Positions 1 through 64,000 of a DNA stretch of 64,000 bases are shown here, piece by piece. Numbering within the stretch: the first letter of the stretch is position 1; the number at the start of each line of letters is the position of its first letter. The notes beneath the pieces are model-generated. The model was not told where the DNA came from, made no database searches, and saw only the letters and a program-made list of their open reading frames with translations. The translations under genes were made by a program, and so were the position numbers. Source of the DNA: Burkholderia sp. Bp8992 (GTDB lineage: Bacteria; Pseudomonadota; Gammaproteobacteria; Burkholderiales; Burkholderiaceae); NCBI RefSeq assembly GCF_003853705.1, contig NZ_QTQI01000027.1, positions 1 to 64,000 on the forward strand, in the 5' to 3' direction.

Positions 1-3000
1 GCCAAGGGCGCGCAGATCGACCTCGGCCAGGGCGGGACACTCGCTGCCAAGGGCAACGTGACGCTCGGTGCGGCGAGTGCGACATCGACGGTGAACAGCA
101 ACAGTTCGGGTAGTGACAGTCACGGCAGCTACGCGGAGACACTGCACACGTCCGATCAGGCGCTCACAGGCACGACGCTCAGGGGCGGCGATACGGTGAA
201 TATCGTGTCGGGCAAGGACATTACGCTCTCCGGCAGCGCGATCACCCTCGACAAAGGCAACGCGAACCTGCTGGCGGCTGGCGACGTGAACGTCGGCGCG
301 GCAACCGAGACGCATGAGCTGAATTCGCACGAAACGCATAGCCACAGCAATGTCGTGAGCGGCGTGAAGGTTGCGAGCGGGATCGACCAGACGATGACGC
401 TCAATCGCGGCAGTCTGGTGTCGGCGGACGGCGTGAACATCGTCGGCGGAAAGGACGTCAATGTTCAGGGCAGCACCATTGTCGGAACGAACGACGTGAC
501 GCTCACGGCAGCGCGTAACGTAACTGTCACGACGTCGCAGGACACCCTGCAGTCGTCGAGCTACTACAAGAAGAAGGAATCCGGGCTGATGTCGGGCGGG
601 GGGCTGTCTGTGTCAGTGGGCAGCAGTTCGCTGAAGACGACCAGTCAGACAACCGAGGTGTCGAACAACAGCAGCGCGATCGGTTCGCTGAAGGGCAACC
701 TCAGCATCACGGCTGGAAACGACCTGCACGTGACGGGCAGCGACCTGATCGCCGCGAAGAATCTCAGCGGGACAGGCGCGAACGTGACGATTGACGCGGC
801 GCAGGACAAGAACCACCGCAGTGAAACGCAGGAAGTCTCCAAGAGCGGCCTGACGCTAGCGCTGAAGGCGCCGGTGATCGACGCGGTATCGAACGCTGTG
901 GGTCAATCGCGTGCGTCCGGCAATAGCCAGGATGGTCGCGCGGCAGCGTTGCATGGGATGGCGGCAGCCAGCGCGGCGTGGGATGCGAATATGGCCGCAG
1001 GCGATGTGGTCCGGGTGCTGGGGGCTGGCGAGACGCCGCAGTTCAAGGTCGAAGTCAGCGTCGGCAGCAGTCACAGCAAGAGCGCATTTTCCGAAGACAG
1101 CGTGACGAGTCGCGGCTCGAACGTGAACGCGGGGGGAACGGTCGCGTTTGCGGCAACCGGCACCGGTCAGGCTGGCAGTGGCAATGTGACGATCGCCGGT
1201 TCGAACGTGAACGCAAACGACGTGATCCTGGCGGCGAAGAATCAGGTCAGTATCATCAATACGACGGATACGGATTCGACGCGCAGCACGAATGAATCGA
1301 AGAGCGCGAGCGTGGGCGTGTCGGTCGGCACGGGCGGGCTCGGTGTTTCCGCGGCGATGTCGAAGGCCAATGGTGACGGCAACAGCGATCTGGCTACGCA
1401 GAACAATAGCCATGTAACCGCAGCAAACAATGTGACGATCATCTCGGGCGGCGATACGAACATCATCGGCTCGAACGTGAAGGGTAATCAGGTCAACGCC
1501 GATGTGGGCGGGAATCTGAACATCGTCAGCGTGCAGGATACGTTGTCGAGCGCGGCGCATCAGTCGAGTTCGGGCGGTGGCTTCAGCGTCAGTCAGGGCG
1601 GCGCCAGCGGGAGCTTCAGCCAAAGCAAGGGCAACGCTTCGGGCAGCTATGCGGGCGTCAATGAACAGGCCGGGATTCACGCAGGCGATGGCGGTTTCAA
1701 TATCAACGTCACCGGCAATACCGATCTGAAGGGTGGGCTGATCGCGAGCGACGCGGATGCGTCGAAGAATTCCCTGACGACGGGCTCGCTGTCGTTCTCG
1801 GACGTTCAGAACCAGTCGCATTACGATGCGAGCTCGAGCGGCTTCAGTGCGGGTGCGACGACCGGCGACGGCGGGATGAATTACAGCACGCACGGCAGCA
1901 CGTCGGGTAAGAATGCCGGTGGCGCCGCGCCCATGCTTGGTCAGAACGACAGCGGCAGTGATAGCGCGATGACGAAGAGCGGCGTGAGTGCGGGGACCGT
2001 TACGATTACAGATTCGGCAAATCAGAAGCAGGACGTGGCGAGTTTGAACCGCGATACGACGAACACGAATGGTACGGTTGCCAAACTTCCGGACATGCAG
2101 AACCTGCTGACCAATCAGTCGGACATGATGGCTGCGGCGAGCGCGGCCGGCGAAGCGGTGTCGCGCCGGATCGGGGACTATGCCGACGAGATGAAGCGGC
2201 AAGCCGAGAAGAATGGTGACCAGGCCGGTGTCGACGCATGGAAGGAGGGCGGAGCGAACCGCGCACTGATGCAAGGCGCAGGCGCGGCGTTGGTGACTGG
2301 ACTGGCAGGCGGCAGCGCGGTCGGTGGCGCAGCCGGTGCCGCGATTGCATCGATCGCCTCCGGCAAGCTGAACGAGCTCAGCAGCGCGATCGCAGGCAGC
2401 GATCCGACCGGGAACGCGAATATGAATCAGGCGCTGGGCAACATTGTGGCCAATGCGCTTGCGACGGGGGCTGGTGGTGTCGTGGGCGGTGAATCGGGGG
2501 CGTTCTCTGGATACAACGTGGATCGGTTCAACCGGCAGTTGCATCCGGAGGAGAAGCAAGCGATCAAGACTCTAGCCAATGGGAATGCAGACAAAGAACA
2601 TCGTCTAGAAGCGGCGGGTTGTGCGTTGGTGCATTGCGCCGCGGAATATGCGCCGGGTACGGCTGACTACACAAAGTATTCAGCATTGGAGCAGGAAGGC
2701 GCCGGTTATACGGCCGAACAGGCTCAACTAAAGAATTACAACGGGACGTACTTCGCGACTACTAGCTACGGCGGCATGGTGAAGCAGACGCCGGATGGCA
2801 GTTTGTTTCAGTACAGTGTGACTGATATCCAGGCGGACCAGAAGTCGTGGGCGTCAGGAATGGCGGCCCAGCGGCCAGGAACTGTTGACTACGTGAGCAT
2901 TCAATACGGTGCAGGAATTGGCGGTGCATTGACCATCAATACACATAATGGAAACCTTTACTATGGTGCATCTATCGCTGCCTCTCGTTCGGCAGGCGGA

Positions 3001-3264
3001 GCGATTACAGCGGGAGTTATTGCGGATAATGTTGGTCAGTCCTCAGTCGACAAAGGGAAACTGACAGATGCATTTCTCTCTGGGCAATCGGCAGGCGCAA
3101 GTGGATGTGCCTTTGGGGCGTGTGTAGGTGTCAACCATGCTATCGGTGGGGCGACTGCGTTCGAGTTCGGGGTTGGCTTTGGTGGTTTTACCAAAGCTCC
3201 AAATGTCAATGGAAATGCCACAGGCGGTTATTCTGGCCAGATCACCAATCCATTCGGGAAGTAA
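1..3264 (+). CDS. cdiA: CdiA-like contact-dependent inhibition exoprotein, C-terminal part (5' truncated by window)
   Basis: The frame is open from base 1, so this is the C-terminal part of a much larger TpsA exoprotein. The first ~1900 bases encode repeated filamentous-haemagglutinin beta-helix units (many GNV/GGNLNI and ITAGND-type strands, Ser/Asn-rich). A conserved pre-toxin region follows (2029-2544: Ala/Gly-rich hydrophobic stretch, then a DRFNRQLH junction at about 2521-2544). The last ~240 residues are the variable toxin domain, which is Gly-rich with alternating hydrophobic residues. In this family the stalk is presented on the surface and the C-terminal toxin is delivered into neighbouring bacteria; CdiB at 5916-7655 is the likely exporter. 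I do not recognise the toxin activity. Third positions become more A/T-rich after about 2560, as expected for a swapped toxin end. The small membrane-anchored gene directly downstream fits an immunity protein. Confidence 0.88.
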   Translation, partial: AKGAQIDLGQGGTLAAKGNVTLGAASATSTVNSNSSGSDSHGSYAETLHTSDQALTGTTLRGGDTVNIVSGKDITLSGSAITLDKGNANLLAAGDVNVGAATETHELNSHETHSHSNVVSGVKVASGIDQTMTLNRGSLVSADGVNIVGGKDVNVQGSTIVGTNDVTLTAARNVTVTTSQDTLQSSSYYKKKESGLMSGGGLSVSVGSSSLKTTSQTTEVSNNSSAIGSLKGNLSITAGNDLHVTGSDLIAAKNLSGTGANVTIDAAQDKNHRSETQEVSKSGLTLALKAPVIDAVSNAVGQSRASGNSQDGRAAALHGMAAASAAWDANMAAGDVVRVLGAGETPQFKVEVSVGSSHSKSAFSEDSVTSRGSNVNAGGTVAFAATGTGQAGSGNVTIAGSNVNANDVILAAKNQVSIINTTDTDSTRSTNESKSASVGVSVGTGGLGVSAAMSKANGDGNSDLATQNNSHVTAANNVTIISGGDTNIIGSNVKGNQVNADVGGNLNIVSVQDTLSSAAHQSSSGGGFSVSQGGASGSFSQSKGNASGSYAGVNEQAGIHAGDGGFNINVTGNTDLKGGLIASDADASKNSLTTGSLSFSDVQNQSHYDASSSGFSAGATTGDGGMNYSTHGSTSGKNAGGAAPMLGQNDSGSDSAMTKSGVSAGTVTITDSANQKQDVASLNRDTTNTNGTVAKLPDMQNLLTNQSDMMAAASAAGEAVSRRIGDYADEMKRQAEKNGDQAGVDAWKEGGANRALMQGAGAALVTGLAGGSAVGGAAGAAIASIASGKLNELSSAIAGSDPTGNANMNQALGNIVANALATGAGGVVGGESGAFSGYNVDRFNRQLHPEEKQAIKTLANGNADKEHRLEAAGCALVHCAAEYAPGTADYTKYSALEQEGAGYTAEQAQLKNYNGTYFATTSYGGMVKQTPDGSLFQYSVTDIQADQKSWASGMAAQRPGTVDYVSIQYGAGIGGALTINTHNGNLYYGASIAASRSAGGAITAGVIADNVGQSSVDKGKLTDAFLSGQSAGASGCAFGACVGVNHAIGGATAFEFGVGFGGFTKAPNVNGNATGGYSGQITNPFGK
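2029..2544 (+). repeat. Direct repeat copy 1: cdiA pre-toxin segment
   Basis: This 516-bp segment of cdiA is repeated with the same length and only scattered third-position changes at 4307-4822. It runs from a QDVASLNRD motif to the RFNRQLH junction, and similarity stops abruptly at the junction in both copies. It is the shared module that lets toxin ends be exchanged. Confidence 0.9.
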
Positions 3265-3276
3265 TCAAGCGAGAAC

Positions 3277-3726
3277 ATGAAGAAAATTTCGACAAAGAAA
3301 ATTCTTGTTTTTTCCTTGTGGATAATTTTGGCGACCTGGGTTATTTTACGGAATCCGACTAGCTCCACTACAAAAGAGAGGTTGGATGTTGCGGTTAAAG
3401 ATCTGGATTATTTATTCAAGAATTCAGTAATTTTGTCTCGCCATGAGACCGCAAAATCGGGTGCGGCTCTTGCTATGTACGATGTGGATGCATCAACTCT
3501 CGATGATAAAAAAGCAGGCATACTCAAAGATTCTCTGAAAGAAAGGGGATGGGTGTTTGTGGGCGAGGATGACCGCGCATACGTTATGTGTAAGAGCGGA
3601 ATGAAATTTTCTATTTCTAGATCGCCGGATAAAGAAGTTACGAACGAATTTGAAAGGCGCGCGTTTTCGGTAAGTATGGAGTTCAATGCGGGAACCGAGG
3701 ATTTCTGTCGTCGGAGAACACGCTGA
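3277..3726 (+). CDS. Candidate CDI immunity protein, membrane-anchored (149 aa)
   Basis: The gene starts 12 bases after the cdiA stop. It encodes a basic N-terminus followed by one hydrophobic segment (about residues 9-25) and a charged soluble domain, so an inner-membrane protein with most of its mass on one side. It is clearly AT-rich and uses codons unlike the flanking Burkholderia genes, the usual look of a recently acquired toxin/immunity cassette. Position immediately after a CdiA C-terminus is the main evidence for an immunity role; I recognise no family. The ATG preceded by GCGAGAAC has only a weak ribosome-binding site, so translation may be coupled to cdiA. A CdiO-like accessory protein is a possible alternative. 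Confidence 0.62.
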   Translation: MKKISTKKILVFSLWIILATWVILRNPTSSTTKERLDVAVKDLDYLFKNSVILSRHETAKSGAALAMYDVDASTLDDKKAGILKDSLKERGWVFVGEDDRAYVMCKSGMKFSISRSPDKEVTNEFERRAFSVSMEFNAGTEDFCRRRTR

Positions 3727-3760
3727 CCGGTTCAATCGTCGGTTGCATTCAGAGGAATAG
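3722..3760 (+). pseudogene. Remnant of a CdiA toxin junction (DRFNRRLHSEE, then stop)
   Basis: Reading from 3722 gives A-DRFNRRLHSEE-stop, a near copy of the DRFNRQLHPEE junction of cdiA at about 2521. It overlaps the end of the candidate immunity gene in another frame and has no toxin domain behind it. It looks like the scar of an earlier orphan toxin cassette. Confidence 0.6.
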
Positions 3761-3802
3761 ACGCTCGCGAAACAGTTAGCCGAGAAGAGCAAGGGTAAAT
3801 CG

Positions 3803-3859
3803 GGATTTGATTTCAACCGGCAACTGCATCCGGATGAACGGCAGTGGGGGAGGGATTGA
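3803..3859 (+). pseudogene. Second CdiA junction remnant (FNRQLHPDER, then stop)
   Basis: Reading from 3803 gives GFDFNRQLHPDERQWGRD-stop, matching the conserved start of many Burkholderia CDI toxin ends. Only the junction and about eight residues remain. Together with the remnant at 3722 this shows at least two lost toxin modules stacked within 150 bases. Confidence 0.65.
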
Positions 3860-3981
3860 ATGTCGCAACTATTCCAGGGTTTGTGATCCGGGGAGTCGGG
3901 CTTGCGCTAAGTCAAACGGCTGGCAGAGCAGCGCAGGCAGTCGTGAAGTCTGGTGAACCTTATAAGCAATAAGGAGTGAGA

Positions 3982-4265
3982 ATGTCGCTTGAATCCATAA
4001 GTAGCCTTATAGGAGGATTATTTGGCCCAGTTTTCGGAAGGATTCTCGGGAAATTTCGTCTCTGGAAGGTTTTTTTGCGTCAATGTTGCTTATATATCTA
4101 GGACTATTTGCGGCGGGGATTGTGGTGGTTGGCTTCAAGGCTACAGTATCTAGATTTGGTGAGTTCCTTACACCTTTCGCGCTGCTTGTATTTGTGGGCT
4201 TGTCTGCCACTGTCACTCTCGTTGCATTTTTAGGGCATACCGCACAAAAAAACCGAGAGAACTGA
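3982..4265 (+). pseudogene. Membrane immunity-like gene broken by a frameshift at a T7 run
   Basis: An ATG at 3982 lies 5 bases after a good AAGGAG site (3971-3976). It opens a frame beginning MSLESISSLIGGLFGPVFG that stops at 4102. A second frame, open from 4005 and usable from ATG 4083, continues as a 60-aa peptide with two hydrophobic segments ending at 4265. Both lie on the same strand and meet at a run of seven T (4070-4076); a -1 shift there gives one protein of about 93 residues with a consistent small membrane-protein character. It lies directly before the orphan toxin module, so it was probably the immunity gene of a lost cassette. Either it is a pseudogene, or the T run allows programmed -1 frameshifting; sequence alone cannot decide. 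Confidence 0.5.
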
Positions 4266-4297
4266 CCGACCTGCACTCCTATTGGTAAGGGACTGCC

Positions 4298-5548
4298 ATG
4301 TCGGAGCAGGATGTGGCCAGCTTGAATCGCGATACGACGAACACGAACGGAACGGTCGCGAAACTTCCGGACATGCAGAACCTGCTGGCCAACCAGTCGG
4401 ACATGATGGCTGCGGCCAGCGCGGCCGGCGAAGCGGTGTCGCGCCGGATCGGGGACTATGCCGACGAGATGAAACGGCAGGCCGAGAAGAATGGTGACCA
4501 GGCAGGTGTTGACGCGTGGAAGGAAGGCGGAGCGAACCGCGCACTGATGCAAGGTGCTGGGGCGGCGCTGGTGACGGGATTGGCGGGCGGCAATGCGGTC
4601 GGTGGCGCAGCCGGTGCGGCGATTGCGTCGATCGCGTCGGGCAAGCTGAACGAACTGAGCAGCGCGATCGCCGGCAGCGATCCGACCGGCAACGCCAATA
4701 TGAATCAGGCGCTGGGCAACATCGTGGCGAACGCACTTGCGACGGGGGCTGGTGCGGCTGTGGGTGGCGAGTCCGGGGCGTTCTCGGGGTACAACGTCGA
4801 TCGGTTCAACCGGCAGCTGCACGAGGACAGCAAGGCGAAGGAACTGACTCTGGCGAAGAAGCTGGCGACGGAGAGCGGCGGTAAGTACACGGCAGAGCAA
4901 ATCGTGGACCAGATGGCACAGATGAATCTGGTAACGTCGAATGGCGGGATGCTGCCGGGTAATGTACAGGTGGCGTCGGGCGACAAGCCGCAAGACGGGA
5001 CGGAATGGACGCAGTACGGCGTGAACAGGGCCGGGCAAACGGTGTGGACCCAATCGCTCGGCCCGGGGGATCCAGATTTGCAGGCGTATATTGCGAAGGG
5101 AGCGCAGGGCAGCGGATTCTCCTATCAAGCGACGACGACGGGCTCGAATCCGGGATTGGTGAGGGCACCAGACTTTGTGAATTTCCAAGTCGACTACTTT
5201 GTGGGAAGTGTGTGGGGAACGTTTACGCGAGATGGGAATTCGTTTTTCGGCGGTGGATTGAATATGGGCTTGCCAAACCCGGTAGGTGCGGGCGCGAGCA
5301 TATCGGTTGGCTATCTGAATACGAATACGGTCAGACCGGGACAGACAAATAATTTTGCTGGCGGATACGCAGGCGGCGGATCCGCACTTTATGGTGGTAT
5401 GGGGGGCGGCATCATGGTGTCGCCTGGAAACGGTACGGCAACTGTTGTAGGCTTTGGTGCAGGTGTAAACGTGGGGAAGACAAACAACCCTGCTTCAGTT
5501 GGCTGGGGCTTCTCCGTTGATCAAGGGAAAACTGGGATTAGGTGGTAG
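4298..5548 (+). CDS. Orphan CdiA C-terminal toxin module (416 aa)
   Basis: The first ~175 residues copy the cdiA pre-toxin region (DNA repeat 4307-4822) through the RFNRQLH junction. A different toxin end of ~240 residues follows. Its last ~130 residues are Gly-rich with alternating hydrophobic residues (for example VDYFVGSVWGTFTRDG and SVGYLNTN), similar in style to the end of the upstream CdiA but not the same sequence. There is an ATG with an upstream AAGGG (4287-4291), but no secretion signal or TPS domain. The product therefore cannot be exported by itself and becomes deliverable only after recombination with cdiA. This matches the known orphan cdiA-CT modules of CDI loci. The toxin activity is not recognised; a membrane-active toxin would fit the small membrane immunity candidates nearby. 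Confidence 0.8.
   Translation: MSEQDVASLNRDTTNTNGTVAKLPDMQNLLANQSDMMAAASAAGEAVSRRIGDYADEMKRQAEKNGDQAGVDAWKEGGANRALMQGAGAALVTGLAGGNAVGGAAGAAIASIASGKLNELSSAIAGSDPTGNANMNQALGNIVANALATGAGAAVGGESGAFSGYNVDRFNRQLHEDSKAKELTLAKKLATESGGKYTAEQIVDQMAQMNLVTSNGGMLPGNVQVASGDKPQDGTEWTQYGVNRAGQTVWTQSLGPGDPDLQAYIAKGAQGSGFSYQATTTGSNPGLVRAPDFVNFQVDYFVGSVWGTFTRDGNSFFGGGLNMGLPNPVGAGASISVGYLNTNTVRPGQTNNFAGGYAGGGSALYGGMGGGIMVSPGNGTATVVGFGAGVNVGKTNNPASVGWGFSVDQGKTGIRW
4307..4822 (+). repeat. Direct repeat copy 2: pre-toxin segment of the orphan module
   Basis: Same length as 2029-2544 and nearly identical. The distance between equivalent points is 2278 bases. Recombination between the copies would delete that much and join the orphan toxin and its downstream gene in frame to the main cdiA. 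Confidence 0.9.
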
Positions 5549-5550
5549 CC

Positions 5551-5673
5551 ATGGGACCGTCAATTACATCTGTTCCGAAAACGCGGATACAGAAAATCAT
5601 CTGGTGGTGCTTTTTCACTGCGATTATGGGCTTCATCGTTTACGTGATACTGAAAAATATCTTCTTTAGCTAA
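5551..5673 (+). CDS. Small single-pass membrane peptide, candidate immunity protein of the orphan toxin (40 aa)
   Basis: An ATG two bases after the orphan toxin stop opens a 40-codon frame with a central hydrophobic segment of about 20 residues (IIWWCFFTAIMGFIVYVIL), preceded by a basic stretch (KTRIQK). An AGGTGG five bases upstream of the ATG can serve as ribosome-binding site and lies inside the end of the toxin gene, suggesting translational coupling. Location and membrane character fit a cognate immunity protein for a membrane-active toxin. It is very short, so it could also be a degraded immunity gene or a fortuitous frame. Confidence 0.45.
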   Translation: MGPSITSVPKTRIQKIIWWCFFTAIMGFIVYVILKNIFFS

Positions 5674-5833
5674 GATATTTCTTGGAAAGCAGGATGGTCG
5701 GATGACGAGCAGTCGGCGGTGGTAAAAATCCAGAGCAACGGGCCAAGATGACGCACAAGCATAATCCTGCTGCTTGGATCAGTATGGGTGTCACCCATGC
5801 ATTTTTTTGCCGGACTTTTTGAATGATCAGTGT

Positions 5834-5869
5834 GCTGACAGCGTTAATAAGCAGTCGCATCCTTGACGA
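5834..5869 (+). pseudogene. Possible third, decayed CdiA junction remnant
   Basis: Reading from 5834 gives ADSVNKQSHP-stop-R, which aligns with ADRFNRQLHPDER. About 19 of 27 bases match the intact junction over the best nine codons. The match is short and could be chance, but it lies in the 242-base gene-free stretch between the orphan module and cdiB, where such scars are expected. Confidence 0.25.
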
Positions 5870-5915
5870 ATACGCGTGATCCGGTTGTAGTCCACGCCCC
5901 CATATCTAGAAGAAG

Positions 5916-7655
5916 ATGAAAATCATTCGCCGAGGGAATTCGGCCGCCGCAGCACTGCTGTTTATCGCGACGAGCGTGTCGGCGCAGGAAGCGCCGCGCC
6001 TGACCGTTCCGGGCAACTATCAGCAATCCCGACAGCAAGAAGAGGCACGTGAGCGCGAGCGGACCGTCACCGCGCCCGGGGTGCGATCGAACGTGACGGC
6101 CAGCGCAGGGTATCCAGCGCTGCCGTCCGAAACGCCGTGCTTTCGCATTGACCGTTTCGCACTCGACGTACCCGATGCGCTGCCTGCATCCCTGAAATCG
6201 CAAGAAGCGTCGGCGTTGCCGATGGATCGTTTCGCCTTCGCGCGCGAATGGCTCGAGCACTACACCGGCCAGTGCGTCGGCAAACAGGGGCTCGACGTGC
6301 TCGTCAAGGGCCTGTCGCAAGCGATCCTGGCGCGTGGGTACATCACGACGCGCGTGCTGCTGCCCGAACAGGATCTGTCGACCGGCACCCTCAAGTTTTC
6401 GCTGATCCCCGGCGTGATCCGCCACGTGCGCTTCGCCGACGAAAAGCTTCGCGGCACATGGAAAACTGCCTTCCCGACGCGCGACGGCGAGCTGCTGAAC
6501 CTGCGCGATCTCGAACAGGGCCTCGAGCAGATGAAACGCGTCTCGAGCCAGGACGTGTCGATGCAGATCGTTCCCGCCGATGTGTCGGGCGAGAGCGACG
6601 TCGTGCTCGACGTGAAGCGCGGCAAGCCGTGGACGGTCGTCGCGTCGATCGACAACTCGGGCACGCGCGCGACAGGCCGCCTGCAGGGCAACATGTCACT
6701 CGGCATCGACAACCCGCTCGGTCTGAACGACATCTTCAACATCGGCGTGAGCCAGGATCTCGAGTTCGGCGACAAGCGGCTCGGTTCGCACGGATGGAAC
6801 GGCTTCTATTCGATTCCGTGGGGCTACTGGACCGCGACGCTCTCCGCATACACGAGCACGTACTACCAGCAGATCGCCGGCGTGAACCAGACGTTCATCG
6901 CGAGCGGCAATTCGAAGACGGTCGACCTCAAGCTGAACCGCGTGCTATCGCGCAGCCAGAACGACGTGTTCGGTGCGCAGTTCCGGCTGTCGCGCCGCTT
7001 CGGCCAGAGCTTCATCGAAGACACCGAAATTCCGCAGCAGCGCCGCAACAATACGTTCGTCGAGTTCGGCCTGACCGATCGGCACTACTTTGGCAACGCG
7101 CAGTTCGATGGCACGCTCGCGTATCGGCAGGGCATCGGCGCATTCGGCGCGCAGGACGATATGCTGGCGGCCGACGGCGGCCCGACCTACCGCTACAAGA
7201 TGGCGGTACTCGATGCGAACCTGTCGGTGCCGTTCGCGGTCGCGCAGCAGCCGCTTCGGTACGTCACGACGTTCCACGGCCAGTACACAGGTAACGCGCT
7301 CTATTACATCGACGACCTGACGATCGGCAGCCGCTATACGGTACGCGGCTTTGACGGCGAAACGATGCTGGCGGCTTCTCGCGGTTTCTACTGGCGCAAC
7401 GAATTGCAGGCGCCGATCGGACAGACGGGGATGGCGGTCTACGCGGGCCTCGACTACGGTCGAGTGTGGGGCCCGCAGCCGGTCACGCTGGTTGGCACGC
7501 AACTGGCAGGTGCCGTGATCGGCTTGAAGGGCAGCGTCGCGACTCGATTGGGCGCCTACGGTTACGACCTGTTCGCCGGTACGCCGGTGTACAAGCCGTC
7601 CGGCTTTCCGACGAACCGAGTCACGCTCGGGTTCCAGCTGACGGCCCAGTTTTGA
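5916..7655 (+). CDS. cdiB: CdiB/ShlB-family two-partner secretion outer-membrane transporter (579 aa)
   Basis: A TpsB transporter of the FhaC/ShlB type. It has an N-terminal signal peptide (cleavage likely after ATSVSA, about residue 23) and a Gln/Glu/Arg-rich linker. POTRA domains follow at about residues 70-225 (LDVLVKGLSQAILARGYITTRV is typical), then a 16-strand barrel region containing the VRGF motif (about residue 473). The last residue is Phe, the usual Bam recognition end. It should export and surface-display the CdiA encoded upstream. cdiB downstream of cdiA and the immunity region is the Burkholderia cdiAI(O)B order, opposite to the E. coli cdiBAI order. Its codon use is like the chromosome core, unlike the toxin cassettes. 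Confidence 0.93.
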   Translation: MKIIRRGNSAAAALLFIATSVSAQEAPRLTVPGNYQQSRQQEEARERERTVTAPGVRSNVTASAGYPALPSETPCFRIDRFALDVPDALPASLKSQEASALPMDRFAFAREWLEHYTGQCVGKQGLDVLVKGLSQAILARGYITTRVLLPEQDLSTGTLKFSLIPGVIRHVRFADEKLRGTWKTAFPTRDGELLNLRDLEQGLEQMKRVSSQDVSMQIVPADVSGESDVVLDVKRGKPWTVVASIDNSGTRATGRLQGNMSLGIDNPLGLNDIFNIGVSQDLEFGDKRLGSHGWNGFYSIPWGYWTATLSAYTSTYYQQIAGVNQTFIASGNSKTVDLKLNRVLSRSQNDVFGAQFRLSRRFGQSFIEDTEIPQQRRNNTFVEFGLTDRHYFGNAQFDGTLAYRQGIGAFGAQDDMLAADGGPTYRYKMAVLDANLSVPFAVAQQPLRYVTTFHGQYTGNALYYIDDLTIGSRYTVRGFDGETMLAASRGFYWRNELQAPIGQTGMAVYAGLDYGRVWGPQPVTLVGTQLAGAVIGLKGSVATRLGAYGYDLFAGTPVYKPSGFPTNRVTLGFQLTAQF

Positions 7656-7864
7656 TGAATACGCGATCGAGCGGCCCGGCACTTCACGGATTCAACAATG
7701 CTGACGAGTACCGGGTATCGATGGTGTTTCTGATCGCGCAGATCGCGACAGTCTTGTTCGCGAACAGTTGGCCGACTATCGATGTTCGAATGCCAGGCTT
7801 GCCAGTACTACTTCAGATGGCCGATCGATAGAGTGCTGGATCGGCGTCAAGTTTTGGCGTACGA

Positions 7865-7885
7865 CGGGCGGCATCGCGCCGCCCG
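7865..7885 (-). terminator. Hairpin downstream of the CdsA-like gene
   Basis: An 8-bp perfect stem CGGGCGGC/GCCGCCCG with a 5-base loop sits 5 bases beyond the stop of the minus-strand gene 7890-8819 and between convergent genes. There is no strong T tract. Confidence 0.4.
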
Positions 7886-7889
7886 CGCC

Positions 7890-8819
7890 TCACACATACA
7901 GATAGCGCACCAGGTGAAAGAACACCGGCGCGGCGAAGCAGATGGAGTCGACGCGGTCGAGCATCCCGCCGTGGCCCGCGATCATCGAGCCCCAGTCCTT
8001 CGTGCCGAGCGAGCGCTTGACGGCCGACAGCACGAGGCCGCCGACGAAGCCCGCGATCACGATCGCGAGCGAGATGCCGAACGCCGACCAGAAGCTGAAC
8101 GGCGTCACGCGATACAGCGATGCGCCGCACAACGTGGCCAGCAAACCGCCGCCGATGAAACCCTCGATCGTCTTCGACGGCGACAGCTGCGGCGCGATCT
8201 TGCGCTTCCCGAACAGCTTGCCGACGACATACTGCAGCACATCGCTGATCTGCACGACGAACAGGAAGAAGAACAGCAGCAGCGCGTTCTGCCCCGCGTA
8301 GCGCGGAATGTCGAGGATCAGCACGGCCGGCGCATGGCTCAGGCCGTACACGCACACCATCAGCGCCCAGTTGATCTTCGCGTTGCGGCTCAGGAATTCG
8401 CGCGTGTCCTGCGTGAGCGCGGAGACGAGCGACATCGCGAAGAACAGGTGCACGGGCACGAAGATCGAATACATCCCGTACCAGTTGATCCCGAGCAGCA
8501 GGTACTGCACGGGGATCGCGATGAAGAACGCGATGAACAGCGTCGTATGGTCGCTCGCGGTGGTCGGCGTGAGCGTGATGAATTCGCGCAGCGTCAGGTA
8601 CGACAGCAGCGCGAACACGAGATACGTGACGTTGTTGCCGAGGCCGATCGCGATGGCCATGATCGCGATCATCGCCCACCACGCGCGGATGCGCTGGTTC
8701 AGGTTGACGATGGTCGCGCTCTGGCCGCCGCTGCGCGCGCCGAGGATCGCGCCGATCACGGTCGCGACGACGAGCACGCCCGTGACGCCCGCGACCAGTT
8801 CCCAGAAGATTGTTCGCAT
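7890..8819 (-). CDS. ynbB: CdsA-like phosphatidate cytidylyltransferase paralogue, YnbB type (309 aa)
   Basis: A polytopic membrane protein with about eight hydrophobic segments and the CDP-diglyceride synthase signature near the C-terminus (SAVKRSLGTKDWG followed by GHGGMLDRVDS, about residues 260-290). It should transfer CMP from CTP to phosphatidic acid or a related phospholipid. The context is not core phospholipid synthesis: it follows an acyltransferase by 35 bases and is divergent from a CDP-alcohol phosphatidyltransferase, hydrolase-methyltransferase and PAP2-phosphatase set. That is the gene content of E. coli ynbABCD, where YnbB is the CdsA-like member. The house-keeping cdsA normally lies with uppS, dxr and bamA, so this is a paralogue by context. 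The physiological product is unknown. Confidence 0.85.
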   Translation of the reverse strand: MRTIFWELVAGVTGVLVVATVIGAILGARSGGQSATIVNLNQRIRAWWAMIAIMAIAIGLGNNVTYLVFALLSYLTLREFITLTPTTASDHTTLFIAFFIAIPVQYLLLGINWYGMYSIFVPVHLFFAMSLVSALTQDTREFLSRNAKINWALMVCVYGLSHAPAVLILDIPRYAGQNALLLFFFLFVVQISDVLQYVVGKLFGKRKIAPQLSPSKTIEGFIGGGLLATLCGASLYRVTPFSFWSAFGISLAIVIAGFVGGLVLSAVKRSLGTKDWGSMIAGHGGMLDRVDSICFAAPVFFHLVRYLYV

Positions 8820-8854
8820 GGTTGAAATCCGGAAAGGGAGAAGGGGGGCCGCGC

Positions 8855-9487
8855 TCAGCCGGCGGGCCGCTGCGGCGGCGCGAGCGCGACGACCGCGTCG
8901 CGCATGCGGGCGAGGAACGTCGGCTTGTCTTCCTGGGCGCCGAGCGCCTCGTTCGCGCCGAAATGCACCTTGCAGATCAGCGGCACGGGCCAGATCGCGC
9001 CCTTGGGCATGATGCGCTGCAGGTTCTCGAGGTAGACGGGCGCGAGCGCGACGTCAGGGAACTCGGTCGCGAGATGGAACAGCCCGCTCTTGAACGGCTG
9101 CGGCAGCACGTCGGCGCCGCGCGTGCCTTCCGGGAAGATGATGATCGAGTGGCCCTGCTTGAGCGCGTCGCGCACCGGGTCGAGCGGGTCGCCTCCGGAT
9201 TCGCGATGACGGTCGATCAGCACGACGTTCAGCAGCTTCTGCGCGATGTGACGCTTCAGGTCGCTGCTGTCCCAGTAGTCGCGCGCCGCGACCGGCCGCA
9301 CGACCGCGCGCACGTTGCGCGGCAGCGCGGCGAGGATCGCGAGCGTGTCGATATGGCTCGTGTGGTTCGAGAAATAGATCTTCTGCGTCGGGGACGGCGG
9401 CGCCTGATGCCAGACCGGATACGCGCCGGCGACGAGCCGCACGATGGACAGCAGGAAGTCGCGCTGCCAGACGTTGAGAATGTTCAT
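8855..9487 (-). CDS. PlsC-like 1-acyl-glycerol-3-phosphate acyltransferase (210 aa)
   Basis: Contains the acyltransferase motifs NHTSHID (HX4D catalytic pair, about residue 41) and FPEGTRG (about residue 120), plus the C-terminal APVYLENL block. It should acylate lysophosphatidic acid or a related lysolipid at the membrane. I place the start at MNILNVWQ, preceded by AGGAGG about 10 bases upstream; a 14-residue longer frame exists but has no reason to be used. It is first of a two-gene minus-strand operon with the CdsA-like gene. This acyltransferase is, as far as I recall, not part of E. coli ynbABCD; here it completes an acylate, CDP-activate, transfer sequence. Confidence 0.85.
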   Translation of the reverse strand: MNILNVWQRDFLLSIVRLVAGAYPVWHQAPPSPTQKIYFSNHTSHIDTLAILAALPRNVRAVVRPVAARDYWDSSDLKRHIAQKLLNVVLIDRHRESGGDPLDPVRDALKQGHSIIIFPEGTRGADVLPQPFKSGLFHLATEFPDVALAPVYLENLQRIMPKGAIWPVPLICKVHFGANEALGAQEDKPTFLARMRDAVVALAPPQRPAG

Positions 9488-9955
9488 CGGCGCGGCGCCT
9501 CCTGCCTGCATGCGCGGCCCGCTGCGCACGCGCGGCGGGCGGAACCCCGGAATGCCGGCGCGGCAGGATGCGCGCCGGACGGCTCTTGTTTAAATTTTTT
9601 CAAATTCGTGGCTGCCTGTCGCAGGTCCGCGATAATCGGACGATTCGCCGTCACACGTTGTTGCGTCGCGGCGAATGCGCCGGTCGGCGGCGTGATAATC
9701 GGCTGTTGCACGAGTGCCCGTCTGCAGTTCGAATGGATCTCGCCGCGATCGGGCCAGCGGATTATCGCGAGTTTCCGTCAAAAACACCAGATTGGCGCCA
9801 CGCGTGCGAGCCGGGGGGCGTGCTTGACGCATCGGGGCTGCTCGGCGACGATTAGGGCCGTCCATGGAAGGCCGACCAAGGCCGTTTCGCCGCCCGGGGC
9901 ATGGCGGCGGGAAATGTATCCGACTGTGCCGCGCGAATAATACGAATACGAAACG
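9488..9955 (+). promoter_or_regulatory. Divergent control region of the ynb-type cluster with repeated GATAATC motif
   Basis: The 468 bases between the two divergent arms hold no convincing gene. They contain an AT-rich patch (about 9590-9606) and three related motifs: GCGATAATCGG at 9629-9639, GTGATAATCGG at 9692-9702, and the inverted GGATTATCGC at 9759-9768. They are spaced roughly 60-70 bases apart, suggestive of a shared operator. No regulator gene is adjacent. Confidence 0.4.
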
Positions 9956-10561
9956 ATGAGCCTCTACGCACTCAAACCCAAATTCCAGAACCGCCTGCGC
10001 CCGTTCGCGAATTCGCTCGCCGAACGCGGCGTCACGGCCAACCAGGTCACGCTGTTCGCGGCCGGCGGCTCGATCGTCGTCGGCGCGCTCGCCGGGCTCG
10101 GCGTGTTCGCCCGCGCGCTGTTCCTGCTGATTCCGCTGTGGCTGTTCGCGCGGATGGCGCTCAACGCGATCGACGGGATGCTCGCGCGCGAACACAACCA
10201 GAAGAGCACGCTCGGCGCGTACCTGAACGAACTCGGCGACGTCGTATCCGATATCGCGCTGGTGCTGCCGTTTCTCGCGATTCCCGCGTTCGCCCCGGCG
10301 GACGTCTGGCTGTTCGCGCTGACGGCGGTGATCGTCGAATGCGCGGGGCTGATCGGCCCGCTGGTCGGCGTGAGCCGCCGCTACGACGGCCCGTTCGGCA
10401 AGAGCGACCGGGCGCTCGCCCTCGGCGCGTTCGCGCTGTGGATCGGGCTCGGGTTTCCGGTCGGCGGTGTCGCCGCATGGCTGTGGCGGCTGCTGATCGT
10501 GCTGTCGATCGTGACCGTGGTGCGGCGCGTGCAGGCCGGCATCGCGGAAAAGGGCGGTTGA
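9956..10561 (+). CDS. ynbA: CDP-alcohol phosphatidyltransferase, YnbA type (201 aa)
   Basis: A small polytopic membrane enzyme of the CDP-alcohol phosphotransferase family, which moves a phosphatidyl group from a CDP-activated lipid onto an alcohol. The family motif DX2DGX2ARX8GX3DX3D is present as N70-AI-D73-G-ML-A77-R78...G87-AYL-N91-ELG-D95, so the first and third Asp are Asn. As I recall, E. coli YnbA has the same Asn at both places and a similar N-terminus, so this looks like a family trait and not decay. Those positions bind the metal or CDP-lipid in characterised members, so the substrate or mechanism may differ. It begins the plus-strand arm (ynbA-C-D plus a small membrane gene). Confidence 0.88.
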   Translation: MSLYALKPKFQNRLRPFANSLAERGVTANQVTLFAAGGSIVVGALAGLGVFARALFLLIPLWLFARMALNAIDGMLAREHNQKSTLGAYLNELGDVVSDIALVLPFLAIPAFAPADVWLFALTAVIVECAGLIGPLVGVSRRYDGPFGKSDRALALGAFALWIGLGFPVGGVAAWLWRLLIVLSIVTVVRRVQAGIAEKGG

Positions 10562-10641
10562 AAAGGCAGTCAGCGTAGTTGCAGTACCGGGCGCCGGAGG
10601 GCGGCGCACCAAGATTCCAATAACGAAACGAGAGAAAACGC

Positions 10642-12411
10642 ATGAGCGCACGCACGGCACGTGAGGCCGACTTCATCACGCACGACGGCGAAACGCTGTT
10701 CTATCGCCACTGGCCCGCGACGGGCCCGCATTGCCGCGGCGCCATCGTGCTGCTGCATCGCGGCCACGAACACTCGGCACGCGTCGCACATCTCGTCGAT
10801 GAGCTCGACCTGCCCGATTTCGCCTTCTTCGCATGGGACGCGCGCGGCCACGGCCGTTCGCCCGGCGCGCGCGGCTACAGCCCGAGCGCGGCCGCGTCGG
10901 TGCGCGACCTGCAGACCTTCGTCGAACATATCCGCGACACGCACGGCATCGCGATCGAGGACATGGCCGTGATCGGCCAGAGCGTCGGCGCGGTGCTCGC
11001 GGCCACCTGGGCGCACGACTACGCGCCGCCGATCCGCGCGCTCGTCGTCGCGTCGCCGGCCTTCCACATCAAGCTCTACGTGCCGTTCGCGCGGCCGGGG
11101 CTGCGGCTGATGCACAAGCTGCGCGGGCTGTTCTACGTGAACAGCTACGTGAAGCCGAAATTCCTCACGCACGATCCCGAACGGATCGCGAGCTATGCGT
11201 CCGACCCGCTGATCACGCGGCCGATCGCGGTCAACATGCTGCTCGACCTGCACGACACCGCGCAGCGGATCGTCGCCGACGCGGCCGCGATCACCGTGCC
11301 GACGCTGCTGCTGATCTCGGGTGCCGACTGGGTCGTGCATCGCGGCCCGCAGGACCGCTTCTTCGAACGGCTCGGCTCGGCGCGCAAGCAGCGCATCGTG
11401 CTGCCGGGCTTCTATCACGACACGCTCGGCGAACGCGACCGCGCACAGGCGCTCGCGCCGCTGCGCGCGTTCGTGCTGCGCGAGTTCGATGCGCCGAGCC
11501 CGCGCGTGTCGCTCGCCGACGCCGACCGACGCGGCGCGTTCCACGACGAATACGCGGCGCTCGGCCGGCCGCCCGCGAACGTGTTCGCGCGGGCGTACTG
11601 GGCGCTCACGCGCGCCGGCCTGAAAGCCGGCGGCGCACTGTCGGACGGCATCGCGCTCGGGCTCCGGCTCGGCTTCGATTCGGGCTCGACGCTCGACTAT
11701 GTGTACCGGAATCGTGCGCAGGGGCGGCTCGGCGTCGGCGCGCTCATCGACCGCACGTACCTCGATTCGCCGGGCTGGGTCGGCATCCGCCAGCGCAAGG
11801 TGCATCTGCAGGAACTGATCGGCGCGGCGATCGGCCGCCTGCGCAACCACGGCTCGCCGGTGCGGATCGTCGACATCGCGGCCGGCCACGGGCGCTACGT
11901 GCTCGACGCGATCGCGTCGGCCGCCGAGCGCGACGGCGCGGCGCCCGACGACATCACGCTGCGCGACTACAGCCCGCCGAACGTCGAGGCGGGGCGCGTG
12001 CTGATCGCCCAGCGCGGCCTCGAGCCGATCGCGCGCTTCGAGCGCGGCGACGCGTTCGACGAGACGTCGCTCGCGACGCTCGAGCCGCGTCCGACGCTCG
12101 CGATCGTGTCGGGCCTGTACGAACTGTTCGGCGAGAACGCGCTGATCGAACGCTCGCTGCGCGGGCTCGCGCAGGCCGTGCCGCCGGGCGGCTATCTCGT
12201 CTATACGGGGCAGCCGTGGCATCCGCAGCTCGAATTCATCGCACGCGCGCTGAACAATCACCGCGGTGAAGCGACCTGGGTGATGCGCCGCCGCTCGCAG
12301 GCCGAGATGGACGAACTTGTCGCGCGTGCGGGCTTCCGCAAGCTCGACCAGCGGATCGACGAAATGGGCATCTTCACGGTCAGCCTCGCGCAGCGGGTCG
12401 ACGCGTCATGA
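10642..12411 (+). CDS. ynbC: Alpha/beta-hydrolase fused to SAM-dependent methyltransferase, YnbC type (589 aa)
   Basis: Two domains. Residues ~10-285 form a monoacylglycerol-lipase-like hydrolase: oxyanion motif LLHRGHEHS (38-45), nucleophile Ser114 in GQSVG, Asp229 in SGADW, and His259 in FYHD. Residues ~350-585 form a class I methyltransferase with motif I VDIAAGHGRYV (about 410-420) and an acidic residue in LRDYSPPN. This architecture is that of E. coli YnbC. The protein may hydrolyse an acyl or phospho-lipid and methylate a head group, but the substrate is unknown. It is 80 bases after ynbA and overlaps ynbD by ATGA, so translation is coupled. There is no signal peptide, so it is cytosolic or membrane-peripheral. 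Confidence 0.88.
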   Translation: MSARTAREADFITHDGETLFYRHWPATGPHCRGAIVLLHRGHEHSARVAHLVDELDLPDFAFFAWDARGHGRSPGARGYSPSAAASVRDLQTFVEHIRDTHGIAIEDMAVIGQSVGAVLAATWAHDYAPPIRALVVASPAFHIKLYVPFARPGLRLMHKLRGLFYVNSYVKPKFLTHDPERIASYASDPLITRPIAVNMLLDLHDTAQRIVADAAAITVPTLLLISGADWVVHRGPQDRFFERLGSARKQRIVLPGFYHDTLGERDRAQALAPLRAFVLREFDAPSPRVSLADADRRGAFHDEYAALGRPPANVFARAYWALTRAGLKAGGALSDGIALGLRLGFDSGSTLDYVYRNRAQGRLGVGALIDRTYLDSPGWVGIRQRKVHLQELIGAAIGRLRNHGSPVRIVDIAAGHGRYVLDAIASAAERDGAAPDDITLRDYSPPNVEAGRVLIAQRGLEPIARFERGDAFDETSLATLEPRPTLAIVSGLYELFGENALIERSLRGLAQAVPPGGYLVYTGQPWHPQLEFIARALNNHRGEATWVMRRRSQAEMDELVARAGFRKLDQRIDEMGIFTVSLAQRVDAS

Positions 12412-13814
12412 GCGCGCTCGGCGGCGGCGCGGGCGCGCGTGGCGGGTTGGCCGAGCCGGCGGCCGGCGCGCGAGACGCATCGTTCGCGCTGCGCTTCGGC
12501 TGGCTCGCGGTGATGGGCGCGGTGTTCTTCTCGACGTACGGCTTTGCGAACTGGCTCGCGGCGCGCCGCGCGGCGGTGCCGACGTTCGCGTTCGGCTGGG
12601 AGCATGCGATCCCGTTCGTGCCGTGGACGATCGTGCCGTACTGGTCGATCGACCTGCTGTATGCGCTGTCGTTCTTCTTCTGGACGCGCCGCGCCGATTT
12701 GCTCGATCACGTGAAGCGGCTGCTGACCGTGCAACTGGTGTCGGTCGCATGCTTCATCGCGTGGCCGTTGCGCTTCGGGTTCGAGCGGCCCGACGCGGGC
12801 GGCGTGGCCGGCGCGCTGTTCACGCTGCTGATGGGCTTCGACAAGCCGTTCAACCAGGCACCGTCGCTGCACATCGGGCTGCTCGTCGTGCTGTGGGCCG
12901 TCTGTGCGCAGCACCTGCGCGGCACGTTCGCGCGCGCCGTGCTGCATCTGTGGTTCGCGGCGATCGGCGTGTCGGTGCTGACGACCTACCAGCATCACGC
13001 GATCGACGTGCCGACCGGCGCGGCCGTCGGCTGTCTCGCGCTGTTCCTGTTCCCGCTGCGCGATGCGGCGGGCCGGCTGCCGGGCGCCGATGCGTCACCG
13101 AACGCGGCCGGGCGCGCGCTCGCACGGCGCTATGCGATCGGCGCGGCGCTGGTGGCGTTGGCGGCACTGTGGTGCGTGCCGCGCGCGCCGGGCTGGGCGC
13201 TGGCGGCCGGGTGGGTCGCGCTGGCGCTCGCCTGTGTCGCGTGGGCCTACCGGCGCGGCGCGCCCGGTGCCTTCCAGAAGGATCCGCATGGGCGCCTTCC
13301 GGTATTCATCCGCTGGCTGCTCGCACCGACGATCGCCGGCGCGTTCGTCAATTCGCGGCTGTGGACGTTCCGCCAGCCGGCGCCGGTGCGGATCGACGAG
13401 CGCGTGTCGATCGGCCGCACGCCGACGACGCGCGATGTGCGTCGCCATGGCTTCACCGCGCTGGTCGACCTGACCGCCGAGATGCCGCGCTGGGCGGCGG
13501 CAGATGCATCGCTCGCGTATGCGGCCGTGCCGCAGCTCGACCTCGTCGCGCCGACGGCGGCACAGCTTTCGGAGGCCGTCGCGGCGCTCGAGCGCCTGCA
13601 CGGGGAAGGGCGCGACGTGCTGGTCTGCTGCGCCCTCGGATACGGGCGCAGCGTGTTGTGCGCGGCCGCGTGGCTCGCGGCCCGACGCGGGCTGGGGGAC
13701 GCGCGCGACGCGCTGGCCGCGGTGCGCGCGGTGCAGCCGCACGCGGTGTGGTCGGACGAAGGCGTGACCGTGCTGCAGCACTGGATCGATCGTCGCCACG
13801 CGGGAGGGGCGTGA
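12408..13814 (+). CDS. ynbD: PAP2-like membrane domain fused to dual-specificity phosphatase, YnbD type (468 aa)
   Basis: The N-terminal part has several membrane segments and PAP2-type residues: KPFNQAPSLH (146-155) and YQHHAIDV (194-201), containing the His and Asp of lipid phosphatases. A C-terminal cytosolic domain carries a tyrosine/dual-specificity phosphatase P-loop, C408-ALGYG-R414 (CX5R), with the general-acid candidate probably in the LDL/DLT stretches upstream. The fusion matches E. coli YnbD. It should dephosphorylate a lipid phosphate or a phosphatidyl-alcohol phosphate made by the YnbA-like enzyme, like the last step of PGP- or PIP-type pathways. The start overlaps the ynbC stop (ATGA); the stop overlaps the next ATG by one base. 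Confidence 0.87.
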   Translation: MSALGGGAGARGGLAEPAAGARDASFALRFGWLAVMGAVFFSTYGFANWLAARRAAVPTFAFGWEHAIPFVPWTIVPYWSIDLLYALSFFFWTRRADLLDHVKRLLTVQLVSVACFIAWPLRFGFERPDAGGVAGALFTLLMGFDKPFNQAPSLHIGLLVVLWAVCAQHLRGTFARAVLHLWFAAIGVSVLTTYQHHAIDVPTGAAVGCLALFLFPLRDAAGRLPGADASPNAAGRALARRYAIGAALVALAALWCVPRAPGWALAAGWVALALACVAWAYRRGAPGAFQKDPHGRLPVFIRWLLAPTIAGAFVNSRLWTFRQPAPVRIDERVSIGRTPTTRDVRRHGFTALVDLTAEMPRWAAADASLAYAAVPQLDLVAPTAAQLSEAVAALERLHGEGRDVLVCCALGYGRSVLCAAAWLAARRGLGDARDALAAVRAVQPHAVWSDEGVTVLQHWIDRRHAGGA

Positions 13815-14266
13815 TGGGCGATCCGTCGGCGCCGTTCCGGATTGCCGCCGCGCGCGGCGCGCTCGATGCGGGCGCGTGGGCGATCGCGGCCGCCCTGGCC
13901 GCGGCCGGCGCGGGCTGGTGGATCGCCGCGGGCTGGGCGCCGGCGACGGTCGCCCGCGTGCTGCTGGCCGTCGTCAGCACGGGGTCGGGGATTGCGGCGC
14001 TGTGGTACGCGGTGCGCATCGAGATCGACCGCCGGCTGTTCGCGGCACTCGCGCGGGCGACAGCCGGCGATGCGTCGGTCGACGACGGGCTCGCGGCGCT
14101 CGACCGCGCACTCGCCGATCTCGGCTGGATCGATGCGGCCAAGGCCGGCCGCGCGCTCGACGCGCGCGTACGCGGCGCGGTCGGGCTGTGCCGGGCCGGC
14201 GTGCTGGTCGCGATCGTGCAGTGGCTCGTGGTCGGGCTCGCGATCGTGGCGCCGCAAATCGGCTAG
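13814..14266 (+). CDS. Small membrane protein of the ynb-type operon (150 aa)
   Basis: The ATG overlaps the TGA of the PAP2-phosphatase gene (TGATG), so it is the fourth gene of the plus-strand arm. It has two hydrophobic segments near residues 20-65 and a third at about 128-147. Between them is a charged, probably cytosolic domain (residues 70-120, IDRRLFAALAR...). I recognise no family. Its consistent coupling suggests a subunit or partner of the lipid-modifying enzymes. A longer frame through the same codons starting inside the previous gene is only a shadow. Confidence 0.65.
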   Translation: MGDPSAPFRIAAARGALDAGAWAIAAALAAAGAGWWIAAGWAPATVARVLLAVVSTGSGIAALWYAVRIEIDRRLFAALARATAGDASVDDGLAALDRALADLGWIDAAKAGRALDARVRGAVGLCRAGVLVAIVQWLVVGLAIVAPQIG

Positions 14267-14289
14267 CGTCGCACGTGACGCGGCAGGCG

Positions 14290-15324
14290 TTACGCGTAAG
14301 CCGTGCGCTGCGACCGCGTTCGCTTGGCCTCGTACATCGCCTGATCGGCATGCTCGATCAGCGCGGTCATGTCGGTGCCGTCTTCCGGCAACATGGCGAT
14401 CCCGACGCTGACGCCCAGCCGCAACGCGCGCCCCTCGAATTCGAACGGTTCGCCGACCTGCCGCGCGAGCCGCGTGCTTTGCGCATGCGCGTCGTCGCGG
14501 GTGCCGATGTTCGGCAGGATCACCGCGAATTCGTCGCCGCCGACGCGCGCGACCGTATCCGAGCGCCGCACCGCCCCCTGCATCCGCGTGGCGATCTCGC
14601 GCAGTGCGGCGTCGCCCGCGCGGTGGCCGAACCCGTCGTTGATCGGCTTCAGCCCGTCCATGTCGATGTTGAGAATGCCGAGCCGGCCGTTCGCGCGCAG
14701 CGCCGTGTGCATCGACTGGCGCAGGCGGTCGTAGAACAGCGCGCGGTTCGGCAAGCCCGTGAGCGCGTCATGGGTGGCGCGCAGGTACAGCTCGTTGGCC
14801 TCGTTGCGCGCCGCGTGGAACATCGCGGCGGCGATCAGCCCGGCCGTCAGCCGCAGCGTGCCGGCGTCGGCCGGCGAGAAGCCGTCGACTTCCGGCGACA
14901 TCACCTTCAGCACGCCGACCGTCGTGTCGGCATGCGTGAGCGGCATCACGAGCATCGAGCGCAGGCCGACCCGGCGGCATGCGTCGCGATCGACGCGCGG
15001 GTCGGTTTCCGAATCGACGCAATGCAGCAATTCGCCTTGCCGCACGCACAGGCCCGACAGGCTGCCCGAACGGCGCAGCCGCAGCCCGAGCATCCCGGCG
15101 GCGGTGCCCGACGCGGCGCGATACACCATGTCGTCGCCCTCGGCGAATTCGACTGCGGCCGCACTCGCGCCCGTGAGCAGCGGCACCTGCTCGGCGACGT
15201 AGGTCATCACACTTCCCAGGTCGAGGCCGAGCTTCGCGATCTCGGCCTGCACGGCGATGATGCGCAGCAGCGTGTCGGAGGACGGGGTGGCGGTGTCGAC
15301 GATTTGATTCAAGTCAGTTTCCAT
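14290..15324 (-). CDS. GAF-GGDEF diguanylate cyclase (344 aa)
   Basis: Residues ~20-170 form a GAF sensor domain and ~175-340 a GGDEF domain. The active site is an intact GGDEF (262-266). An RRSD inhibitory site (253-256) lies exactly five residues before it, so the enzyme should make cyclic-di-GMP from two GTP and be feedback inhibited. There is no signal peptide or membrane segment, so it is cytosolic. I start at METDLNQ because the upstream extension is Arg-rich shadow coding; no clear Shine-Dalgarno precedes it. It is divergent from the cellulose operon across 456 bases. As BcsA (PilZ) and BcsE bind cyclic-di-GMP, a dedicated role in switching on cellulose synthesis is the natural inference. 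The GAF ligand is unknown. Confidence 0.9.
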   Translation of the reverse strand: METDLNQIVDTATPSSDTLLRIIAVQAEIAKLGLDLGSVMTYVAEQVPLLTGASAAAVEFAEGDDMVYRAASGTAAGMLGLRLRRSGSLSGLCVRQGELLHCVDSETDPRVDRDACRRVGLRSMLVMPLTHADTTVGVLKVMSPEVDGFSPADAGTLRLTAGLIAAAMFHAARNEANELYLRATHDALTGLPNRALFYDRLRQSMHTALRANGRLGILNIDMDGLKPINDGFGHRAGDAALREIATRMQGAVRRSDTVARVGGDEFAVILPNIGTRDDAHAQSTRLARQVGEPFEFEGRALRLGVSVGIAMLPEDGTDMTALIEHADQAMYEAKRTRSQRTAYA

Positions 15325-15780
15325 GAAAGAAAGCGCATCCGGTGTCGCGGGATTGCGGTAGCATACGCGCCGCCTCGCGGCCGCGCGTCCCAGCCAACGG
15401 GCCGCCCGGCGGCCGGCTGCACCGCGCCGGCAGTATGCCGTTCGGCCCGTCCGGCGACAACGGCGCAATTCTTACCATTCGTCCCGCTCGTGCAGCATTT
15501 CCGACTGGATCGAGGTTTTTTTCGCTTCACCGTCACGAATTCGCGCAAGTTTTGCCCTTTTTTTGAGATAGTGTGACGAATGGGTGCGCGCCCGTGCCAG
15601 GCGCGCGCAGCACGACGACGGCCATTCAGGAATGCGCCGCGTCGTTTCGATAAATGCATCAGGTCAGTTCGCCATATGAGGGGAAGCAGTGGGGATGTGC
15701 ACTCACGGGCATAGCTGCTTAGCGCGCGTCGGTTCCGACGTGCTTGATGACCGGATCAATCAGACGAAACGGAGCGGCGC
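15325..15780. promoter_or_regulatory. Divergent control region between the diguanylate cyclase and bcsB
   Basis: 456 bases without a credible gene. It includes T-rich patches around 15515-15560 (GTTTTTTTCGC and CCCTTTTTTTGAG) in otherwise GC-rich DNA, the most likely promoter area. I see no clear repeated operator. A GGAG lies about 7 bases before the bcsB ATG. Confidence 0.35.
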
Positions 15781-18099
15781 ATGAAGCCGGCCGCGTCGCT
15801 GCTCGTCCTGTCGGCCGCCATGGTTGGCGCTTTCCATACGGCCGCGCTGTCGGCCGCGCCGATGCCGGCAGTGCCGGCCGCCGCGTCGGCTGCCGGGCCC
15901 GCCGAAGCGGCCGCGCCGGTGCTCGCGGCCGCGCCGAGCGCGGCCAGCGCATCGTCGGCCGGCCTGCCGGCGACGACCGTGCGTCTGCCTTTCGCGTCGC
16001 TCGGCGCGTTCGATCCGCTGCGCCTGCGCGGCGCCGACGACGCGCGCACGATCAACGCGGGCGTGCGGCTCGACCGCGTGGTGACGGGCGCGCGGTTGCG
16101 CCTCACCTATGCGTATTCGCCGTCGCTGGTGTTCCCGATGTCGCACCTGAAGGTGTCGGTGAACGGCGAAGTGATCGCGACCGTCCCGTTCGACGCCGCG
16201 CGCGCGGGCCGCACGGTCACGCAAGAGATTCCGATCGATCCGCGTTACTTCTCCGATTTCAACCAGATCGGCCTGCGCCTGATCGCGCACTACACGCTCG
16301 ATCATTGCGAAGATCCGACGAACTCGGCGCTGTGGGCCGACGTGAGCCCGACGAGCGAACTGATCCTCGACGAATCGCCGGTACGCCTGCCGAACGATCT
16401 CGCGCTGCTGCCTGCGCCGTTCTTCGACCGGCGCGACAACGGCCGCGTGCGGCTGCCGTTCGTGCTGCCGGCCGCGCCCGATTCGGCGACGCTGCGCAGC
16501 GCGGGCGTGCTCGCGTCGTGGTTCGGCGCGCTGGCCGACTACCGGCATGCGCGCTTCCCCGTATCGTCCGGGCTGCCGGCCGACGACCAGGCCGTGGTGG
16601 TCGGGACGGCCGCGACGCTGCCGGCCGGCCTCGTGCTGCCGTCGATCAACGGCCCGCTGCTCGCGGTGGCCGACAACCCGGCCGCGCCGGGACGCAAGGT
16701 GCTGGTCGTCACGGGCCGCACGGCGGCCGAGGTCGACGATGCGGTCGCCACGCTCGTGCTCGGCCGCGCGGCGCTGTCGGGGCCGGCGGCGACGGTTGCG
16801 CACGTCGATCTCGGCGCGCCGCGCAAGCCGTACGACGCGCCGCGCTGGCTGCCGGTGAACCGGCCGATCACGTTTCGCGAGCTCGTCAACGATCCGCGCC
16901 AGCTCGAAGTGCGCGGCACGACGCCCGACGCGATCCGCCTGAACCTGCGCGTGCCGGCCGATCTGCATTCGTGGAACGGCGCGGGTGTGCCGATCACGCT
17001 GCGCTACCGCTACACGGCGCCGACCGTGCAGGACAATTCGACGCTCGCGGTCGAGATCAACGACCAGCTCGTGAAGTCGTACCGGCTCGGGCCGGCCCAG
17101 GCCGAGGACGCGCACGGCCGCATGCAGCTGCCGCTGCTGTCGGTGCCGGAAGGGCGCGTGACGAGCGACGTCGACATTCCCGCGTTCCGCGTCGGCAGCG
17201 GCAACCAGCTGCAATTCCGCTTCACGCTCGATTCGCAGAAGACGGGCCTGTGTTCCAGCACGGCCACCGAGCCGCAGCGCGCGGCGATCGATCCCGATTC
17301 GACGATCGACTTCTCGCACTTCGTCCACTACGCGCAATTGCCGAACCTCGCGTTCTTCGCGAACAGCGGCTTCCCGTTCACGCGCTTCGCCGACCTGTCG
17401 CAGACGGCCGTCGTGCTGTCCGACCGGCCGTCGCCGCAGGAGCTCGAGGCCTATCTGACGATGCTCGGCCACATGGGCGAATGGACCGGCTTCCCGGCGC
17501 TGCGCGTGCAGGTCGCGCGGCCGGGCGACGTCGCCGCGCTGTCGGGCCACAAGGATCTGCTCGTGATCGACGGCTCGCCGGCGTCGCCGCTGCTCGCGCA
17601 CTGGCGCTCGGCGCTGCCGCTCGCGTTCGGCGAGCAGGGCGGTGCGGGCGGCGACGGTGCCACGCGCGTCGCGTTCACGGTGAAGGAGCGGTGGCGCAAC
17701 GGCGTCGGCCTCGCCGACGGCGGCGCGCATATCGAACAGACGGGCCCGCTCGCGACGCTCGCCGGATTCGAGCTGCCGGGCAGCCGCGGCCGCAGCGTCG
17801 TCGCGCTGACGGCGACCGACCAGCCGCGCCTCGGCGATCTGCTCGACGTATTCGAGAACCCGGGCCTCGTGTCGCAACTGCAGGGCGACCTCGCGGTGGT
17901 GCGGCCGGGGCAGGTCGACAGCCTGCGCGTCGGCGAGCCTTACGTGGTCGGCTTCGTGCCGTGGTATGCGCGTGTGTGGACCGAGGCGGCGCGGCATCCG
18001 GTCGCGCTCGGCGCGGTCGGCGTCGTCGCGGGGCTGCTGCTGGCGCTCGGCGTGTTCAGCGTGCTGCAGAGAATCGCCGCGCGTCGACGGGGGATGTAA
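15781..18099 (+). CDS. bcsB: Cellulose synthase regulatory/periplasmic subunit BcsB (772 aa)
   Basis: The periplasmic partner of BcsA that guides the glucan and is required for activity. It has an N-terminal signal peptide (about residues 1-26), an Ala/Pro-rich linker, then paired carbohydrate-binding and flavodoxin-like halves (YSPSLVFPMSHLKVSVNGE, DHCEDPTNSALWADV and the later LGPAQAEDAHGRMQ are BcsB hallmarks). A single C-terminal membrane anchor (about 738-760) and a basic tail complete it. The usual E. coli length is 779 residues. It starts the plus-strand operon bcsB-Z-C; in most loci bcsA precedes bcsB, here bcsA is six genes later. Confidence 0.95.
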   Translation: MKPAASLLVLSAAMVGAFHTAALSAAPMPAVPAAASAAGPAEAAAPVLAAAPSAASASSAGLPATTVRLPFASLGAFDPLRLRGADDARTINAGVRLDRVVTGARLRLTYAYSPSLVFPMSHLKVSVNGEVIATVPFDAARAGRTVTQEIPIDPRYFSDFNQIGLRLIAHYTLDHCEDPTNSALWADVSPTSELILDESPVRLPNDLALLPAPFFDRRDNGRVRLPFVLPAAPDSATLRSAGVLASWFGALADYRHARFPVSSGLPADDQAVVVGTAATLPAGLVLPSINGPLLAVADNPAAPGRKVLVVTGRTAAEVDDAVATLVLGRAALSGPAATVAHVDLGAPRKPYDAPRWLPVNRPITFRELVNDPRQLEVRGTTPDAIRLNLRVPADLHSWNGAGVPITLRYRYTAPTVQDNSTLAVEINDQLVKSYRLGPAQAEDAHGRMQLPLLSVPEGRVTSDVDIPAFRVGSGNQLQFRFTLDSQKTGLCSSTATEPQRAAIDPDSTIDFSHFVHYAQLPNLAFFANSGFPFTRFADLSQTAVVLSDRPSPQELEAYLTMLGHMGEWTGFPALRVQVARPGDVAALSGHKDLLVIDGSPASPLLAHWRSALPLAFGEQGGAGGDGATRVAFTVKERWRNGVGLADGGAHIEQTGPLATLAGFELPGSRGRSVVALTATDQPRLGDLLDVFENPGLVSQLQGDLAVVRPGQVDSLRVGEPYVVGFVPWYARVWTEAARHPVALGAVGVVAGLLLALGVFSVLQRIAARRRGM

Positions 18100-18102
18100 C
18101 GG

Positions 18103-19323
18103 ATGGCGCGGGCATTGACGAAGCGACGGGCAACGCAGCCGGCGCGACGTGTCGGCGCGGCACTCGCGCTGGCGCTGGCGATGACGTGCACGGCGGCCGG
18201 CCTGGCCACGCGCGCGCAGGCCGCGGGCGCCGCCGCGCCCGATGCGGGATGCGGCGCGGCCTGGCCGCGCTGGGACGCGTTCAAGCGCGATTTCATCTCG
18301 GCCGACGGCCGCGTGATCGACGTCGGCTCGGCCGATTCACGCACGGTATCGGAGGGGCAGGCGTATGGACTTTTCTTCGCGCTGGTCGCGAACGACCGGC
18401 GCATGTTCGACACGATCCTCGCATGGACCGAGAACAACCTCGCGCAGGGCGACCTGAGCGCGCACCTGCCCGCGTGGCTGTGGGGCCGCGCGCCCGACGG
18501 CGCGTGGCGCGTGCTCGACGCGAACGCGGCGTCGGATGCCGACCTGTGGATCGCGTATGCGCTCGTCGAAGCCGGGCGGCTGTGGCACGAGCGCAGCTAT
18601 ACGGCACGCGGCGCGCTGCTCGCGAAGCGCGTGCTCGACGACGAGACGGCGAGCGTGCCGGGCCTCGGCCTCACGCTGTTGCCGGGGCCGACCGGGTTCC
18701 GGCTCGCCAACGGCCAGTTCCGCGTGAATCCGAGCTATTCGCCGCCGCAAGTGATCCGCGCGCTCGGCGCGCGCCTGCCCGACGACCGGCGCTGGGCCGC
18801 GCTGGCATCCAGCACCGGGCGCGTGCTGCTCGACACCGCGCCGAAGGGCTTTTCGCCCGACTGGGCGCTGTATCGCGCGGGCACGGGCTTCGGGCCCGAT
18901 CCGGACACGCATGCGGAGAGCGCGTACAACGCGATCCGCGTGTACCTGTGGGCCGGCATGCTCGACCGCGCCGATCCGCTGGCCGCGCCGTTGCTCGCGC
19001 GCTTCGCGCCGTTCGCCGACCATATCGCCGCGCATGGCGCGCCGCCGGAGAAGGTCGACACGACGACGGGCGTCGCGGGGCCGAGCGACGGCAACGGCGG
19101 GTTTTCGGCGGCGGCCGTCCCGTTCCTCGACGCGCGCGGCCAGCGTGCGCTCGCGGATGCGCAGGCGGCCCGCGTCGAGACGCTCGCGCGCCAGTCGGCA
19201 CCGGGCTATTACACGAGCGTGCTGACGCTGTTCGGCCTCGGCTGGCGCGAAGGGCGCTACACGTTCGGCGCGGACGGCACGCTCGACCCGCGCTGGGGAG
19301 GCCGCTCGTGCGCCGCCCGCTGA
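18103..19323 (+). CDS. bcsZ: Periplasmic endo-beta-1,4-glucanase BcsZ, GH8 (406 aa)
   Basis: A GH8 cellulase that trims nascent cellulose in the periplasm. Signal peptide at residues 1-40 (ends TRAQA). The catalytic acid is Glu84 in VSEGQAYG, equivalent to E. coli BcsZ Glu55. Conserved blocks LPAWLWG, NAASDADLW, FNPSY-like VNPSYSPP and APKGFSPDW are present. The segment corresponding to SYDAIR of E. coli BcsZ, which carries the reported catalytic base Asp243, reads AYNAIR here (Asn276). The enzyme may therefore be impaired, use another base, or act mainly as a binding protein. It begins 3 bases after the bcsB stop; its 3' end overlaps bcsC by 16 bases. Confidence 0.93.
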   Translation: MARALTKRRATQPARRVGAALALALAMTCTAAGLATRAQAAGAAAPDAGCGAAWPRWDAFKRDFISADGRVIDVGSADSRTVSEGQAYGLFFALVANDRRMFDTILAWTENNLAQGDLSAHLPAWLWGRAPDGAWRVLDANAASDADLWIAYALVEAGRLWHERSYTARGALLAKRVLDDETASVPGLGLTLLPGPTGFRLANGQFRVNPSYSPPQVIRALGARLPDDRRWAALASSTGRVLLDTAPKGFSPDWALYRAGTGFGPDPDTHAESAYNAIRVYLWAGMLDRADPLAAPLLARFAPFADHIAAHGAPPEKVDTTTGVAGPSDGNGGFSAAAVPFLDARGQRALADAQAARVETLARQSAPGYYTSVLTLFGLGWREGRYTFGADGTLDPRWGGRSCAAR

Positions 19324-22300
19324 AGCGCGCCGTGCCGCATGTCGCGGGATTCGCGTGGCTCGCGTCGTCGGTGTGCGCGGCGGCGCCGGGCCCGGCATCC
19401 GGCACGGCGATGCCGAATGCGCCGGCGACCTCCGCTTCCACGGACGCGCAGCGTCAGCTCGACACCGCGCGGATGTGGGGCACCAAGCATCGCGACGACC
19501 TCGCGCGCGACGCATTGCGCAAGGGGCTGCTGATCGCGCCGGGCGATCCCGAATTGCTGGCCGAACAGGTCCGCGTGCTGCTGCGGCTCGGCGACGCAAA
19601 GGGCGCGCAGGCGTCGCTCGCGCGCCTGCAGGCGCAGTCGCCGAATGCGCCCGCCACGCGGCGGGTGGCCGACGAATATCGTGTCGCGACGAGCGGGCGC
19701 GGCGAGATGGCGCAGATCCGCCTGCTCGCGCGCAGCGGCCGCGCGGACGAGGCGGCCCGGCGGATCGTCGCGCTGTTTCCGAACGGCGCGCCGTCGGGGG
19801 CGCTCGGCGCCGAGTACTACCAGATCGTGTCGAATGCGCCGGGCGGGCGCGAGCCGGCGATCGCCGCGCTGCGCCGCGCGGTCGCGGCCGATCCGCGGGA
19901 CACGAGCGCGTCGATCGCGCTCGCGCGGCTCTTGAACCAGCGCGCCGACACGCGCCCGGAAGCGAACCGGATCGCGTGGTCGCTCGCGAAGCGCACCGAC
20001 GCCGACCATACGGAGGCGATGGCGTTGTGGCGCCGCGTGCTGCAGTCGGCCGGCAGCGATCCCGCCTATCTCGATGCGCTGCATGCGTATCTCGCGCTCG
20101 TGCCGGACGACACCGAATTCCGCGACCGCATCGCCGGCCTCGACCAGCAGCGCGAGGCGCAGCGCCGGCTCGAGCGCGATCCGGACTACATCGCGCAGCA
20201 GCGCGGGTTGCAGGCGCTCGCGCGCGGCGACCTGGCTGCCGCCGACCCATTGCTCGCGCGCGCCGCGCGGGCGCGGGCGGACGACGCCGACGCGGTCGGC
20301 GGACTCGGCCTGCTGCGCCTGCGCGAAGGGCGGCACGACGAAGCGCGTGCGCTGTTCACGCAGGCCGCGACGCGCGCGACCGATCAACGCGGCAAATGGC
20401 AAAGCCTCGCGCGTACCGCGCAGTTCTGGGGGCTGCTCGCGCAAGGCCGCGAAGCGGCCAACGCGGGACGTCCGCAGGACGCCGAGCGCGCGGCGCGGGC
20501 GGCGCTCGCGATGCAGCCGGGCAGCCCGGACGCGAAGCTGCAGCTTGCCGATGCGCTGCTCGCGCAGCGCGACTGGGCGCACGCGGAGCCGTTGTTGCGC
20601 GAGTTGCTGGCCGCGCGTTCGCCGGACCTGTCGGCCGTGCGCGGCACGGCCATGCTGTACGAAAACACCGGCCGCGCAGACAGGATCGGCCCGTTGCTCG
20701 ACGCGCTGCAAGGGCGCGTGGCGGGGCGTGACGATCGCCGCGCGCTCGACGGCCTGCGGGCCGACCTGCTCGCGAGCCAGGCCCGCGTGCTGGCCGACAA
20801 GGGCGAACGCGGGCCCGCCGCGCAACGCTACGAAGCGGCCGTGCGCGCGGCGCCCGACGCGCCGTGGACGCGCTTCGCGCTCGCGCGTCTCTATCGCGAC
20901 ATGGGGTTGCCGCAGCTCGGCCGCACGGTGATGGACGACGGGCTCGCGCTGAGCGATACGCCTGAGATGCGCTACGCGACCGCGCTGTACCGCAATTCGC
21001 TCGACGACGTCGCGGGCGCGCAGGCCGCGCTCGCGCCCGTCGACGACGCGCATCGTTCGGACGGGATGCGCGCACTCGCGCGCAAGCTCGACGGCGAACG
21101 CGCGCTGGCCGACGCACGCGGCGCGCTCGGGCGCGGCGACCGCGCGGCATTCGCCGCCACGCTCGCGCATGCTCAGGCGAGCGCGCCGGACGATCCCGAC
21201 ATGCTCGCCGCGATCGGCGCGCAGTGGATCGACGCGGGCGAACCCGATCGCGGCCTCGCGCCGCTGCACGACTGGATCGCCGCGCATCCGCGCGAAGCCG
21301 ATGCGGACGTGCGGCTGCGCTACGGCGACCTGCTCGGCAGCGCGGGGCGCGACGATGCGCTCGCCGCATGGCTCGACACGTTGCGTCGCGACCCGTCGCT
21401 GACCGCCGCGCAGACGGCGCGGCTCGAGGATCAGTCGCTGCGGCTCGTGCTGCGGCAGACCGACGACGCGATCGCGCAGCAGGACTACGCACGGGCGCGC
21501 CAGCTGCTCGACCGCGCGAGCCCGGCCGGCCGCGCGGACAAGCGCCATGCGCTCGAACTGGCCGATCTCGAACGCGCGCAGGGCCATTACGGCGCGGCGC
21601 GCGACGCGCTCGCGCCGGTCGTGGCGCGTACGCCGGACGACGCCGATACGCAACTCGCGCTCGCGCGGATCGACGAGGACAGCGGCAACCGTGCGGCCGC
21701 GCTTGCACGCGTGCAGGCCGTGCTCGCGCGCACGCCGGACGACGACGTCGACACGCAACTGTCGGCCGTGCGTCGCCTGAACGCGCTGCGCCGCCCGGAC
21801 GAAGCCGCGCAGGTGACGGATCGGCTGCAGGCCGCATATCCGGCGCGCGCCGACGTGACGGTCGCGGCCGGGCGCGTGGCCGAGGCCCAGGGTCGCTATG
21901 ACGACGCGGCGTCGCTGTATCGGCTGTCGCAGTCGCAGGAGCGCGCGACGGGCGTGAGCCCGGGCCGCGACGGATTGACGCCCGCCCAGGCCGCGTTCGC
22001 GGATCTGCAGCAGCGGCGCAATCCCGAGATCGAGACCGGCTGGCTACCCGCGTACAAATCGGGCGACGAAGGCGTCTCGTCGTATCGCGCGCAGCAAGTG
22101 CCGATCTACATGCAGATGCCGGTCCGTTACGACGGGCACGTGTTCGCGCAGATCGACACCGTGCACCTCGACCCGGGCACGCTCGATATGAGCGACCCGA
22201 ACGCGTATTCGCTGAAGACGTTCGGCACCTATGCGGCGCTCAGGGCACAGGCGAATCCGTCAACCGCCGCGCTGCTCGCGAATCCGCCGGGCTCGCTGCA

Positions 22301-23186
22301 CCAGTCGACGACGGGCGTCGCGCTCGGCGCCGGCTATCTGTCGGACGCCTGGCGTTTCGACCTCGGCACGTCGCCGCTCGGGTTTCCCGTGCATTACCTC
22401 GTCGGCGGCGTGCGCTATCGTTTCGACGCGGGCCCGGCGAGCTTCAGCGTGAATGCGTCGCGGCGGCCGGAAACGAGCAGCGTGCTGTCGTACGCGGGGA
22501 TGCGCGACCCGTGGACGGGCGCGGTGTGGGGCGGCGTGCGCCGCGACGGCGTGAACCTGCGCGCGTCGGTCGACGTCGGCCGCACGAACCTGTTCGCGGA
22601 ACTCGGCGCGGGCGTGCTGTCCGGCCGCAACGTCGAACGCAACGCGGAAGTCACGCTGCGCACCGGCTTCACGGTGCCCGTGTACGAACGTGCGACGATG
22701 AAGGTCAGCACCGGTCTCGTCGGCAATGCGTGGCACTACGCGCAGAACCTGCGCTACTACACGTACGGGCAGGGCGGTTACTACAGCCCGCAGCGCTACC
22801 TGTCGCTCGGCGTGCCGATCGAATGGGCGGGGCGGCGCGACGCGCTGTCGTGGGACCTGACGTTCACGGGCGGGATTTCGAACAGCTACGAGAAGGATTC
22901 GCTGTACTACCCGACGTTCTCGAGCCAGCGGGCCGCACAGGTCGCGGCCGGGTTCGTGTATGCGGGCAGTTCGACGCGCGGCGTGTCGTTCTCGTACGGC
23001 GTCAACGGCATCGTCGAGTACCGCGTGAACCCGCACCTGAGCGTCGGCGCGCAGTTGCAGATCGACCGGTCGCACGACTATGCGCCGAGCTCGGCGCTCG
23101 TGTACCTGCGCTATGCGTTCCAAGCGCGTGCGCCGCGCAGCTGGCTCGTGACGCCGACGCCCGTGCGGCTTTATTCGGATTACTAG
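19308..23186 (+). CDS. bcsC: Cellulose export protein BcsC: TPR scaffold plus outer-membrane barrel (1292 aa)
   Basis: The outer-membrane exit channel for cellulose. I choose GTG 19308 because a GGGAGG (19296-19301) lies 6 bases upstream and the product begins with a fitting signal peptide (MRRPLKRAVPHVAGFAWLA, cleavage near AAA, residue ~25). Residues ~45-880 are tandem tetratricopeptide repeats (ALRKGLLIAPGDPELLAEQ and many similar units). Residues ~930-1292 are the BCSC_C barrel with Tyr/Gly alternating strands. Longer frames upstream overlap bcsB and bcsZ and are shadows. The TAG stop is the first three bases of the insertion element at 23183, so the element supplies or preserves the stop. 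Confidence 0.94.
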   Translation: MRRPLKRAVPHVAGFAWLASSVCAAAPGPASGTAMPNAPATSASTDAQRQLDTARMWGTKHRDDLARDALRKGLLIAPGDPELLAEQVRVLLRLGDAKGAQASLARLQAQSPNAPATRRVADEYRVATSGRGEMAQIRLLARSGRADEAARRIVALFPNGAPSGALGAEYYQIVSNAPGGREPAIAALRRAVAADPRDTSASIALARLLNQRADTRPEANRIAWSLAKRTDADHTEAMALWRRVLQSAGSDPAYLDALHAYLALVPDDTEFRDRIAGLDQQREAQRRLERDPDYIAQQRGLQALARGDLAAADPLLARAARARADDADAVGGLGLLRLREGRHDEARALFTQAATRATDQRGKWQSLARTAQFWGLLAQGREAANAGRPQDAERAARAALAMQPGSPDAKLQLADALLAQRDWAHAEPLLRELLAARSPDLSAVRGTAMLYENTGRADRIGPLLDALQGRVAGRDDRRALDGLRADLLASQARVLADKGERGPAAQRYEAAVRAAPDAPWTRFALARLYRDMGLPQLGRTVMDDGLALSDTPEMRYATALYRNSLDDVAGAQAALAPVDDAHRSDGMRALARKLDGERALADARGALGRGDRAAFAATLAHAQASAPDDPDMLAAIGAQWIDAGEPDRGLAPLHDWIAAHPREADADVRLRYGDLLGSAGRDDALAAWLDTLRRDPSLTAAQTARLEDQSLRLVLRQTDDAIAQQDYARARQLLDRASPAGRADKRHALELADLERAQGHYGAARDALAPVVARTPDDADTQLALARIDEDSGNRAAALARVQAVLARTPDDDVDTQLSAVRRLNALRRPDEAAQVTDRLQAAYPARADVTVAAGRVAEAQGRYDDAASLYRLSQSQERATGVSPGRDGLTPAQAAFADLQQRRNPEIETGWLPAYKSGDEGVSSYRAQQVPIYMQMPVRYDGHVFAQIDTVHLDPGTLDMSDPNAYSLKTFGTYAALRAQANPSTAALLANPPGSLHQSTTGVALGAGYLSDAWRFDLGTSPLGFPVHYLVGGVRYRFDAGPASFSVNASRRPETSSVLSYAGMRDPWTGAVWGGVRRDGVNLRASVDVGRTNLFAELGAGVLSGRNVERNAEVTLRTGFTVPVYERATMKVSTGLVGNAWHYAQNLRYYTYGQGGYYSPQRYLSLGVPIEWAGRRDALSWDLTFTGGISNSYEKDSLYYPTFSSQRAAQVAAGFVYAGSSTRGVSFSYGVNGIVEYRVNPHLSVGAQLQIDRSHDYAPSSALVYLRYAFQARAPRSWLVTPTPVRLYSDY

Positions 23187-23471
23187 GGTCTGTTTCCACA
23201 TGGAACACACATGCGAATGCCCGAAATCGCTCGTAGGGCAAGAAGTGAGGAGCGCCGTTTGGCCGAGCCAAACAAGCGACGAGCGACGCCGCCATACGGG
23301 CGATTTCGGGCATTCCCGTGGAATGGATTTTTTAATTTGGGGTTGCCACGAGAACGGCCGCTCGCCGCGTTGCGCTCCTGGCGAATACGTCAGTATTCGC
23401 GGCGTCACGCGCCTCGCGAGCGGCCGTTCTCGTGGCAACGCATGTGCGTTCCATGTGGAAACAGACCCTAG
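23183..23471 (+). mobile_element. Structured CTAG-flanked element, copy 1 (three-arm inverted-repeat element, non-coding)
   Basis: A 289-base element with CTAG at both ends (23183-23186, 23468-23471). Terminal arms 23183-23215 and 23439-23471 pair over 33 bases with one mismatch. Inner arm A: 23215-23230 with 23300-23315, a perfect 16-bp stem, capped by a GTTTGGC-CGA-GCCAAAC hairpin (23257-23273). Inner arm B: 23342-23364 with 23417-23439, a perfect 23-bp stem, capped by GCGAATAC-GTCA-GTATTCGC (23381-23400). It encodes no transposase. Copy 2, inverted, is at 37017-37309 with the same architecture. CTAG at both sides is what a YTAR-type target duplication (known for IS5-group elements) would give, so mobilisation in trans is likely. 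It separates bcsC from bcsE. I do not recognise a named family. Confidence 0.85.
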
Positions 23472-23480
23472 GGGAACGTC

Positions 23481-25418
23481 GTGAATACGGAAATCGATGC
23501 CACCCGTTCCGCGCTCGGCGCCGCCGGCCTGCTGGGCCGCCTGCGTGCGCTGCTGCGCATGGGGCCGGCCGGCGGCCGCGTCGGCACGCTGAGCCGGCTC
23601 GCGATCGACGGCCTGCCTGACGCATGGACGCAACTGGAGGCGGGTGGCCTGTACGCGATCTACGCGGCCGGCGGCACGCCGGGGTGCGACGCACTCGTCT
23701 GGGAAAGCGCGCGACAGGCGCGCACGCGCAACGTGACGGTCGTGCTCGCGCGCGATGCGGCGCGCGTCGCGGACCAGATGGAGTCGCTCGGTTTCGCGGA
23801 CGGCGCACAACCGGCCGGCTGGCCGCGCAACCTGAACGTGCTGGCGATGCCGGCGGCGGAGCCGGCCAAAGGTGACGGCACCGACGCGCCGCGCCGCGCG
23901 GCGCCGGGCCCGTTCGCACGGCTGACCGGCGGCCTGCGCGCGATGAAGCGCTACGGTTTTCGCGCGCGTTCGCTGTATTTCGTCGAAGGCGCCCAGCGCT
24001 GGTTCAGCTGGGACGACCCGATCGCGCTCGCGGATGAAGCACGCGCGCTGGCCGACTGGTGCCGGACGCACCGGATCGCGCTCGTGCTGCTGCTCGATCC
24101 CGAAGCGGCGCGGGCGGGCGACGGCGTGCGCACCGACGATGCGCCGCTCGTGCGCGCGGCGGACCGAACGCCGCGCAGCGGCTTCCACGGTATCTGCTCG
24201 GGCGTCGCGCAGTTGCAGCGCACGCACGGCGAACTGCTGTGGATCGTCGATTTCTGGCGCGCGGGCGACACGCTCGCGGCCGGTGAAGTGCGGCCGCTGC
24301 GCTTTGCGCCGGGCGGCCGGCTGTCCGCGAGCGTCGACGGCGGCGCGACCGAGCCGGCGCACCGGATGAAGCTCGCGAGCGACGAGGATCGTGTCGTCGT
24401 CAGCCGCGCGGTGCTCGACGGCACGAATCGCGTGCCGGCCGGCTGGGAAATCGTCGAAGACAACGCGGCCGTCGTCGCGGCGTGCGCGCATGCCCAGGCT
24501 GCCACCGCGGTGCTCGTGTTCCGTTCGCATGCGCAGCTCGAAGCGTTGTGCGCGGACGTGCATGCGTTGCGCCGGCAATGCGGCGGCGCGCTGAAGATCG
24601 CGGTCGTGGAGCGCGGCGAAGTGCTGCGCCAGCAGTTCGAGATGCTCGTGCTGAGCGTCGGCGCGAACCGTGTCGTCGCGCGCGATTTGCCGGTCTCGCG
24701 GATGCAGGCCGCCGTGCATGCGCTGCGCGGCCAGCTCTACGCGCGGCCGGTCGCGCCCGACTATCGCGCGGCGCTCGCGGCCGCGCTCGGCGATTCGGTG
24801 CTCGGCTATCTGCCGGTCGGCGCGTTCTGCCTGCGCATTCGCGCGGTGCTCGATCGCGGCGCCGTGCTCGCGCTGCCGCACACGCTCGCGAAGATCACGC
24901 TGCTGCCGGGCGTGTCGCACGTCGATGCATTGCGGCACTGCCGCCCGCGCCGTGCGGGCGACGTCGTGACGGCCGATCCCGGGCATCTGTTCGTGTTCCT
25001 GTTCGCGTGCGAACCGGTCGACGCCGACGACGCGCTCGCGCGGATCTTCGACGTGCCGGTCGACACGCTGTCCGATCGCGTCGTGTGCCTCGGGCAGGGC
25101 AGCATCGACACCGAGCTCGATGCGCTGAAGGCCGAGAACCGGCGCGCGCCGATCGCCGACTACAGCGACCTGTTCGCGGCGACGCACCCGGCCGGCGGCG
25201 CACGCACGCCGCCCGCGGGCGCCGATCTCGGTGTGACGCCGGCCGAAGCGAGCGAGGCGATCGAGCAGATCGACGCGATCGTCGCGCTCGAGGCGATCGG
25301 TGAATCGCCGGCGCCCGATGCCGTCGACGCACCGGCGCCGCCTCCCGTCATTCCCGCCGCGCGTGCGCGCGGCGCTACCCGCAGCGCGATGCCGCTGCGC
25401 AAGCAGGAGCGCGCATGA
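23481..25418 (+). CDS. bcsE: Cyclic-di-GMP-binding cellulose synthesis factor BcsE (645 aa)
   Basis: BcsE enhances cellulose synthesis by binding cyclic-di-GMP through its GIL domain. An N-terminal degenerate ATPase-like domain (about 40-215) is followed by a receiver-like region and the GIL domain. The RxGD ligand motif is seen as R491-A-G493-D494 in PRRAGDVVTADPG. The C-terminal ~100 residues are Ala/Pro-rich. The GTG start lies 9 bases beyond the insertion element, with AGGGGA as ribosome-binding site; the first bases of that site come from the element-side CTAG. Without the element, bcsE would begin 10 bases after the bcsC stop. The next gene bcsF overlaps by ATGA. Confidence 0.9.
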   Translation: MNTEIDATRSALGAAGLLGRLRALLRMGPAGGRVGTLSRLAIDGLPDAWTQLEAGGLYAIYAAGGTPGCDALVWESARQARTRNVTVVLARDAARVADQMESLGFADGAQPAGWPRNLNVLAMPAAEPAKGDGTDAPRRAAPGPFARLTGGLRAMKRYGFRARSLYFVEGAQRWFSWDDPIALADEARALADWCRTHRIALVLLLDPEAARAGDGVRTDDAPLVRAADRTPRSGFHGICSGVAQLQRTHGELLWIVDFWRAGDTLAAGEVRPLRFAPGGRLSASVDGGATEPAHRMKLASDEDRVVVSRAVLDGTNRVPAGWEIVEDNAAVVAACAHAQAATAVLVFRSHAQLEALCADVHALRRQCGGALKIAVVERGEVLRQQFEMLVLSVGANRVVARDLPVSRMQAAVHALRGQLYARPVAPDYRAALAAALGDSVLGYLPVGAFCLRIRAVLDRGAVLALPHTLAKITLLPGVSHVDALRHCRPRRAGDVVTADPGHLFVFLFACEPVDADDALARIFDVPVDTLSDRVVCLGQGSIDTELDALKAENRRAPIADYSDLFAATHPAGGARTPPAGADLGVTPAEASEAIEQIDAIVALEAIGESPAPDAVDAPAPPPVIPAARARGATRSAMPLRKQERA

Positions 25419-25621
25419 TTGCCGTACTCGTCATCGGTTTCATCGCCGGCATCGTGATCGCGGTGCCGGTGTGGATCGTCGCGCAGCACCTCGGCATCGG
25501 CCGCGGCTTTCATGCGCCGCGCGGGATCGACCGGCACGACGCGGTGCCGTGCGAACTCGTGCCGGTTGCGCTGCGCGGCCGGTTGCTGCCCGGCGCCGTC
25601 GACGACAAGGCGGCGCGATGA
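25415..25621 (+). CDS. bcsF: Single-span membrane protein BcsF (68 aa)
   Basis: One N-terminal membrane helix (residues ~4-24, AVLVIGFIAGIVIAVPVWIV) and a short polar tail. Size and topology match E. coli BcsF (about 63 residues), which sits in the membrane with BcsG and helps recruit BcsE. ATGA overlaps join it to bcsE upstream and bcsQ downstream, so the three are translated as a block. Confidence 0.85.
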   Translation: MIAVLVIGFIAGIVIAVPVWIVAQHLGIGRGFHAPRGIDRHDAVPCELVPVALRGRLLPGAVDDKAAR

Positions 25622-26397
25622 AGACGATCGCCATTACGTCGACGACCGGCGGCGCGGGCCGCACGACGCTCGCCGCCGCGCTCGCGGTGCTGCTTGCGCG
25701 CCGCGGCCGGCCGGTCGTCGCCATCGAATTCGATCCGCAGAACCTGATGGGCGCGGCGCTCGGCCTCGACACGCTGGCCGAACAGGGTCTCGCGCAAAGC
25801 GTGCTCGGCGGCGCGGAACCGTGGCACACGCATACGTGGCGCAACGCCGACGACGTGCTGTTCGTGCCGTACGGGCAAGTCGATGCCGCCGATGCAGCCG
25901 CATGCGATGCACGGCTCGCGGCCGATCCCGCGTGGCTGTCGCGCGCGCTGGACGAGATCGCGCTGCCGGCCGACGGCGTCGTGCTGGTCGACACCGCGCG
26001 CTATCCGTCGCCGCAGGCCGAGCAGGCGATTCGCCGCGCGGACCTGACGCTCGTCGTCGTGCCGCCGGAGCCGGCCGCCTGCGCGACGACGGCCGCGCGG
26101 CTCGGTGCGCTGCGGGCCGGCGCCGGTGAACTGCAGATCGTCGTGAACCGGCTGAATCCGGCACGCGACATGCAGCGCGACGCGCTCGCGATGCTGCGCG
26201 CGGTCGCGGGGCCGGCATCGATGCTCGAACAACGGATCCACGTCGACGCGGCCGTGCCCGAAGCGCTCGCGCGCGGCAGCTGGATCTTCGACGACGCGCC
26301 GTATTCGCAGGTGTCGCACGACCTGAACGGCATCGCGAACTGGGTCCATGCATGGTTGACCGCCGTCGCCGCGGGCCGCAGCGGAGCGGCGCGATGA
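25618..26397 (+). CDS. bcsQ: MinD/ParA-like cellulose factor BcsQ (259 aa)
   Basis: A SIMIBI-class P-loop protein that positions the cellulose machine and forms a complex with BcsE and BcsR. The deviant Walker A is TSTTGGAGRTTL (residues 8-19), where the usual KGGVGKTT lysines are replaced; the signature Lys is Thr and the P-loop Lys is Arg. BcsQ of E. coli also lacks the canonical Lys, so this is a family trait. Walker B-like GVVLVDTARY follows at about 120-130. The ATG at 25618 overlaps the bcsF stop; a longer frame starting inside bcsE is a shadow. The end overlaps bcsA by ATGA. Confidence 0.9.
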   Translation: MKTIAITSTTGGAGRTTLAAALAVLLARRGRPVVAIEFDPQNLMGAALGLDTLAEQGLAQSVLGGAEPWHTHTWRNADDVLFVPYGQVDAADAAACDARLAADPAWLSRALDEIALPADGVVLVDTARYPSPQAEQAIRRADLTLVVVPPEPAACATTAARLGALRAGAGELQIVVNRLNPARDMQRDALAMLRAVAGPASMLEQRIHVDAAVPEALARGSWIFDDAPYSQVSHDLNGIANWVHAWLTAVAAGRSGAAR

Positions 26398-28931
26398 AGC
26401 CCGCGTTCGCGCCGCGACTGCGCACGCTCGGCCGCCGTGTGGCCGACTGGTGCGCACGCGGCATCGGGCTGCCCGCCGAGCGCACGCTGGTCGACTGGTT
26501 CGTGCGGCTGTTCTTCCATGCACCGCCGCCCGGCCGGCCCGATCACGTGCGCCGCTGGGTGCGCGTCGCGTTCCTGCGGCTCGCGCACGACTGGGGCGTG
26601 CTGCAGCCGCTGAGCCCGCGCGAATGGCTGTGGCGCGCGATCGTGCGCGCGCCGCGCGCGGCCGACGGCCGGCCTGCGCGCGATCCGCTCGCGTGGTTCG
26701 ACAAGACCGTCGTGCCGGCTTACGTGGCCGGGCGCGCGGTCGGCCGGCGCATCAACGCGCTGCTCGACCGGCTGCCGTGGACGCGCTGGGGCGGCTGGCT
26801 CGATGCGCGCGCGAACGGCGTCGGCCGCCGCCGCTGGCTCGCGCCGCTGCTGCTCGTAGCCGGGGCGGTGCTGTGGGCCGCGGCCGGGATGTCGCCGCTG
26901 ATGCCCGGCGCGCAGTTCGCGTTCTTCGCGATCGTCGCGGTGCTGGCGCTCGCGCTGCGGCGCTTGCCGGGCCACCTGCCGACGCTCGCGCTCGCGTCGC
27001 TGGCGCTGCTCGCGACGGTGCGCTACGTGTGGTGGCGCACGACGCAGACGCTCGACTTCCGCAGCCCGGTCGAGGCTGTCGCCGGCTACCTGCTGTACGG
27101 CGCCGAAGCCTATACGTGGATGATCCTGCTGCTCGGCTTCGTGCAGACCGCGTGGCCGCTCGACCGGCCGATCGTGCCGCTGCCCGACGACCCCGACACC
27201 TGGCCGACCGTCGACATCTACATCCCGACCTACAACGAGCCGCTGTCGGTCGTGAAGCCGACGGTATTCGCCGCGCAGAGCATCGACTGGCCGACGGAGA
27301 AGCTGCGCGTGTACCTGCTCGACGACGGCAAGCGCCCCGAATTCGAGGCGTTCGCGCGCGAGGCCGGCATCGACTACGTGACGCGCGACGACAATCGTCA
27401 CGCGAAGGCCGGCAACATCAACCGCGCGCTGCCGAAGACGCACGGCGAATACATCGCGATCTTCGACTGCGATCACGTGCCGACGCGCTCGTTCCTGCAG
27501 ACGACGATGGGCGTGTTCCTGCGCGACCCGAAGTGCGCGCTCGTGCAGACGCCGCACCATTTCTTCTCGCCCGATCCGTTCGAACGCAACCTCGGCACGT
27601 TCCGCGAGATCCCGAACGAGGGCAACCTGTTCTACGGGCTCGTGCAGTCGGGCAACGACCTGTGGAACGCGACGTTCTTCTGCGGCTCGTGCGCGGTGCT
27701 CAAGCGCACGGCGCTGGAGGAGGTCGGCGGCGTCGCGGTCGAGACCGTGACCGAGGATGCGCACACGGCGCTCAAGCTGCACCGGCGCGGCTATACGTCC
27801 GCGTACCTGCCGACCGTGCAGGCGGCCGGCCTCGCGACCGAAAGCCTCGCGGGCCACGTGAAGCAGCGCACGCGCTGGGCGCGCGGGATGGCGCAGATCT
27901 TCCGCATCGATAACCCGTTCCTCGGGCGCGGGCTCGGCTTCATCCAGCGGATCTGCTACGGCAACGCGATGCTGCACTTCTTCTACGGGATTCCGCGCCT
28001 GGTGTTCCTGACGATCCCGCTCGCGTACCTGTTCTTCCACCTGTACTTCATCAACGCGTCGTCGCTCGCGCTCGCGAGCTACGTGATCCCGTACCTCGTG
28101 CTCGCGAACGTCGCGAACTCGCGGATGCAGGGACGCTATCGCCATTCGTTCTGGGCCGAGGTGTACGAGTCGGTGCTCGCGTGGTACATCGCACTGCCGA
28201 CCACCGTCGCTTTCTTCAGCCCGAAGCACGGCAAGTTCAACGTGACCGACAAGGGCGGCAAGATCGACGAAGGCTACGTCGACTGGTCGACGTCGAAGCC
28301 GTATCTCGTGCTGTTCGGGATGAACGTGCTCGCGATCCTCGCCGGCCTGTGGCGGCTCGCGGCGGACCAGGGCGACGAGGCGTCGACGATCCTGATCACG
28401 CTCGGCTGGACCGTGTACAACCTCGCGATGCTCGGCGCGGCGCTGGCCGTCGCGCGCGAGACCAAGCAGGTGCGCGTCACGCACCGGATCGCGATGCGCG
28501 TGCCGGCCATGTTGCTGCTGGCCGACGGGTCGACGGCCGCGTGCTTCACGAGCGACTACTCGACCGGCGGCCTCGGCCTCGAGGCCGTGCCGGGGCTGCC
28601 GCTCGCCGTCGGCGACACGCTGACGGTGTGCGTGACGCGCGGCGACCGCGCGTTCCCGTTCCCGGTGCGCGTGACCCGCGTGACGCCGACGCATGTCGGC
28701 GTGAGCTTCGAGGAACTGACGCTCGAACAGGAGCGCCAGCTCGTGCAGTGCACGTTCGGTCGTGCCGATGCCTGGCTCGACTGGCACGAGGGCGAGCGTC
28801 TCGACACGCCGCTCGGCGGGCTGAAGGAAGTGCTGCGGATCGGGCTGGACGGCTACGTGCGGATGTGGAAGGGTGCGGCGCGCGGCGTGCAGGCGATGCT
28901 GGCGCCGAAACTCGATCGGGCGCGCGACTGA
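26394..28931 (+). CDS. bcsA: Cellulose synthase catalytic subunit BcsA (845 aa)
   Basis: Processive GT2 glycosyltransferase that polymerises UDP-glucose into beta-1,4-glucan and extrudes it across the inner membrane. Substrate motifs are in order: DDG (310-312), DCD (358-360), TED (453-455) and QRTRW (491-495). Membrane segments lie before (about 145-260) and after (about 520-700) the catalytic domain. A C-terminal PilZ domain has both cyclic-di-GMP motifs, R698-IAM-R702 and D721-YSTGG. The N-terminal ~140 residues are the extra segment also found in the longer enterobacterial BcsA. Activation by cyclic-di-GMP is therefore expected, with the divergent GGDEF protein as a candidate source. The start overlaps bcsQ by ATGA. 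Confidence 0.97.
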   Translation: MKPAFAPRLRTLGRRVADWCARGIGLPAERTLVDWFVRLFFHAPPPGRPDHVRRWVRVAFLRLAHDWGVLQPLSPREWLWRAIVRAPRAADGRPARDPLAWFDKTVVPAYVAGRAVGRRINALLDRLPWTRWGGWLDARANGVGRRRWLAPLLLVAGAVLWAAAGMSPLMPGAQFAFFAIVAVLALALRRLPGHLPTLALASLALLATVRYVWWRTTQTLDFRSPVEAVAGYLLYGAEAYTWMILLLGFVQTAWPLDRPIVPLPDDPDTWPTVDIYIPTYNEPLSVVKPTVFAAQSIDWPTEKLRVYLLDDGKRPEFEAFAREAGIDYVTRDDNRHAKAGNINRALPKTHGEYIAIFDCDHVPTRSFLQTTMGVFLRDPKCALVQTPHHFFSPDPFERNLGTFREIPNEGNLFYGLVQSGNDLWNATFFCGSCAVLKRTALEEVGGVAVETVTEDAHTALKLHRRGYTSAYLPTVQAAGLATESLAGHVKQRTRWARGMAQIFRIDNPFLGRGLGFIQRICYGNAMLHFFYGIPRLVFLTIPLAYLFFHLYFINASSLALASYVIPYLVLANVANSRMQGRYRHSFWAEVYESVLAWYIALPTTVAFFSPKHGKFNVTDKGGKIDEGYVDWSTSKPYLVLFGMNVLAILAGLWRLAADQGDEASTILITLGWTVYNLAMLGAALAVARETKQVRVTHRIAMRVPAMLLLADGSTAACFTSDYSTGGLGLEAVPGLPLAVGDTLTVCVTRGDRAFPFPVRVTRVTPTHVGVSFEELTLEQERQLVQCTFGRADAWLDWHEGERLDTPLGGLKEVLRIGLDGYVRMWKGAARGVQAMLAPKLDRARD

Positions 28932-28958
28932 CGCGGCGCTCATCATGGAGTGGTTTAG

Positions 28959-30515
28959 ATGACGTTCTGGAATCTGTATTTCATCCTGAAGTTCGCGCTG
29001 TTCGCGACCGGGCACCTGCAGCCGTTCTGGCTCGCGAACCTCGCGTTCGCGGTGGCGCTCGTGGCGAGCGCGCCGATCCGGCAGCGCGCCTGGCGCATCG
29101 TCCGGCAGGTCGTGGCGATCCTGGTCGCGGTGCCGCTGCTCGCGCGCGAGATGCATGCGCCGCCGCTCGCGCGTCTCGCCGAGGCCGCGCGCGAAGTGAG
29201 CACGTTCCGCCTCGACTACTGGATGGAACTGCTGCCGCGCCTGCTGCCGCCGGTGCTGGTGCTGACGGTCGTCGGCGCGCTGATCGTCTATTTCATCGTC
29301 AACCGCTGGCTGCGCGTCGCGACGTTCGTGCTGGCCGTGCTGATCGTGATGCCGCTGTGGCAGGCCGGCAGCGGGCTGATGGCGCGCGTCGTCGCGCCGG
29401 CCCAGCAGCAGGCGAACGCAACGGGCGCCGCGCGCGCCGACCAGCCCGAGGACCACAACGCGGCGCTCGCGACGTTCCGCGCCCAGGAGTCGCAGCGGCA
29501 GGTCGCGTTCGGCCATCTCGGCAGCGATCCGGCCGCGCAGTTCGACGTGATCGTGCTGCACATCTGCTCGCTGTCGTGGGACGACCTCGACGCGGCGAAG
29601 GTGCGCAACCACCCGATGCTGAGCCACTTCGACTACCTGTTCTCGAACTTCAGCACGGCGGCGAGCTACAGCGGCCCGGCGGCGATCCGCGTGCTGCGCG
29701 CGAGCTGCGGCCAGGAAGCGCACGCCGACCTGTACAAGCCCGCGCCGCAGCAGTGCCACCTGTTCTCGCAACTGGCGAGCGCCGGCTACTCGGTGCAGTC
29801 GCTGCTGAACCACGACGGCCATTTCGACAACTTCCTGCAGGTGGTCCACGACAACATCGGCGTGGCCGATGCGCCGATGATCTCGAACGCGGCCGCGCCC
29901 GTCGCGATGCACGCGTTCGACGGCTCGGCGATCAAGGACGACTATTCGACGCTCGCGAACTGGTACGCGCAGCGCGCGTCGGTGCCGGGCCCCGTCGCGC
30001 TGTACTACAACACGATCAGCCTGCATGACGGCAACCGCATCGTCGGCAGCGCGCTGACGAGCATCGACTCGTATCCGCAGCGCGCGACGAAGCTGATGAA
30101 CGACTTCGACCGGCTCGCGGACCTGATCGCGCAGTCGGGCCGCCGCGCGGTGATCGTGTTCGTGCCCGAGCACGGTGCCGCGCTGCGCGGCGACAAGAAC
30201 CAGGTCGCGGGCCTGCGCGAGATCCCGACGCCGCGCATCGTGCACGGGCCGGTCGGCGTGCGGCTCGTCGGCTTCACCGGCAACCACGGCGCGACGACCG
30301 TGATCGACCAGCCGACCAGCTTCCTCGCACTGTCGCAGTTGCTGTCGAACCTGGTGTCGAACAGCCCGTTCAAGCCGGGCACGACGCTCGCGCAGTACGC
30401 GGCGGACCTGCCGCGCACGCGGATGGTCGGCGAGAACGAGGGCACGGTGACGATGCAGACGGCCGCGGGCTACGCGGTGAAAACTCCGGACGGCGTATGG
30501 ATCGACGAACAGTAA
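28959..30515 (+). CDS. bcsG: Cellulose phosphoethanolamine transferase BcsG (518 aa)
   Basis: Inner-membrane enzyme that moves phosphoethanolamine from phosphatidylethanolamine to cellulose. Four to five membrane helices lie in the first ~150 residues, then a periplasmic alkaline-phosphatase-fold domain. HICSLSWDD begins the domain, and SYSGPAAIR carries the nucleophile serine (Ser236 or Ser238). HDGHFDNF and VPEHGAALRGDKNQ hold metal ligands. Length matches the family (about 560 in E. coli). Its presence with BcsE and BcsF predicts that this organism makes pEtN-modified cellulose. It starts 27 bases after bcsA and ends overlapping the bcsR-like gene. Confidence 0.92.
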   Translation: MTFWNLYFILKFALFATGHLQPFWLANLAFAVALVASAPIRQRAWRIVRQVVAILVAVPLLAREMHAPPLARLAEAAREVSTFRLDYWMELLPRLLPPVLVLTVVGALIVYFIVNRWLRVATFVLAVLIVMPLWQAGSGLMARVVAPAQQQANATGAARADQPEDHNAALATFRAQESQRQVAFGHLGSDPAAQFDVIVLHICSLSWDDLDAAKVRNHPMLSHFDYLFSNFSTAASYSGPAAIRVLRASCGQEAHADLYKPAPQQCHLFSQLASAGYSVQSLLNHDGHFDNFLQVVHDNIGVADAPMISNAAAPVAMHAFDGSAIKDDYSTLANWYAQRASVPGPVALYYNTISLHDGNRIVGSALTSIDSYPQRATKLMNDFDRLADLIAQSGRRAVIVFVPEHGAALRGDKNQVAGLREIPTPRIVHGPVGVRLVGFTGNHGATTVIDQPTSFLALSQLLSNLVSNSPFKPGTTLAQYAADLPRTRMVGENEGTVTMQTAAGYAVKTPDGVWIDEQ

Positions 30516-30694
30516 TCCTTCCCGGCGACGGCGACGACGATCGCCTGTCGCAACCGAACGACGTGATCGGTCTCGCGCGGCATCTGCCCGCGCTCGATCC
30601 CGAGCGTTATGTCGACGAGCAGGCGCGCCGCGCGTTCGTCGAGTCGCTCGACCGCTGGCCGACGCTCGCGAAGCTGATGGGATTGAAGCCGTAA
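30497..30694 (+). CDS. bcsR: BcsR-like small cellulose factor (65 aa)
   Basis: The C-terminal half (DVIGLARHLPALDPERYVD, then ARRAFVESLDRWPTLAKL) aligns with E. coli BcsR, which ends in a similar NDIVALK...LP..DY and LKRWPLLAEF pattern. BcsR binds and stabilises BcsQ in the synthase assembly. The start ATG lies inside the end of bcsG, overlapping by 19 bases in another frame. In E. coli bcsR precedes bcsQ and opens the operon; here it closes the operon. Confidence 0.75.
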   Translation: MDRRTVILPGDGDDDRLSQPNDVIGLARHLPALDPERYVDEQARRAFVESLDRWPTLAKLMGLKP

Positions 30695-30700
30695 ACGCAC

Positions 30701-30726
30701 GACGGCCGGCAGGCGTGCCGGCCGTC
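30701..30726 (+). terminator. Hairpin after the cellulose operon
   Basis: A perfect 10-bp stem GACGGCCGGC/GCCGGCCGTC with a 6-base loop, 6 bases after the bcsR-like stop and just before the convergent pirin gene (ends 30750). Little T tract follows, so it may act with both transcripts. Confidence 0.55.
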
Positions 30727-30749
30727 CTTGGTCGGGCGCGCGCGTCCGC

Positions 30750-31634
30750 CTATTGCGCCTTGCGCGCCGGCTGGCGCGTCCACTCGTCTTCTTCGCCCGG
30801 CACCTTGCCGAACGTCTGATCGGCCCACGCGGCGCGCGCCGCGTCGATCTTCGCGCGTTCGCTCGAGACGAAATTCCATTCGATGAACCGCTCGCCCGGC
30901 AGGTGTGCACCGCCGAGCAGCATCACGCGCGCGCCGTTCGCGCTGGCGAGCGCCGCGGTCGCGCCCGGTTCGAGCACGGCCATCGTCGCCGGGGCGAGCG
31001 GCGTGCCGTCGACGGTGAGATCGCCGTCGACGAGATACACGCCGCGCTCGTCGTGCTCCGCATCGAGCGCGAGTTGCCCGCCCGACGCGAATTCCGCATA
31101 CGCATAGAGCGTCGGCGAGAACACGGCGACCGGCGACGTGAGTCCGAACGCGGTGCCCGCGATCACGCGCACGTTCACGCCGTCGCGCACGAACGACGGC
31201 AGCGTGTCGGCCGCGTGGTGAACGAATGCGGGCGCGGTGTCCTCATGCTCGACCGGCAGCGCGACCCAGGTTTGGATCCCGTGCACCGGCTGCTCGCGCG
31301 GCCGGTCCTCGTCGGGCGAGCGTTCCGAATGCACGATGCCGCGGCCGGCCGTCATCCAGTTCACGTCGCCCGGCACGATCTTCTGCCGGAAGCCGAGGCT
31401 GTCGTGATGCATCAGCGAGCCGTCGAACAGGTAGGTGACGGTCGCGAGCCCGATGTGCGGATGCGGCAGCACGTCGATGCCGCGGCCGGCCGGCAGCACG
31501 GCCGGGCCCATTTCGTCGAAGAAGATGAACGGGCCGACGAGGCGCGCGGCACGCGCGGGAAGCACGCGGCGCACGACGAGGTTGCCGATGTCGCTTTCGC
31601 GCGGTGTGAGCAGGGTCTTGATCGAGGCGGACAT
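30750..31634 (-). CDS. Pirin family protein (294 aa)
   Basis: A bicupin with the metal-binding set of pirins in the N-terminal cupin: His58 and His60 in LPHPHIGLAT, His102 and Glu104 in GRGIVHSER. Bacterial pirins of this kind can act as quercetin 2,3-dioxygenases or bind central-metabolism enzymes; the substrate here cannot be told. The start at MSASIKTLL is chosen because the longer upstream frame overlaps the osmC gene. It is the second gene of a minus-strand pair, 20 bases after osmC. Confidence 0.9.
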   Translation of the reverse strand: MSASIKTLLTPRESDIGNLVVRRVLPARAARLVGPFIFFDEMGPAVLPAGRGIDVLPHPHIGLATVTYLFDGSLMHHDSLGFRQKIVPGDVNWMTAGRGIVHSERSPDEDRPREQPVHGIQTWVALPVEHEDTAPAFVHHAADTLPSFVRDGVNVRVIAGTAFGLTSPVAVFSPTLYAYAEFASGGQLALDAEHDERGVYLVDGDLTVDGTPLAPATMAVLEPGATAALASANGARVMLLGGAHLPGERFIEWNFVSSERAKIDAARAAWADQTFGKVPGEEDEWTRQPARKAQ

Positions 31635-31654
31635 GGTGGGGATCCCGGGAAGCG

Positions 31655-32047
31655 TCAGGCGATCGCCGTGTCGATCGTGATCGGGTGCGTGAGGATCTTG
31701 TGTACCGGGCACGCGTTCGCGATCTGCAGCAGGCGCTCGCGCTGCTCGCCGGTCAGGTCGCCGTCCAGCGTGATGCGGCGCACGATCGTGCTGCCCGCGC
31801 TGCCCGATTCGTGCGCGAGCTTCACGTGCACTTCGGCGAGCGGCCAGCCTTTTCGTTGCGCATACATCTTCAGCGTGATCGCGGTGCACGCGCCGAGGCT
31901 CGACAGCAGCAGCGCGACGGGCGTCGGTGCCGCATCGCCGCCGCCGAGCGGCGCGGGTTCGTCGGCGCGCCACTGGTGGACGCCATCGCTGAAGTGGACG
32001 AGGTAATCGACCGAGCCGATGCTCGCTTCGACGGACAGTTCGCTCAT
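31655..32047 (-). CDS. OsmC/Ohr family peroxiredoxin-like protein (130 aa)
   Basis: An OsmC-fold protein that reduces organic hydroperoxides with a reactive cysteine pair, Cys54 in SSLGACTA and Cys113 in NACPVHK. The usual family length is about 130-140 residues. The ATG is clear and no longer start is needed. It precedes the pirin gene in a probable two-gene stress operon. Confidence 0.9.
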
Positions 32048-32099
32048 TGCAATTCCAGGTGGGGAAGGAGGGTGGGCCGGCGGCGTGGCCGGCCGGGCG

Positions 32100-33680
32100 T
32101 TACGGTTCGAGCAGCCGCTGCAGGCGCAGTTCCTCGAAATCGAGTTCCGATTCTATGCGGTGCAGCGTCGCGTCGTCGACCTTGCCGTCGCGGTGCAGGT
32201 CGAGCAGCGCGCCGCGCGACACGCCGACGAGTTCGAGCTCGACGCGCAGCATGCGCGCGCGCACGCCGGCCGGTTCGGCGCCTTGCCGGTGCGCGCGTTC
32301 GTTGAACATGACGCGGTTGCGGTATTCGGTGAGCAGGCGGTCGAGCGACGGGCGTTCGAGATCCGACCCGCGCCGCTCGCGTGCGTCGAGTTCGGCGAGC
32401 GCCGCGCCGAACGTGTGCGCCCGCACCGCATGTTCGGACATCGTGTGGCGCGCGGCCGGGCGCAGCTTCAGCACGCGGATCAGCGGCGCGAGCGTGCCGC
32501 CTTGCACGACGAGCGTCGCGATGATCAGCAGGAACGTGCTGAACAGGATCAGGTCGCGGCCGGGGAAGTTGCCCGGCAGCGCGATCGCGGCCGCGAGGCT
32601 CACGACGCCGCGCATGCCCGACCAGCCGAGCACGACGGCTTCGCGCCACGACCACGGCGCGTGACCCGCGCGCGGCGCGCGCAGGCGGCCCGGCAGCCAC
32701 ATCGCGACGAATACCCACAGGACGCGCGCACCGATCGCGGCGGCAGTGGCCGGCAGCGCGACGCGCAGGCCGGCCATCAGCACCGCGCCTTCGTGGTTCA
32801 CGCGCGCGAGGATCGCATGCAGCGCGAGGCCGATCAGGATGAACACGAGCGCGTCGAGCACGAACACGATCGCTTCCCACGTGGCCTTCGCCTTGATCCG
32901 CATGTCGGCGTCGAACACGCGATGCTGGCGTACGCCGAGCACGAGGCCGCAGGTGACGACCGACAGCACGCCCGAGCCGTCGACGGCTTCCGCGATGCCG
33001 TAGCTGCCCCAGGCCATCGCGAAGGTCACGACGATGCCGAGCATCGGGTCGCGCAGGCGCGGCAGCACCCAGCTCATCGCATGGCCGCAGGCGAGGCCGA
33101 CCGCGATGCCGATCAGCGTGAGCGAGAAGAACAGGCCGGTGGCGCTCGCGGCCGTGATCGAGACGGCGAGCGCGGCCGAGACGGCCATCTGGTACAGCAG
33201 CAGGCCCGATGCGTCGTTGACGAGACTTTCGCCTTCGAGCACCGCGACGAGTCGTGCGGGCAGCGGATGGCGCTGCAGGATGGCTTTCGCGGCGACCGCG
33301 TCGGGCGGCGAGACGATCGCGCCGAGCGTGAAGCACGCGGCCCAGGGCAGCCCCGGGTTCGCGGCATGCACGGCGAGCGCGACCGCGACGGTCGTGAACG
33401 CCACCGCGCCGAGCGCGAGCGACGCGATCGATGCCAGTTGCTCGCGGAATTCCTTCCATGCGGTGTAGAACCCGCTCGACATCAGCAGCGGCGGCAGCAC
33501 GGCCGCGAGCAGCAGCGCCGGATCCATGTCGGGCACGCGCTTGCCGGCGACCGCAATTACGCAGCCGCCGAGCAGCAGCACGACGGCCGGCGGAATCGAG
33601 ATCCGCTCGGCGAGCCACGTGAGCGCGCCCGCGCCGCAGATCAGCAACAGCAGGTAATGGAACAGTTCGACGTTGGTCAT
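32100..33680 (-). CDS. Na+/H+ antiporter, CPA1/NhaP type (526 aa)
   Basis: About twelve membrane helices, with CPA1 landmarks: [11 protein letters not shown] in helix 3, [11 protein letters not shown] (the ion-binding Asp region) and [15 protein letters not shown]. The last ~120 residues form a charged cytosolic tail with helical segments ([12 protein letters not shown]...). It should exchange Na+ (or K+) for protons. It is 52 bases upstream of the osmC gene on the same strand and may be read together with osmC and pirin or separately. Confidence 0.92.
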
Positions 33681-33763
33681 GCGCGGCCGCGAGCGAGGGG
33701 GGCATCACGACGGCTACCGGAACGGCACCGTCAAAGTGTTGAAAGCGTAGCGGGTTTGCGTAA

Positions 33764-33796
33764 AGAAAAAAAGGACGGCCCCGCGGGGCCGTCCTT
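33764..33796 (-). terminator. Intrinsic terminator of the acid phosphatase gene
   Basis: A 12-bp perfect stem AAGGACGGCCCC/GGGGCCGTCCTT (33771-33796). Read on the minus strand it is followed by a T-rich run (33764-33771). It lies 54 bases past the end of the minus-strand gene 33850-35436 and isolates it from the antiporter gene. Confidence 0.85.
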
Positions 33797-33849
33797 CGTT
33801 GGTCCGGCCCGGCCGTGCGACCGGCCGGTTTGCCGTAACGGTGACGCGA

Positions 33850-35436
33850 TTACAGGTTCGGCGACAGCGCGAGCGCGTTCGTCAGGTCGCCCATCGGCTG
33901 CGACCCGTTCGCCTTCAGCGCGTCGTCGCGCTGCTGCAGGCCCGCGAGGCGCGGCAGCGAGAAGCGGCGCGTGACGAAGCGCAGGATCGAGCCCGTGTCG
34001 TACAGCGTGTGGTCGACGAAGCCCTTCTTCGCGAACGGCGACACGATCAGCGCCGGAATGCGCGTACCCGGACCCCAGCGGTCGGCGGTCGGCGGCGCGG
34101 CATGATCCCAGAAGCCGCCGTTTTCGTCGTACGTGACGACCACGACCATGTTCTTCCACTGCGGGCTGGCCTGCAGGTGTGCGATCACGTCGGCGATGTG
34201 CTGGTCGCCGGACGTGACGTCCGTGTAGCCCGGGTGCTCGTTCAGGTTGCCTTGCGGCTTGTAGAACGTGACCTGCGGCAGCGTGCCCGCATCGATCGCC
34301 TTGATGAACTCGGCGCCGTTCGCGCCGCCGTCGAGCAGGTGCTGCGCGCGGCTCGCGGTGCCCGGCGCCTGGTTCGCGAAGTAGTTGAACGGCTGGTGGT
34401 GCGGCTGGAAGTTCGGCGTCGACAGGTCGGCGCCGTAGATCACGTTCGACGTGCCGTTCTGGCTCGCCTGCAGCGCCTGGCCCCATGCGCCGCCATACCA
34501 CGCCCACGACACGCCCGCGTTGGTCATCAGGTCGCCGATGTTGGTCGCCGTCTGCGGCGGCATCGTCGACGGATTGGCCGGGTCGGCGAGCAGCGGGTCG
34601 CCGCCTGCGGCCGCCTTGTTGCCGCTCGGCTGGTACGCCGGCTGCATCGTGTTGATGCCGTAGAAGTCAGGCGTGAGCGCGCCGTCGTTGACGAACTTCG
34701 GCGGGCCGCTCAGCGCGGAGGCCGGCGAGTTCGTCGCGACCTTCAGCGACTTGCCGTCGGCATTCAGCACGGCGATCTTGCCGGCCGCCGGACTCTTGTC
34801 GGCGTTCGCGTAGTACGGCGCGCACGCGCAGATCAGGTACTGGTGGTTCAGGAACGAACCGCCGAACGCGCCCATGAAGAAGTTGTCCGCGAGCACGTAT
34901 TGCTGCGCGATCTTCCACAGCGGCAGCTTCGACGGATCGGCCGTGTAGTGGCCCATCGTCAGGCCGCCCGCGTCGGTCCATGCGGCGTACATGTCGTTCT
35001 TGCCGCCGTTGATCTGCATCTGGTCCTGGTAGAAGCGGTGCACGATGTCGCGCGTCGCGATGCTCATCGACTGGTTGAAGCCCTTCGGATCGTCGATCGC
35101 GAACGGCGCGTTCGGCAGGTTCGCCGTCATCGCCTCGGTCACCGCCGGCGTGATGCCGGTCGCGGTCAGGCCGCCCCAGATCTTCGGCAGCGTCGCCAGC
35201 GTCGAGCCGTCGCGATCCTTCTGCACCGAGTTCGCGGCCGTCGCGTTCTGCAGGCCGTTCGCGCCCGGGAAATTGCCGTACAGGTTGTCGAAGCTGCGGT
35301 TTTCCGCGTAGATCACGACGACGTTCTTGACGGCCGACAGGCCTTGCTGCGTGACATCGTCACCGCCGCAGGCGGTCAGGCTGAGCGCCGCCGCGAGGGC
35401 GATCGGCGTGTAGCGAATCCAGGCGTACTTCTTCAT
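33850..35436 (-). CDS. AcpA/phospholipase C-family phosphoesterase lipoprotein (528 aa)
   Basis: Member of the bacterial phosphoesterase family (phospholipase C/acid phosphatase AcpA). The lipobox LSLTAC at residues ~18-23 predicts an acylated, exported enzyme. Family motifs: VVVIYAENRSFDNLYG near the N-terminus (the nucleophile-containing ENRSFD), HQYLICACAPYY in the middle, and TYDENGGFWDHAAPP with RIPALIVSPF in the C-terminal half. It should hydrolyse phosphomonoesters or phospholipid head groups outside the cytoplasm. I start at MKKYAWIRYT; the upstream extension is not plausible. It is monocistronic with its own terminator and divergent from the peroxidase gene. Confidence 0.88.
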   Translation of the reverse strand: MKKYAWIRYTPIALAAALSLTACGGDDVTQQGLSAVKNVVVIYAENRSFDNLYGNFPGANGLQNATAANSVQKDRDGSTLATLPKIWGGLTATGITPAVTEAMTANLPNAPFAIDDPKGFNQSMSIATRDIVHRFYQDQMQINGGKNDMYAAWTDAGGLTMGHYTADPSKLPLWKIAQQYVLADNFFMGAFGGSFLNHQYLICACAPYYANADKSPAAGKIAVLNADGKSLKVATNSPASALSGPPKFVNDGALTPDFYGINTMQPAYQPSGNKAAAGGDPLLADPANPSTMPPQTATNIGDLMTNAGVSWAWYGGAWGQALQASQNGTSNVIYGADLSTPNFQPHHQPFNYFANQAPGTASRAQHLLDGGANGAEFIKAIDAGTLPQVTFYKPQGNLNEHPGYTDVTSGDQHIADVIAHLQASPQWKNMVVVVTYDENGGFWDHAAPPTADRWGPGTRIPALIVSPFAKKGFVDHTLYDTGSILRFVTRRFSLPRLAGLQQRDDALKANGSQPMGDLTNALALSPNL

Positions 35437-35667
35437 GCGATGTTCTCTCTCATTCGTCGTTGGTCGCGTGTGGGAACCAGGTGGCGGGAGGGCCGGCGCA
35501 CGAACCTCGCGGTACCGCCCGGCTGCGCGCATTATCTGGAACCGATTTGACAGCCGGGTGTAGGCACGCTTTCAATTGACTGTCGGTCGAACGTCATTCA
35601 ACGGTCACGGAACTGACATAAGCTCCGGCCGATTGCCCACCTGCCCACCGCTACTAGAACAACGACG

Positions 35668-37020
35668 ATGCACACCCTTCTGAAATCCTTCGCGTCCGCG
35701 CGCTCGCTGGTTTCCGCCGCGGCGACGCTGGCGCTGGTCGGCGCGCTCGCGGCGCTCGCCGGTTGCGATGCACAGCCCGGCACGAATGCGTCGGCCGTGT
35801 CCGTCGTACCGGCGGCCCAGGCTGCTGCTCCGGCCGCCCCGGCGGTCGCGCCGGCCGGCCAGCCGCAGACGCGCGCGCAGGTATTCGAGGGCGTGAAGCA
35901 GATGACGGCGCTCGGCAAGCAGCTGTTCTTCGATCCGTCGCTGTCCGGGTCCGGCAAGCTCGCTTGCGCGTCGTGCCATAGCGCCGAGCATGCGTTCGGG
36001 CCGCCGAATGCGCTGTCGGTGCAGCTCGGCGGCGACGACATGCACCGTACCGGCTTTCGCGCGGTGCCGTCGCTGAAGTACCTGCGCGGCATCCCGCCGT
36101 TCAGCGAGCACTTCCACGATTCGCCGGACGAAGGTGACGAAAGCATCGACGCGGGTCCGACCGGCGGGCTGACCTGGGATGGCCGCGTCGATACGCGCGA
36201 TGCGCAGGCGCGCATTCCGCTCATGTCGCCGTTCGAGATGAGCAGCTCGCCCGCGTGGGTCGCGAAGGCGGTTCGCGCCGCACCGTATGCCGACGCGTTC
36301 CGCAAGGCGTTCGGCGACCAGGTGCTCGGCGACGACCAGGCGACGTTCAATGCAGTGTTGCGCGCGCTCGACGCATTCCAGCAGCAGCCGGCACTGTTCG
36401 ATCCGTATACGAGCAAATACGACGCGTACCTGGCCGGCCACGCGCAGCTCACGCCCGCGGAGTTGCACGGGCTGCAACTGTTCAACGACGAGAAGAAGGG
36501 CAACTGCGCGAGTTGCCACATCAGCCAGCGCACGCTCGAAGGCGGCCCGCCGCAGTTCAGCGATTTCGGGCTGATCGCGGTCGCGGTGCCGCGCAACCGC
36601 GCGCTGCCCGTCAACCGCGACCCGCGCTTTTACGATCTCGGCGCGTGCGGCCCCGAGCGCACCGACCTGAAGGGCCGCGACGAATTCTGCGGGCTGTTCC
36701 GCACGCCGTCGCTGCGCAACGTCGCGCTGCGCAAGACCTTCTTCCACAACGGCGTGTATCACTCGCTCGAGGACGTGATGCGCTTCTACGTCGAGCGCGA
36801 CATCCATCCGGAGAAGTTCTACCCGGTCGTGCACGGCAAGGTGCAGATCTACGACGATTTGCCGAAGCGCTACTGGCCGAACATCAACCGCGAGCCGCCG
36901 TTCGACCGCAAGCGCGGCGACCAGCCGGCGCTGAACGCGGTCGAGATCAAGGACGTGATCGCGTTCCTCGGCACGCTGACTGACGGATATCAGCAAACGG
37001 CGGCGCCGGCCAAGCCCTAG
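35668..37020 (+). CDS. Di-haem cytochrome c peroxidase family lipoprotein (450 aa)
   Basis: Two haem c sites, CASCH at residues 100-104 and 280-284, in the CcpA/MauG-type fold. The family blocks GKQLFFDPSLSGSGKLACASCH, LTWDGRVD and LRTPSLRNVALR-like FRTPSLRNVALRKTFFHNG are present. An N-terminal lipobox LAGC (30-33) and Ala/Pro-rich linker suggest membrane anchoring in the periplasm. It should reduce H2O2 with electrons from cytochrome c or copper proteins, or act as a MauG-like oxidase. The TAG stop is the first triplet of the structured element 37017-37309, as for bcsC. Confidence 0.9.
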   Translation: MHTLLKSFASARSLVSAAATLALVGALAALAGCDAQPGTNASAVSVVPAAQAAAPAAPAVAPAGQPQTRAQVFEGVKQMTALGKQLFFDPSLSGSGKLACASCHSAEHAFGPPNALSVQLGGDDMHRTGFRAVPSLKYLRGIPPFSEHFHDSPDEGDESIDAGPTGGLTWDGRVDTRDAQARIPLMSPFEMSSSPAWVAKAVRAAPYADAFRKAFGDQVLGDDQATFNAVLRALDAFQQQPALFDPYTSKYDAYLAGHAQLTPAELHGLQLFNDEKKGNCASCHISQRTLEGGPPQFSDFGLIAVAVPRNRALPVNRDPRFYDLGACGPERTDLKGRDEFCGLFRTPSLRNVALRKTFFHNGVYHSLEDVMRFYVERDIHPEKFYPVVHGKVQIYDDLPKRYWPNINREPPFDRKRGDQPALNAVEIKDVIAFLGTLTDGYQQTAAPAKP

Positions 37021-37309
37021 GGCCTGTTCCCGCTAATAACGGGCTTGCGCTGGCCCCCAGAAGGGCCGAGCGCGAGGATTGCGACGAAGCGAATACTCGA
37101 CGTATTCGCGAGGAGCATGACGCGGCGATCGGCCCTTCTGGGAGCCAGCCCCACGAATGCATTTTTCCAAACAGGGGAACGTGCCTTTCCGCCCACATTG
37201 CGGCGTCGTGCGTCGCTTGTTTGGCACGGCCAAACGGCGCTCCTTACTCCTTGCACTGCAGGCGGGAAGGCACGTTCGCAAGCCCGTTATTAGCGGGAAC
37301 AGGCCCTAG
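37017..37309 (-). mobile_element. Structured CTAG-flanked element, copy 2 (inverted relative to copy 1)
   Basis: A 293-base element with CTAG at 37017-37020 and 37306-37309. The terminal arms 37017-37049 and 37277-37309 are perfect over 33 bases. Arm B: 37050-37072 with 37126-37148 (21 of 23 paired), capped by GCGAATAC-N5-GTATTCGC (37089-37109). Arm A: 37177-37193 with 37261-37277 (16 of 17), capped by GTTTGGC-ACG-GCCAAAC (37219-37235). Caps and the nearby core (GGAGCGCCGTTTGGC on the minus strand) match copy 1, while the outer stems have largely different sequences of equal length. It is non-coding; short frames through it are spurious. Confidence 0.85.
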
Positions 37310-37418
37310 AGGCATTCATTACAGCACGCATGCTATGCTCGCTCGCTGACGGGCGTGGTGCGTACCGGTCCGCCGGCATGCACCACGCCGTTCGATCGAA
37401 CATCCAAGGAGAAAAAAC

Positions 37419-37805
37419 ATGTCGATGCGTGCATCCCTTTCCGTCGTCACGCGCGTGCTGGCCGGCGCCGCGTGCGCAGCCGCGATGCTGCCCGCCCATG
37501 CGCAGAACAACCTGAACTTCCTGAACGACACGCCGATCAGCTATTTCAGCAAGACCGATCGCGCGTCGCTGTCCAAGGCGGTCGTGCAAGTGCGCGACGA
37601 AGGCAAGGACGGCGAAACCACGACGTGGCAGAGCAGCGGTCGCGGCACGCAGATCGACGCGAAGCTCACGCCGACCACGTCCGAGAGCGACGGCAAGACC
37701 TGCCGCGAGATCGCCACCGAAATCACCGCGAAGGGCCAGACGATGACGCTCAAGCCCGTCTACTGCAAGACGGCCGCGGGCAAGTGGCAGCTGCAGAAGC
37801 GCTGA
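37419..37805 (+). CDS. Small secreted protein, surface-antigen-like (128 aa)
   Basis: Signal peptide at residues ~1-28 (ends PAHA). The mature domain of ~100 residues has two cysteines (in KTCREIA and PVYCKTA), as in periplasmic proteins of the RT0821/17-kDa surface antigen C-terminal type (WQSSGRGTQIDAKL...CREI...YCKTAAGKWQL). The start ATG is supported by AAGGAG 7 bases upstream (37406-37411); a second ATG two codons later is also possible. Function unknown. Confidence 0.8.
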   Translation: MSMRASLSVVTRVLAGAACAAAMLPAHAQNNLNFLNDTPISYFSKTDRASLSKAVVQVRDEGKDGETTTWQSSGRGTQIDAKLTPTTSESDGKTCREIATEITAKGQTMTLKPVYCKTAAGKWQLQKR

Positions 37806-37816
37806 GCACGCGTGTG

Positions 37817-38287
37817 ATGAGGCGGGGCGGTGCGCCGCGCACGGTGTCGTGCGGCATCGTGATCCTCGATGCGGCCGGCCGTGTGTTCCTCGCGCACGCG
37901 ACGGATACCACGCACTGGGACATCCCGAAGGGGCAGGGCGAGCCGGGCGAGACGCCGGCCGACGCCGCGCTGCGCGAGCTGCTCGAGGAAACCGGCATCG
38001 AATTCGCGCCGGCCAGGCTGCTCGATCTCGGCCGCTTTGCGTACCGGCACGACAAGGACCTGCACCTGTTCGCGGTGCGGGTGGCCGAAGGGGAGATCGA
38101 TCCCGCGCACTGCACGTGCACGTCGCTGTTCCCGAGCCGTCGCGACGGTTCGATGATTCCCGAGATGGACGCGTACCGCTGGACCGTGCCGGGCGACGTC
38201 GACGCGTATGCGAGCCGCAGCCTCGCGCGGCTGTTTCGCACGAAGCTGTCGCTGGCGGCGCTGCATCGGCGGTTGTCGGGCGAGTGA
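37817..38287 (+). CDS. NUDIX hydrolase (156 aa)
   Basis: A perfect NUDIX box, G-X5-E-X7-RELLEETGI, at about residues 39-61 (GQGEPGETPADAALRELLEETGI). A DIPKGQGE segment precedes it, as in diadenosine-polyphosphate or (di)nucleotide hydrolases. The substrate is not predictable. The ATG at 37817 lies 11 bases after the preceding stop, so the two genes may share a transcript; a GTG one codon earlier is an alternative. It is closed by the terminator at 38334. Confidence 0.87.
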   Translation: MRRGGAPRTVSCGIVILDAAGRVFLAHATDTTHWDIPKGQGEPGETPADAALRELLEETGIEFAPARLLDLGRFAYRHDKDLHLFAVRVAEGEIDPAHCTCTSLFPSRRDGSMIPEMDAYRWTVPGDVDAYASRSLARLFRTKLSLAALHRRLSGE

Positions 38288-38333
38288 GCGGGCGCGGCTT
38301 GCGCCGTCGCGTTCCGCTTCGATACACGCAATA

Positions 38334-38361
38334 AAAAAACCGGCCTGAGTGCCGGTTTTTT
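38334..38361. terminator. Bidirectional intrinsic terminator
   Basis: Stem AAAAAACCGGC/GCCGGTTTTTT with 6-base loop CTGAGT, between the convergent NUDIX gene and glnS. A and T runs on the two sides let it serve both strands. Confidence 0.9.
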
Positions 38362-38416
38362 CATGGTCACGCGACGGCGGCCGTCGCAGCCGCGCGCCGC
38401 GTGCGGGAGCAGGCCG

Positions 38417-40126
38417 TCAGGCCGGCTTGCCCCAGCTGTCGCGCAGCCCGACGATCCGGTTGAACACCGGCTTGCCCGGCTTCGAATCGACACGGTCGGC
38501 AACAAAGTAGCCGTGGCGCTCGAACTGCAGGCGCGTTTCCGGCGCGATGTCGCCGTTGCCCGGCTCCAGATAAGCCTGCACGATCTTCTTCGAATCGGGA
38601 TTCAGCGCTTCGAGGAAGTTCGCGCCGCCCGCGTCCGGGTGCGGCTCCTTGAACAGGCGGTCGTAGATCCGCACTTCGGCCGGCTGCGCATGCTTCGCGC
38701 TGACCCAGTGGATGTTGCCCTTGACCTTGTACGTGTTCGCGCCTTCCGTGCCCGACTTGCTGTCGGGGAAGTAGTTGCAGTGCACGGCCGTCACGTTGCC
38801 GTCGGCGTCCTTGTCGAAGCCCGTGCATTCGATCACGTAGCCGTAGCGCAGGCGCACCTTGTTGCCCGGGAACAGGCGGAAATAGCCCTTCGGCGGGTTT
38901 TCGACGAAATCCTCGCGCTCGATCCACAGCTCGCGCGAGATCGGGAACGTGCGCACGCCGCGGTCCGGGTGGTGCGGATGCACGGGCGCCGTGCACGCTT
39001 CCTCGAGGTCTTCCGGATAGTTGTCGATCACGAGCTTCAGCGGATCGAGCACCGCGACCGTACGCGCGGCCTTGTCGTCGAGGTCGTCGCGCAGCGCGCC
39101 TTCGAAGATGCTCATGTCGATCCACGAATCGATCTTCGTCACGCCGATCCGTTCGCAGAACAGGTGGATGCTCTCCGGCGTGAAGCCGCGACGGCGCACG
39201 CCGACGATGGTCGGCATCCGCGGGTCGTCCCAGCCGTCGACGTGGCCTTCGGTGACGAGCTGCAGCAGCTTGCGCTTGCTGGTGATCGCGTACGTGAGGT
39301 TCAGGCGCGAGAATTCGATCTGTTGCGGCAGCGGGCGCGTGAACATGCCGGCTTCCGCGAGTTCGTTCAGCACCCAGTCGTACAGCGGGCGGTGATCCTC
39401 GAATTCGAGCGTGCACAGCGAATGCGTGATGCCTTCGAGCGCATCCGAGATGCAGTGCGTGTAGTCGTACATCGGATACACGCACCATGCGTCGCCGGTG
39501 CGGTAGTGATGCGCGTAGCGGATCCGGTAGATCACCGGGTCGCGCATGTTCATGTTCGGCGAAGCCATGTCGATCTTCGCGCGCAGCACGTGCTCGCCTT
39601 CCTTGAACTCGCCGGCCTTCATGCGGCGGAACAGGTCCAGGTTCTCTTCCGGTGTGCGGTCGCGGAACGGCGACGGCTTGCCGCCTTCCGTCAGCGAGCC
39701 GCGGTTCGCGCGCATTTCGTCGGCGCTCTGGCTGTCGACGTACGCCTTGCCGCGCTTGATCAGCAGCTCGGCGAACTCGTACAGCTTGTCGTAGTAGTCG
39801 CTCGCGAAATACTGGTGATCGACCGCGTCCTTGCGCCAGTCGAAACCGAGCCAGCGCACGGCGTCGACGATCGAGTCGACGTACTCGACGCTTTCCTTTT
39901 CCGGGTTCGTGTCGTCGAAGCGCAGGTGGCACACGCCGCCGTAGTCGCGCGCGACGCTGAAGTTCAGGCAGATGCTCTTCGCATGGCCGATGTGCAGATA
40001 GCCGTTCGGCTCGGGCGGGAAGCGCGTCTCGACGCGTCCGCCCCATTTGCCGGTGCGGTTGTCGTCGTCGATGATGTTGCGGATGAAATTGGAAGCCGCG
40101 GGGGCGTCGTTGCGTTCGGTGCTCAT
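38417..40126 (-). CDS. glnS: Glutaminyl-tRNA synthetase (569 aa)
   Basis: Class I aminoacyl-tRNA synthetase charging tRNA-Gln with glutamine. The ATP motif [13 protein letters not shown] is at residues 37-49, and the KMSKS-equivalent ITSKRKLL lies in the middle of the protein. The [10 protein letters not shown] block is GlnRS/GluRS specific. Length fits bacterial GlnRS (554-570). I use MSTERNDAP as start; the upstream extension in the same frame has no GlnRS similarity. Confidence 0.97.
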
Positions 40127-40379
40127 GCGGTTGGCGTCAGGTTGTGTCGGCGCGTCGCGCCGGTTTAATCCTGTAATTCTACCTGACCGGGGTCCGTCCC
40201 GCGCGGCTCGCGGGTCCGGCACCGTGCGTTCGCGATGCGTACCGCAATATATCGAGTGTGTGTCGGCTGTAACACGACGTAAATCGGATTGCTGGCGGCG
40301 TTCGGGTTTTCCTATGATGGCTTTACCGATACAACGCCGCCATTTGTATATTGTTCCGGGCGGAAGGAAGCCAATAACC

Positions 40380-40589
40380 ATGATGAAGAAGACCACTTTT
40401 CTCGTTCGTACCGCGGTGATCGTCGCGGCCCTGTCGCAACTCGGCGCATGCGCGATGACGCATACGCAGCGTAATGCCGGTATCGGCGCGGCCGCCGGCG
40501 GCGCGCTCGGCTACCTGATCACGGGCGGCCCGGTCGGCACGGTGGCCGGTGCGGCGGCAGGCGGCCTGGTCGGCGCCGGCGTACGCTGA
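40380..40589 (+). CDS. OsmB-like glycine-zipper lipoprotein (69 aa)
   Basis: Signal peptide with lipobox LGAC (residues ~22-25), then a glycine-zipper membrane segment ([13 protein letters not shown]...[15 protein letters not shown]). This is the plan of OsmB/SlyB-like small outer-membrane lipoproteins. GGAAGGAAG about 10 bases before ATG 40380 is a good ribosome-binding site; the next codon is also ATG. A TATATT at 40347-40352 may be the -10 box. Confidence 0.85.
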
Positions 40590-40781
40590 TCGCAGGCAGG
40601 CGCCCGCGACGCAGGCGCCATTGAACGCCGGACGGTCGTGACGTCGACCTGAACACGCGTCACGGCCCGCTCGGCCTTCTCGCACATCCCTCCGGTTTTC
40701 GACAGGCAGCATCAGGGAGAGGAGGGTGTGCGACACTGCGTCGACGCCACAACACGATTCCATTCGTCGACGCATTCCTCC

Positions 40782-41336
40782 ATGAGCGCCCCCTTCGTTT
40801 TCGTCCTGCCGGGCTACGCCAATTCGGGCCCGCTTCACTGGCAAAGCCGCTGGGAGCGCGCCGACGCGCGCTTCTCGCGGGTCGCGATGCCCGACTGGGA
40901 TCGCGCGTTCCGCAACGGCTGGTGTCTCGCGCTCGACCGTGCGGTCGAAGCCGCGCGCGGGCCCGTGCTGATCGCCGGCCACAGCCTCGGCACGCTGACC
41001 ACCGCATGGTGGGCGACACGCTATGCGCGCCCGGCCGCGCTCGCGAAAGTGCGCGGGGCGCTGCTCGTCGCGTTGCCCGATCCCGCCGCGCCGGCGTTTC
41101 CGGCCGATGCGCACGGTTTCGGCCCGGTGCCGCACGAGCGGCTGCCGTTTCCGACCTGCGTGGTCGCGAGCAGCGACGATCCGTACGGTTCGCTTGCGTT
41201 CGCGCACGGCTGCGCGCACGCGTGGGGCAGTGAATTCCGTGACATCGGCCCGCGCGGCCACATCAACGCGGACAGCGGGCTCGGCGACTGGCCGCAAGCG
41301 CGCGGCTGGCTCGACGCGCTGGCGGTCGCAGGTTGA
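40782..41336 (+). CDS. RBBP9/YdeN-type serine hydrolase (184 aa)
   Basis: A small alpha/beta hydrolase with the family start VFVLPGYANSGPLHWQSRWE, the nucleophile elbow GHSLGT (Ser at about residue 69), VVASSDDPYGS with the acid, and RGHINADSGLGDWP with the catalytic His. These proteins are esterases of unknown natural substrate. ATG 40782 is chosen because the family begins just before the PGY motif. Confidence 0.9.
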   Translation: MSAPFVFVLPGYANSGPLHWQSRWERADARFSRVAMPDWDRAFRNGWCLALDRAVEAARGPVLIAGHSLGTLTTAWWATRYARPAALAKVRGALLVALPDPAAPAFPADAHGFGPVPHERLPFPTCVVASSDDPYGSLAFAHGCAHAWGSEFRDIGPRGHINADSGLGDWPQARGWLDALAVAG

Positions 41337-41366
41337 CCGTGTTGCGCAGGGCTGATCGCAGGACCG

Positions 41367-41431
41367 TCAGATCGTCTGCTTCGCCTTCAACGCCGCGATC
41401 CGTTCGTCGTCGTCGCCGAGCAGCGGGGGGA
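41367..41431 (-). pseudogene. Fragment of a CoA-transferase 3' end
   Basis: Read on the minus strand this gives PPLLG-DDDERIAALKAKQTI-stop. It matches the end of the intact CoA-transferase at 42671-43891 (PPLLG...YDDARIAALKAKQTI-stop), with about 13 residues missing between the two blocks. Nothing else of the gene is left. The fragment and the intact end, in the same orientation, flank the L,D-transpeptidase pair. Confidence 0.8.
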
Positions 41432-41612
41432 GCCACGCGCGTCGGCAGTCCCCCGACGCATGTCGCGCCATCCGGGCTCATCGCTTGGTGGGCATGTGCG
41501 GCAGCAGGCACGTCTGCCGTTGGGCAGCGCTCCGAATTTCTGACGTGTCCCATATCGTTTGAAGTCGGTAGTGGGTAGTCTGGCGGGCCATTTGACCAGA
41601 CGGAAAGCCTCC

Positions 41613-42041
41613 ATGCCAGTCCAGCCCGCACGATCCGACCGCACCAAAGAAAACAACGGAGCCGCGACGAAACGGATTCAGGTTGATCTGTCACGGCAAT
41701 GCGTGGAAGCATACGAGGGGCGCGTTTGCGTGTTCCGCTTCGACTGCGTGACAGGCGACCGCGAGCACCCGACCGATCGGGGCACGTTCAGAATCCTCCG
41801 CAAGCATCACCCTTATCGTAGCCGCACGTATAACGTGCAGATGGATCGTGCAATGTTCTTCACCACGGATGGCAAAGCTTTTCATCAATATCACGGACCA
41901 ATGCCGCTCGGCGTCGTGCGGCTGGCTCGCCATTCGGTGAGTGACCGGTTCGGCTCGCGCGGATGTGTGCGGCTGAGCGAAGCCGATGCGCGGCAACTGT
42001 ACGAATGGACACCGGTCGGAACCATGGTGCACGTGTCATGA
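41613..42041 (+). CDS. L,D-transpeptidase, YkuD type (142 aa)
   Basis: A YkuD fold enzyme: IQVDLSRQCVEAYEG at the start, and HSVSDRFGSRGCVRLSEADA near the end with the catalytic Cys in SRGCVRLS and an upstream His (in HQYHGPM). Such enzymes form 3-3 crosslinks in peptidoglycan or attach proteins to it. No signal peptide is visible in this reading, which is unusual for a periplasmic enzyme. A TTG start at 41559 would add 18 residues without making a clear signal. Codon use is somewhat less GC-biased than neighbours. It overlaps the next gene by ATGA. Confidence 0.82.
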   Translation: MPVQPARSDRTKENNGAATKRIQVDLSRQCVEAYEGRVCVFRFDCVTGDREHPTDRGTFRILRKHHPYRSRTYNVQMDRAMFFTTDGKAFHQYHGPMPLGVVRLARHSVSDRFGSRGCVRLSEADARQLYEWTPVGTMVHVS

Positions 42042-42610
42042 CGCGCGCGGCAACAGGCCGGCTCGTTCGCGCGGCTGGCGTGGTGTTCGTCGCCGTGCTC
42101 GTGGGATTGGCTTGGCGAAGCATGGTCGGAAGCGCCGGCAGTCCCGCGCCTATCGCGCCGGGTACCGAAATACTCAGCGTGCAGCCGGATGAGGTGATGT
42201 CGTTCGTCTACACCGCGGGTACGCTGAGCGTGAACGCGCATCGCGTGCAGCCGGCGGCACCGTTCTCCGTGCGCGTCACGTTTTCCGATGGCCGCGCTTC
42301 CCGGCAGTGTGTCGCGCCACCTGGGCTGGCCGACCGGCTCGCGCCGCTCACCACGCTGATCGCGCGCGGTGGTGTGTCCGGCGCCGAGCTCGAGACGGCG
42401 TTCCCGGCGCCGCTCGGCACGCTGGAAATGCGCGATCGCATCGCCTCCGAACCGCTTCCGACATTAGTGTTCCGGGGGGCGGCCGACACGGACGCGGTGG
42501 TGGTCACCGGCCTCCCGGGCGCGGGCGATCGCGCAATCGTCGTCGATCCGGCCGCGCGTGCGGCGCTCGCACTGCTTGCTGGTGGGTGCGATACGCTTGC
42601 GCAGCGCTGA
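42038..42610 (+). CDS. Membrane-anchored protein of unknown function, partner of the L,D-transpeptidase (190 aa)
   Basis: One N-terminal membrane helix (residues ~9-27) and a soluble domain with two cysteines (in RQCVAPP and GGCDTLAQ). It contains no motif I recognise. The ATGA overlap with the transpeptidase gene indicates joint translation, so it may anchor or regulate that enzyme. The two genes sit between a CoA-transferase fragment and its intact copy, as an inserted unit would. Confidence 0.7.
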   Translation: MTRAATGRLVRAAGVVFVAVLVGLAWRSMVGSAGSPAPIAPGTEILSVQPDEVMSFVYTAGTLSVNAHRVQPAAPFSVRVTFSDGRASRQCVAPPGLADRLAPLTTLIARGGVSGAELETAFPAPLGTLEMRDRIASEPLPTLVFRGAADTDAVVVTGLPGAGDRAIVVDPAARAALALLAGGCDTLAQR

Positions 42611-42620
42611 CTCCCGATAT

Positions 42621-42659
42621 ACCCGGCCGACGCTCCTTACGTGGGCAGTCGGGCCGGGT
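42621..42659. terminator. Hairpin between convergent genes
   Basis: ACCCGGCCGAC (42621-42631) pairs with GTCGGGCCGGGT (42648-42659) with one bulged base, between the transpeptidase pair and the CoA-transferase. There is no strong T tract. Confidence 0.4.
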
Positions 42660-42670
42660 GTCACGCGCGC

Positions 42671-43891
42671 TCAAATCGTCTGCTTCGCCTTCAGCGCGGC
42701 AATCCGTGCGTCGTCGTAGCCGAGCATGTCGCGCAGCACGTCGTCGGTCTGCGCGCCGAGCAGCGGCGGGGCCGTGCGCGCATCGGGCGGCGTCGCGCTC
42801 ATCCGGATCGGGTTGCGCACGAGCTTCACGTCCGCGCCGCACGGGTGCGGCAGCGATACCTGCATCCCGCGCGCGACCACCTGCTCGTTGTCGAACACTT
42901 CGTCGAGATCGTTGATCGGCCCGCACGGCACGCCGGCCGCTTCGAGCACGGCGATCCAGTCGGCCTTGTCGCGCGCCTTCACCATCTCCGCGAGGATCGG
43001 CACCAGCGTGTCGCGGTGGCGCACGCGCGACGGGTTCGTCGCGAAACGCTCGTCGTCGGCCAGTTCGGACCGGCCGCCGGCCTCGACGAACTTGCGGAAC
43101 TGGCCGTCGTTGCCGACCGCGACGATGATCCAGCCGTCGCGCGTCTGGAACGTCTGGTACGGCACGATGTTCGGATGCGCGTTGCCCCAGCGTGCCGGCG
43201 GCTTGCCGCTCGCGAGGAAGTTGGTGTTCATGTTCGCGAGCAGCGCGACCTGCACGTCGAGCAGCGCCATGTCGATGTACTGGCCAACGCCTGTGCGGTC
43301 GCGGTGCGCGAGCGCGGCCAGCACCGCGATCGTCGAATAGAGGCCCGTCGCGAGGTCGGCGATCGCGACGCCGGCCTTCTGCGGGCCGCCGCCCGGCTCG
43401 CCGTCGCGCTCGCCGGTGATGCTCATGAAGCCGCCGATCCCCTGCACGATGAAGTCGTAGCCCGCGCGGTGCGCGTACGGGCCCGTCTGGCCGAAGCCGG
43501 TGACCGAGCAGTAGACGAGATCGGGCTTCACCGCACGCAGCGAGTCGTAATCGAGCCCGTATTTCTTCAACTGGCCGACCTTGTAGTTCTCCAGCACGAC
43601 GTCGCTTTGCGCGGCGAGCTCGCGCACGATCTGCTGGCCTTCGGGCGTCGCGATGTCGATCGTCACCGAGCGCTTGTTGCGGTTCGCCGCGAGGTAGTAC
43701 GCGGCCTCGGCGGTATCCGCGCCGTCCGCGTCCTTCAGGTACGGCGGCCCCCAGTGGCGCGTGTCGTCGCCGGCGCCCGGGCGCTCGACCTTGATCACGT
43801 CCGCACCGAAATCGGCAAGCGTCTGCGCGCACCACGGCCCCGCGAGCACGCGGGTGAGGTCCAGCACGCGGATATGGCTCAGGGCACCCAT
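42671..43891 (-). CDS. Family III CoA-transferase, CaiB/Frc type (406 aa)
   Basis: Starts MGALSHIRVLDLTRVLAGPWCAQTLADFGADVIKVE, the hallmark N-terminus. The catalytic Asp is in VAIADLATG (about residue 169, as in formyl-CoA transferase). It moves CoA between carboxylic acids; the specific acids are not known. The ATG at 43891 has AGGAGA about 10 bases upstream; an ATG seven codons earlier precedes that site and is less likely. It is single, and its 3' end is duplicated as a fragment at 41367. Confidence 0.92.
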   Translation of the reverse strand: MGALSHIRVLDLTRVLAGPWCAQTLADFGADVIKVERPGAGDDTRHWGPPYLKDADGADTAEAAYYLAANRNKRSVTIDIATPEGQQIVRELAAQSDVVLENYKVGQLKKYGLDYDSLRAVKPDLVYCSVTGFGQTGPYAHRAGYDFIVQGIGGFMSITGERDGEPGGGPQKAGVAIADLATGLYSTIAVLAALAHRDRTGVGQYIDMALLDVQVALLANMNTNFLASGKPPARWGNAHPNIVPYQTFQTRDGWIIVAVGNDGQFRKFVEAGGRSELADDERFATNPSRVRHRDTLVPILAEMVKARDKADWIAVLEAAGVPCGPINDLDEVFDNEQVVARGMQVSLPHPCGADVKLVRNPIRMSATPPDARTAPPLLGAQTDDVLRDMLGYDDARIAALKAKQTI

Positions 43892-44053
43892 CGTCGAATC
43901 GTCTCCTTTCATGGCTGGCCCGTCTTGTCCGGCCGGGCCGATTGGCATGCCGAGCATCTTAAGGCGAATCGGCCGCGCGGGTGGCCCAGCCGGGCCGGCC
44001 GGATGGCCGAGCCGCTTTGCCGGCGCTTTGCCCGGAAGCCGGCCCCGATCCCG

Positions 44054-44059
44054 TATAAT
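44054..44059 (+). promoter_or_regulatory. Probable -10 box of the alaS promoter
   Basis: A perfect TATAAT in GC-rich DNA, 87 bases before the alaS start. The best -35 candidate (TTGCCC at 44028-44033) gives a long 20-base spacer, so only the -10 is supported. Confidence 0.5.
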
Positions 44060-44145
44060 CGATCGTTTCCGAATCCATGCCGCCGCGCGCCCCGCCTGGG
44101 GCGCCGGCGTTTGAAGCCGTCTTTGCCAGACTGTCCCCGCACGCC

Positions 44146-46770
44146 ATGAAAGCTGCCGAAATCCGCGAGAAATTCCTCAAATTCTTCGAATCGAAGGGCC
44201 ACACGATCGTCCGCTCGTCGAGCCTCGTGCCCGGTAACGACCCCACGCTGATGTTCACGAACTCGGGCATGGTCCAGTTCAAGGACGTCTTCCTCGGCAC
44301 GGATCCGCGCCCGTACTCGCGCGCCACGACGGCGCAGCGCAGCGTGCGCGCGGGCGGCAAGCACAACGACCTCGAGAACGTCGGCTACACGGCGCGCCAC
44401 CACACGTTCTTCGAGATGCTCGGCAACTTCTCGTTCGGCGACTACTTCAAGCACGACGCGATCAAGTTCGCGTGGGAGCTGCTGACCACGGTCTACCAGC
44501 TGCCGAAGGACAAGCTGTGGGTCACCGTCTACCAGGAAGACGACGAGGCGTACGACATCTGGGCGAAGGAAGTCGGCGTGCCGACCGAGCGCATCATCCG
44601 CATCGGCGACAACAAGGGCGCGCGCTACGCGTCGGACAACTTCTGGACGATGGGCGACACGGGCCCGTGCGGCCCCTGTACCGAAATCTTCTACGACCAC
44701 GGCCCGGACGTGTGGGGCGGCCCGCCGGGGTCGCCTGAAGAAGACGGCGACCGCTACATCGAGATCTGGAACCTCGTGTTCATGCAGTTCAACCGCGACG
44801 CGCAGGGCAACATGACGCGCCTGCCGAAGCAGTCGGTCGACACCGGCATGGGCCTCGAGCGCCTCGCCGCGGTGCTGCAGCACGTGCACAGCAACTACGA
44901 GATCGACCTGTTCCAGAACCTGATCAAGGCCGCCGCGCGCGTGACCGAGATCAGCGACCTCACGAACAACTCGCTGAAGGTGATCGCCGATCACATCCGT
45001 GCGTGCTCGTTCCTGATCGTCGACGGCGTGATCCCCGGCAACGAAGGCCGCGGCTACGTGCTGCGCCGGATCGTGCGCCGCGCGATCCGCCACGGCTACA
45101 AGCTTGGCCGCAAGGGTTCGTTCTTCCACAAGCTGGTGGCCGACCTCGTCGCCGAGATGGGCACGGCCTATCCGGAGCTGAAGGAAGCGGAACAGCGCGT
45201 GACCGACGTGCTGCGCCAGGAAGAAGAGCGCTTCTTCGAGACGATCGAGCACGGGATGTCGATCCTCGAAGGGGCGCTTGCCGACGTCGAGGCGAAGGGC
45301 GGCAAGGTGCTCGACGGCGAACTCGCATTCAAGCTGCACGATACGTACGGCTTCCCGCTCGACCTCACGGCCGACGTCTGCCGCGAGCGCGGGATGACGG
45401 TCGACGAGCCGGCATTCGACGACGCGATGGCGCGCCAGCGCGAGCAGGCGCGCGCGGCCGGCAAGTTCAAGGCCGCGCAGGGCCTCGAATACTCGGGCGC
45501 GAAGACCACCTTCCACGGTTACGAGGAAATCGCGTTCGACGACGCGAAGGTCGTCGCGCTGTACGTCGACGGTTCGGCCGTCAACGAAGTGAAGGCCGGC
45601 CAGGACGCGGTCGTCGTGCTCGATCACACGCCGTTCTACGCGGAATCGGGCGGCCAGGTCGGCGACCAGGGCGTGCTCGCGAACGCCGCGACGCGCTTCG
45701 CGGTGGCCGACACGCTGAAGGTGCAGGCCGACGTGATCGGCCATCACGGCACGCTGGAGCAGGGCACGCTGAAGGTCGGCGACGTGCTGCGCGCGGAAAT
45801 CGACGCGCATCGCCGCGCCCGCACGCAGCGCAACCACTCGGCCACCCACCTGATGCACAAGGCGCTGCGCGAAGTGCTCGGCGCGCACGTGCAGCAGAAG
45901 GGGTCGCTGGTCGACGCGGAAAAGACCCGCTTCGACTTCGCGCACAACGCGCCGATGACCGACGACGAAATCCGTCGCGTCGAGCAGATCGTCAACAACG
46001 AGATCCTGGCCAACGCGCCGGGCATCGTGCGCGTGATGCCGTACGACGAAGCGGTGAAGGGCGGTGCGATGGCGCTGTTCGGCGAGAAGTACGGCGACGA
46101 AGTGCGCGTGCTCGACCTCGGTTTCTCGCGTGAACTGTGCGGCGGCACGCACGTGCAGCGCAGCGGCGACATCGGTTTCTTCAAGATCGTCGTCGAAGGC
46201 GGCGTCGCGGCCGGCATCCGCCGTGTCGAGGCGATCACCGGCGACAACGCGGTGCGCTACGTGCAGGAGCTCGACGCGCGCGTGAACGAAGCGGCTGCTG
46301 CGCTGAAGGCGCAACCGTCGGAACTCACGCAGCGCATCGCACAGGTGCAGGACCAGGTGAAGTCGCTCGAGAAGGAGCTCGGCGCGCTGAAGTCGAAGCT
46401 CGCGTCGAGCCAGGGCGACGAGCTCGCGCAGCAGGCCGTCGAAATCGGCGGCGTGTACGTGCTGGCCGCGACGCTCGACGGCGCCGACGCGAAGACGCTG
46501 CGCGAAACGGTCGACAAGCTGAAGGACAAGCTGAAGAGCGCGGCGATCGTGCTGGCGGCCGTCGAGGGCGGCAAGGTCAGCCTGATCGCGGGCGTCACGC
46601 CGGACGCGAGCAAGAAGGTGAAGGCCGGCGAACTCGTGAACTTCGTCGCGCAGCAGGTCGGCGGCAAGGGCGGCGGCCGTCCGGACATGGCGCAGGCAGG
46701 CGGCACCGAGCCGGCCAACCTGCCGGGCGCGCTGGCCGGCGTGAAGGGCTGGGTCGAAGAGCGGCTCTGA
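44146..46770 (+). CDS. alaS: Alanyl-tRNA synthetase (874 aa)
   Basis: Class II synthetase charging tRNA-Ala. Class II motifs lie in the N-terminal ~450 residues ([46 protein letters not shown]). The editing domain has the Zn residues NHSATHL and ELCGGTHV, and the C-terminal C-Ala domain carries a coiled-coil (about 720-780). Length equals the usual 874-876. [19 protein letters not shown] is the canonical start; an in-frame extension to 44077 is not used by the family. Confidence 0.97.
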
Positions 46771-46821
46771 TCGTCACGTCATCGAGGCGATGCCGTTTCA
46801 CTGACGGCATTGCCTGACTGA

Positions 46822-46859
46822 AAAACGACCCGATCGGCACGCGCCGGTCGGGTCGTTTT
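46822..46859. terminator. Bidirectional intrinsic terminator of alaS
   Basis: AAAACGACCCGATCGGC pairs with GCCGGTCGGGTCGTTTT (17 bp, one G-T wobble) with a 4-base loop and A/T runs on both sides. It is 51 bases past alaS and 41 bases past the end of the convergent LysR gene. Confidence 0.9.
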
Positions 46860-46900
46860 GTTTGTGCGCGTCGCTCCGTGCGGCGACGCGCGAACACGGG

Positions 46901-47815
46901 TCAGGCCGTCACGGTCGCCGTCGGCTGCGTCGCATCGGCGGGCGGCCGTCCGGCTTCCGTGAGCGCATCGCGCAGCGCGGCGAGGGCCGCCGATGCATAG
47001 CCCTGCCGCCACGCGAGCAGCGTGTCGATGCCTTCGAGTTCGGGGATCGTGTGCGCGGCGATGTTGCCGGTTTCGGGTTGCAGATCGAGTACCGAGCGCG
47101 GCGCGACCGCGACACCCGCGCCGGCCGCGACACACGCGACGATCGCGTGATACGAGCCGAGTTCGAGCACGCGCGCCGGTTTTACGCCATGCGCCGCATA
47201 CCACCGCTCGACGTACTTGCGATACGTGCACCCGCGCTCGAACGCGATCAGCGTCGGCAGGATCACGTCGCGCGGCGTGCGCACCGGCGGATGGCCACGC
47301 GGCGTCAGCAGCACGAGATCCTCGCGGAAGATCGGCACCGTCTCGAACGTGTCGGGCAGCGCGTCCGGCTCGGGCGGGCGGGCGAACAATGCCGCATCGA
47401 CCTCGAAGTCGCGCACGCGGTCGATCAGCCAGCCCGTCGTGCCCGTCAGCAGTTCGAGCGACACGTCGGGCCATGCGTGGTGATAGCGTGCGAGTATCGT
47501 CGGCAACCGGCTTGCGGCCGTGCTTTCCATCGTGCCGAGCCGCAGACGGCCGCGCGGCGTGTCCTCGCGCACTGCGTCGCGCGCTTCGTCGGCGAGCGCG
47601 AGCAGGCGTTCCGCATACGGCAGCAGCGTGTGGCCGGCCGGCGTCAGCACCAGCCGGCGGCCGTCGCGCACGAACAGCGCCGCGCCGAGTTCCTCCTCGA
47701 GCTGCTTGATGCGCGTCGTGACGTTCGACTGCACGCGATTGAGCTTGGCCGCCGCACGCGTCACACCGTTCTCGCGCACGACCGCCCGGAATATCGCCAG
47801 CGCGGCCAGATCCAT
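46901..47815 (-). CDS. LysR-type transcriptional regulator (304 aa)
   Basis: N-terminal winged helix (residues 3-60, FRAVVRENGVTRAAAKLNRVQSNVTTRIKQLEEELGAALFVRDG) and a C-terminal substrate-binding domain (residues ~90-290). It is divergent from the MFS transporter gene with a TTCTCAA-N11-TTGAGAA palindrome between them. Control of that transporter and of itself is the natural inference. The inducer is unknown. Confidence 0.92.
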   Translation of the reverse strand: MDLAALAIFRAVVRENGVTRAAAKLNRVQSNVTTRIKQLEEELGAALFVRDGRRLVLTPAGHTLLPYAERLLALADEARDAVREDTPRGRLRLGTMESTAASRLPTILARYHHAWPDVSLELLTGTTGWLIDRVRDFEVDAALFARPPEPDALPDTFETVPIFREDLVLLTPRGHPPVRTPRDVILPTLIAFERGCTYRKYVERWYAAHGVKPARVLELGSYHAIVACVAAGAGVAVAPRSVLDLQPETGNIAAHTIPELEGIDTLLAWRQGYASAALAALRDALTEAGRPPADATQPTATVTA

Positions 47816-47839
47816 GATTCTCTCCAGAGGATGAGTCGA

Positions 47840-47864
47840 TTCTCAATTATTCATTTTTTGAGAA
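47840..47864. promoter_or_regulatory. LysR-type operator palindrome
   Basis: TTCTCAA (47840-47846), 11 bases, TTGAGAA (47858-47864): a perfect inverted repeat with the T-N11-A spacing of LysR boxes, in an AT-rich patch 25 bases upstream of the LysR start and 75 bases before the transporter start. Confidence 0.7.
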
Positions 47865-47938
47865 CGTTTGGTCAAGCTACGATGAAGGCATTCCGATTTC
47901 CGATCCGGCCGGCGCGCTGAGTGCCGGCCGATGCCGCC

Positions 47939-49201
47939 ATGTCCCGCTTCGATGCCCCGACCGCCGCTGCCGGCGTGCTTTCGTCAGACCAGGCCGATCG
48001 TCGCGCCCGCGCGGCCGCGCTGGCCTGCATGGTCGGCCTCGCCGTCGTGCTCGGCGTCGGCCGCTTCGCGTTCACGCCGTTGTTGCCGCTGATGCTCGCC
48101 GACGGCTCGATCGGCCTGAAGGCCGGCGGCTGGCTCGCGTCGGCAAACTACGCGGGCTACTTCGCCGGCGCGGTCAGTTGCGCGGCGCTGCGTGTCGCGC
48201 CCGCGCGGATGGTGCGCTTCGGGCTCGCGGCCACCGTGCTGCTGACGGCGGCGATGGGCGTCGGGCACCTGTTGCCCGTGTGGCTCGCGGTGCGCTTCGT
48301 CGCGGGCGTCGTCAGTGCCTGGACGTTCGTGTTCGTGTCGCAGTGGGGATTGCGGCGCCTGGCCGAGCTGCACGCGCCGGAATGGAGCGGGGTGATCTAC
48401 GCGGGGCCCGGCGTCGGCATCGTGCTGACGGGGGTGATCGGCAGCGCGCTGGCCGGTCAGCGCGCGGCGTCGGGTTGGCTGGGCTTCGCGGCGCTGTCGG
48501 CCGTGCTGTCGGTTGCGATCTGGCGCACGTTCGGCACCGTGCCGGCGCCGGCGCACGTGGCACCGCCGGCCGCCGCCGCGCCGCATGCGGCTGCCGGAGC
48601 AGCGGCCGCTTCGACGGCGCCTGCCGCCGGCCTGCGAAGCCGCCGCATGGATGCCGCGTGGCTCGTCGTGCTGTACGGCGCGCCAGGCTTCGGCTACATC
48701 ATCACCGCGACGTTCCTGCCGGTGATCGCGCGCGCCGCGCTGCCGGCCGGTTCGCCGTGGCCCGACCTGTTCTGGCCGATGTTCGGCGCGGCGCTGATCG
48801 TCGGCGCGATCTCCGCCGCGCGGCTGCCCGCGCACTGGGACAACCGCCTGCTGCTCGCGGCCGGCTGCGCGACGCAGGCGCTCGGCATCGTGGCCGGAAT
48901 CGTGTGGCCGAACGCGGCCGGTTTCTCGGCCGGCAGCGCGCTGCTCGGCCTGCCGTTCACCGCGATCACGCTGTTCGCGATGCGCGAGGCGCGGCGCCTG
49001 CACGGCGAGCGCGCAGCCGGGCTGATGGGCTATGCGACGGCGTCATACGGCATCGGGCAGATCCTCGGGCCGCTCGTCGCGGCGCCGCTGGCCGCGCGTT
49101 TCGGGTCGTTTACGCCGGCGTTGTGGGTCGCGGTGGGCGCGTTGCTCGCCGGTGCGGCCGGTTTTGCGGCGACTGCCGTGAGCGGGCGCCGGCAACCCTG
49201 A
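47939..49201 (+). CDS. MFS transporter, YbfB/YjiJ family (420 aa)
   Basis: Twelve membrane helices with the family motif VGRFAFTPLLPLML near residue 40 and a Pro/Ala-rich central loop (about residues 200-235). The family is annotated as sugar/drug MFS carriers with unknown substrates. I choose ATG 47939 (MSRFDAP); a GTG at 47921 would add six residues. No clear ribosome-binding site precedes either. It is divergent from the LysR gene and likely under its control. Confidence 0.87.
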   Translation: MSRFDAPTAAAGVLSSDQADRRARAAALACMVGLAVVLGVGRFAFTPLLPLMLADGSIGLKAGGWLASANYAGYFAGAVSCAALRVAPARMVRFGLAATVLLTAAMGVGHLLPVWLAVRFVAGVVSAWTFVFVSQWGLRRLAELHAPEWSGVIYAGPGVGIVLTGVIGSALAGQRAASGWLGFAALSAVLSVAIWRTFGTVPAPAHVAPPAAAAPHAAAGAAAASTAPAAGLRSRRMDAAWLVVLYGAPGFGYIITATFLPVIARAALPAGSPWPDLFWPMFGAALIVGAISAARLPAHWDNRLLLAAGCATQALGIVAGIVWPNAAGFSAGSALLGLPFTAITLFAMREARRLHGERAAGLMGYATASYGIGQILGPLVAAPLAARFGSFTPALWVAVGALLAGAAGFAATAVSGRRQP

Positions 49202-49321
49202 CGGCGGCGGGGACGGATCGTCTGCGGCGCGGGCAAACTCGCTAGAATGAAGCCTTTCCCGCGCCGAGCGGGTGCGCGGGCAGCCGTGAGGCGCCGTCCG
49301 GCGCTCGCCAGATCCTCACCG

Positions 49322-49858
49322 ATGACCACCGCCGACTACCGTTTCTGCCCGCGCTGCGCGAGCCCGCTGACCGAGCGAGCCGATCCCGAACATGAAGGCG
49401 GCCGCGTGCGCCAGGCTTGCCCCGACGATACCTGCGGCTATGTGCATTGGAACAATCCGCTGCCCGTCGTCGCCGCGATCGTCGAGCTCGGCGGCAAGAT
49501 CCTGCTCGCGCGCAACGCGGCCTGGCCCGAAGGGATGTTCGCGCTGATCACCGGCTTCCTCGAAAACGGCGAGACGCCCGAGGACGGCATCGCGCGCGAG
49601 GTGTTCGAGGAAACCGCGTTGAAGGCCGAGCAGGTGTCGCTCGTCGGCGTGTACGAATTCATTCGCAAGAACGAGCTGATCATCGCGTACCACGTGCGTG
49701 CGTCGGGCACGGTGTCGCTGTCGCCGGAACTGCTCGAATACAAGCTCGTCGATCCGCCGCTGCTGCGCCCGTGGCGTGCCGGCACGGGCATCGCGCTCGC
49801 CGACTGGATGCGCGCGCGCGGCCTCGATTTCGAGTTCGTCGACCGGCCGGGGCAGTGA
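49322..49858 (+). CDS. NUDIX hydrolase with N-terminal zinc ribbon (178 aa)
   Basis: The N-terminal CPRC...CPDDTC pattern (about residues 8-36) makes a zinc ribbon like that of NudC. The NUDIX box GFLENGETPEDGIAREVFEETAL follows at about residues 80-102, with Ala where the last Gly normally stands. NADH pyrophosphatase-like or other nucleotide-sugar hydrolysis is possible. I use ATG 49322 because the longer frame adds only Arg/Ala-rich sequence. Confidence 0.87.
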   Translation: MTTADYRFCPRCASPLTERADPEHEGGRVRQACPDDTCGYVHWNNPLPVVAAIVELGGKILLARNAAWPEGMFALITGFLENGETPEDGIAREVFEETALKAEQVSLVGVYEFIRKNELIIAYHVRASGTVSLSPELLEYKLVDPPLLRPWRAGTGIALADWMRARGLDFEFVDRPGQ

Positions 49859-49997
49859 TGGGCCGGCCGGTCCGCAGCGTGTCTGCCGCCGCGCCGCGAG
49901 CGATCGCGACGCGGCGTTCCGCTTCTCGCCGGCGTGCCGTGCCGCATGGCCGCCGCGCGTCATCCTCGTCGTTTCCCTCGTCCTGACCGCCATCGCC

Positions 49998-50435
49998 ATG
50001 TCCGACAAGCCGCAGCCGCGTCCGCGCGACGCCTATCGCCACTTCCTGCCGATCACGACCCGCTGGATGGACAACGACGTCTACGGGCACGTGAACAACG
50101 TCGTCTACTACAGCTACTTCGACACCGTCGTGAACGAGTACCTGATCCGCGCCGGCGTGCTCGATGTCGAGCACGGGCAGACGATCGGGCTGGTCGTCGA
50201 GACGCAGTGCAACTACTTCGCGCCGCTCGTGTTCCCGCAGTCGATCGACGCGGGGCTGCGGGTCGTGAAGCTCGGCACGTCGAGCGTGCGCTACGAGGTC
50301 GGCCTGTTCGCGCAAGGCGACGCGGCGCCGGCCGCGCAGGGGCATTTCGTGCACGTGTACGTCGATCGCGAGACACGCCGCCCCGTGCCGCTGCCCGATG
50401 CGTTGCGCGCCGCGCTCGAGCCGCTCACGGCCTGA
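49998..50435 (+). CDS. Acyl-CoA thioesterase, hot-dog fold (145 aa)
   Basis: 4-hydroxybenzoyl-CoA/YbgC-type motif TTRWMDNDVYGHVNNVVYYSYFDT (residues ~20-43) with the catalytic Asp and the conserved HVNN. Cytosolic; hydrolyses a short- or medium-chain acyl-CoA, substrate not known. It ends 9 bases before livH, so it may be read with the transporter genes, but the two functions are not obviously linked. Confidence 0.88.
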   Translation: MSDKPQPRPRDAYRHFLPITTRWMDNDVYGHVNNVVYYSYFDTVVNEYLIRAGVLDVEHGQTIGLVVETQCNYFAPLVFPQSIDAGLRVVKLGTSSVRYEVGLFAQGDAAPAAQGHFVHVYVDRETRRPVPLPDALRAALEPLTA

Positions 50436-50444
50436 CGGCGCGCG

Positions 50445-51380
50445 GTGCACGCGTTCGCGCTCCAGGCCTTCAACGGCCTCAGCTACGGCTTGCTGCTGTT
50501 CATGCTGTCGGCCGGCCTCACGCTGATCTTCAGCGTGCAGGGCGTGCTGAACTTCGCGCATGCGAGCTTTTATATGCTCGGCGCGTATGTCGGCTACAGC
50601 ATCGCGGCCTACGCGGGCTTCTGGCCCGCGCTGGTGCTCGCGCCGCTCGCGGTCGGGCTGCTCGGCGCCGGCTGCGAACGCGCGCTGCTGCGCCGCGTGC
50701 AGGCGCGCGGCCATACGAGCGAACTGCTGCTGACCTTTGGTCTCGCCTACCTGATCGGCGAGGGCGCGAAACTCGCCTGGGGCCTCGCGCCGCTGCCGGC
50801 GCCCGTGCCGCCGCTGTTCGACGGCGCGCCCGTGACCGTCTTCGGCCTCGCATTGCCGCGCTACCGGCTGTTCATGATGGCGATGTCCGCGACGATGCTG
50901 GTCGCGCTCGGCGCGCTGCTGCGCGTGTCGCACATCGGGCTCGTCGTGCGTGCGGCGCTCACGCATCGCGCGGCCGTCGAGGCGCTCGGCTACGACGTGC
51001 CGCGCGTGATGACGGGCCTGTTCGGCGCCGGCACCGCGCTCGCGGCGCTGGCCGGCGTGATCGGCGCGCCGCTCGCGGTGATCGAGCCCGCGCTGGCCGA
51101 GACCGTCGGGTCGGTCGTGTTCGCGGTCGTCGTGATCGGCGGGCTCGGCTCGCTCGGCGGCGCGTTCGTCGCGTCGCTCGCGGTCGGCTTCGCGCAGACC
51201 TTCGCGGCCGCGAGCGATACGTCGCTGCGCGACCTCGCGCAATGGGCCGGCGTCGCGCTGCCCGATCGCGTCGCCGCGGTGACGATCGCGCAACTCGCGC
51301 CGCTGGTGCCGTACCTGCTGCTCGTCGCCGTGCTGGTCGCGCGGCCGCGCGGGCTGTTCGGCGAGCGTGTCGATGCGTAG
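50445..51380 (+). CDS. livH: Branched-chain amino-acid-type ABC transporter permease LivH (311 aa)
   Basis: Eight or so membrane helices with the LivH signature NGLSYGLLLFMLSAGLTLIFSVQGVLNFAHASFYMLGAY and the cytosolic GLGSLGGAFVAS coupling region. It starts with GTG. It overlaps livM and opens a four-gene block livH-M-G-F. Substrates of this class include branched amino acids, amides, urea and aromatic acids; with no binding protein encoded here, the substrate cannot be named. Confidence 0.9.
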   Translation: MHAFALQAFNGLSYGLLLFMLSAGLTLIFSVQGVLNFAHASFYMLGAYVGYSIAAYAGFWPALVLAPLAVGLLGAGCERALLRRVQARGHTSELLLTFGLAYLIGEGAKLAWGLAPLPAPVPPLFDGAPVTVFGLALPRYRLFMMAMSATMLVALGALLRVSHIGLVVRAALTHRAAVEALGYDVPRVMTGLFGAGTALAALAGVIGAPLAVIEPALAETVGSVVFAVVVIGGLGSLGGAFVASLAVGFAQTFAAASDTSLRDLAQWAGVALPDRVAAVTIAQLAPLVPYLLLVAVLVARPRGLFGERVDA

Positions 51381-52602
51381 CCGCGTGCTCGCCGGCTGCG
51401 TGCGCTGGGCGCTGTTCGCCGCGTGCTTCGCGCTGCCCGCGTGGCTGTGGCCGCATGGCGCGGTGCTCGGCTATCTCGCGCAGACGGCCGCGCTCGTCGT
51501 GCTCGCGCTGTCGTACAACCTGCAGCTCGGCACGACCGGGTTGCTGTCGTTCGGGCACGCGGCGTTCGCGGGCCTTGGCGCGTTCGCGGCCGCGCACTGG
51601 TTCAATCATGTCGGCGGCCCGCTGCCGCTGCTGCCGCTCGTCGGCGGCGCGGCCGGCGCGGGCTTCGGGTTCGTCGCCGGATTGCTCGCGACACGCCGCT
51701 CCGGCACCGCGTTCGCGATGATCACGCTCGGGCTCGGCGAATGCGTCGCGGCCGCCGCGTGGAGCGTGCCCGCGTGGTTCGGCGGCCTGGGCGGCGTGCC
51801 GATCGACCGCGCGAGCGGCGCGCCGTGGGGCAACTGGCATTTCGGCGCACCGGCACATGCCTATGCGGTGATCGCCGCGTGGTGCGTCGTGTCGGCGTGG
51901 GCCATGCACGCGCTGACGCGCACGCCGCTCGCGCGGCTCGCGAACGCGGTGCGCGACAACCCCGCGCGCGTCGCCGCGCTCGGCACCGATCCGCGCCGCG
52001 TGCGGCTCGCGATGGTCACCTGCGCGTCGTTCTTCGCGGGCATCGCCGGCACGCTGACGCTGATCGACATCGAGATCGCGACGCCCGACAGCGTGTCGAT
52101 GGCGCGCTCGGCAACCGTGCTGATCGCCGCGGTGATCGGCGGCACCGGCGCGTTCTTCGGGCCGGCGGCCGGCGCTGCCGTGCTGACCGCGCTGAGCATC
52201 GGCGTCGCGGGCGTGTCGCGTGCATGGGCGCTGTATCTCGGCGTGCTGTTCGTCGCGATCGTCGTGGCCGCGCCGCGCGGGCTCGCGGGTATCGCGCAGG
52301 CGTTCGCGCACGCGATGCGGCGCGATGCGCCGGCGGCCGAGCGGTGGCGGATGCTGTGCGCGCTCGGCGCGTGCATGTTCTGGGGCGTCGCGATCGTCTG
52401 CGCGGCCGAGCTCGGCTACGCGTGGCGCTTCGCGCAGGACGACGGCACGGGCCTCGCGTTCGGCGCATGGGCGATCGATGCCGATACGCCGGCCGGCTGG
52501 GCCGTCGCCGGCTCGGCGGCCGGCATCGGTACGCTGCTGTGGGGCTGGCGCGCGCGGTTCGTGCAGGGCGGGCAGGCCGGCAAGCGGGAGGACGCACGAT
52601 GA
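51373..52602 (+). CDS. livM: Branched-chain amino-acid-type ABC transporter permease LivM with C-terminal extension (409 aa)
   Basis: LivM core in residues ~1-315 (LSYNLQLGTTGLLSFGHAAFAGLGAF, the EAA-like GGTGAFFGPAAGA). The last ~90 residues form an extra segment with two membrane helices (LCALGACMFWGVAIVCAAEL and AVAGSAAGIGTLLWGW), which usual LivM proteins of 300-350 residues lack. Start ATG 51373 overlaps livH by 8 bases; a GTG two codons earlier is possible. The end overlaps livG by ATGA. Confidence 0.88.
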   Translation: MRSRVLAGCVRWALFAACFALPAWLWPHGAVLGYLAQTAALVVLALSYNLQLGTTGLLSFGHAAFAGLGAFAAAHWFNHVGGPLPLLPLVGGAAGAGFGFVAGLLATRRSGTAFAMITLGLGECVAAAAWSVPAWFGGLGGVPIDRASGAPWGNWHFGAPAHAYAVIAAWCVVSAWAMHALTRTPLARLANAVRDNPARVAALGTDPRRVRLAMVTCASFFAGIAGTLTLIDIEIATPDSVSMARSATVLIAAVIGGTGAFFGPAAGAAVLTALSIGVAGVSRAWALYLGVLFVAIVVAAPRGLAGIAQAFAHAMRRDAPAAERWRMLCALGACMFWGVAIVCAAELGYAWRFAQDDGTGLAFGAWAIDADTPAGWAVAGSAAGIGTLLWGWRARFVQGGQAGKREDAR

Positions 52603-53351
52603 GCGGCAATGCGATCGCGCTCCACGGCGTCGTGCAGCGCTTCGGCGCGCAGACCGTGCTCGACGGCGTCGAACTGAGCATCGCGGCCGGCGAGCGTCAC
52701 GCGCTGATCGGGCCGAACGGCGCGGGCAAGTCGACGCTGTTCGGCGTGATTGCCGGTGCGACGCGGCCGACGCGCGGGCGCGTCGTGCTGCACGGCGTCG
52801 AGCTGCGCGGGCGCGGGCCGGTCGTCGCGAGCCGCCTCGGCATCGGCCGCAGTTTCCAGCAGACGAGTGCGTTCGCGCGGCTGACGGTATTCGACAACCT
52901 GCGCTGCGCGGCGCTGCATGCGCCGGCCGAACGGCGCCGATGGTGGAACCGGCTGCGCGAATCGGCGTCGGTCGATCTCGCGGCCGCGCGCGTGCTGCAC
53001 GACATCGGCCTCGATGCGCGGCGCGACACGCCGGCCGCCGAACTGAGCTATGCGGAACAGCGCGCGCTCGACCTCGGGATCGCGCTCGCGAGCGATGCGC
53101 GCACGCTGCTGCTCGACGAGCCGACGGCCGGCATGAGCCGCGCGCAGGCGGCACGGATGATCGCACTGATCCGCGCGACGACGCAGGGCCGCACGGTGCT
53201 GATGATCGAGCACGACATGGACGCGGTGTTCGACTTCGCCGAACGTATCACGGTGCTCGTGCGCGGCACGGTGGTCGCGACCGGCGCGCCCGATGCCATC
53301 CGTGCCGATCCGCGCGTGCGTGCGGCGTATCTGGGCGAGGGTCGCGCATGA
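52599..53351 (+). CDS. livG: ABC transporter ATP-binding protein LivG (250 aa)
   Basis: Walker A GPNGAGKST (about residues 38-46), the LivG-type signature LSYAEQRALDLG, Walker B LLLDEPTAGM and the switch His in MIEHDMD. All key residues are intact. The C-terminal RAAYLGEG is typical of LivG. It overlaps livM and livF by ATGA. Confidence 0.92.
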   Translation: MSGNAIALHGVVQRFGAQTVLDGVELSIAAGERHALIGPNGAGKSTLFGVIAGATRPTRGRVVLHGVELRGRGPVVASRLGIGRSFQQTSAFARLTVFDNLRCAALHAPAERRRWWNRLRESASVDLAAARVLHDIGLDARRDTPAAELSYAEQRALDLGIALASDARTLLLDEPTAGMSRAQAARMIALIRATTQGRTVLMIEHDMDAVFDFAERITVLVRGTVVATGAPDAIRADPRVRAAYLGEGRA

Positions 53352-54052
53352 GCGCACTGCTCGACATTCGCGGCCTGCGCGCGTGGTACGGATTGCAACC
53401 CGTGCTCGACGGCGTCGATCTCGCGCTCGCGCCGGGCGAGACGCTCGCGCTGCTCGGCCGCAACGGCTCGGGGCGCTCGACGCTCGCGAAGGCCGTGATG
53501 GGGCTCGTCCGCACGGCCGGCTCGGTGCGCATCGCCGGTGCAGAATGCGCGGGCGCACGGACGTTCGAGATCGCGCGGCGCGGCGTTGCTTACGTGGCCG
53601 AAAGCCGCGACGTGTTTCCGCTGTTGACCGTTCGCGACAACCTGCGGCTCGGCTTGCGCGGCGCACGCGGCCCGGCCGAACGCGCGGCGCTCGACCGCCT
53701 GTTCGGTCGCTTTCCGCTGCTGGCCGCGCGCGCGGACGTGAAAGCAGGGCGCCTGTCGGGCGGCGAGCAGCAGGTGCTCGCGCTGGTGCGCGCGCTGGCC
53801 GGGAGCCCGCGCGTGCTGATCGTCGACGAGCCGGCCGAAGGGCTCGCGCCGCTCGCGGTCGACGAAGTCGGCGCCTGCCTCGCCGCGCTGCAGGCCGACG
53901 GGGTCGCGATCCTGCTGATCGAGCAGCGGCTGCAGTTCGCGCCGCGGCTCGCGCGGCGCGTCGCGGTGATGGGGCGCGGACGGATCGTCTACGACGGCGC
54001 GCTCGACGGGCTGGGCGGCGAGGTCGCCAACGCGTGGCTGAGCGCCGGCTGA
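53348..54052 (+). CDS. livF: ABC transporter ATP-binding protein LivF with altered Walker A (234 aa)
   Basis: LivF layout: AWYGLQPVLDGVDL start, Walker A, Q-loop region, signature LSGGEQQ, Walker B LIVDEPAEGLAP, and LLIEQRL. Walker A reads GRNGSGRST (37-45) with Arg43 where the catalytic Lys is expected (codon CGC, unambiguous). That site of the NBD dimer may bind but not hydrolyse ATP normally, giving an asymmetric transporter with LivG as the active half. The LivH-style His after Walker B is Gln (IEQ), which is usual in LivF. Confidence 0.88.
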   Translation: MSALLDIRGLRAWYGLQPVLDGVDLALAPGETLALLGRNGSGRSTLAKAVMGLVRTAGSVRIAGAECAGARTFEIARRGVAYVAESRDVFPLLTVRDNLRLGLRGARGPAERAALDRLFGRFPLLAARADVKAGRLSGGEQQVLALVRALAGSPRVLIVDEPAEGLAPLAVDEVGACLAALQADGVAILLIEQRLQFAPRLARRVAVMGRGRIVYDGALDGLGGEVANAWLSAG

Positions 54053-54220
54053 CGGCGCGCGATCGATTGTTCGGCAAACTCCGCCAGTCAATTCGTCTCG
54101 AGCCGCTTTATCGCTGCAGTGCCGCAACGTAAATTTCCAGTCAGGCCGATTGCCGCGGCCACGCATCGACGCGGCAACCGGCGCCAACCATCGAAGGTCT
54201 TCTGACTGAGGAATGAAATC

Positions 54221-54967
54221 ATGAGCAAGCTGACAGGCAAGGTAGCGATCGTCACGGGCGCATCGAAGGGCATCGGCGCGGCAATCGCGAAGGCACTGGC
54301 CGACGAAGGCGCGGCGGTCGTCGTCAACTACGCGAGCAGCAAGGCAGGTGCCGACGCGGTCGTGAGCGCGATCACCGAAGCGGGCGGCCGCGCGGTCGCG
54401 GTCGGCGGCGACGTGTCGAAGGCAGCCGACGCGCAGCGCATCGTCGATACCGCAATCGAAACGTATGGCCGACTCGACGTGCTCGTCAACAATTCGGGCG
54501 TGTACGAATTCGCGCCGATCGAAGCGATCACCGAAGAGCACTATCGCCGCCAGTTCGACACGAACGTGTTCGGCGTACTGCTGACCACGCAGGCGGCCGT
54601 CAAGCATCTCGGCGAAGGCGCGAGCATCATCAACATCAGCTCGGTCGTGACCAGCATCACGCCGCCGGCCAGCGCCGTGTACAGCGGCACGAAGGGCGCG
54701 GTCGACGCGATCACCGGCGTGCTCGCGCTCGAACTCGCCCCGCGCAAGATCCGCGTGAACGCGATCAACCCCGGCATGGTCGTGACCGAAGGCACGCACA
54801 GCGCGGGCATCATCGGTTCCGATCTCGAAGCGCAGGTGCTCGGGCAGACGCCGCTCGGCCGCCTCGGCGAGCCGAACGACATCGCGTCGGTGGCCGTGTT
54901 CCTCGCGTCGGACGATGCGCGCTGGATGACCGGCGAGCACCTCGTCGTGAGCGGCGGGTTGAACTGA
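54221..54967 (+). CDS. Short-chain dehydrogenase/reductase (248 aa)
   Basis: Classical SDR: cofactor loop TGASKGIG (12-19), NNSG (variant of NNAG), catalytic Ser in NISSV, YSGTK (Tyr/Lys pair), and INPGMV. NAD(P)-dependent oxidoreductase, most like 3-oxoacyl-ACP or sugar-alcohol reductases; substrate unknown. GAGGA about 10 bases before ATG is the ribosome-binding site. It is separate from the ABC block (168 bases). Confidence 0.92.
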   Translation: MSKLTGKVAIVTGASKGIGAAIAKALADEGAAVVVNYASSKAGADAVVSAITEAGGRAVAVGGDVSKAADAQRIVDTAIETYGRLDVLVNNSGVYEFAPIEAITEEHYRRQFDTNVFGVLLTTQAAVKHLGEGASIINISSVVTSITPPASAVYSGTKGAVDAITGVLALELAPRKIRVNAINPGMVVTEGTHSAGIIGSDLEAQVLGQTPLGRLGEPNDIASVAVFLASDDARWMTGEHLVVSGGLN

Positions 54968-54985
54968 CCCATCCTGCGTGACTGC

Positions 54986-55011
54986 GCGATCGGCGTGCGT
55001 GCGCCGATCGC
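54986..55011. terminator. Hairpin between convergent genes
   Basis: A perfect 10-bp stem GCGATCGGCG/CGCCGATCGC with a 6-base loop, between the SDR gene and the minus-strand UPF0303 gene. No T tract. Confidence 0.4.
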
Positions 55012-55015
55012 GTCG

Positions 55016-55510
55016 TTACGCCAGCATTGCCAGCGCGTTCGCGCCGACGTGCCACTGCAGGCACTCGACGACGAGCGCGTGATTGTCTGCGGAGTCGAGC
55101 CCCGCGATCGTCATCGCGCCGACGATGCCGCCCCCGGCGAGCCGCAGCGGCACGCCGCCGCCGTCGAGCGCATAGTCGTCGTCGGACAGTCCCTGCGACT
55201 GCAGCGACCAGCCGGCACGCCGAAAGCACGCGCCGACCGCGAGCGAACTCTGGCCGAAACGCAGCACCGTGTTCTGCCGGCGGCGGATCGCGTCGCTGTC
55301 GTGTGCGCCGCTGCCGTCGAGCGCGCAGTAGAACAACGGCGCCTGCTCGCCGACGATGCTCACCGCGATCGGCAGCCCGCGCCGCGAGGCGAGGTTGACC
55401 GCGATTTCCCCCATCCGCCGTGCGGCGGCCGCATTGAAGCGCGGCAGCGCCGGATTCGATGCGTCGTCGTCGAAGGCGTGGGGTTCGAGGCGAAAATGGG
55501 TCGTCACCAT
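55016..55510 (-). CDS. UPF0303 / haem-degrading-domain-like protein (164 aa)
   Basis: A GlcG/HbpS-like fold protein of the UPF0303 family (ARRMGEIAVNLASRRGLPIAVSIVGEQAPLF, GGGVPLRLAGGGIVGAMTIAGLDSADNHALVVE). Its biochemical role is unknown. It is the last gene on the strand of the iol operon, 98 bases after iolB, and may be carried on the same transcript. The longer upstream frame runs into iolB antisense space and is not used. Confidence 0.85.
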   Translation of the reverse strand: MVTTHFRLEPHAFDDDASNPALPRFNAAAARRMGEIAVNLASRRGLPIAVSIVGEQAPLFYCALDGSGAHDSDAIRRRQNTVLRFGQSSLAVGACFRRAGWSLQSQGLSDDDYALDGGGVPLRLAGGGIVGAMTIAGLDSADNHALVVECLQWHVGANALAMLA

Positions 55511-55608
55511 GGCGGCTCCGTGGCGTCGCCGGCTCAGTGTGCGCGTGCCGGGCGTCGCATCGTCACGGGCCGCGCGGGCCCGTCTTCCGTTCAATGCTTC
55601 AGGGTTCC

Positions 55609-56427
55609 TCAGCGTTTCGGCGCCGCGTCGATCATCCACTCGTGCGCGGGATCGTTCTTGAACGCCCATGCGCGGCTTGGGCCCGCCATCACGTTCAGGT
55701 AGTACAGGTTGTAGCCGTGCGGAGCTACGACCGGATGGTAGCCGCGCGGCACCATCACGACGTCGTGGTTCTCGACGGCGCACGCTTCGTCGAGGCTGCG
55801 GTCGTCCGTGTACACGCGCTGGAACGCGAAGCCCTGCGGCGGATCGATCCGGTGATAGTAGGTTTCCTCGAGCGACGTCTCGTCGGGCGCCGCGTCGCGA
55901 TCGTGCTTGTGCGGCGGATAGCTGCTCGAATGGCTGGCCGGCGTGACGACTTCGACGACGAGCAGCCGGTCGGCCGCCGGGTTGTCGCCCATCAGGATGT
56001 CGCAGACGTAGCGCGTGTTGGTGCCTTGCCCGCGCACCGACCGGCGCATCCGTTCGCCGTCGAGGCGCCGCACGGGCTTGTCGCCGCTCGCGTACGGCGC
56101 GGTGCACAGCGCGATTTCCGCATCGCGCGTCGCGACCAGCGTGACGGTCTTGCCGCCCGGCACGTACAGTGCGTCCGGCGACACCTCGTCGAAGACGCTG
56201 TCGCGCTTGCCGAGCGCATCGTAGGTTTCGCCGTCGACTTCGGCACGCACGGTGCCCGTCAGCACGACCACGCACAGCTCGCGCGTGCCGGTGTCGAGCG
56301 TTTCGGTGTCACCGGCCTTCAGGCGCAGCGCACGAAAGCCGACGTGCTTCCAGCCGGCCGATTCGGGCGTGACGTTGCAGATTTCACGGTCGGCCGAGGC
56401 CTTGACCAGCAGGGGAGAAATCGTCAT
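55609..56427 (-). CDS. iolB: 5-deoxy-glucuronate isomerase IolB (272 aa)
   Basis: Bicupin isomerase converting 5-deoxy-D-glucuronate to 5-dehydro-2-deoxy-D-gluconate in myo-inositol catabolism. Metal-site motif HSSSYPPHKHDRD, then ETYYHRIDPPQGFAFQRVYTDD and VPRGYHPV are family blocks. Length is normal. It follows iolE by 52 bases in the minus-strand operon iolC-D-E-B. Confidence 0.95.
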   Translation of the reverse strand: MTISPLLVKASADREICNVTPESAGWKHVGFRALRLKAGDTETLDTGTRELCVVVLTGTVRAEVDGETYDALGKRDSVFDEVSPDALYVPGGKTVTLVATRDAEIALCTAPYASGDKPVRRLDGERMRRSVRGQGTNTRYVCDILMGDNPAADRLLVVEVVTPASHSSSYPPHKHDRDAAPDETSLEETYYHRIDPPQGFAFQRVYTDDRSLDEACAVENHDVVMVPRGYHPVVAPHGYNLYYLNVMAGPSRAWAFKNDPAHEWMIDAAPKR

Positions 56428-56479
56428 GGGATGGGGCTCCGCAATAGGGTAGGGCTCACGCGTTCACGCGCTCATGCAC

Positions 56480-57409
56480 TCATGCACTCAACCGGTCGAC
56501 GATCGCGCGCAGCGACTCGTAGCCCTTTTTCGCATACGCATAGCTCGGCGCGACGGCCGGATCCTGCTCGGCCTCGACGACGAGCCAGCCTTCGTAGCCG
56601 GCGTCCTTCAGCGTGCGCAGCGTCGCGTCGTAATCGAGCGCGCCGTCGCCGGGCACCGTGAACGTGCCGTTGATCACGCCGTTCAGGAAGCTCCAGCCGC
56701 CGTTGCGCGCCTGCGTGACGACCTGCGGCCGCACGTCCTTGCAATGCACGTGCGCGACGCGCGCCACGTGCTTCTTCAGCAGCGTGACGGGGTCGGCCGC
56801 GCCGCCGAAATAGGCATGGCCCGTGTCGAACAGCAGGAACACCTTCGCCGGGTCGGTCAGCGCCATCAGGCGGTCGACGTCGTCGGGCGACTCGACGTAC
56901 GCGCCCATGTGGTGATGGTAGGCGAGCTTGATCCCGTACGTGTCGAGCAGGTGTGCGCCGAACGCGTCGAGGCGTGCCGCATAGCGCCGCCAGGCGTCGT
57001 CGTCGACGAAGCGCGGCCGTTTCGCGACCGGCGTGTCGATGCTGCCCTGGATCGTGCCCGCGCATTCGCCGTAGACCACGACCTTCACGTCGTTGAACTG
57101 CAGCTTCGTCAGGTGCGCGCGGCAGCGCTCGATCTCCGCCGCGACCGCATCGGCGTCGCTCATGCCCGGCGCGACTTCCGCGAGGAAGCCCGAATACCAG
57201 CCCGACACGCACACGAGGCCGAACTCGGCGAGCTTCGCCTTCAGCTCGGGGCCCGTCTTCGGAAACTTGTTGCCGAGCTCGAAGCCCGCATAGCCGATTT
57301 CGGCGCCTTCCTTCAGTGCCGTTTCGAGCGGTGTCTCGCCGCCGAGCGACGGCAGGTCGTCGTTCATCCACGACAGGGGATTGATGCCGATGCGGACGTT
57401 CCAGCTCAT
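56480..57409 (-). CDS. iolE: Myo-inosose-2 dehydratase IolE (309 aa)
   Basis: TIM-barrel dehydratase turning scyllo-inosose into 3,5/4-trihydroxycyclohexa-1,2-dione. INPLSWMNDDLPSLG is the typical start; AYHHHMGAYVE, LLFDTGHAYFGG and HVHCKDVR carry the metal ligands. ATG 57409 is used; a far longer frame upstream is a shadow of iolD. It lies 65 bases after iolD. Confidence 0.95.
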   Translation of the reverse strand: MSWNVRIGINPLSWMNDDLPSLGGETPLETALKEGAEIGYAGFELGNKFPKTGPELKAKLAEFGLVCVSGWYSGFLAEVAPGMSDADAVAAEIERCRAHLTKLQFNDVKVVVYGECAGTIQGSIDTPVAKRPRFVDDDAWRRYAARLDAFGAHLLDTYGIKLAYHHHMGAYVESPDDVDRLMALTDPAKVFLLFDTGHAYFGGAADPVTLLKKHVARVAHVHCKDVRPQVVTQARNGGWSFLNGVINGTFTVPGDGALDYDATLRTLKDAGYEGWLVVEAEQDPAVAPSYAYAKKGYESLRAIVDRLSA

Positions 57410-57474
57410 GAGGTGCTTCCTTGGTTCGGATGATGTGGGTGCAGGGCGTGGTCTTCGTGGCGCAGCGTGCGCGC

Positions 57475-59358
57475 TCAGCGCCGCTGCCGCGTTTTCGCGT
57501 CGAGATACGCGCGGTGTGCCGCTTCGACGCCGGTGCGTTCGGATACCTGCGGCAACGCGACCTCCCACCACGCGCCGCCGTCGTCGGTCGTGCGCCGGTG
57601 CGTGGTGTCGATCACGAGCACCTGGCTCTTCTTCGCCGCGCGGGCGCGTGTCATCTCGTGACGCAATTCGACGACGTCGCGCACGTGCACGGCTTCGGCG
57701 CCCATCGCACGCGCATGCATCGCGAAATCGATCGTCGAGCGCTCGCCGCCTTCGGGCACGCAGTCGTCGAGCATGTTGTTGAAGCTTGCGCCGCCGCAAT
57801 TGAGTTGCAGCCGCTCGATGCAGCCGTAGCCGCGGTTGTCGAGGATCACGACGATGATCTTGCGGCCGAGCATCACCGACGTCGCGAGCTCCGCGTTGAG
57901 CATCATGTACGAGCCGTCGCCGACGATCACGATCACTTCGCGCTCGGGCCGCGCGAGCTTCGCGCCGAGGCCGCCTGCCACTTCGTAGCCCATGCACGAG
58001 TACGCATAGTCCATGTGGTAATTGCCCGGCACGCCGCTGCGCCACAGCTTGTGCAGTTCGGCCGGCAGCGTGCCGGCCGCGCAGACGACGAGGTCGTCGC
58101 GTGCGCTGTCGCGTCCGGCGTCGGCCGCGGAGTCGCGCACCGCGCCGATCACTTCCGCGTCGTACGGCAGCGTGTCCTTCGGAATTCGTGTGGTCAGCTC
58201 GGTCACGCGTGCGTTCCACGCGGCGGCCTGATCGCGGTTCGCGGCCGTCCACGCGGGATCGGCGTGCCAGCCGGCCAGCGCGGCCGACAACTGGCCGAGG
58301 CCCGTGCGCGCATCGGCAATGAGCTGCCGGCCGCGTTTCTTGCCGGCATCGAACGGCTGCACGTTCAGGCTCAACAGCGTCGCGTCGCCGTAGAGCGCAT
58401 GCGAGCCGGTCGTGAAATCCTGCAGCCGCGTGCCGACCGCGAACACCACGTCGGCCTGCGCGGCGGCACGGTTGGCGGCGGGCGAACCCGTCACGCCGAT
58501 CGAGCCGAGGTTCAGCGGGTGATCCCACGCGAGGCTGCCCTTGCCGGCCTGCGATTCGGCGACGGGCACGCCGTGCGTGTCGGCGAACGCACGCAGCGCG
58601 TCCCACGCCTGGCTGTACAGCACGCCGCCGCCGGCGACGATCAGCGGCTTCTTCGCGGCCTTCAGCACGTCGAGCGCATCGGCGAGTTCGAGCGCGTCGG
58701 CCGGCGGCCGGCGCATCCGGATCACCGGCGGCGCGAAGAAATCCTCGGGCCAGTCGTATGCGAAGGTCTGCACGTCCTGCGGCAGCGCGAGACACACGGG
58801 GCCGCACTGCGCGGGATCGGTCATCACCTGGATCGCGCGCGGCAGAGCGACGAGCAGTTGCTCGGGCGACGTGATGCGGTCGAAGTAGCGCGTCACGGGC
58901 CGGAAGCAGTCGTTCGCGCTGACGTCGCCCTGTTCGAAATCTTCCACCTGCTGCAGCACGGGGTCGGGCAGCCGCGACACGAACACGTCGCCGGGCAGCA
59001 GCAACAGCGGCAGCCGGCCGACGTGCGCGAGCGCGGCCGACGTCAGCATGTTGGTCGCGCCGGGGCCGATGCTCGACGTCGCGGCCATCATCCGCTGGCG
59101 GAAGTTCGCTTTCGCGAACGCGACGGCCGCATTGGCCATCCCTTGCTCGTTGTGCGCGCGGAAGGTCGGCAGCCGGTCTTTTTCGGCATGCAGCGCTTCG
59201 CCGAGCCCGGCCACGTTGCCGTGGCCGAAGATCGCGAACACGCCGCCGCAGTACGGCAGGATTTCGGTGCGGCCGTCGGGCTGGACGACTTCGGCGCGCA
59301 GGGCGGCCAGGTAGCGTACGAGCGCCTGGCTGACGGTCAGTCTCACGGTGGTGGTCAT
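57475..59358 (-). CDS. iolD: THcHDO hydrolase (trihydroxycyclohexane-1,2-dione acylhydrolase) IolD (627 aa)
   Basis: Thiamine-diphosphate enzyme opening the inositol-derived ring to 5-deoxy-glucuronate. The ThDP-activating Glu is in RAHNEQGMANAA, and the ThDP/Mg motif GDGSYMMLNAELAT...DNRGYG lies in the C-terminal third. MTTTVRLTVSQAL is the start; the upstream extension overlaps iolC and is not used. It lies 46 bases after iolC. Confidence 0.95.
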   Translation of the reverse strand: MTTTVRLTVSQALVRYLAALRAEVVQPDGRTEILPYCGGVFAIFGHGNVAGLGEALHAEKDRLPTFRAHNEQGMANAAVAFAKANFRQRMMAATSSIGPGATNMLTSAALAHVGRLPLLLLPGDVFVSRLPDPVLQQVEDFEQGDVSANDCFRPVTRYFDRITSPEQLLVALPRAIQVMTDPAQCGPVCLALPQDVQTFAYDWPEDFFAPPVIRMRRPPADALELADALDVLKAAKKPLIVAGGGVLYSQAWDALRAFADTHGVPVAESQAGKGSLAWDHPLNLGSIGVTGSPAANRAAAQADVVFAVGTRLQDFTTGSHALYGDATLLSLNVQPFDAGKKRGRQLIADARTGLGQLSAALAGWHADPAWTAANRDQAAAWNARVTELTTRIPKDTLPYDAEVIGAVRDSAADAGRDSARDDLVVCAAGTLPAELHKLWRSGVPGNYHMDYAYSCMGYEVAGGLGAKLARPEREVIVIVGDGSYMMLNAELATSVMLGRKIIVVILDNRGYGCIERLQLNCGGASFNNMLDDCVPEGGERSTIDFAMHARAMGAEAVHVRDVVELRHEMTRARAAKKSQVLVIDTTHRRTTDDGGAWWEVALPQVSERTGVEAAHRAYLDAKTRQRR

Positions 59359-59404
59359 CGTCGGTCGATAGAGAGGAGTCGGGTGGTCGTCACGGGCACG
59401 GGCA

Positions 59405-61363
59405 TCAGGCTGCGGCAGCGGCGCGCGCGGCCGCACGGCGGCCGAGCCACGCGTCGACCAGTTGCGTGAAGTTGCCGGCGACTTCGTCGATCAGCGCCTG
59501 GTCGTCGATGCGGCCGGCGAACCAGTTCAGCGATGCATCGGCCCACAGCGTGCGCCCGACCATGAAGCCCTTGACGATCGGGTTGGTTGCCGAGCGGAAG
59601 CTGTCGACGAGGTATTGCAGCGGCTGGTTCAGGCCGAGGATCACCGCGCCGCGGCAGTGCGGGTCGCGCTCGGCGATCAGCGCGGCGAGCCGGGTCCAGC
59701 CGTCTGCGCTCAGCGGCGTGAGCTTCCACCATTCGGGCTTCACGCCGAGGTTGTAGAAGCGCGCGACCGTGCGCAGCACCGCGTCGTCCTCGGTGCCGGC
59801 CGGCGTGACCGCGCGCGGCGGAATCATTTCGAGCAGCAGCTCGTTGCCGCTGGCGCGCGTGGCTTCCCACAGTTCCAGCACGCGCTGCTCCTGCTCGACG
59901 CGCAGGTCGACGTCGTCGTCCGGGTGATAGTGGACGAGGCATTTCACGACCTGTTCGGTCGGCCAGTGCGTGAGCGACGAGCCGACCGAGCGCGTCTCGT
60001 CGAAGCGCAGCGGCCGCGAGCCCGGCAGCTCGACCGGGCGGCCGACCCACCAGCCGCGCCCGGTGGCCGACGCGAGTGCGTCGCTGCCGTACGCGCCGCC
60101 GTCGATCAGCACGCCGACCTGGCCTTCGAGATGACGCTCGCGCTCGACCTGCTCGACCGCGCGCACGAGCAGCCGCTTCAGCGTCTTGATGCGCGCTTCG
60201 TCCGCGCCGGCCTGCACCGCGAGTTCGTAGAACTGGCTGCGATGGTCGAACGCCATCACGCACAGGTCGTCCCAGTCGCGGCGGGGCACCGTCACGCGGT
60301 GCAGGTGGGCGAGCGTGCGGTCGGCATCGACCACCGGATTGCGGCTGCCGTCGAACCAGTGTGCGAGTTCGGCCGGCGTCGGCATCGCGGCCGAGCACGC
60401 GTGGCGCGACACGACGATCGCGCCGCACGCGTTCGCGATGCGCGTCGCGTCGGCCCAGTCGCTCCCGCGCAGCAGCCCCGACAGCAGGCCCGACAGGAAT
60501 GCGTCGCCCGCGCCGAGCACGTTGAGGACCTCGACGCGCTCGCCGAGGAAGGTCGGTGCAGCGTCGATGCCGGCCGGAATGTCGCCTTCGATCACGCAGC
60601 AGCCGAGCGCGCCGCGCTTGACGACGAGCGTCGCGTTCGTGATCGCGCGCACCGCCTGCAACGAGCCGATCAGGTCGTGCGGCACGCCGCCCGCGATCAG
60701 GAATTCCTCTTCGGTACCGACCAGCAGGTCGAATTCGCCGAGCACCTGCTGCAGCTGCCGCGTCACCTGCGCATCGGGCACGTAGCGGTTCTCGCCGGCG
60801 CCGCGCGCGGTGAGTCCCCACAGCACCGGCCGATAGTCGATGTCCAGGATGCGGACGGCACCGTGGCGGCGCGCATACGTCAACGCAGTCAGCGACGCCT
60901 CGCGCGTGCCCGGCGTCGACAGGTGCGTGCCGGTGATCGCGAGTGCGCGGCAACCGGCGATGAAGTCCTCGCTGATCTCGTCGGCGCGCACGGCCATGTC
61001 CGCGCAGTTCTCGCGCACGAACAGCAGCGGGAAGGTGTCGCGATCCTTCAGCCCGAGCAGCACCAGCGCGGTGAGGCGCTCACGGTCGGTCTGCAGCTGG
61101 CTCGTGTCGCAGCCTTCGCGCTCGAGCGTCTCGCGCAGGAAGCGGCCCATCTGCTCGTCGCCGACGCGCGAGATCATCGCGGTCTTCAGCCCGAGCCGCG
61201 CGACGCCGAACGCGACGTTGCCCGACGAGCCGCCGAGATACATCTGGAAGCTGCGCGCGTCCTCGAGGCGGCTGCCGTACTGCTGCGCATAGAGATCCAC
61301 GGCCACGCGGCCGAGGCAGGCGAGATCGATGGGGCGGTCACTCGGAAAGTTCAGCTGGCTCAT
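59405..61363 (-). CDS. iolC: Fused 5-dehydro-2-deoxygluconokinase / DUF2090 aldolase-like protein IolC-IolJ (652 aa)
   Basis: Residues ~15-335 form a PfkB sugar kinase (LGRVAVDLYAQQYG start, YLGGSSGNVAFG, and anion hole/catalytic base in LGAGDAFLSG) that phosphorylates 5-dehydro-2-deoxygluconate. Residues ~350-640 form a DUF2090 domain (CVMAFDHRSQFYEL, VLIDGGAYGSDAL, LEMIPPRA), probably the 5-dehydro-2-deoxyphosphogluconate aldolase step. The fusion is known in proteobacterial iol clusters and explains the absence of iolJ here. The ATG at 61363 is first of the minus-strand operon. The GGAA-N6-TTCC operators are 145-190 bases upstream. Confidence 0.93.
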   Translation of the reverse strand: MSQLNFPSDRPIDLACLGRVAVDLYAQQYGSRLEDARSFQMYLGGSSGNVAFGVARLGLKTAMISRVGDEQMGRFLRETLEREGCDTSQLQTDRERLTALVLLGLKDRDTFPLLFVRENCADMAVRADEISEDFIAGCRALAITGTHLSTPGTREASLTALTYARRHGAVRILDIDYRPVLWGLTARGAGENRYVPDAQVTRQLQQVLGEFDLLVGTEEEFLIAGGVPHDLIGSLQAVRAITNATLVVKRGALGCCVIEGDIPAGIDAAPTFLGERVEVLNVLGAGDAFLSGLLSGLLRGSDWADATRIANACGAIVVSRHACSAAMPTPAELAHWFDGSRNPVVDADRTLAHLHRVTVPRRDWDDLCVMAFDHRSQFYELAVQAGADEARIKTLKRLLVRAVEQVERERHLEGQVGVLIDGGAYGSDALASATGRGWWVGRPVELPGSRPLRFDETRSVGSSLTHWPTEQVVKCLVHYHPDDDVDLRVEQEQRVLELWEATRASGNELLLEMIPPRAVTPAGTEDDAVLRTVARFYNLGVKPEWWKLTPLSADGWTRLAALIAERDPHCRGAVILGLNQPLQYLVDSFRSATNPIVKGFMVGRTLWADASLNWFAGRIDDQALIDEVAGNFTQLVDAWLGRRAAARAAAAA

Positions 61364-61507
61364 ATCACGTGTCACGCTCGCGGCCGGCGGTCGGCGTTGC
61401 CGGCAGATTAGGGGACCGATCCTGTGGCGGCTGTCCGCAGCGGGTGCTGCACGACGCGAGACTGCCTGCCGCGGGGAATCGGGCTACGGACGCAGTCTAG
61501 ACTTTTT

Positions 61508-61521
61508 GGAAATCCAGTTCC
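61508..61521. promoter_or_regulatory. IolR-type operator, perfect GGAA-N6-TTCC
   Basis: GGAA-ATCCAG-TTCC exactly fits the GGAA-N6-TTCC site reported for the RpiR-family repressor IolR of rhizobia. It lies between iolC (minus) and the sugar ABC operon (plus). The same stretch TTTGGAAAT is inverted as ATTTCCAAA at 61546-61554. No iolR gene lies in the window. Confidence 0.65.
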
Positions 61522-61537
61522 CTAGGTGAAATCACGT

Positions 61538-61551
61538 AGAAATAAATTTCC
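61538..61551. promoter_or_regulatory. Second IolR-type half-perfect operator, AGAA-N6-TTCC
   Basis: AGAA-ATAAAT-TTCC, one mismatch to GGAA-N6-TTCC, centred 30 bases (about three helical turns) from the first site. Two sites on the same face would allow cooperative repressor binding over both divergent promoters. Confidence 0.5.
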
Positions 61552-61679
61552 AAATTTTCGAGGAAGTGATCTACAGTTTCATCCGGATGCTTCAGTCCCG
61601 ATCGGACCAGATCGGACTCGGCCCGGCGGCGCGCAACGCGCCGTCTTCCGCCCCCCGGAGATGAGGAGACAGATTGATC

Positions 61680-62606
61680 ATGAAGACCAAGCTGATGGCC
61701 GTCGCGGCCGCCGCGATCCTGGCTGCGCCGCTCGCGCATGCCGAGAAGATCGGCGTGACGATGGCATCGTTCGACGACACGTTCCTGACCATCCTGCGCA
61801 ACAGCATCGCCGATTCGGCGAAGAAGGACGGTGCGACGGTGCAGATCGAGGACGGCGGCAATGACGTCGGCAAGCAGTTGAGCCAGGTCCAGAACATGAT
61901 CGCGCAGAAGGTCGACGCGATCATCGTGAATCCGGTCGATACCGACGCGACGCCGAAGATCACGAAGATGGTGACCGCGGCGAAGATCCCGCTCATCTAC
62001 GTGAACCGCAAGCCGGTCGATTTCGACAAGCTGCCGGCCGGCGTCGCGGTCGTCGCCTCCGACGAAAAGCAGTCGGGCACGCTGCAGGCGCGCCAGGTGT
62101 GCAAGCTGCTCGGCGGCAAGGGCGACCTCCTGGTGCTGATGGGCGAGCTGTCCAACGAATCGGCGCGCGCCCGCACCAAGGACATCGAGGACGTGATCGC
62201 GACGAAGGATTGCTCGGGCATGAAGATCGTCGACAAGCGCGAAGGCAAGTGGAGCCGCACGCAGGGCCAGGACATCACGATGAACTGGCTGAGCTCCGGG
62301 ACGAAGTTCGACGCGATCGTGTCGAACAACGACGAGATGGCGATCGGCGCGATCAACGCGCTGAAGGCCGCGCGCAAGCTGACACCGAAGACGGTCGTCG
62401 CGGGCATCGACGCGACGCCCGACGGGCTCGCGGCGATGAAGGCCGGCGAGCTGAAGGTGTCGGTGTACCAGAACGCGACCGGGCAGGGCGCGCAGGCCGT
62501 GGCGGCCGCGCTGAAGCTCGCGAAGAAGCAGCCGGTCGACCGCTACGTGAACGTGCCGTTCGAGCTCGTGACGCCCGAGAACATGAACCAGTACGCCAAG
62601 CACTGA
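61680..62606 (+). CDS. Sugar/inositol ABC transporter periplasmic binding protein (308 aa)
   Basis: A RbsB-like class I periplasmic binding protein: signal peptide 1-22 (ends PLAHA), [21 protein letters not shown], then [16 protein letters not shown] and [16 protein letters not shown]. Divergence from iolCDEB with shared operators makes myo-inositol the likely ligand. ATG 61680 is chosen; TTG 61674, better spaced from GAGGAG (61663-61668), would add two residues. Confidence 0.9.
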
Positions 62607-62674
62607 CCGGCGGTCCGTTGAACTGCGCGGGCCCGGCGCGACCGGGTTCGCGCGCGATTTGTCGAGGAACGTCC

Positions 62675-64000
62675 ATGTTTACAGCCAGGGTCGCGCGCCC
62701 GATGGCCGGCGGCGATACACCGACCGCCTCGTCCGGCGGATCGTCCGCCACGCCGGCTTCTCCCGCGGCCGACTGCGTGCTCGAGGTGCGCGGCGTCGGC
62801 AAGTCCTTCCCCGGCGTCGTCGCGCTCGACGGCGTGCAGTTCCGCGTGCGCCGCGGCACCGTTCATGCGCTGATGGGCGAGAACGGCGCGGGCAAGTCCA
62901 CGCTGATGAAAATCATTGCGGGCGTCTACACGCCCGACCAGGGCGAGATCCTGATCAACGGCGAGCCGGTCGTGCTGAACGGTCCGCTCGATGCGCTCGA
63001 CCGCGGGATCGCGATGATCCACCAGGAACTGAACCTGATGCCGTACATGACGGTCGCGGAGAACATCTGGATCCGCCGCGAACCGAAGAACCGCTTCGGC
63101 CTGATCGATCACGCCGAGCTGCGCCGCCGCACGGCCGCGCTGTTCGAGCGGCTGTCGATCGACATCGATCCGGAAACCGATGTGCGCACGCTGACGGTCG
63201 CGAGCCGCCAGATGGTCGAGATCGCGAAGGCCGTGTCGTTCGACTCGGACGTGCTGATCATGGACGAGCCGACCTCCGCGCTGACCGACAAGGAAGTCAC
63301 GCACCTGTTCCGGATCATTCGCCAGCTGCGCGAGCAGGGCAAGGGCATCGTCTACATCACGCACAAGATGAACGAGCTGTTCGAGATCGCCGACGAGTTC
63401 TCGGTGTTCCGCGACGGCAAGTACATCGGCACGCACGCGTCGAGCGACGTCACGCGCGACGACATCATCCGCATGATGGTCGGGCGCGAGATCACGCAGA
63501 TGTTCCCGAAGGAAGACGTGCCGATCGGCGACGTCGTGCTGTCGGTGAAGGATCTCTGCGTCGACGGCGTGTTCCGCGACGTGAGCTTCGAGCTGCGCGC
63601 CGGCGAAATTCTCGGCGTCGCGGGCCTCGTCGGCTCGGGGCGCTCGAACGTCGCGGAAGCGCTGTTCGGCGTCGTGCCGGCCACCTCGGGCGAGATCCGC
63701 ATCGACGGCAAGCCGGTGCGGATCGCGACGCCCGCGCAGGCGATGAAGCATGGCATGGCGTTCCTCACCGAGGATCGCAAGGATTCCGGCTGCTTCCTGA
63801 ATCTCGACCTGCTCGCGAACATGGAAGCGGCGGTGCTCAGCAACCGCTACGTGAAGTTCAACTTCGTGCAGCACGCGCAATTGAAGCGCGACTGCGAGGA
63901 AATGAGCCGGATGCTGCGCGTGAAGTCGCCCGGGCTGCACGAGGAAATCCAGAACCTGTCGGGCGGCAACCAGCAGAAGGTGCTGATCGGCCGCTGGCTC
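62675..64000 (+). CDS. Sugar ABC transporter ATP-binding protein, RbsA/MglA type (3' end beyond window)
   Basis: 442 codons are present and the frame is still open at base 64000. After a Ser/Ala/Thr-rich N-terminal lead (about 35 residues) comes the first NBD: Walker [27 protein letters not shown] (Q-loop), and Walker [13 protein letters not shown]. The second, variant NBD ends here at [16 protein letters not shown]. It follows the binding protein by 68 bases and should energise inositol/sugar import with a permease encoded beyond the window. Confidence 0.92.

Follow-up and report, generated by a model that had tools for sequence, protein, structure and literature searches.

A foldback MITE of Burkholderia with IS5-type ends and stems that change sequence in matched pairs

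The window (the whole stretch of 64,000 nucleotides from Burkholderia sp. Bp8992 that was analysed) carries two copies of a three-arm element. The element belongs to a multi-copy family for which other genomes have empty sites and for which there are full elements whose ends are similar; its stems evolve in paired fashion, and copies lie inverted at the same site. We consider it probable that it is a foldback MITE of about 285 bp that has spread by way of the IS5 family and whose arms are renewed by template switching; the mobilisation in trans and the copying step are what we infer. Paired changes in stems are widely read as decisive evidence of functional RNA. In this family 41 of 67 stem pairs co-vary though the mismatches carry no RNA signature. 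Matched changes can thus probably arise in plain DNA, and automatic RNA finders should be warned against such foldback elements. With many copies per genome, in which stems, loops and flanks can be compared along with shared sites, the debated share of template switching in compensatory evolution becomes directly measurable in bacteria.

Anatomy of the two copies

Copy 1 lies at 23183..23471 on the forward strand and copy 2 at 37017..37309 on the reverse strand, both being recognised by anatomy, folding and empty sites in other genomes. These coordinates, first given in an earlier note, hold, except that the outer TA on each side is a target duplication outside the element proper, which runs from about 23186 to 23468 in copy 1 (TA at 23184-23185 and 23469-23470, inside CTAG) and from about 37020 to 37306 in copy 2 (TA at 37018-37019 and 37307-37308). 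In copy 1 the 5' arm of the terminal stem (23183..23215) pairs with the 3' arm (23439..23471) over 33 nt with a single mismatch (97% complementary). Arm A (23216..23314) has a perfect core stem of 15 bp (23216-23230 with 23300-23314) and a cap A with its apical hairpin at 23257-23273, and arm B (23342..23439) a perfect stem of 24 bp (23342-23365 with 23416-23439) and a cap B with its apical hairpin at 23381-23400. The T-rich spacer from arm A to arm B (23315..23341) is the fastest-changing part: at shared sites it changes by 16%, the stems by 3.4%. In copy 2 the 5' arm of the terminal stem (37277..37309) is paired with the 3' arm (37017..37049) at 33 of 33 positions (100% complementary); arm A occupies 37177..37277 (37253-37277 with 37177-37201) and arm B 37049..37149 (37125-37149 with 37049-37073), and over 25 nt the complementarity is 84% in arm A and 92% in arm B. 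Aligned with their flanks, the copies have a mean column identity of 81%. The claim that both share one three-arm layout with differing stems is confirmed, and the folding goes beyond that of shuffled sequences, with z-scores of -19.3 (copy 1) and -15.6 (copy 2) and none of 200 shuffles as good.

The apical hairpins had also been described as conserved, which does not apply strictly to arm A. Among 215 distinct elements, as defined by their terminal repeats, 199 have the GTTTGGC type, 7 a perfectly paired GCAATAGC and 1, from Paraburkholderia, CGTGGC/GCCACG, while 8 were left unassigned by the script; these shares are biased to GTTTGGC, since it was the GTTTGGC core, or BLAST with the window copies, that first led to most of the loci. 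The alternative hairpins, likewise paired, weaken the view that the caps are strictly conserved.

A dispersed family with IS5-type ends

The core pattern gave 118 matching stretches in public genome contigs, and all 80 matches listed belong to Burkholderia or Paraburkholderia. Of 200 relatives 50 have the core, and 47 of these belong to the same genus, which is represented by 65 genomes. The 194 distinct copies, about 285 bp long, form 143 flank clusters; two main stem types make up 90 and 81 of the 179 full-length copies, and further stem sets occur in Caballeronia and Paraburkholderia. Other genomes have empty sites at both window loci (e.g. GGATTACTAGGGGAACG for the copy 1 locus and AAGCCCTAGAAGGC for the copy 2 locus), the insertion being clean and mostly at CTAG. 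Of 141 sites of the MITE, 82 have TA on each side; at CTAG sites, which are palindromic, target duplications of 2 bp and 4 bp are indistinguishable. A phage origin was set aside, nothing in the phage collection searched having matched the element.

Full elements of 797-827 bp in the same genus have ends GGGCGTGTTCACACTA or GGGTCTGTTTACATTC, or near variants, which resemble the two terminal types of the MITE. The likeness of the MITE ends GGGC[C/G]TGTTCACGCTA and GGGTCTGTTTACAT to them extends over about 14-16 bases and does not take in all 33 bp of the stem. TA lies on both sides in 14 of 15 loci of the full elements (L425 and L426 being one element). A family-library scan dedicated to the ORFs of one of these, L215, matched them to PF13340 and PF01609; elements with the second end type were found by their 33-35% identity to L215. 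At about 285 bp the three-arm element is shorter than the 135- and 126-codon ORFs need, and it has no transposase of its own.

The three-arm element is a MITE of IS5 type. Like the IS5-family MITEs (the group matched by NCBIfam transpos_IS5_3) it is short, multi-copy and devoid of a transposase gene, its terminal repeats resemble those of full elements of 797-827 bp, and its target duplication is like that of the IS, TA flanking most copies of both. It differs from them in its three nested, near-perfect, co-varying stems, which fill much of its length, and in its inverted copies at the same site. The earlier note's statement that no named family behaves in this way was half right: termini, TA/CTAG target and related full elements are IS5-type MITE behaviour. 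A literature search, for which subscription literature was mostly out of reach, found no title or abstract describing this element family. The distribution of full IS5 elements among genomes does not follow that of the MITE, one genome (G007) having 9 transposase matches and three others (G048, G051 and G058) one match each, all four with no core.

Paired change in the stems

The compensatory change proposed from the two window copies was borne out in an alignment of 55 copies, made up of 51 of 124 candidates (chosen among 70 listed), the two window copies, L399 and L400; two of its members, L003 and L106, occupy one site in opposite orientation. Over 67 stem pairs, 41 have changed on both sides and 98.4% of cells are paired, against only 30-41% when the partner is slid by 1-3 columns. 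Double-change cells number 671 against a shuffle mean of 238 (0 of 500 shuffles as high) and 47 or fewer when slid, and paired changes are in excess in all three stems. In the 179 full-length copies 10986 of 11098 cells are paired; from this larger set 8 core matches lacking an alignable terminal stem had been dropped, which favours paired terminal stems. Before the counts were made, the three outermost pairs were left out, together with three A-stem columns (53-55) in which a fixed T.G is frequent and four columns in which more than 10 copies mismatch (T.C 66; T.G 65; G.A 61 plus G.G 2; A.C 31 plus A.G 1). Two of these four are at the foot of arm B, a point at which one type is a base longer than the other. 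The arms thus stay alike while their sequence changes, as expected of template switching, with fixed exceptions.

The two main types differ by 38% in the stems, 9% in cap A and 22% in cap B, and from this lower divergence the caps seem to be held by selection on their sequence. Mismatch events in the 179 full-length copies, after the columns named above were left out, comprise 38 of G.T, 38 of A.C and 33 others. Transversions account for 34 of 61 paired (double) changes and for 16 of 62 single ones (Fisher p=0.0009).

Changes at shared sites

Several changes appear to have taken place in the resident element. Paired changes whose 11-letter context was seen at no other site occur at shared insertions in window copy 1, L102, L113 and L280, and between L042 and L280 they are unique to the resident copy, in which hardly anything else has changed. 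Some paired variants are found repeatedly at different sites, a pattern that ectopic gene conversion would produce. Both orientations were found at 7 of 26 multi-copy sites, and at 4 of these 7 there is a pair with 10 or fewer differences. There are five such opposite-orientation pairs; 5 of 14 opposite pairs have more than 20 differences and may be independent insertions. L108 and L344 share a site in opposite orientation with 2 differences, the nearest copy elsewhere having 10, and inversion in place is likewise seen in L115/L280 (1 difference versus 7 to the nearest copy elsewhere), L062/L330 (5 versus 9) and L042/L115 (5 versus 8). One of 295 matches has cap A inverted and one of 255 has cap B inverted, this second case being at the site of window copy 1, so that the inversion of the stretch between arms expected of template switching is seen for single caps and for whole elements. 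Deletions were also seen, either of arm B or of the greater part of the element.

Proposed mechanism and its alternatives

A putative IS5-family transposase would act on the MITE termini (GGGNCTGTT...), inserting the element at CTAG/TA. Once resident, its three nested palindromes could form hairpins on single-stranded DNA at replication forks, where the polymerase may switch template from one arm to the other. A mutated arm would be mended from its partner, a single mutation then vanishing or becoming fixed in both arms; the switch would sometimes invert the stretch between the arms, and slippage would delete either arm B or the greater part of the element. In this manner the stems could drift to new sequences and yet stay paired. 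Arm homogenisation together with loop inversion is described as a signature of template switching (PMC8604942), which favours a copying process. The earlier note had left the choice open between a DNA cruciform, an RNA structure and a copying process; the last is best supported, by the equal mismatch events, the transversions and the inversions in place. The full elements serve as a control: their terminal repeats lie about 800 bp from each other and show no homogenisation (13-18 of 20 positions alike in 15 loci), a weak comparison in that two ends may differ for other reasons.

Alternatively, a folded DNA, either a cruciform or a single-stranded three-way hairpin, may be selected for recognition by a transposase, nucleoid or repair protein, the paired changes being ordinary second-site compensations. 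We hold this to be possible, if on the whole unlikely. It would agree with caps that keep their sequence and stems that keep only their pairing, and with the same layout, including GA-rich mismatches in the first arm, being read by eye on both strands. At shared sites, moreover, stems and caps change by 3.4, 3.2 and 4.9% against 6.9% in the flanks, about half to two thirds of the flank rate. Fixed mismatches also stay unmended: the GA/GA rows of cap A are conserved, and the B-stem pair at columns 184/242 is unpaired in 31 of 55 copies, which argues against blind arm copying, by which they should be mended. In a smaller set, 69 pairs compared at equal divergence of the unpaired parts had 0.87 double changes per pair within sites versus 2.35 between different sites (7-9 unpaired differences) and 1.57 versus 3.60 (10-13), a difference more readily explained by selection linked to movement than by copying in place. 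The ratio of double to single changes was 47:35 between sites versus 7:16 within them in the first, smaller set; in the larger nearest-neighbour test, whose counts take no account of recombination among copies, it was 51:46 versus 10:16, in the same direction but with no clear difference (p=0.27). Selection on the fold does not, however, by itself predict that caps and whole elements should lie inverted at one site, or that a resident copy should carry paired changes of its own with little else altered, as in L042/L280.

A combined view, in which the inherited content is the DNA shape itself, seems to us speculative and decidedly improbable. The three-way hairpin would be the substrate for movement and the caps the letters read by a protein, while arm-to-arm copying at replication forks would renew the shape, leaving the stems free and the element flipping in place between two orientations.

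Selection of RNA type as the source of the stem covariation is disfavoured, and a structured RNA (regulator, terminator or small RNA) is very unlikely, despite the very stable fold and a classic covariation pattern. Such an RNA should tolerate G.U more than A.C on its transcribed strand; the mismatch events found are as often G.T as A.C (38:38), and the double changes are richer, not poorer, in transversions. An Rfam scan of 22000-38500 gave nothing at gathering score, and the same site carries both orientations. ORF ends coincide exactly with both window copies, and a Paraburkholderia match (H3) also lies at a gene's last codon; stop-codon targeting as a rule was rejected, since 134 junction ends with TAG have but a small in-frame excess without clear weight (frames open for at least 100 codons, 48 versus 41 and 43).

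The absence of any special process, in which case a small number of old, fixed stem sequences would have spread through descent and through recombination among dispersed copies, is hardly credible: the predominance of two stem types and the recurrence of paired variants would suit it, but the excess of paired changes found when this outcome was looked for, the paired differences within each type and at single shared sites, the additional stem sets of Caballeronia and Paraburkholderia, the pairing of the alternative apical hairpins and the paired changes in contexts found at no other site speak against it.

Relation to other systems

With quasipalindrome correction and template-switch mutation the element shares arm homogenisation and spacer inversion, as set out in PMC8604942, and also transversion-rich changes, which template switching favoured in earlier bacterial data cited there, whereas the yeast data of that study did not; the study describes single short repeats in yeast genes, the present case being an entire mobile family built on three nested stems. 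For RNA genes, paired changes have been proposed to come from one DNA event by template switching (PMC8794818), which is a point of likeness; the three-arm element, for its part, gives no sign of an RNA product. REP/REPIN sequences and GTAG/CGTC palindromic repeats are similarly dispersed hairpins with alternative complementary stem bases, described as units of 20-40 bp with terminal GTAG/CGTC tags, the GTAG type often with G.T pairs (PMC3733652). The three-arm element is not such a tagged unit of 20-40 bp: it measures about 285 bp, has no G.T excess, inserts at CTAG/TA and carries IS5-type ends.

Structure of the two copies and covariation of the stems

Copy 1 (23183-23471, plus strand) and copy 2 (37017-37309, minus strand) share one layout, in which the terminal stem (33 bp), arm A and arm B follow in the same order. 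Both fold far better than expected by chance, with z scores of -19.3 for copy 1 and -15.6 for copy 2, and for each none of 200 shuffled sequences folded as well. Mean column identity between them is 81% in an alignment that includes the flanks; their caps are closely similar and their stems are altered yet complementary. By eye, GAGGAGC-like and GCGACGA-like motifs are common to one strand of cap A and the other strand of cap B, and pair with each other through repeated GA/GA mismatches, both strands thus being alike when read from the 5' end.

Covariation was measured in 55 copies, comprising the two window copies, 51 from genome contigs and two that belong to other genera and come from plasmid records. 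Both sides have changed in 41/67 pairs with 98.4% of cells remaining paired, and the covariation score was 0.435, against 0.134 for shuffled and at most 0.059 for slid alignments. Covarying pairs occur in all three helices (23, 10 and 8), and one B-stem pair is unpaired in 31/55 copies. The larger set, once identical copies were removed, comprised 194 copies grouped by their flanks into 143 clusters, opposite orientations at one site being counted as separate clusters, and copies were kept only if they had an alignable terminal repeat, which biases the set towards a paired terminal stem and leaves arms A and B unaffected. Among its 179 full-length copies, 10986 of 11098 cells over 62 pairs are Watson-Crick and 105 copies are free of mismatches. 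The apical hairpin has likewise been exchanged with its pairing kept. Between the two main types the stems differ by 38% and the caps by 9-22%, and the GA/GA mismatches of the caps persist; selection on the caps is therefore likely to act as well.

Distribution and kinship of the element

The cap-A pattern was found in 118 stretches of public genome contigs, and all 80 of the matches listed have Burkholderia or Paraburkholderia in the title. At up to three mismatches the core is present in 50/200 relatives, namely 47/65 of the same genus and three genomes from two other genera of the family; all 79 genomes in that set that belong to other families lack it. Copy 1 matched seven plasmid records by BLAST (five Burkholderia, one Paraburkholderia and one Caballeronia); copy 2 had no match among phage records.

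DDE transposase genes were sought with PF01609 in seven genomes, and MITE-like ends (CTAGGGCGTGTTCACACTAT) surround the gene in one of the 30 loci (L209-L238). This locus, L215, carries two overlapping ORFs that match PF13340 and PF01609 and score 104.8 and 102.3 bits against the halves of NCBIfam transpos_IS5_3, both just below the cut-off of 110. The second ORF as query found matches in 14/121 genomes, nine of them of the same genus. Inverted ends (at least 12/20) occur in 16 of the 27 matched loci that were retrieved, of the GGG/TGG...TGT kind in 15 of those 16 (L425 and L426 being one element), with TA on both sides in 14. These transposase-bearing elements, which we take to belong to the IS427 group, mostly end in GGGCGTGTTCACACTA or near it, and in three loci (L412, L427 and L428) one end is GGGTCTGTTTACATTC, resembling the other MITE type. 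Their presence is discordant with that of the MITE: G007 has nine transposase matches and G048, G051 and G058 one each, all four genomes lacking a core hit.

Insertion sites

Empty sites were found in other genomes for both window insertions (loci L149-L208), site 1 being filled in seven and empty in six, and site 2 filled in one and empty in nine. The empty target is CTAG in 11/15 and a near variant in four (L177, L181, L183 and L192). Flanking dinucleotides are TA/TA at 82/141 sites; the next class, CA/TG (10 sites), consists of complementary rather than directly repeated dinucleotides, and no class of identical non-TA direct repeats was seen among the 141. The often complementary non-TA flanks and the absence of such repeats suggest that arm copying extends into the target duplication. 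In both window copies (23184-23186 and 37018-37020) and in locus L400 of Paraburkholderia sprentiae (1501-1504), the upstream ORF ends in a TAG whose last base is supplied by the first G of the element; TAG is mostly present already at those stop sites in genomes with an empty site.

Origin of the paired changes

On the most economical account, which we consider probable, the element is a foldback MITE of IS5 type, and template switching from arm to arm keeps its arms alike. In PMC8604942, template switching is described as leading both to homogenised arms and to inverted spacers. Both orientations were found at 7/26 sites having at least two copies that match on both flanks. The 14 opposite pairs differ by up to five letters in four cases, 6-10 in one, 11-20 in four and more in five, compared with 5, 23, 30 and 17 in the same bins for 75 same-orientation pairs. 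For four of the opposite pairs (L108/L344, L115/L280, L062/L330 and L042/L115), no copy at another site is as close to the inverted copy as its partner is, and the printed sequences have the interior reversed with flank and terminal repeat retained. The site of L042, L280 and L115 combines paired change, flip and loss of arm B. Single caps are also reversed: cap A relative to its arms in L105 (one of 295 hits, duplicates included), and cap B in L154 (one of 255, duplicates included), which shares its insertion site with window copy 1.

Several copies of 181-205 nt lack arm B where the sequence was printed (L005, L014, L021 and L115). Among 20 loci chosen since one end appeared solitary, 13 have, by eye, lost all but a stretch of about 37 bp whose end lies at or close to GGCC, as slippage between the GGGCC of the left end and that of the arm B foot would leave. 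Such scattered solo ends, one terminal arm plus the arm B foot (L239, L243 and L246-L256), are footprints of collapsed elements.

Pairing might instead be kept by selection for a DNA fold, which we regard as less likely. In a smaller set, double changes at equal unpaired divergence were fewer in same-site than in different-site pairs; this, together with the weak correspondence between MITE copies and full elements, raised the weight of fold selection and lowered that of the arm-copying MITE, whereas the inversions favour mutational correction. The double-to-single ratio in the larger nearest-neighbour test was 10:16 within sites and 51:46 between them (p=0.27). Paired changes whose context is absent from all other sites occur at sites common to several genomes (script numbering) in window copy 1 at position 20, L102 at 48, L113 at 22 and 43, and L280 at 17; the remaining same-site paired changes have contexts also present elsewhere and could be ectopic conversion. 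Over 42 same-site pairs, differences amount to 6.9% in flanks, 3.4% in stems, 3.2% in cap A, 4.9% in cap B and 16% in the spacer. By themselves, the sequences do not allow selection for a DNA fold to be told apart from mutational correction.

Selection on RNA tolerates G.U more than A.C. Mismatch events in the 179-copy set were 38 G.T, 38 A.C and 33 others, a symmetry that would be less telling if both strands were equally transcribed. Between nearest copies, double changes comprise 27 transitions and 34 transversions, and single changes 46 and 16 (p=0.0009); it may simply be that mismatches of the transversion kind disturb any fold more strongly. Earlier bacterial data, as cited in PMC8604942, had template switching favouring transversions, and in that paper's own yeast-gene data transitions were commoner.

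Relation to described systems and an inserted repeat

Bacterial MITEs are described as forming stable folds in a review (PMC10969869), and no published description of this three-arm family was found in the literature searched. The template-switch process is treated for isolated repeats in PMC8604942 and for RNA genes in PMC8794818, whereas here it would concern a mobile element family with three nested stems. New, as far as seen, is a whole mobile family displaying homogenisation, flips and slippage in those stems.

Some copies (L011, L382, L384, L392 and others) carry in arm A a 27-bp palindromic unit, GTCCCCCAAGGGGACTTCCTNCGGGGC, sometimes present twice in inverted orientation. A 19-base part of it was not found in the window at up to two mismatches; the unit occurs in 26/71 genomes of three genera (up to one mismatch) and looks like an independent small repeat.
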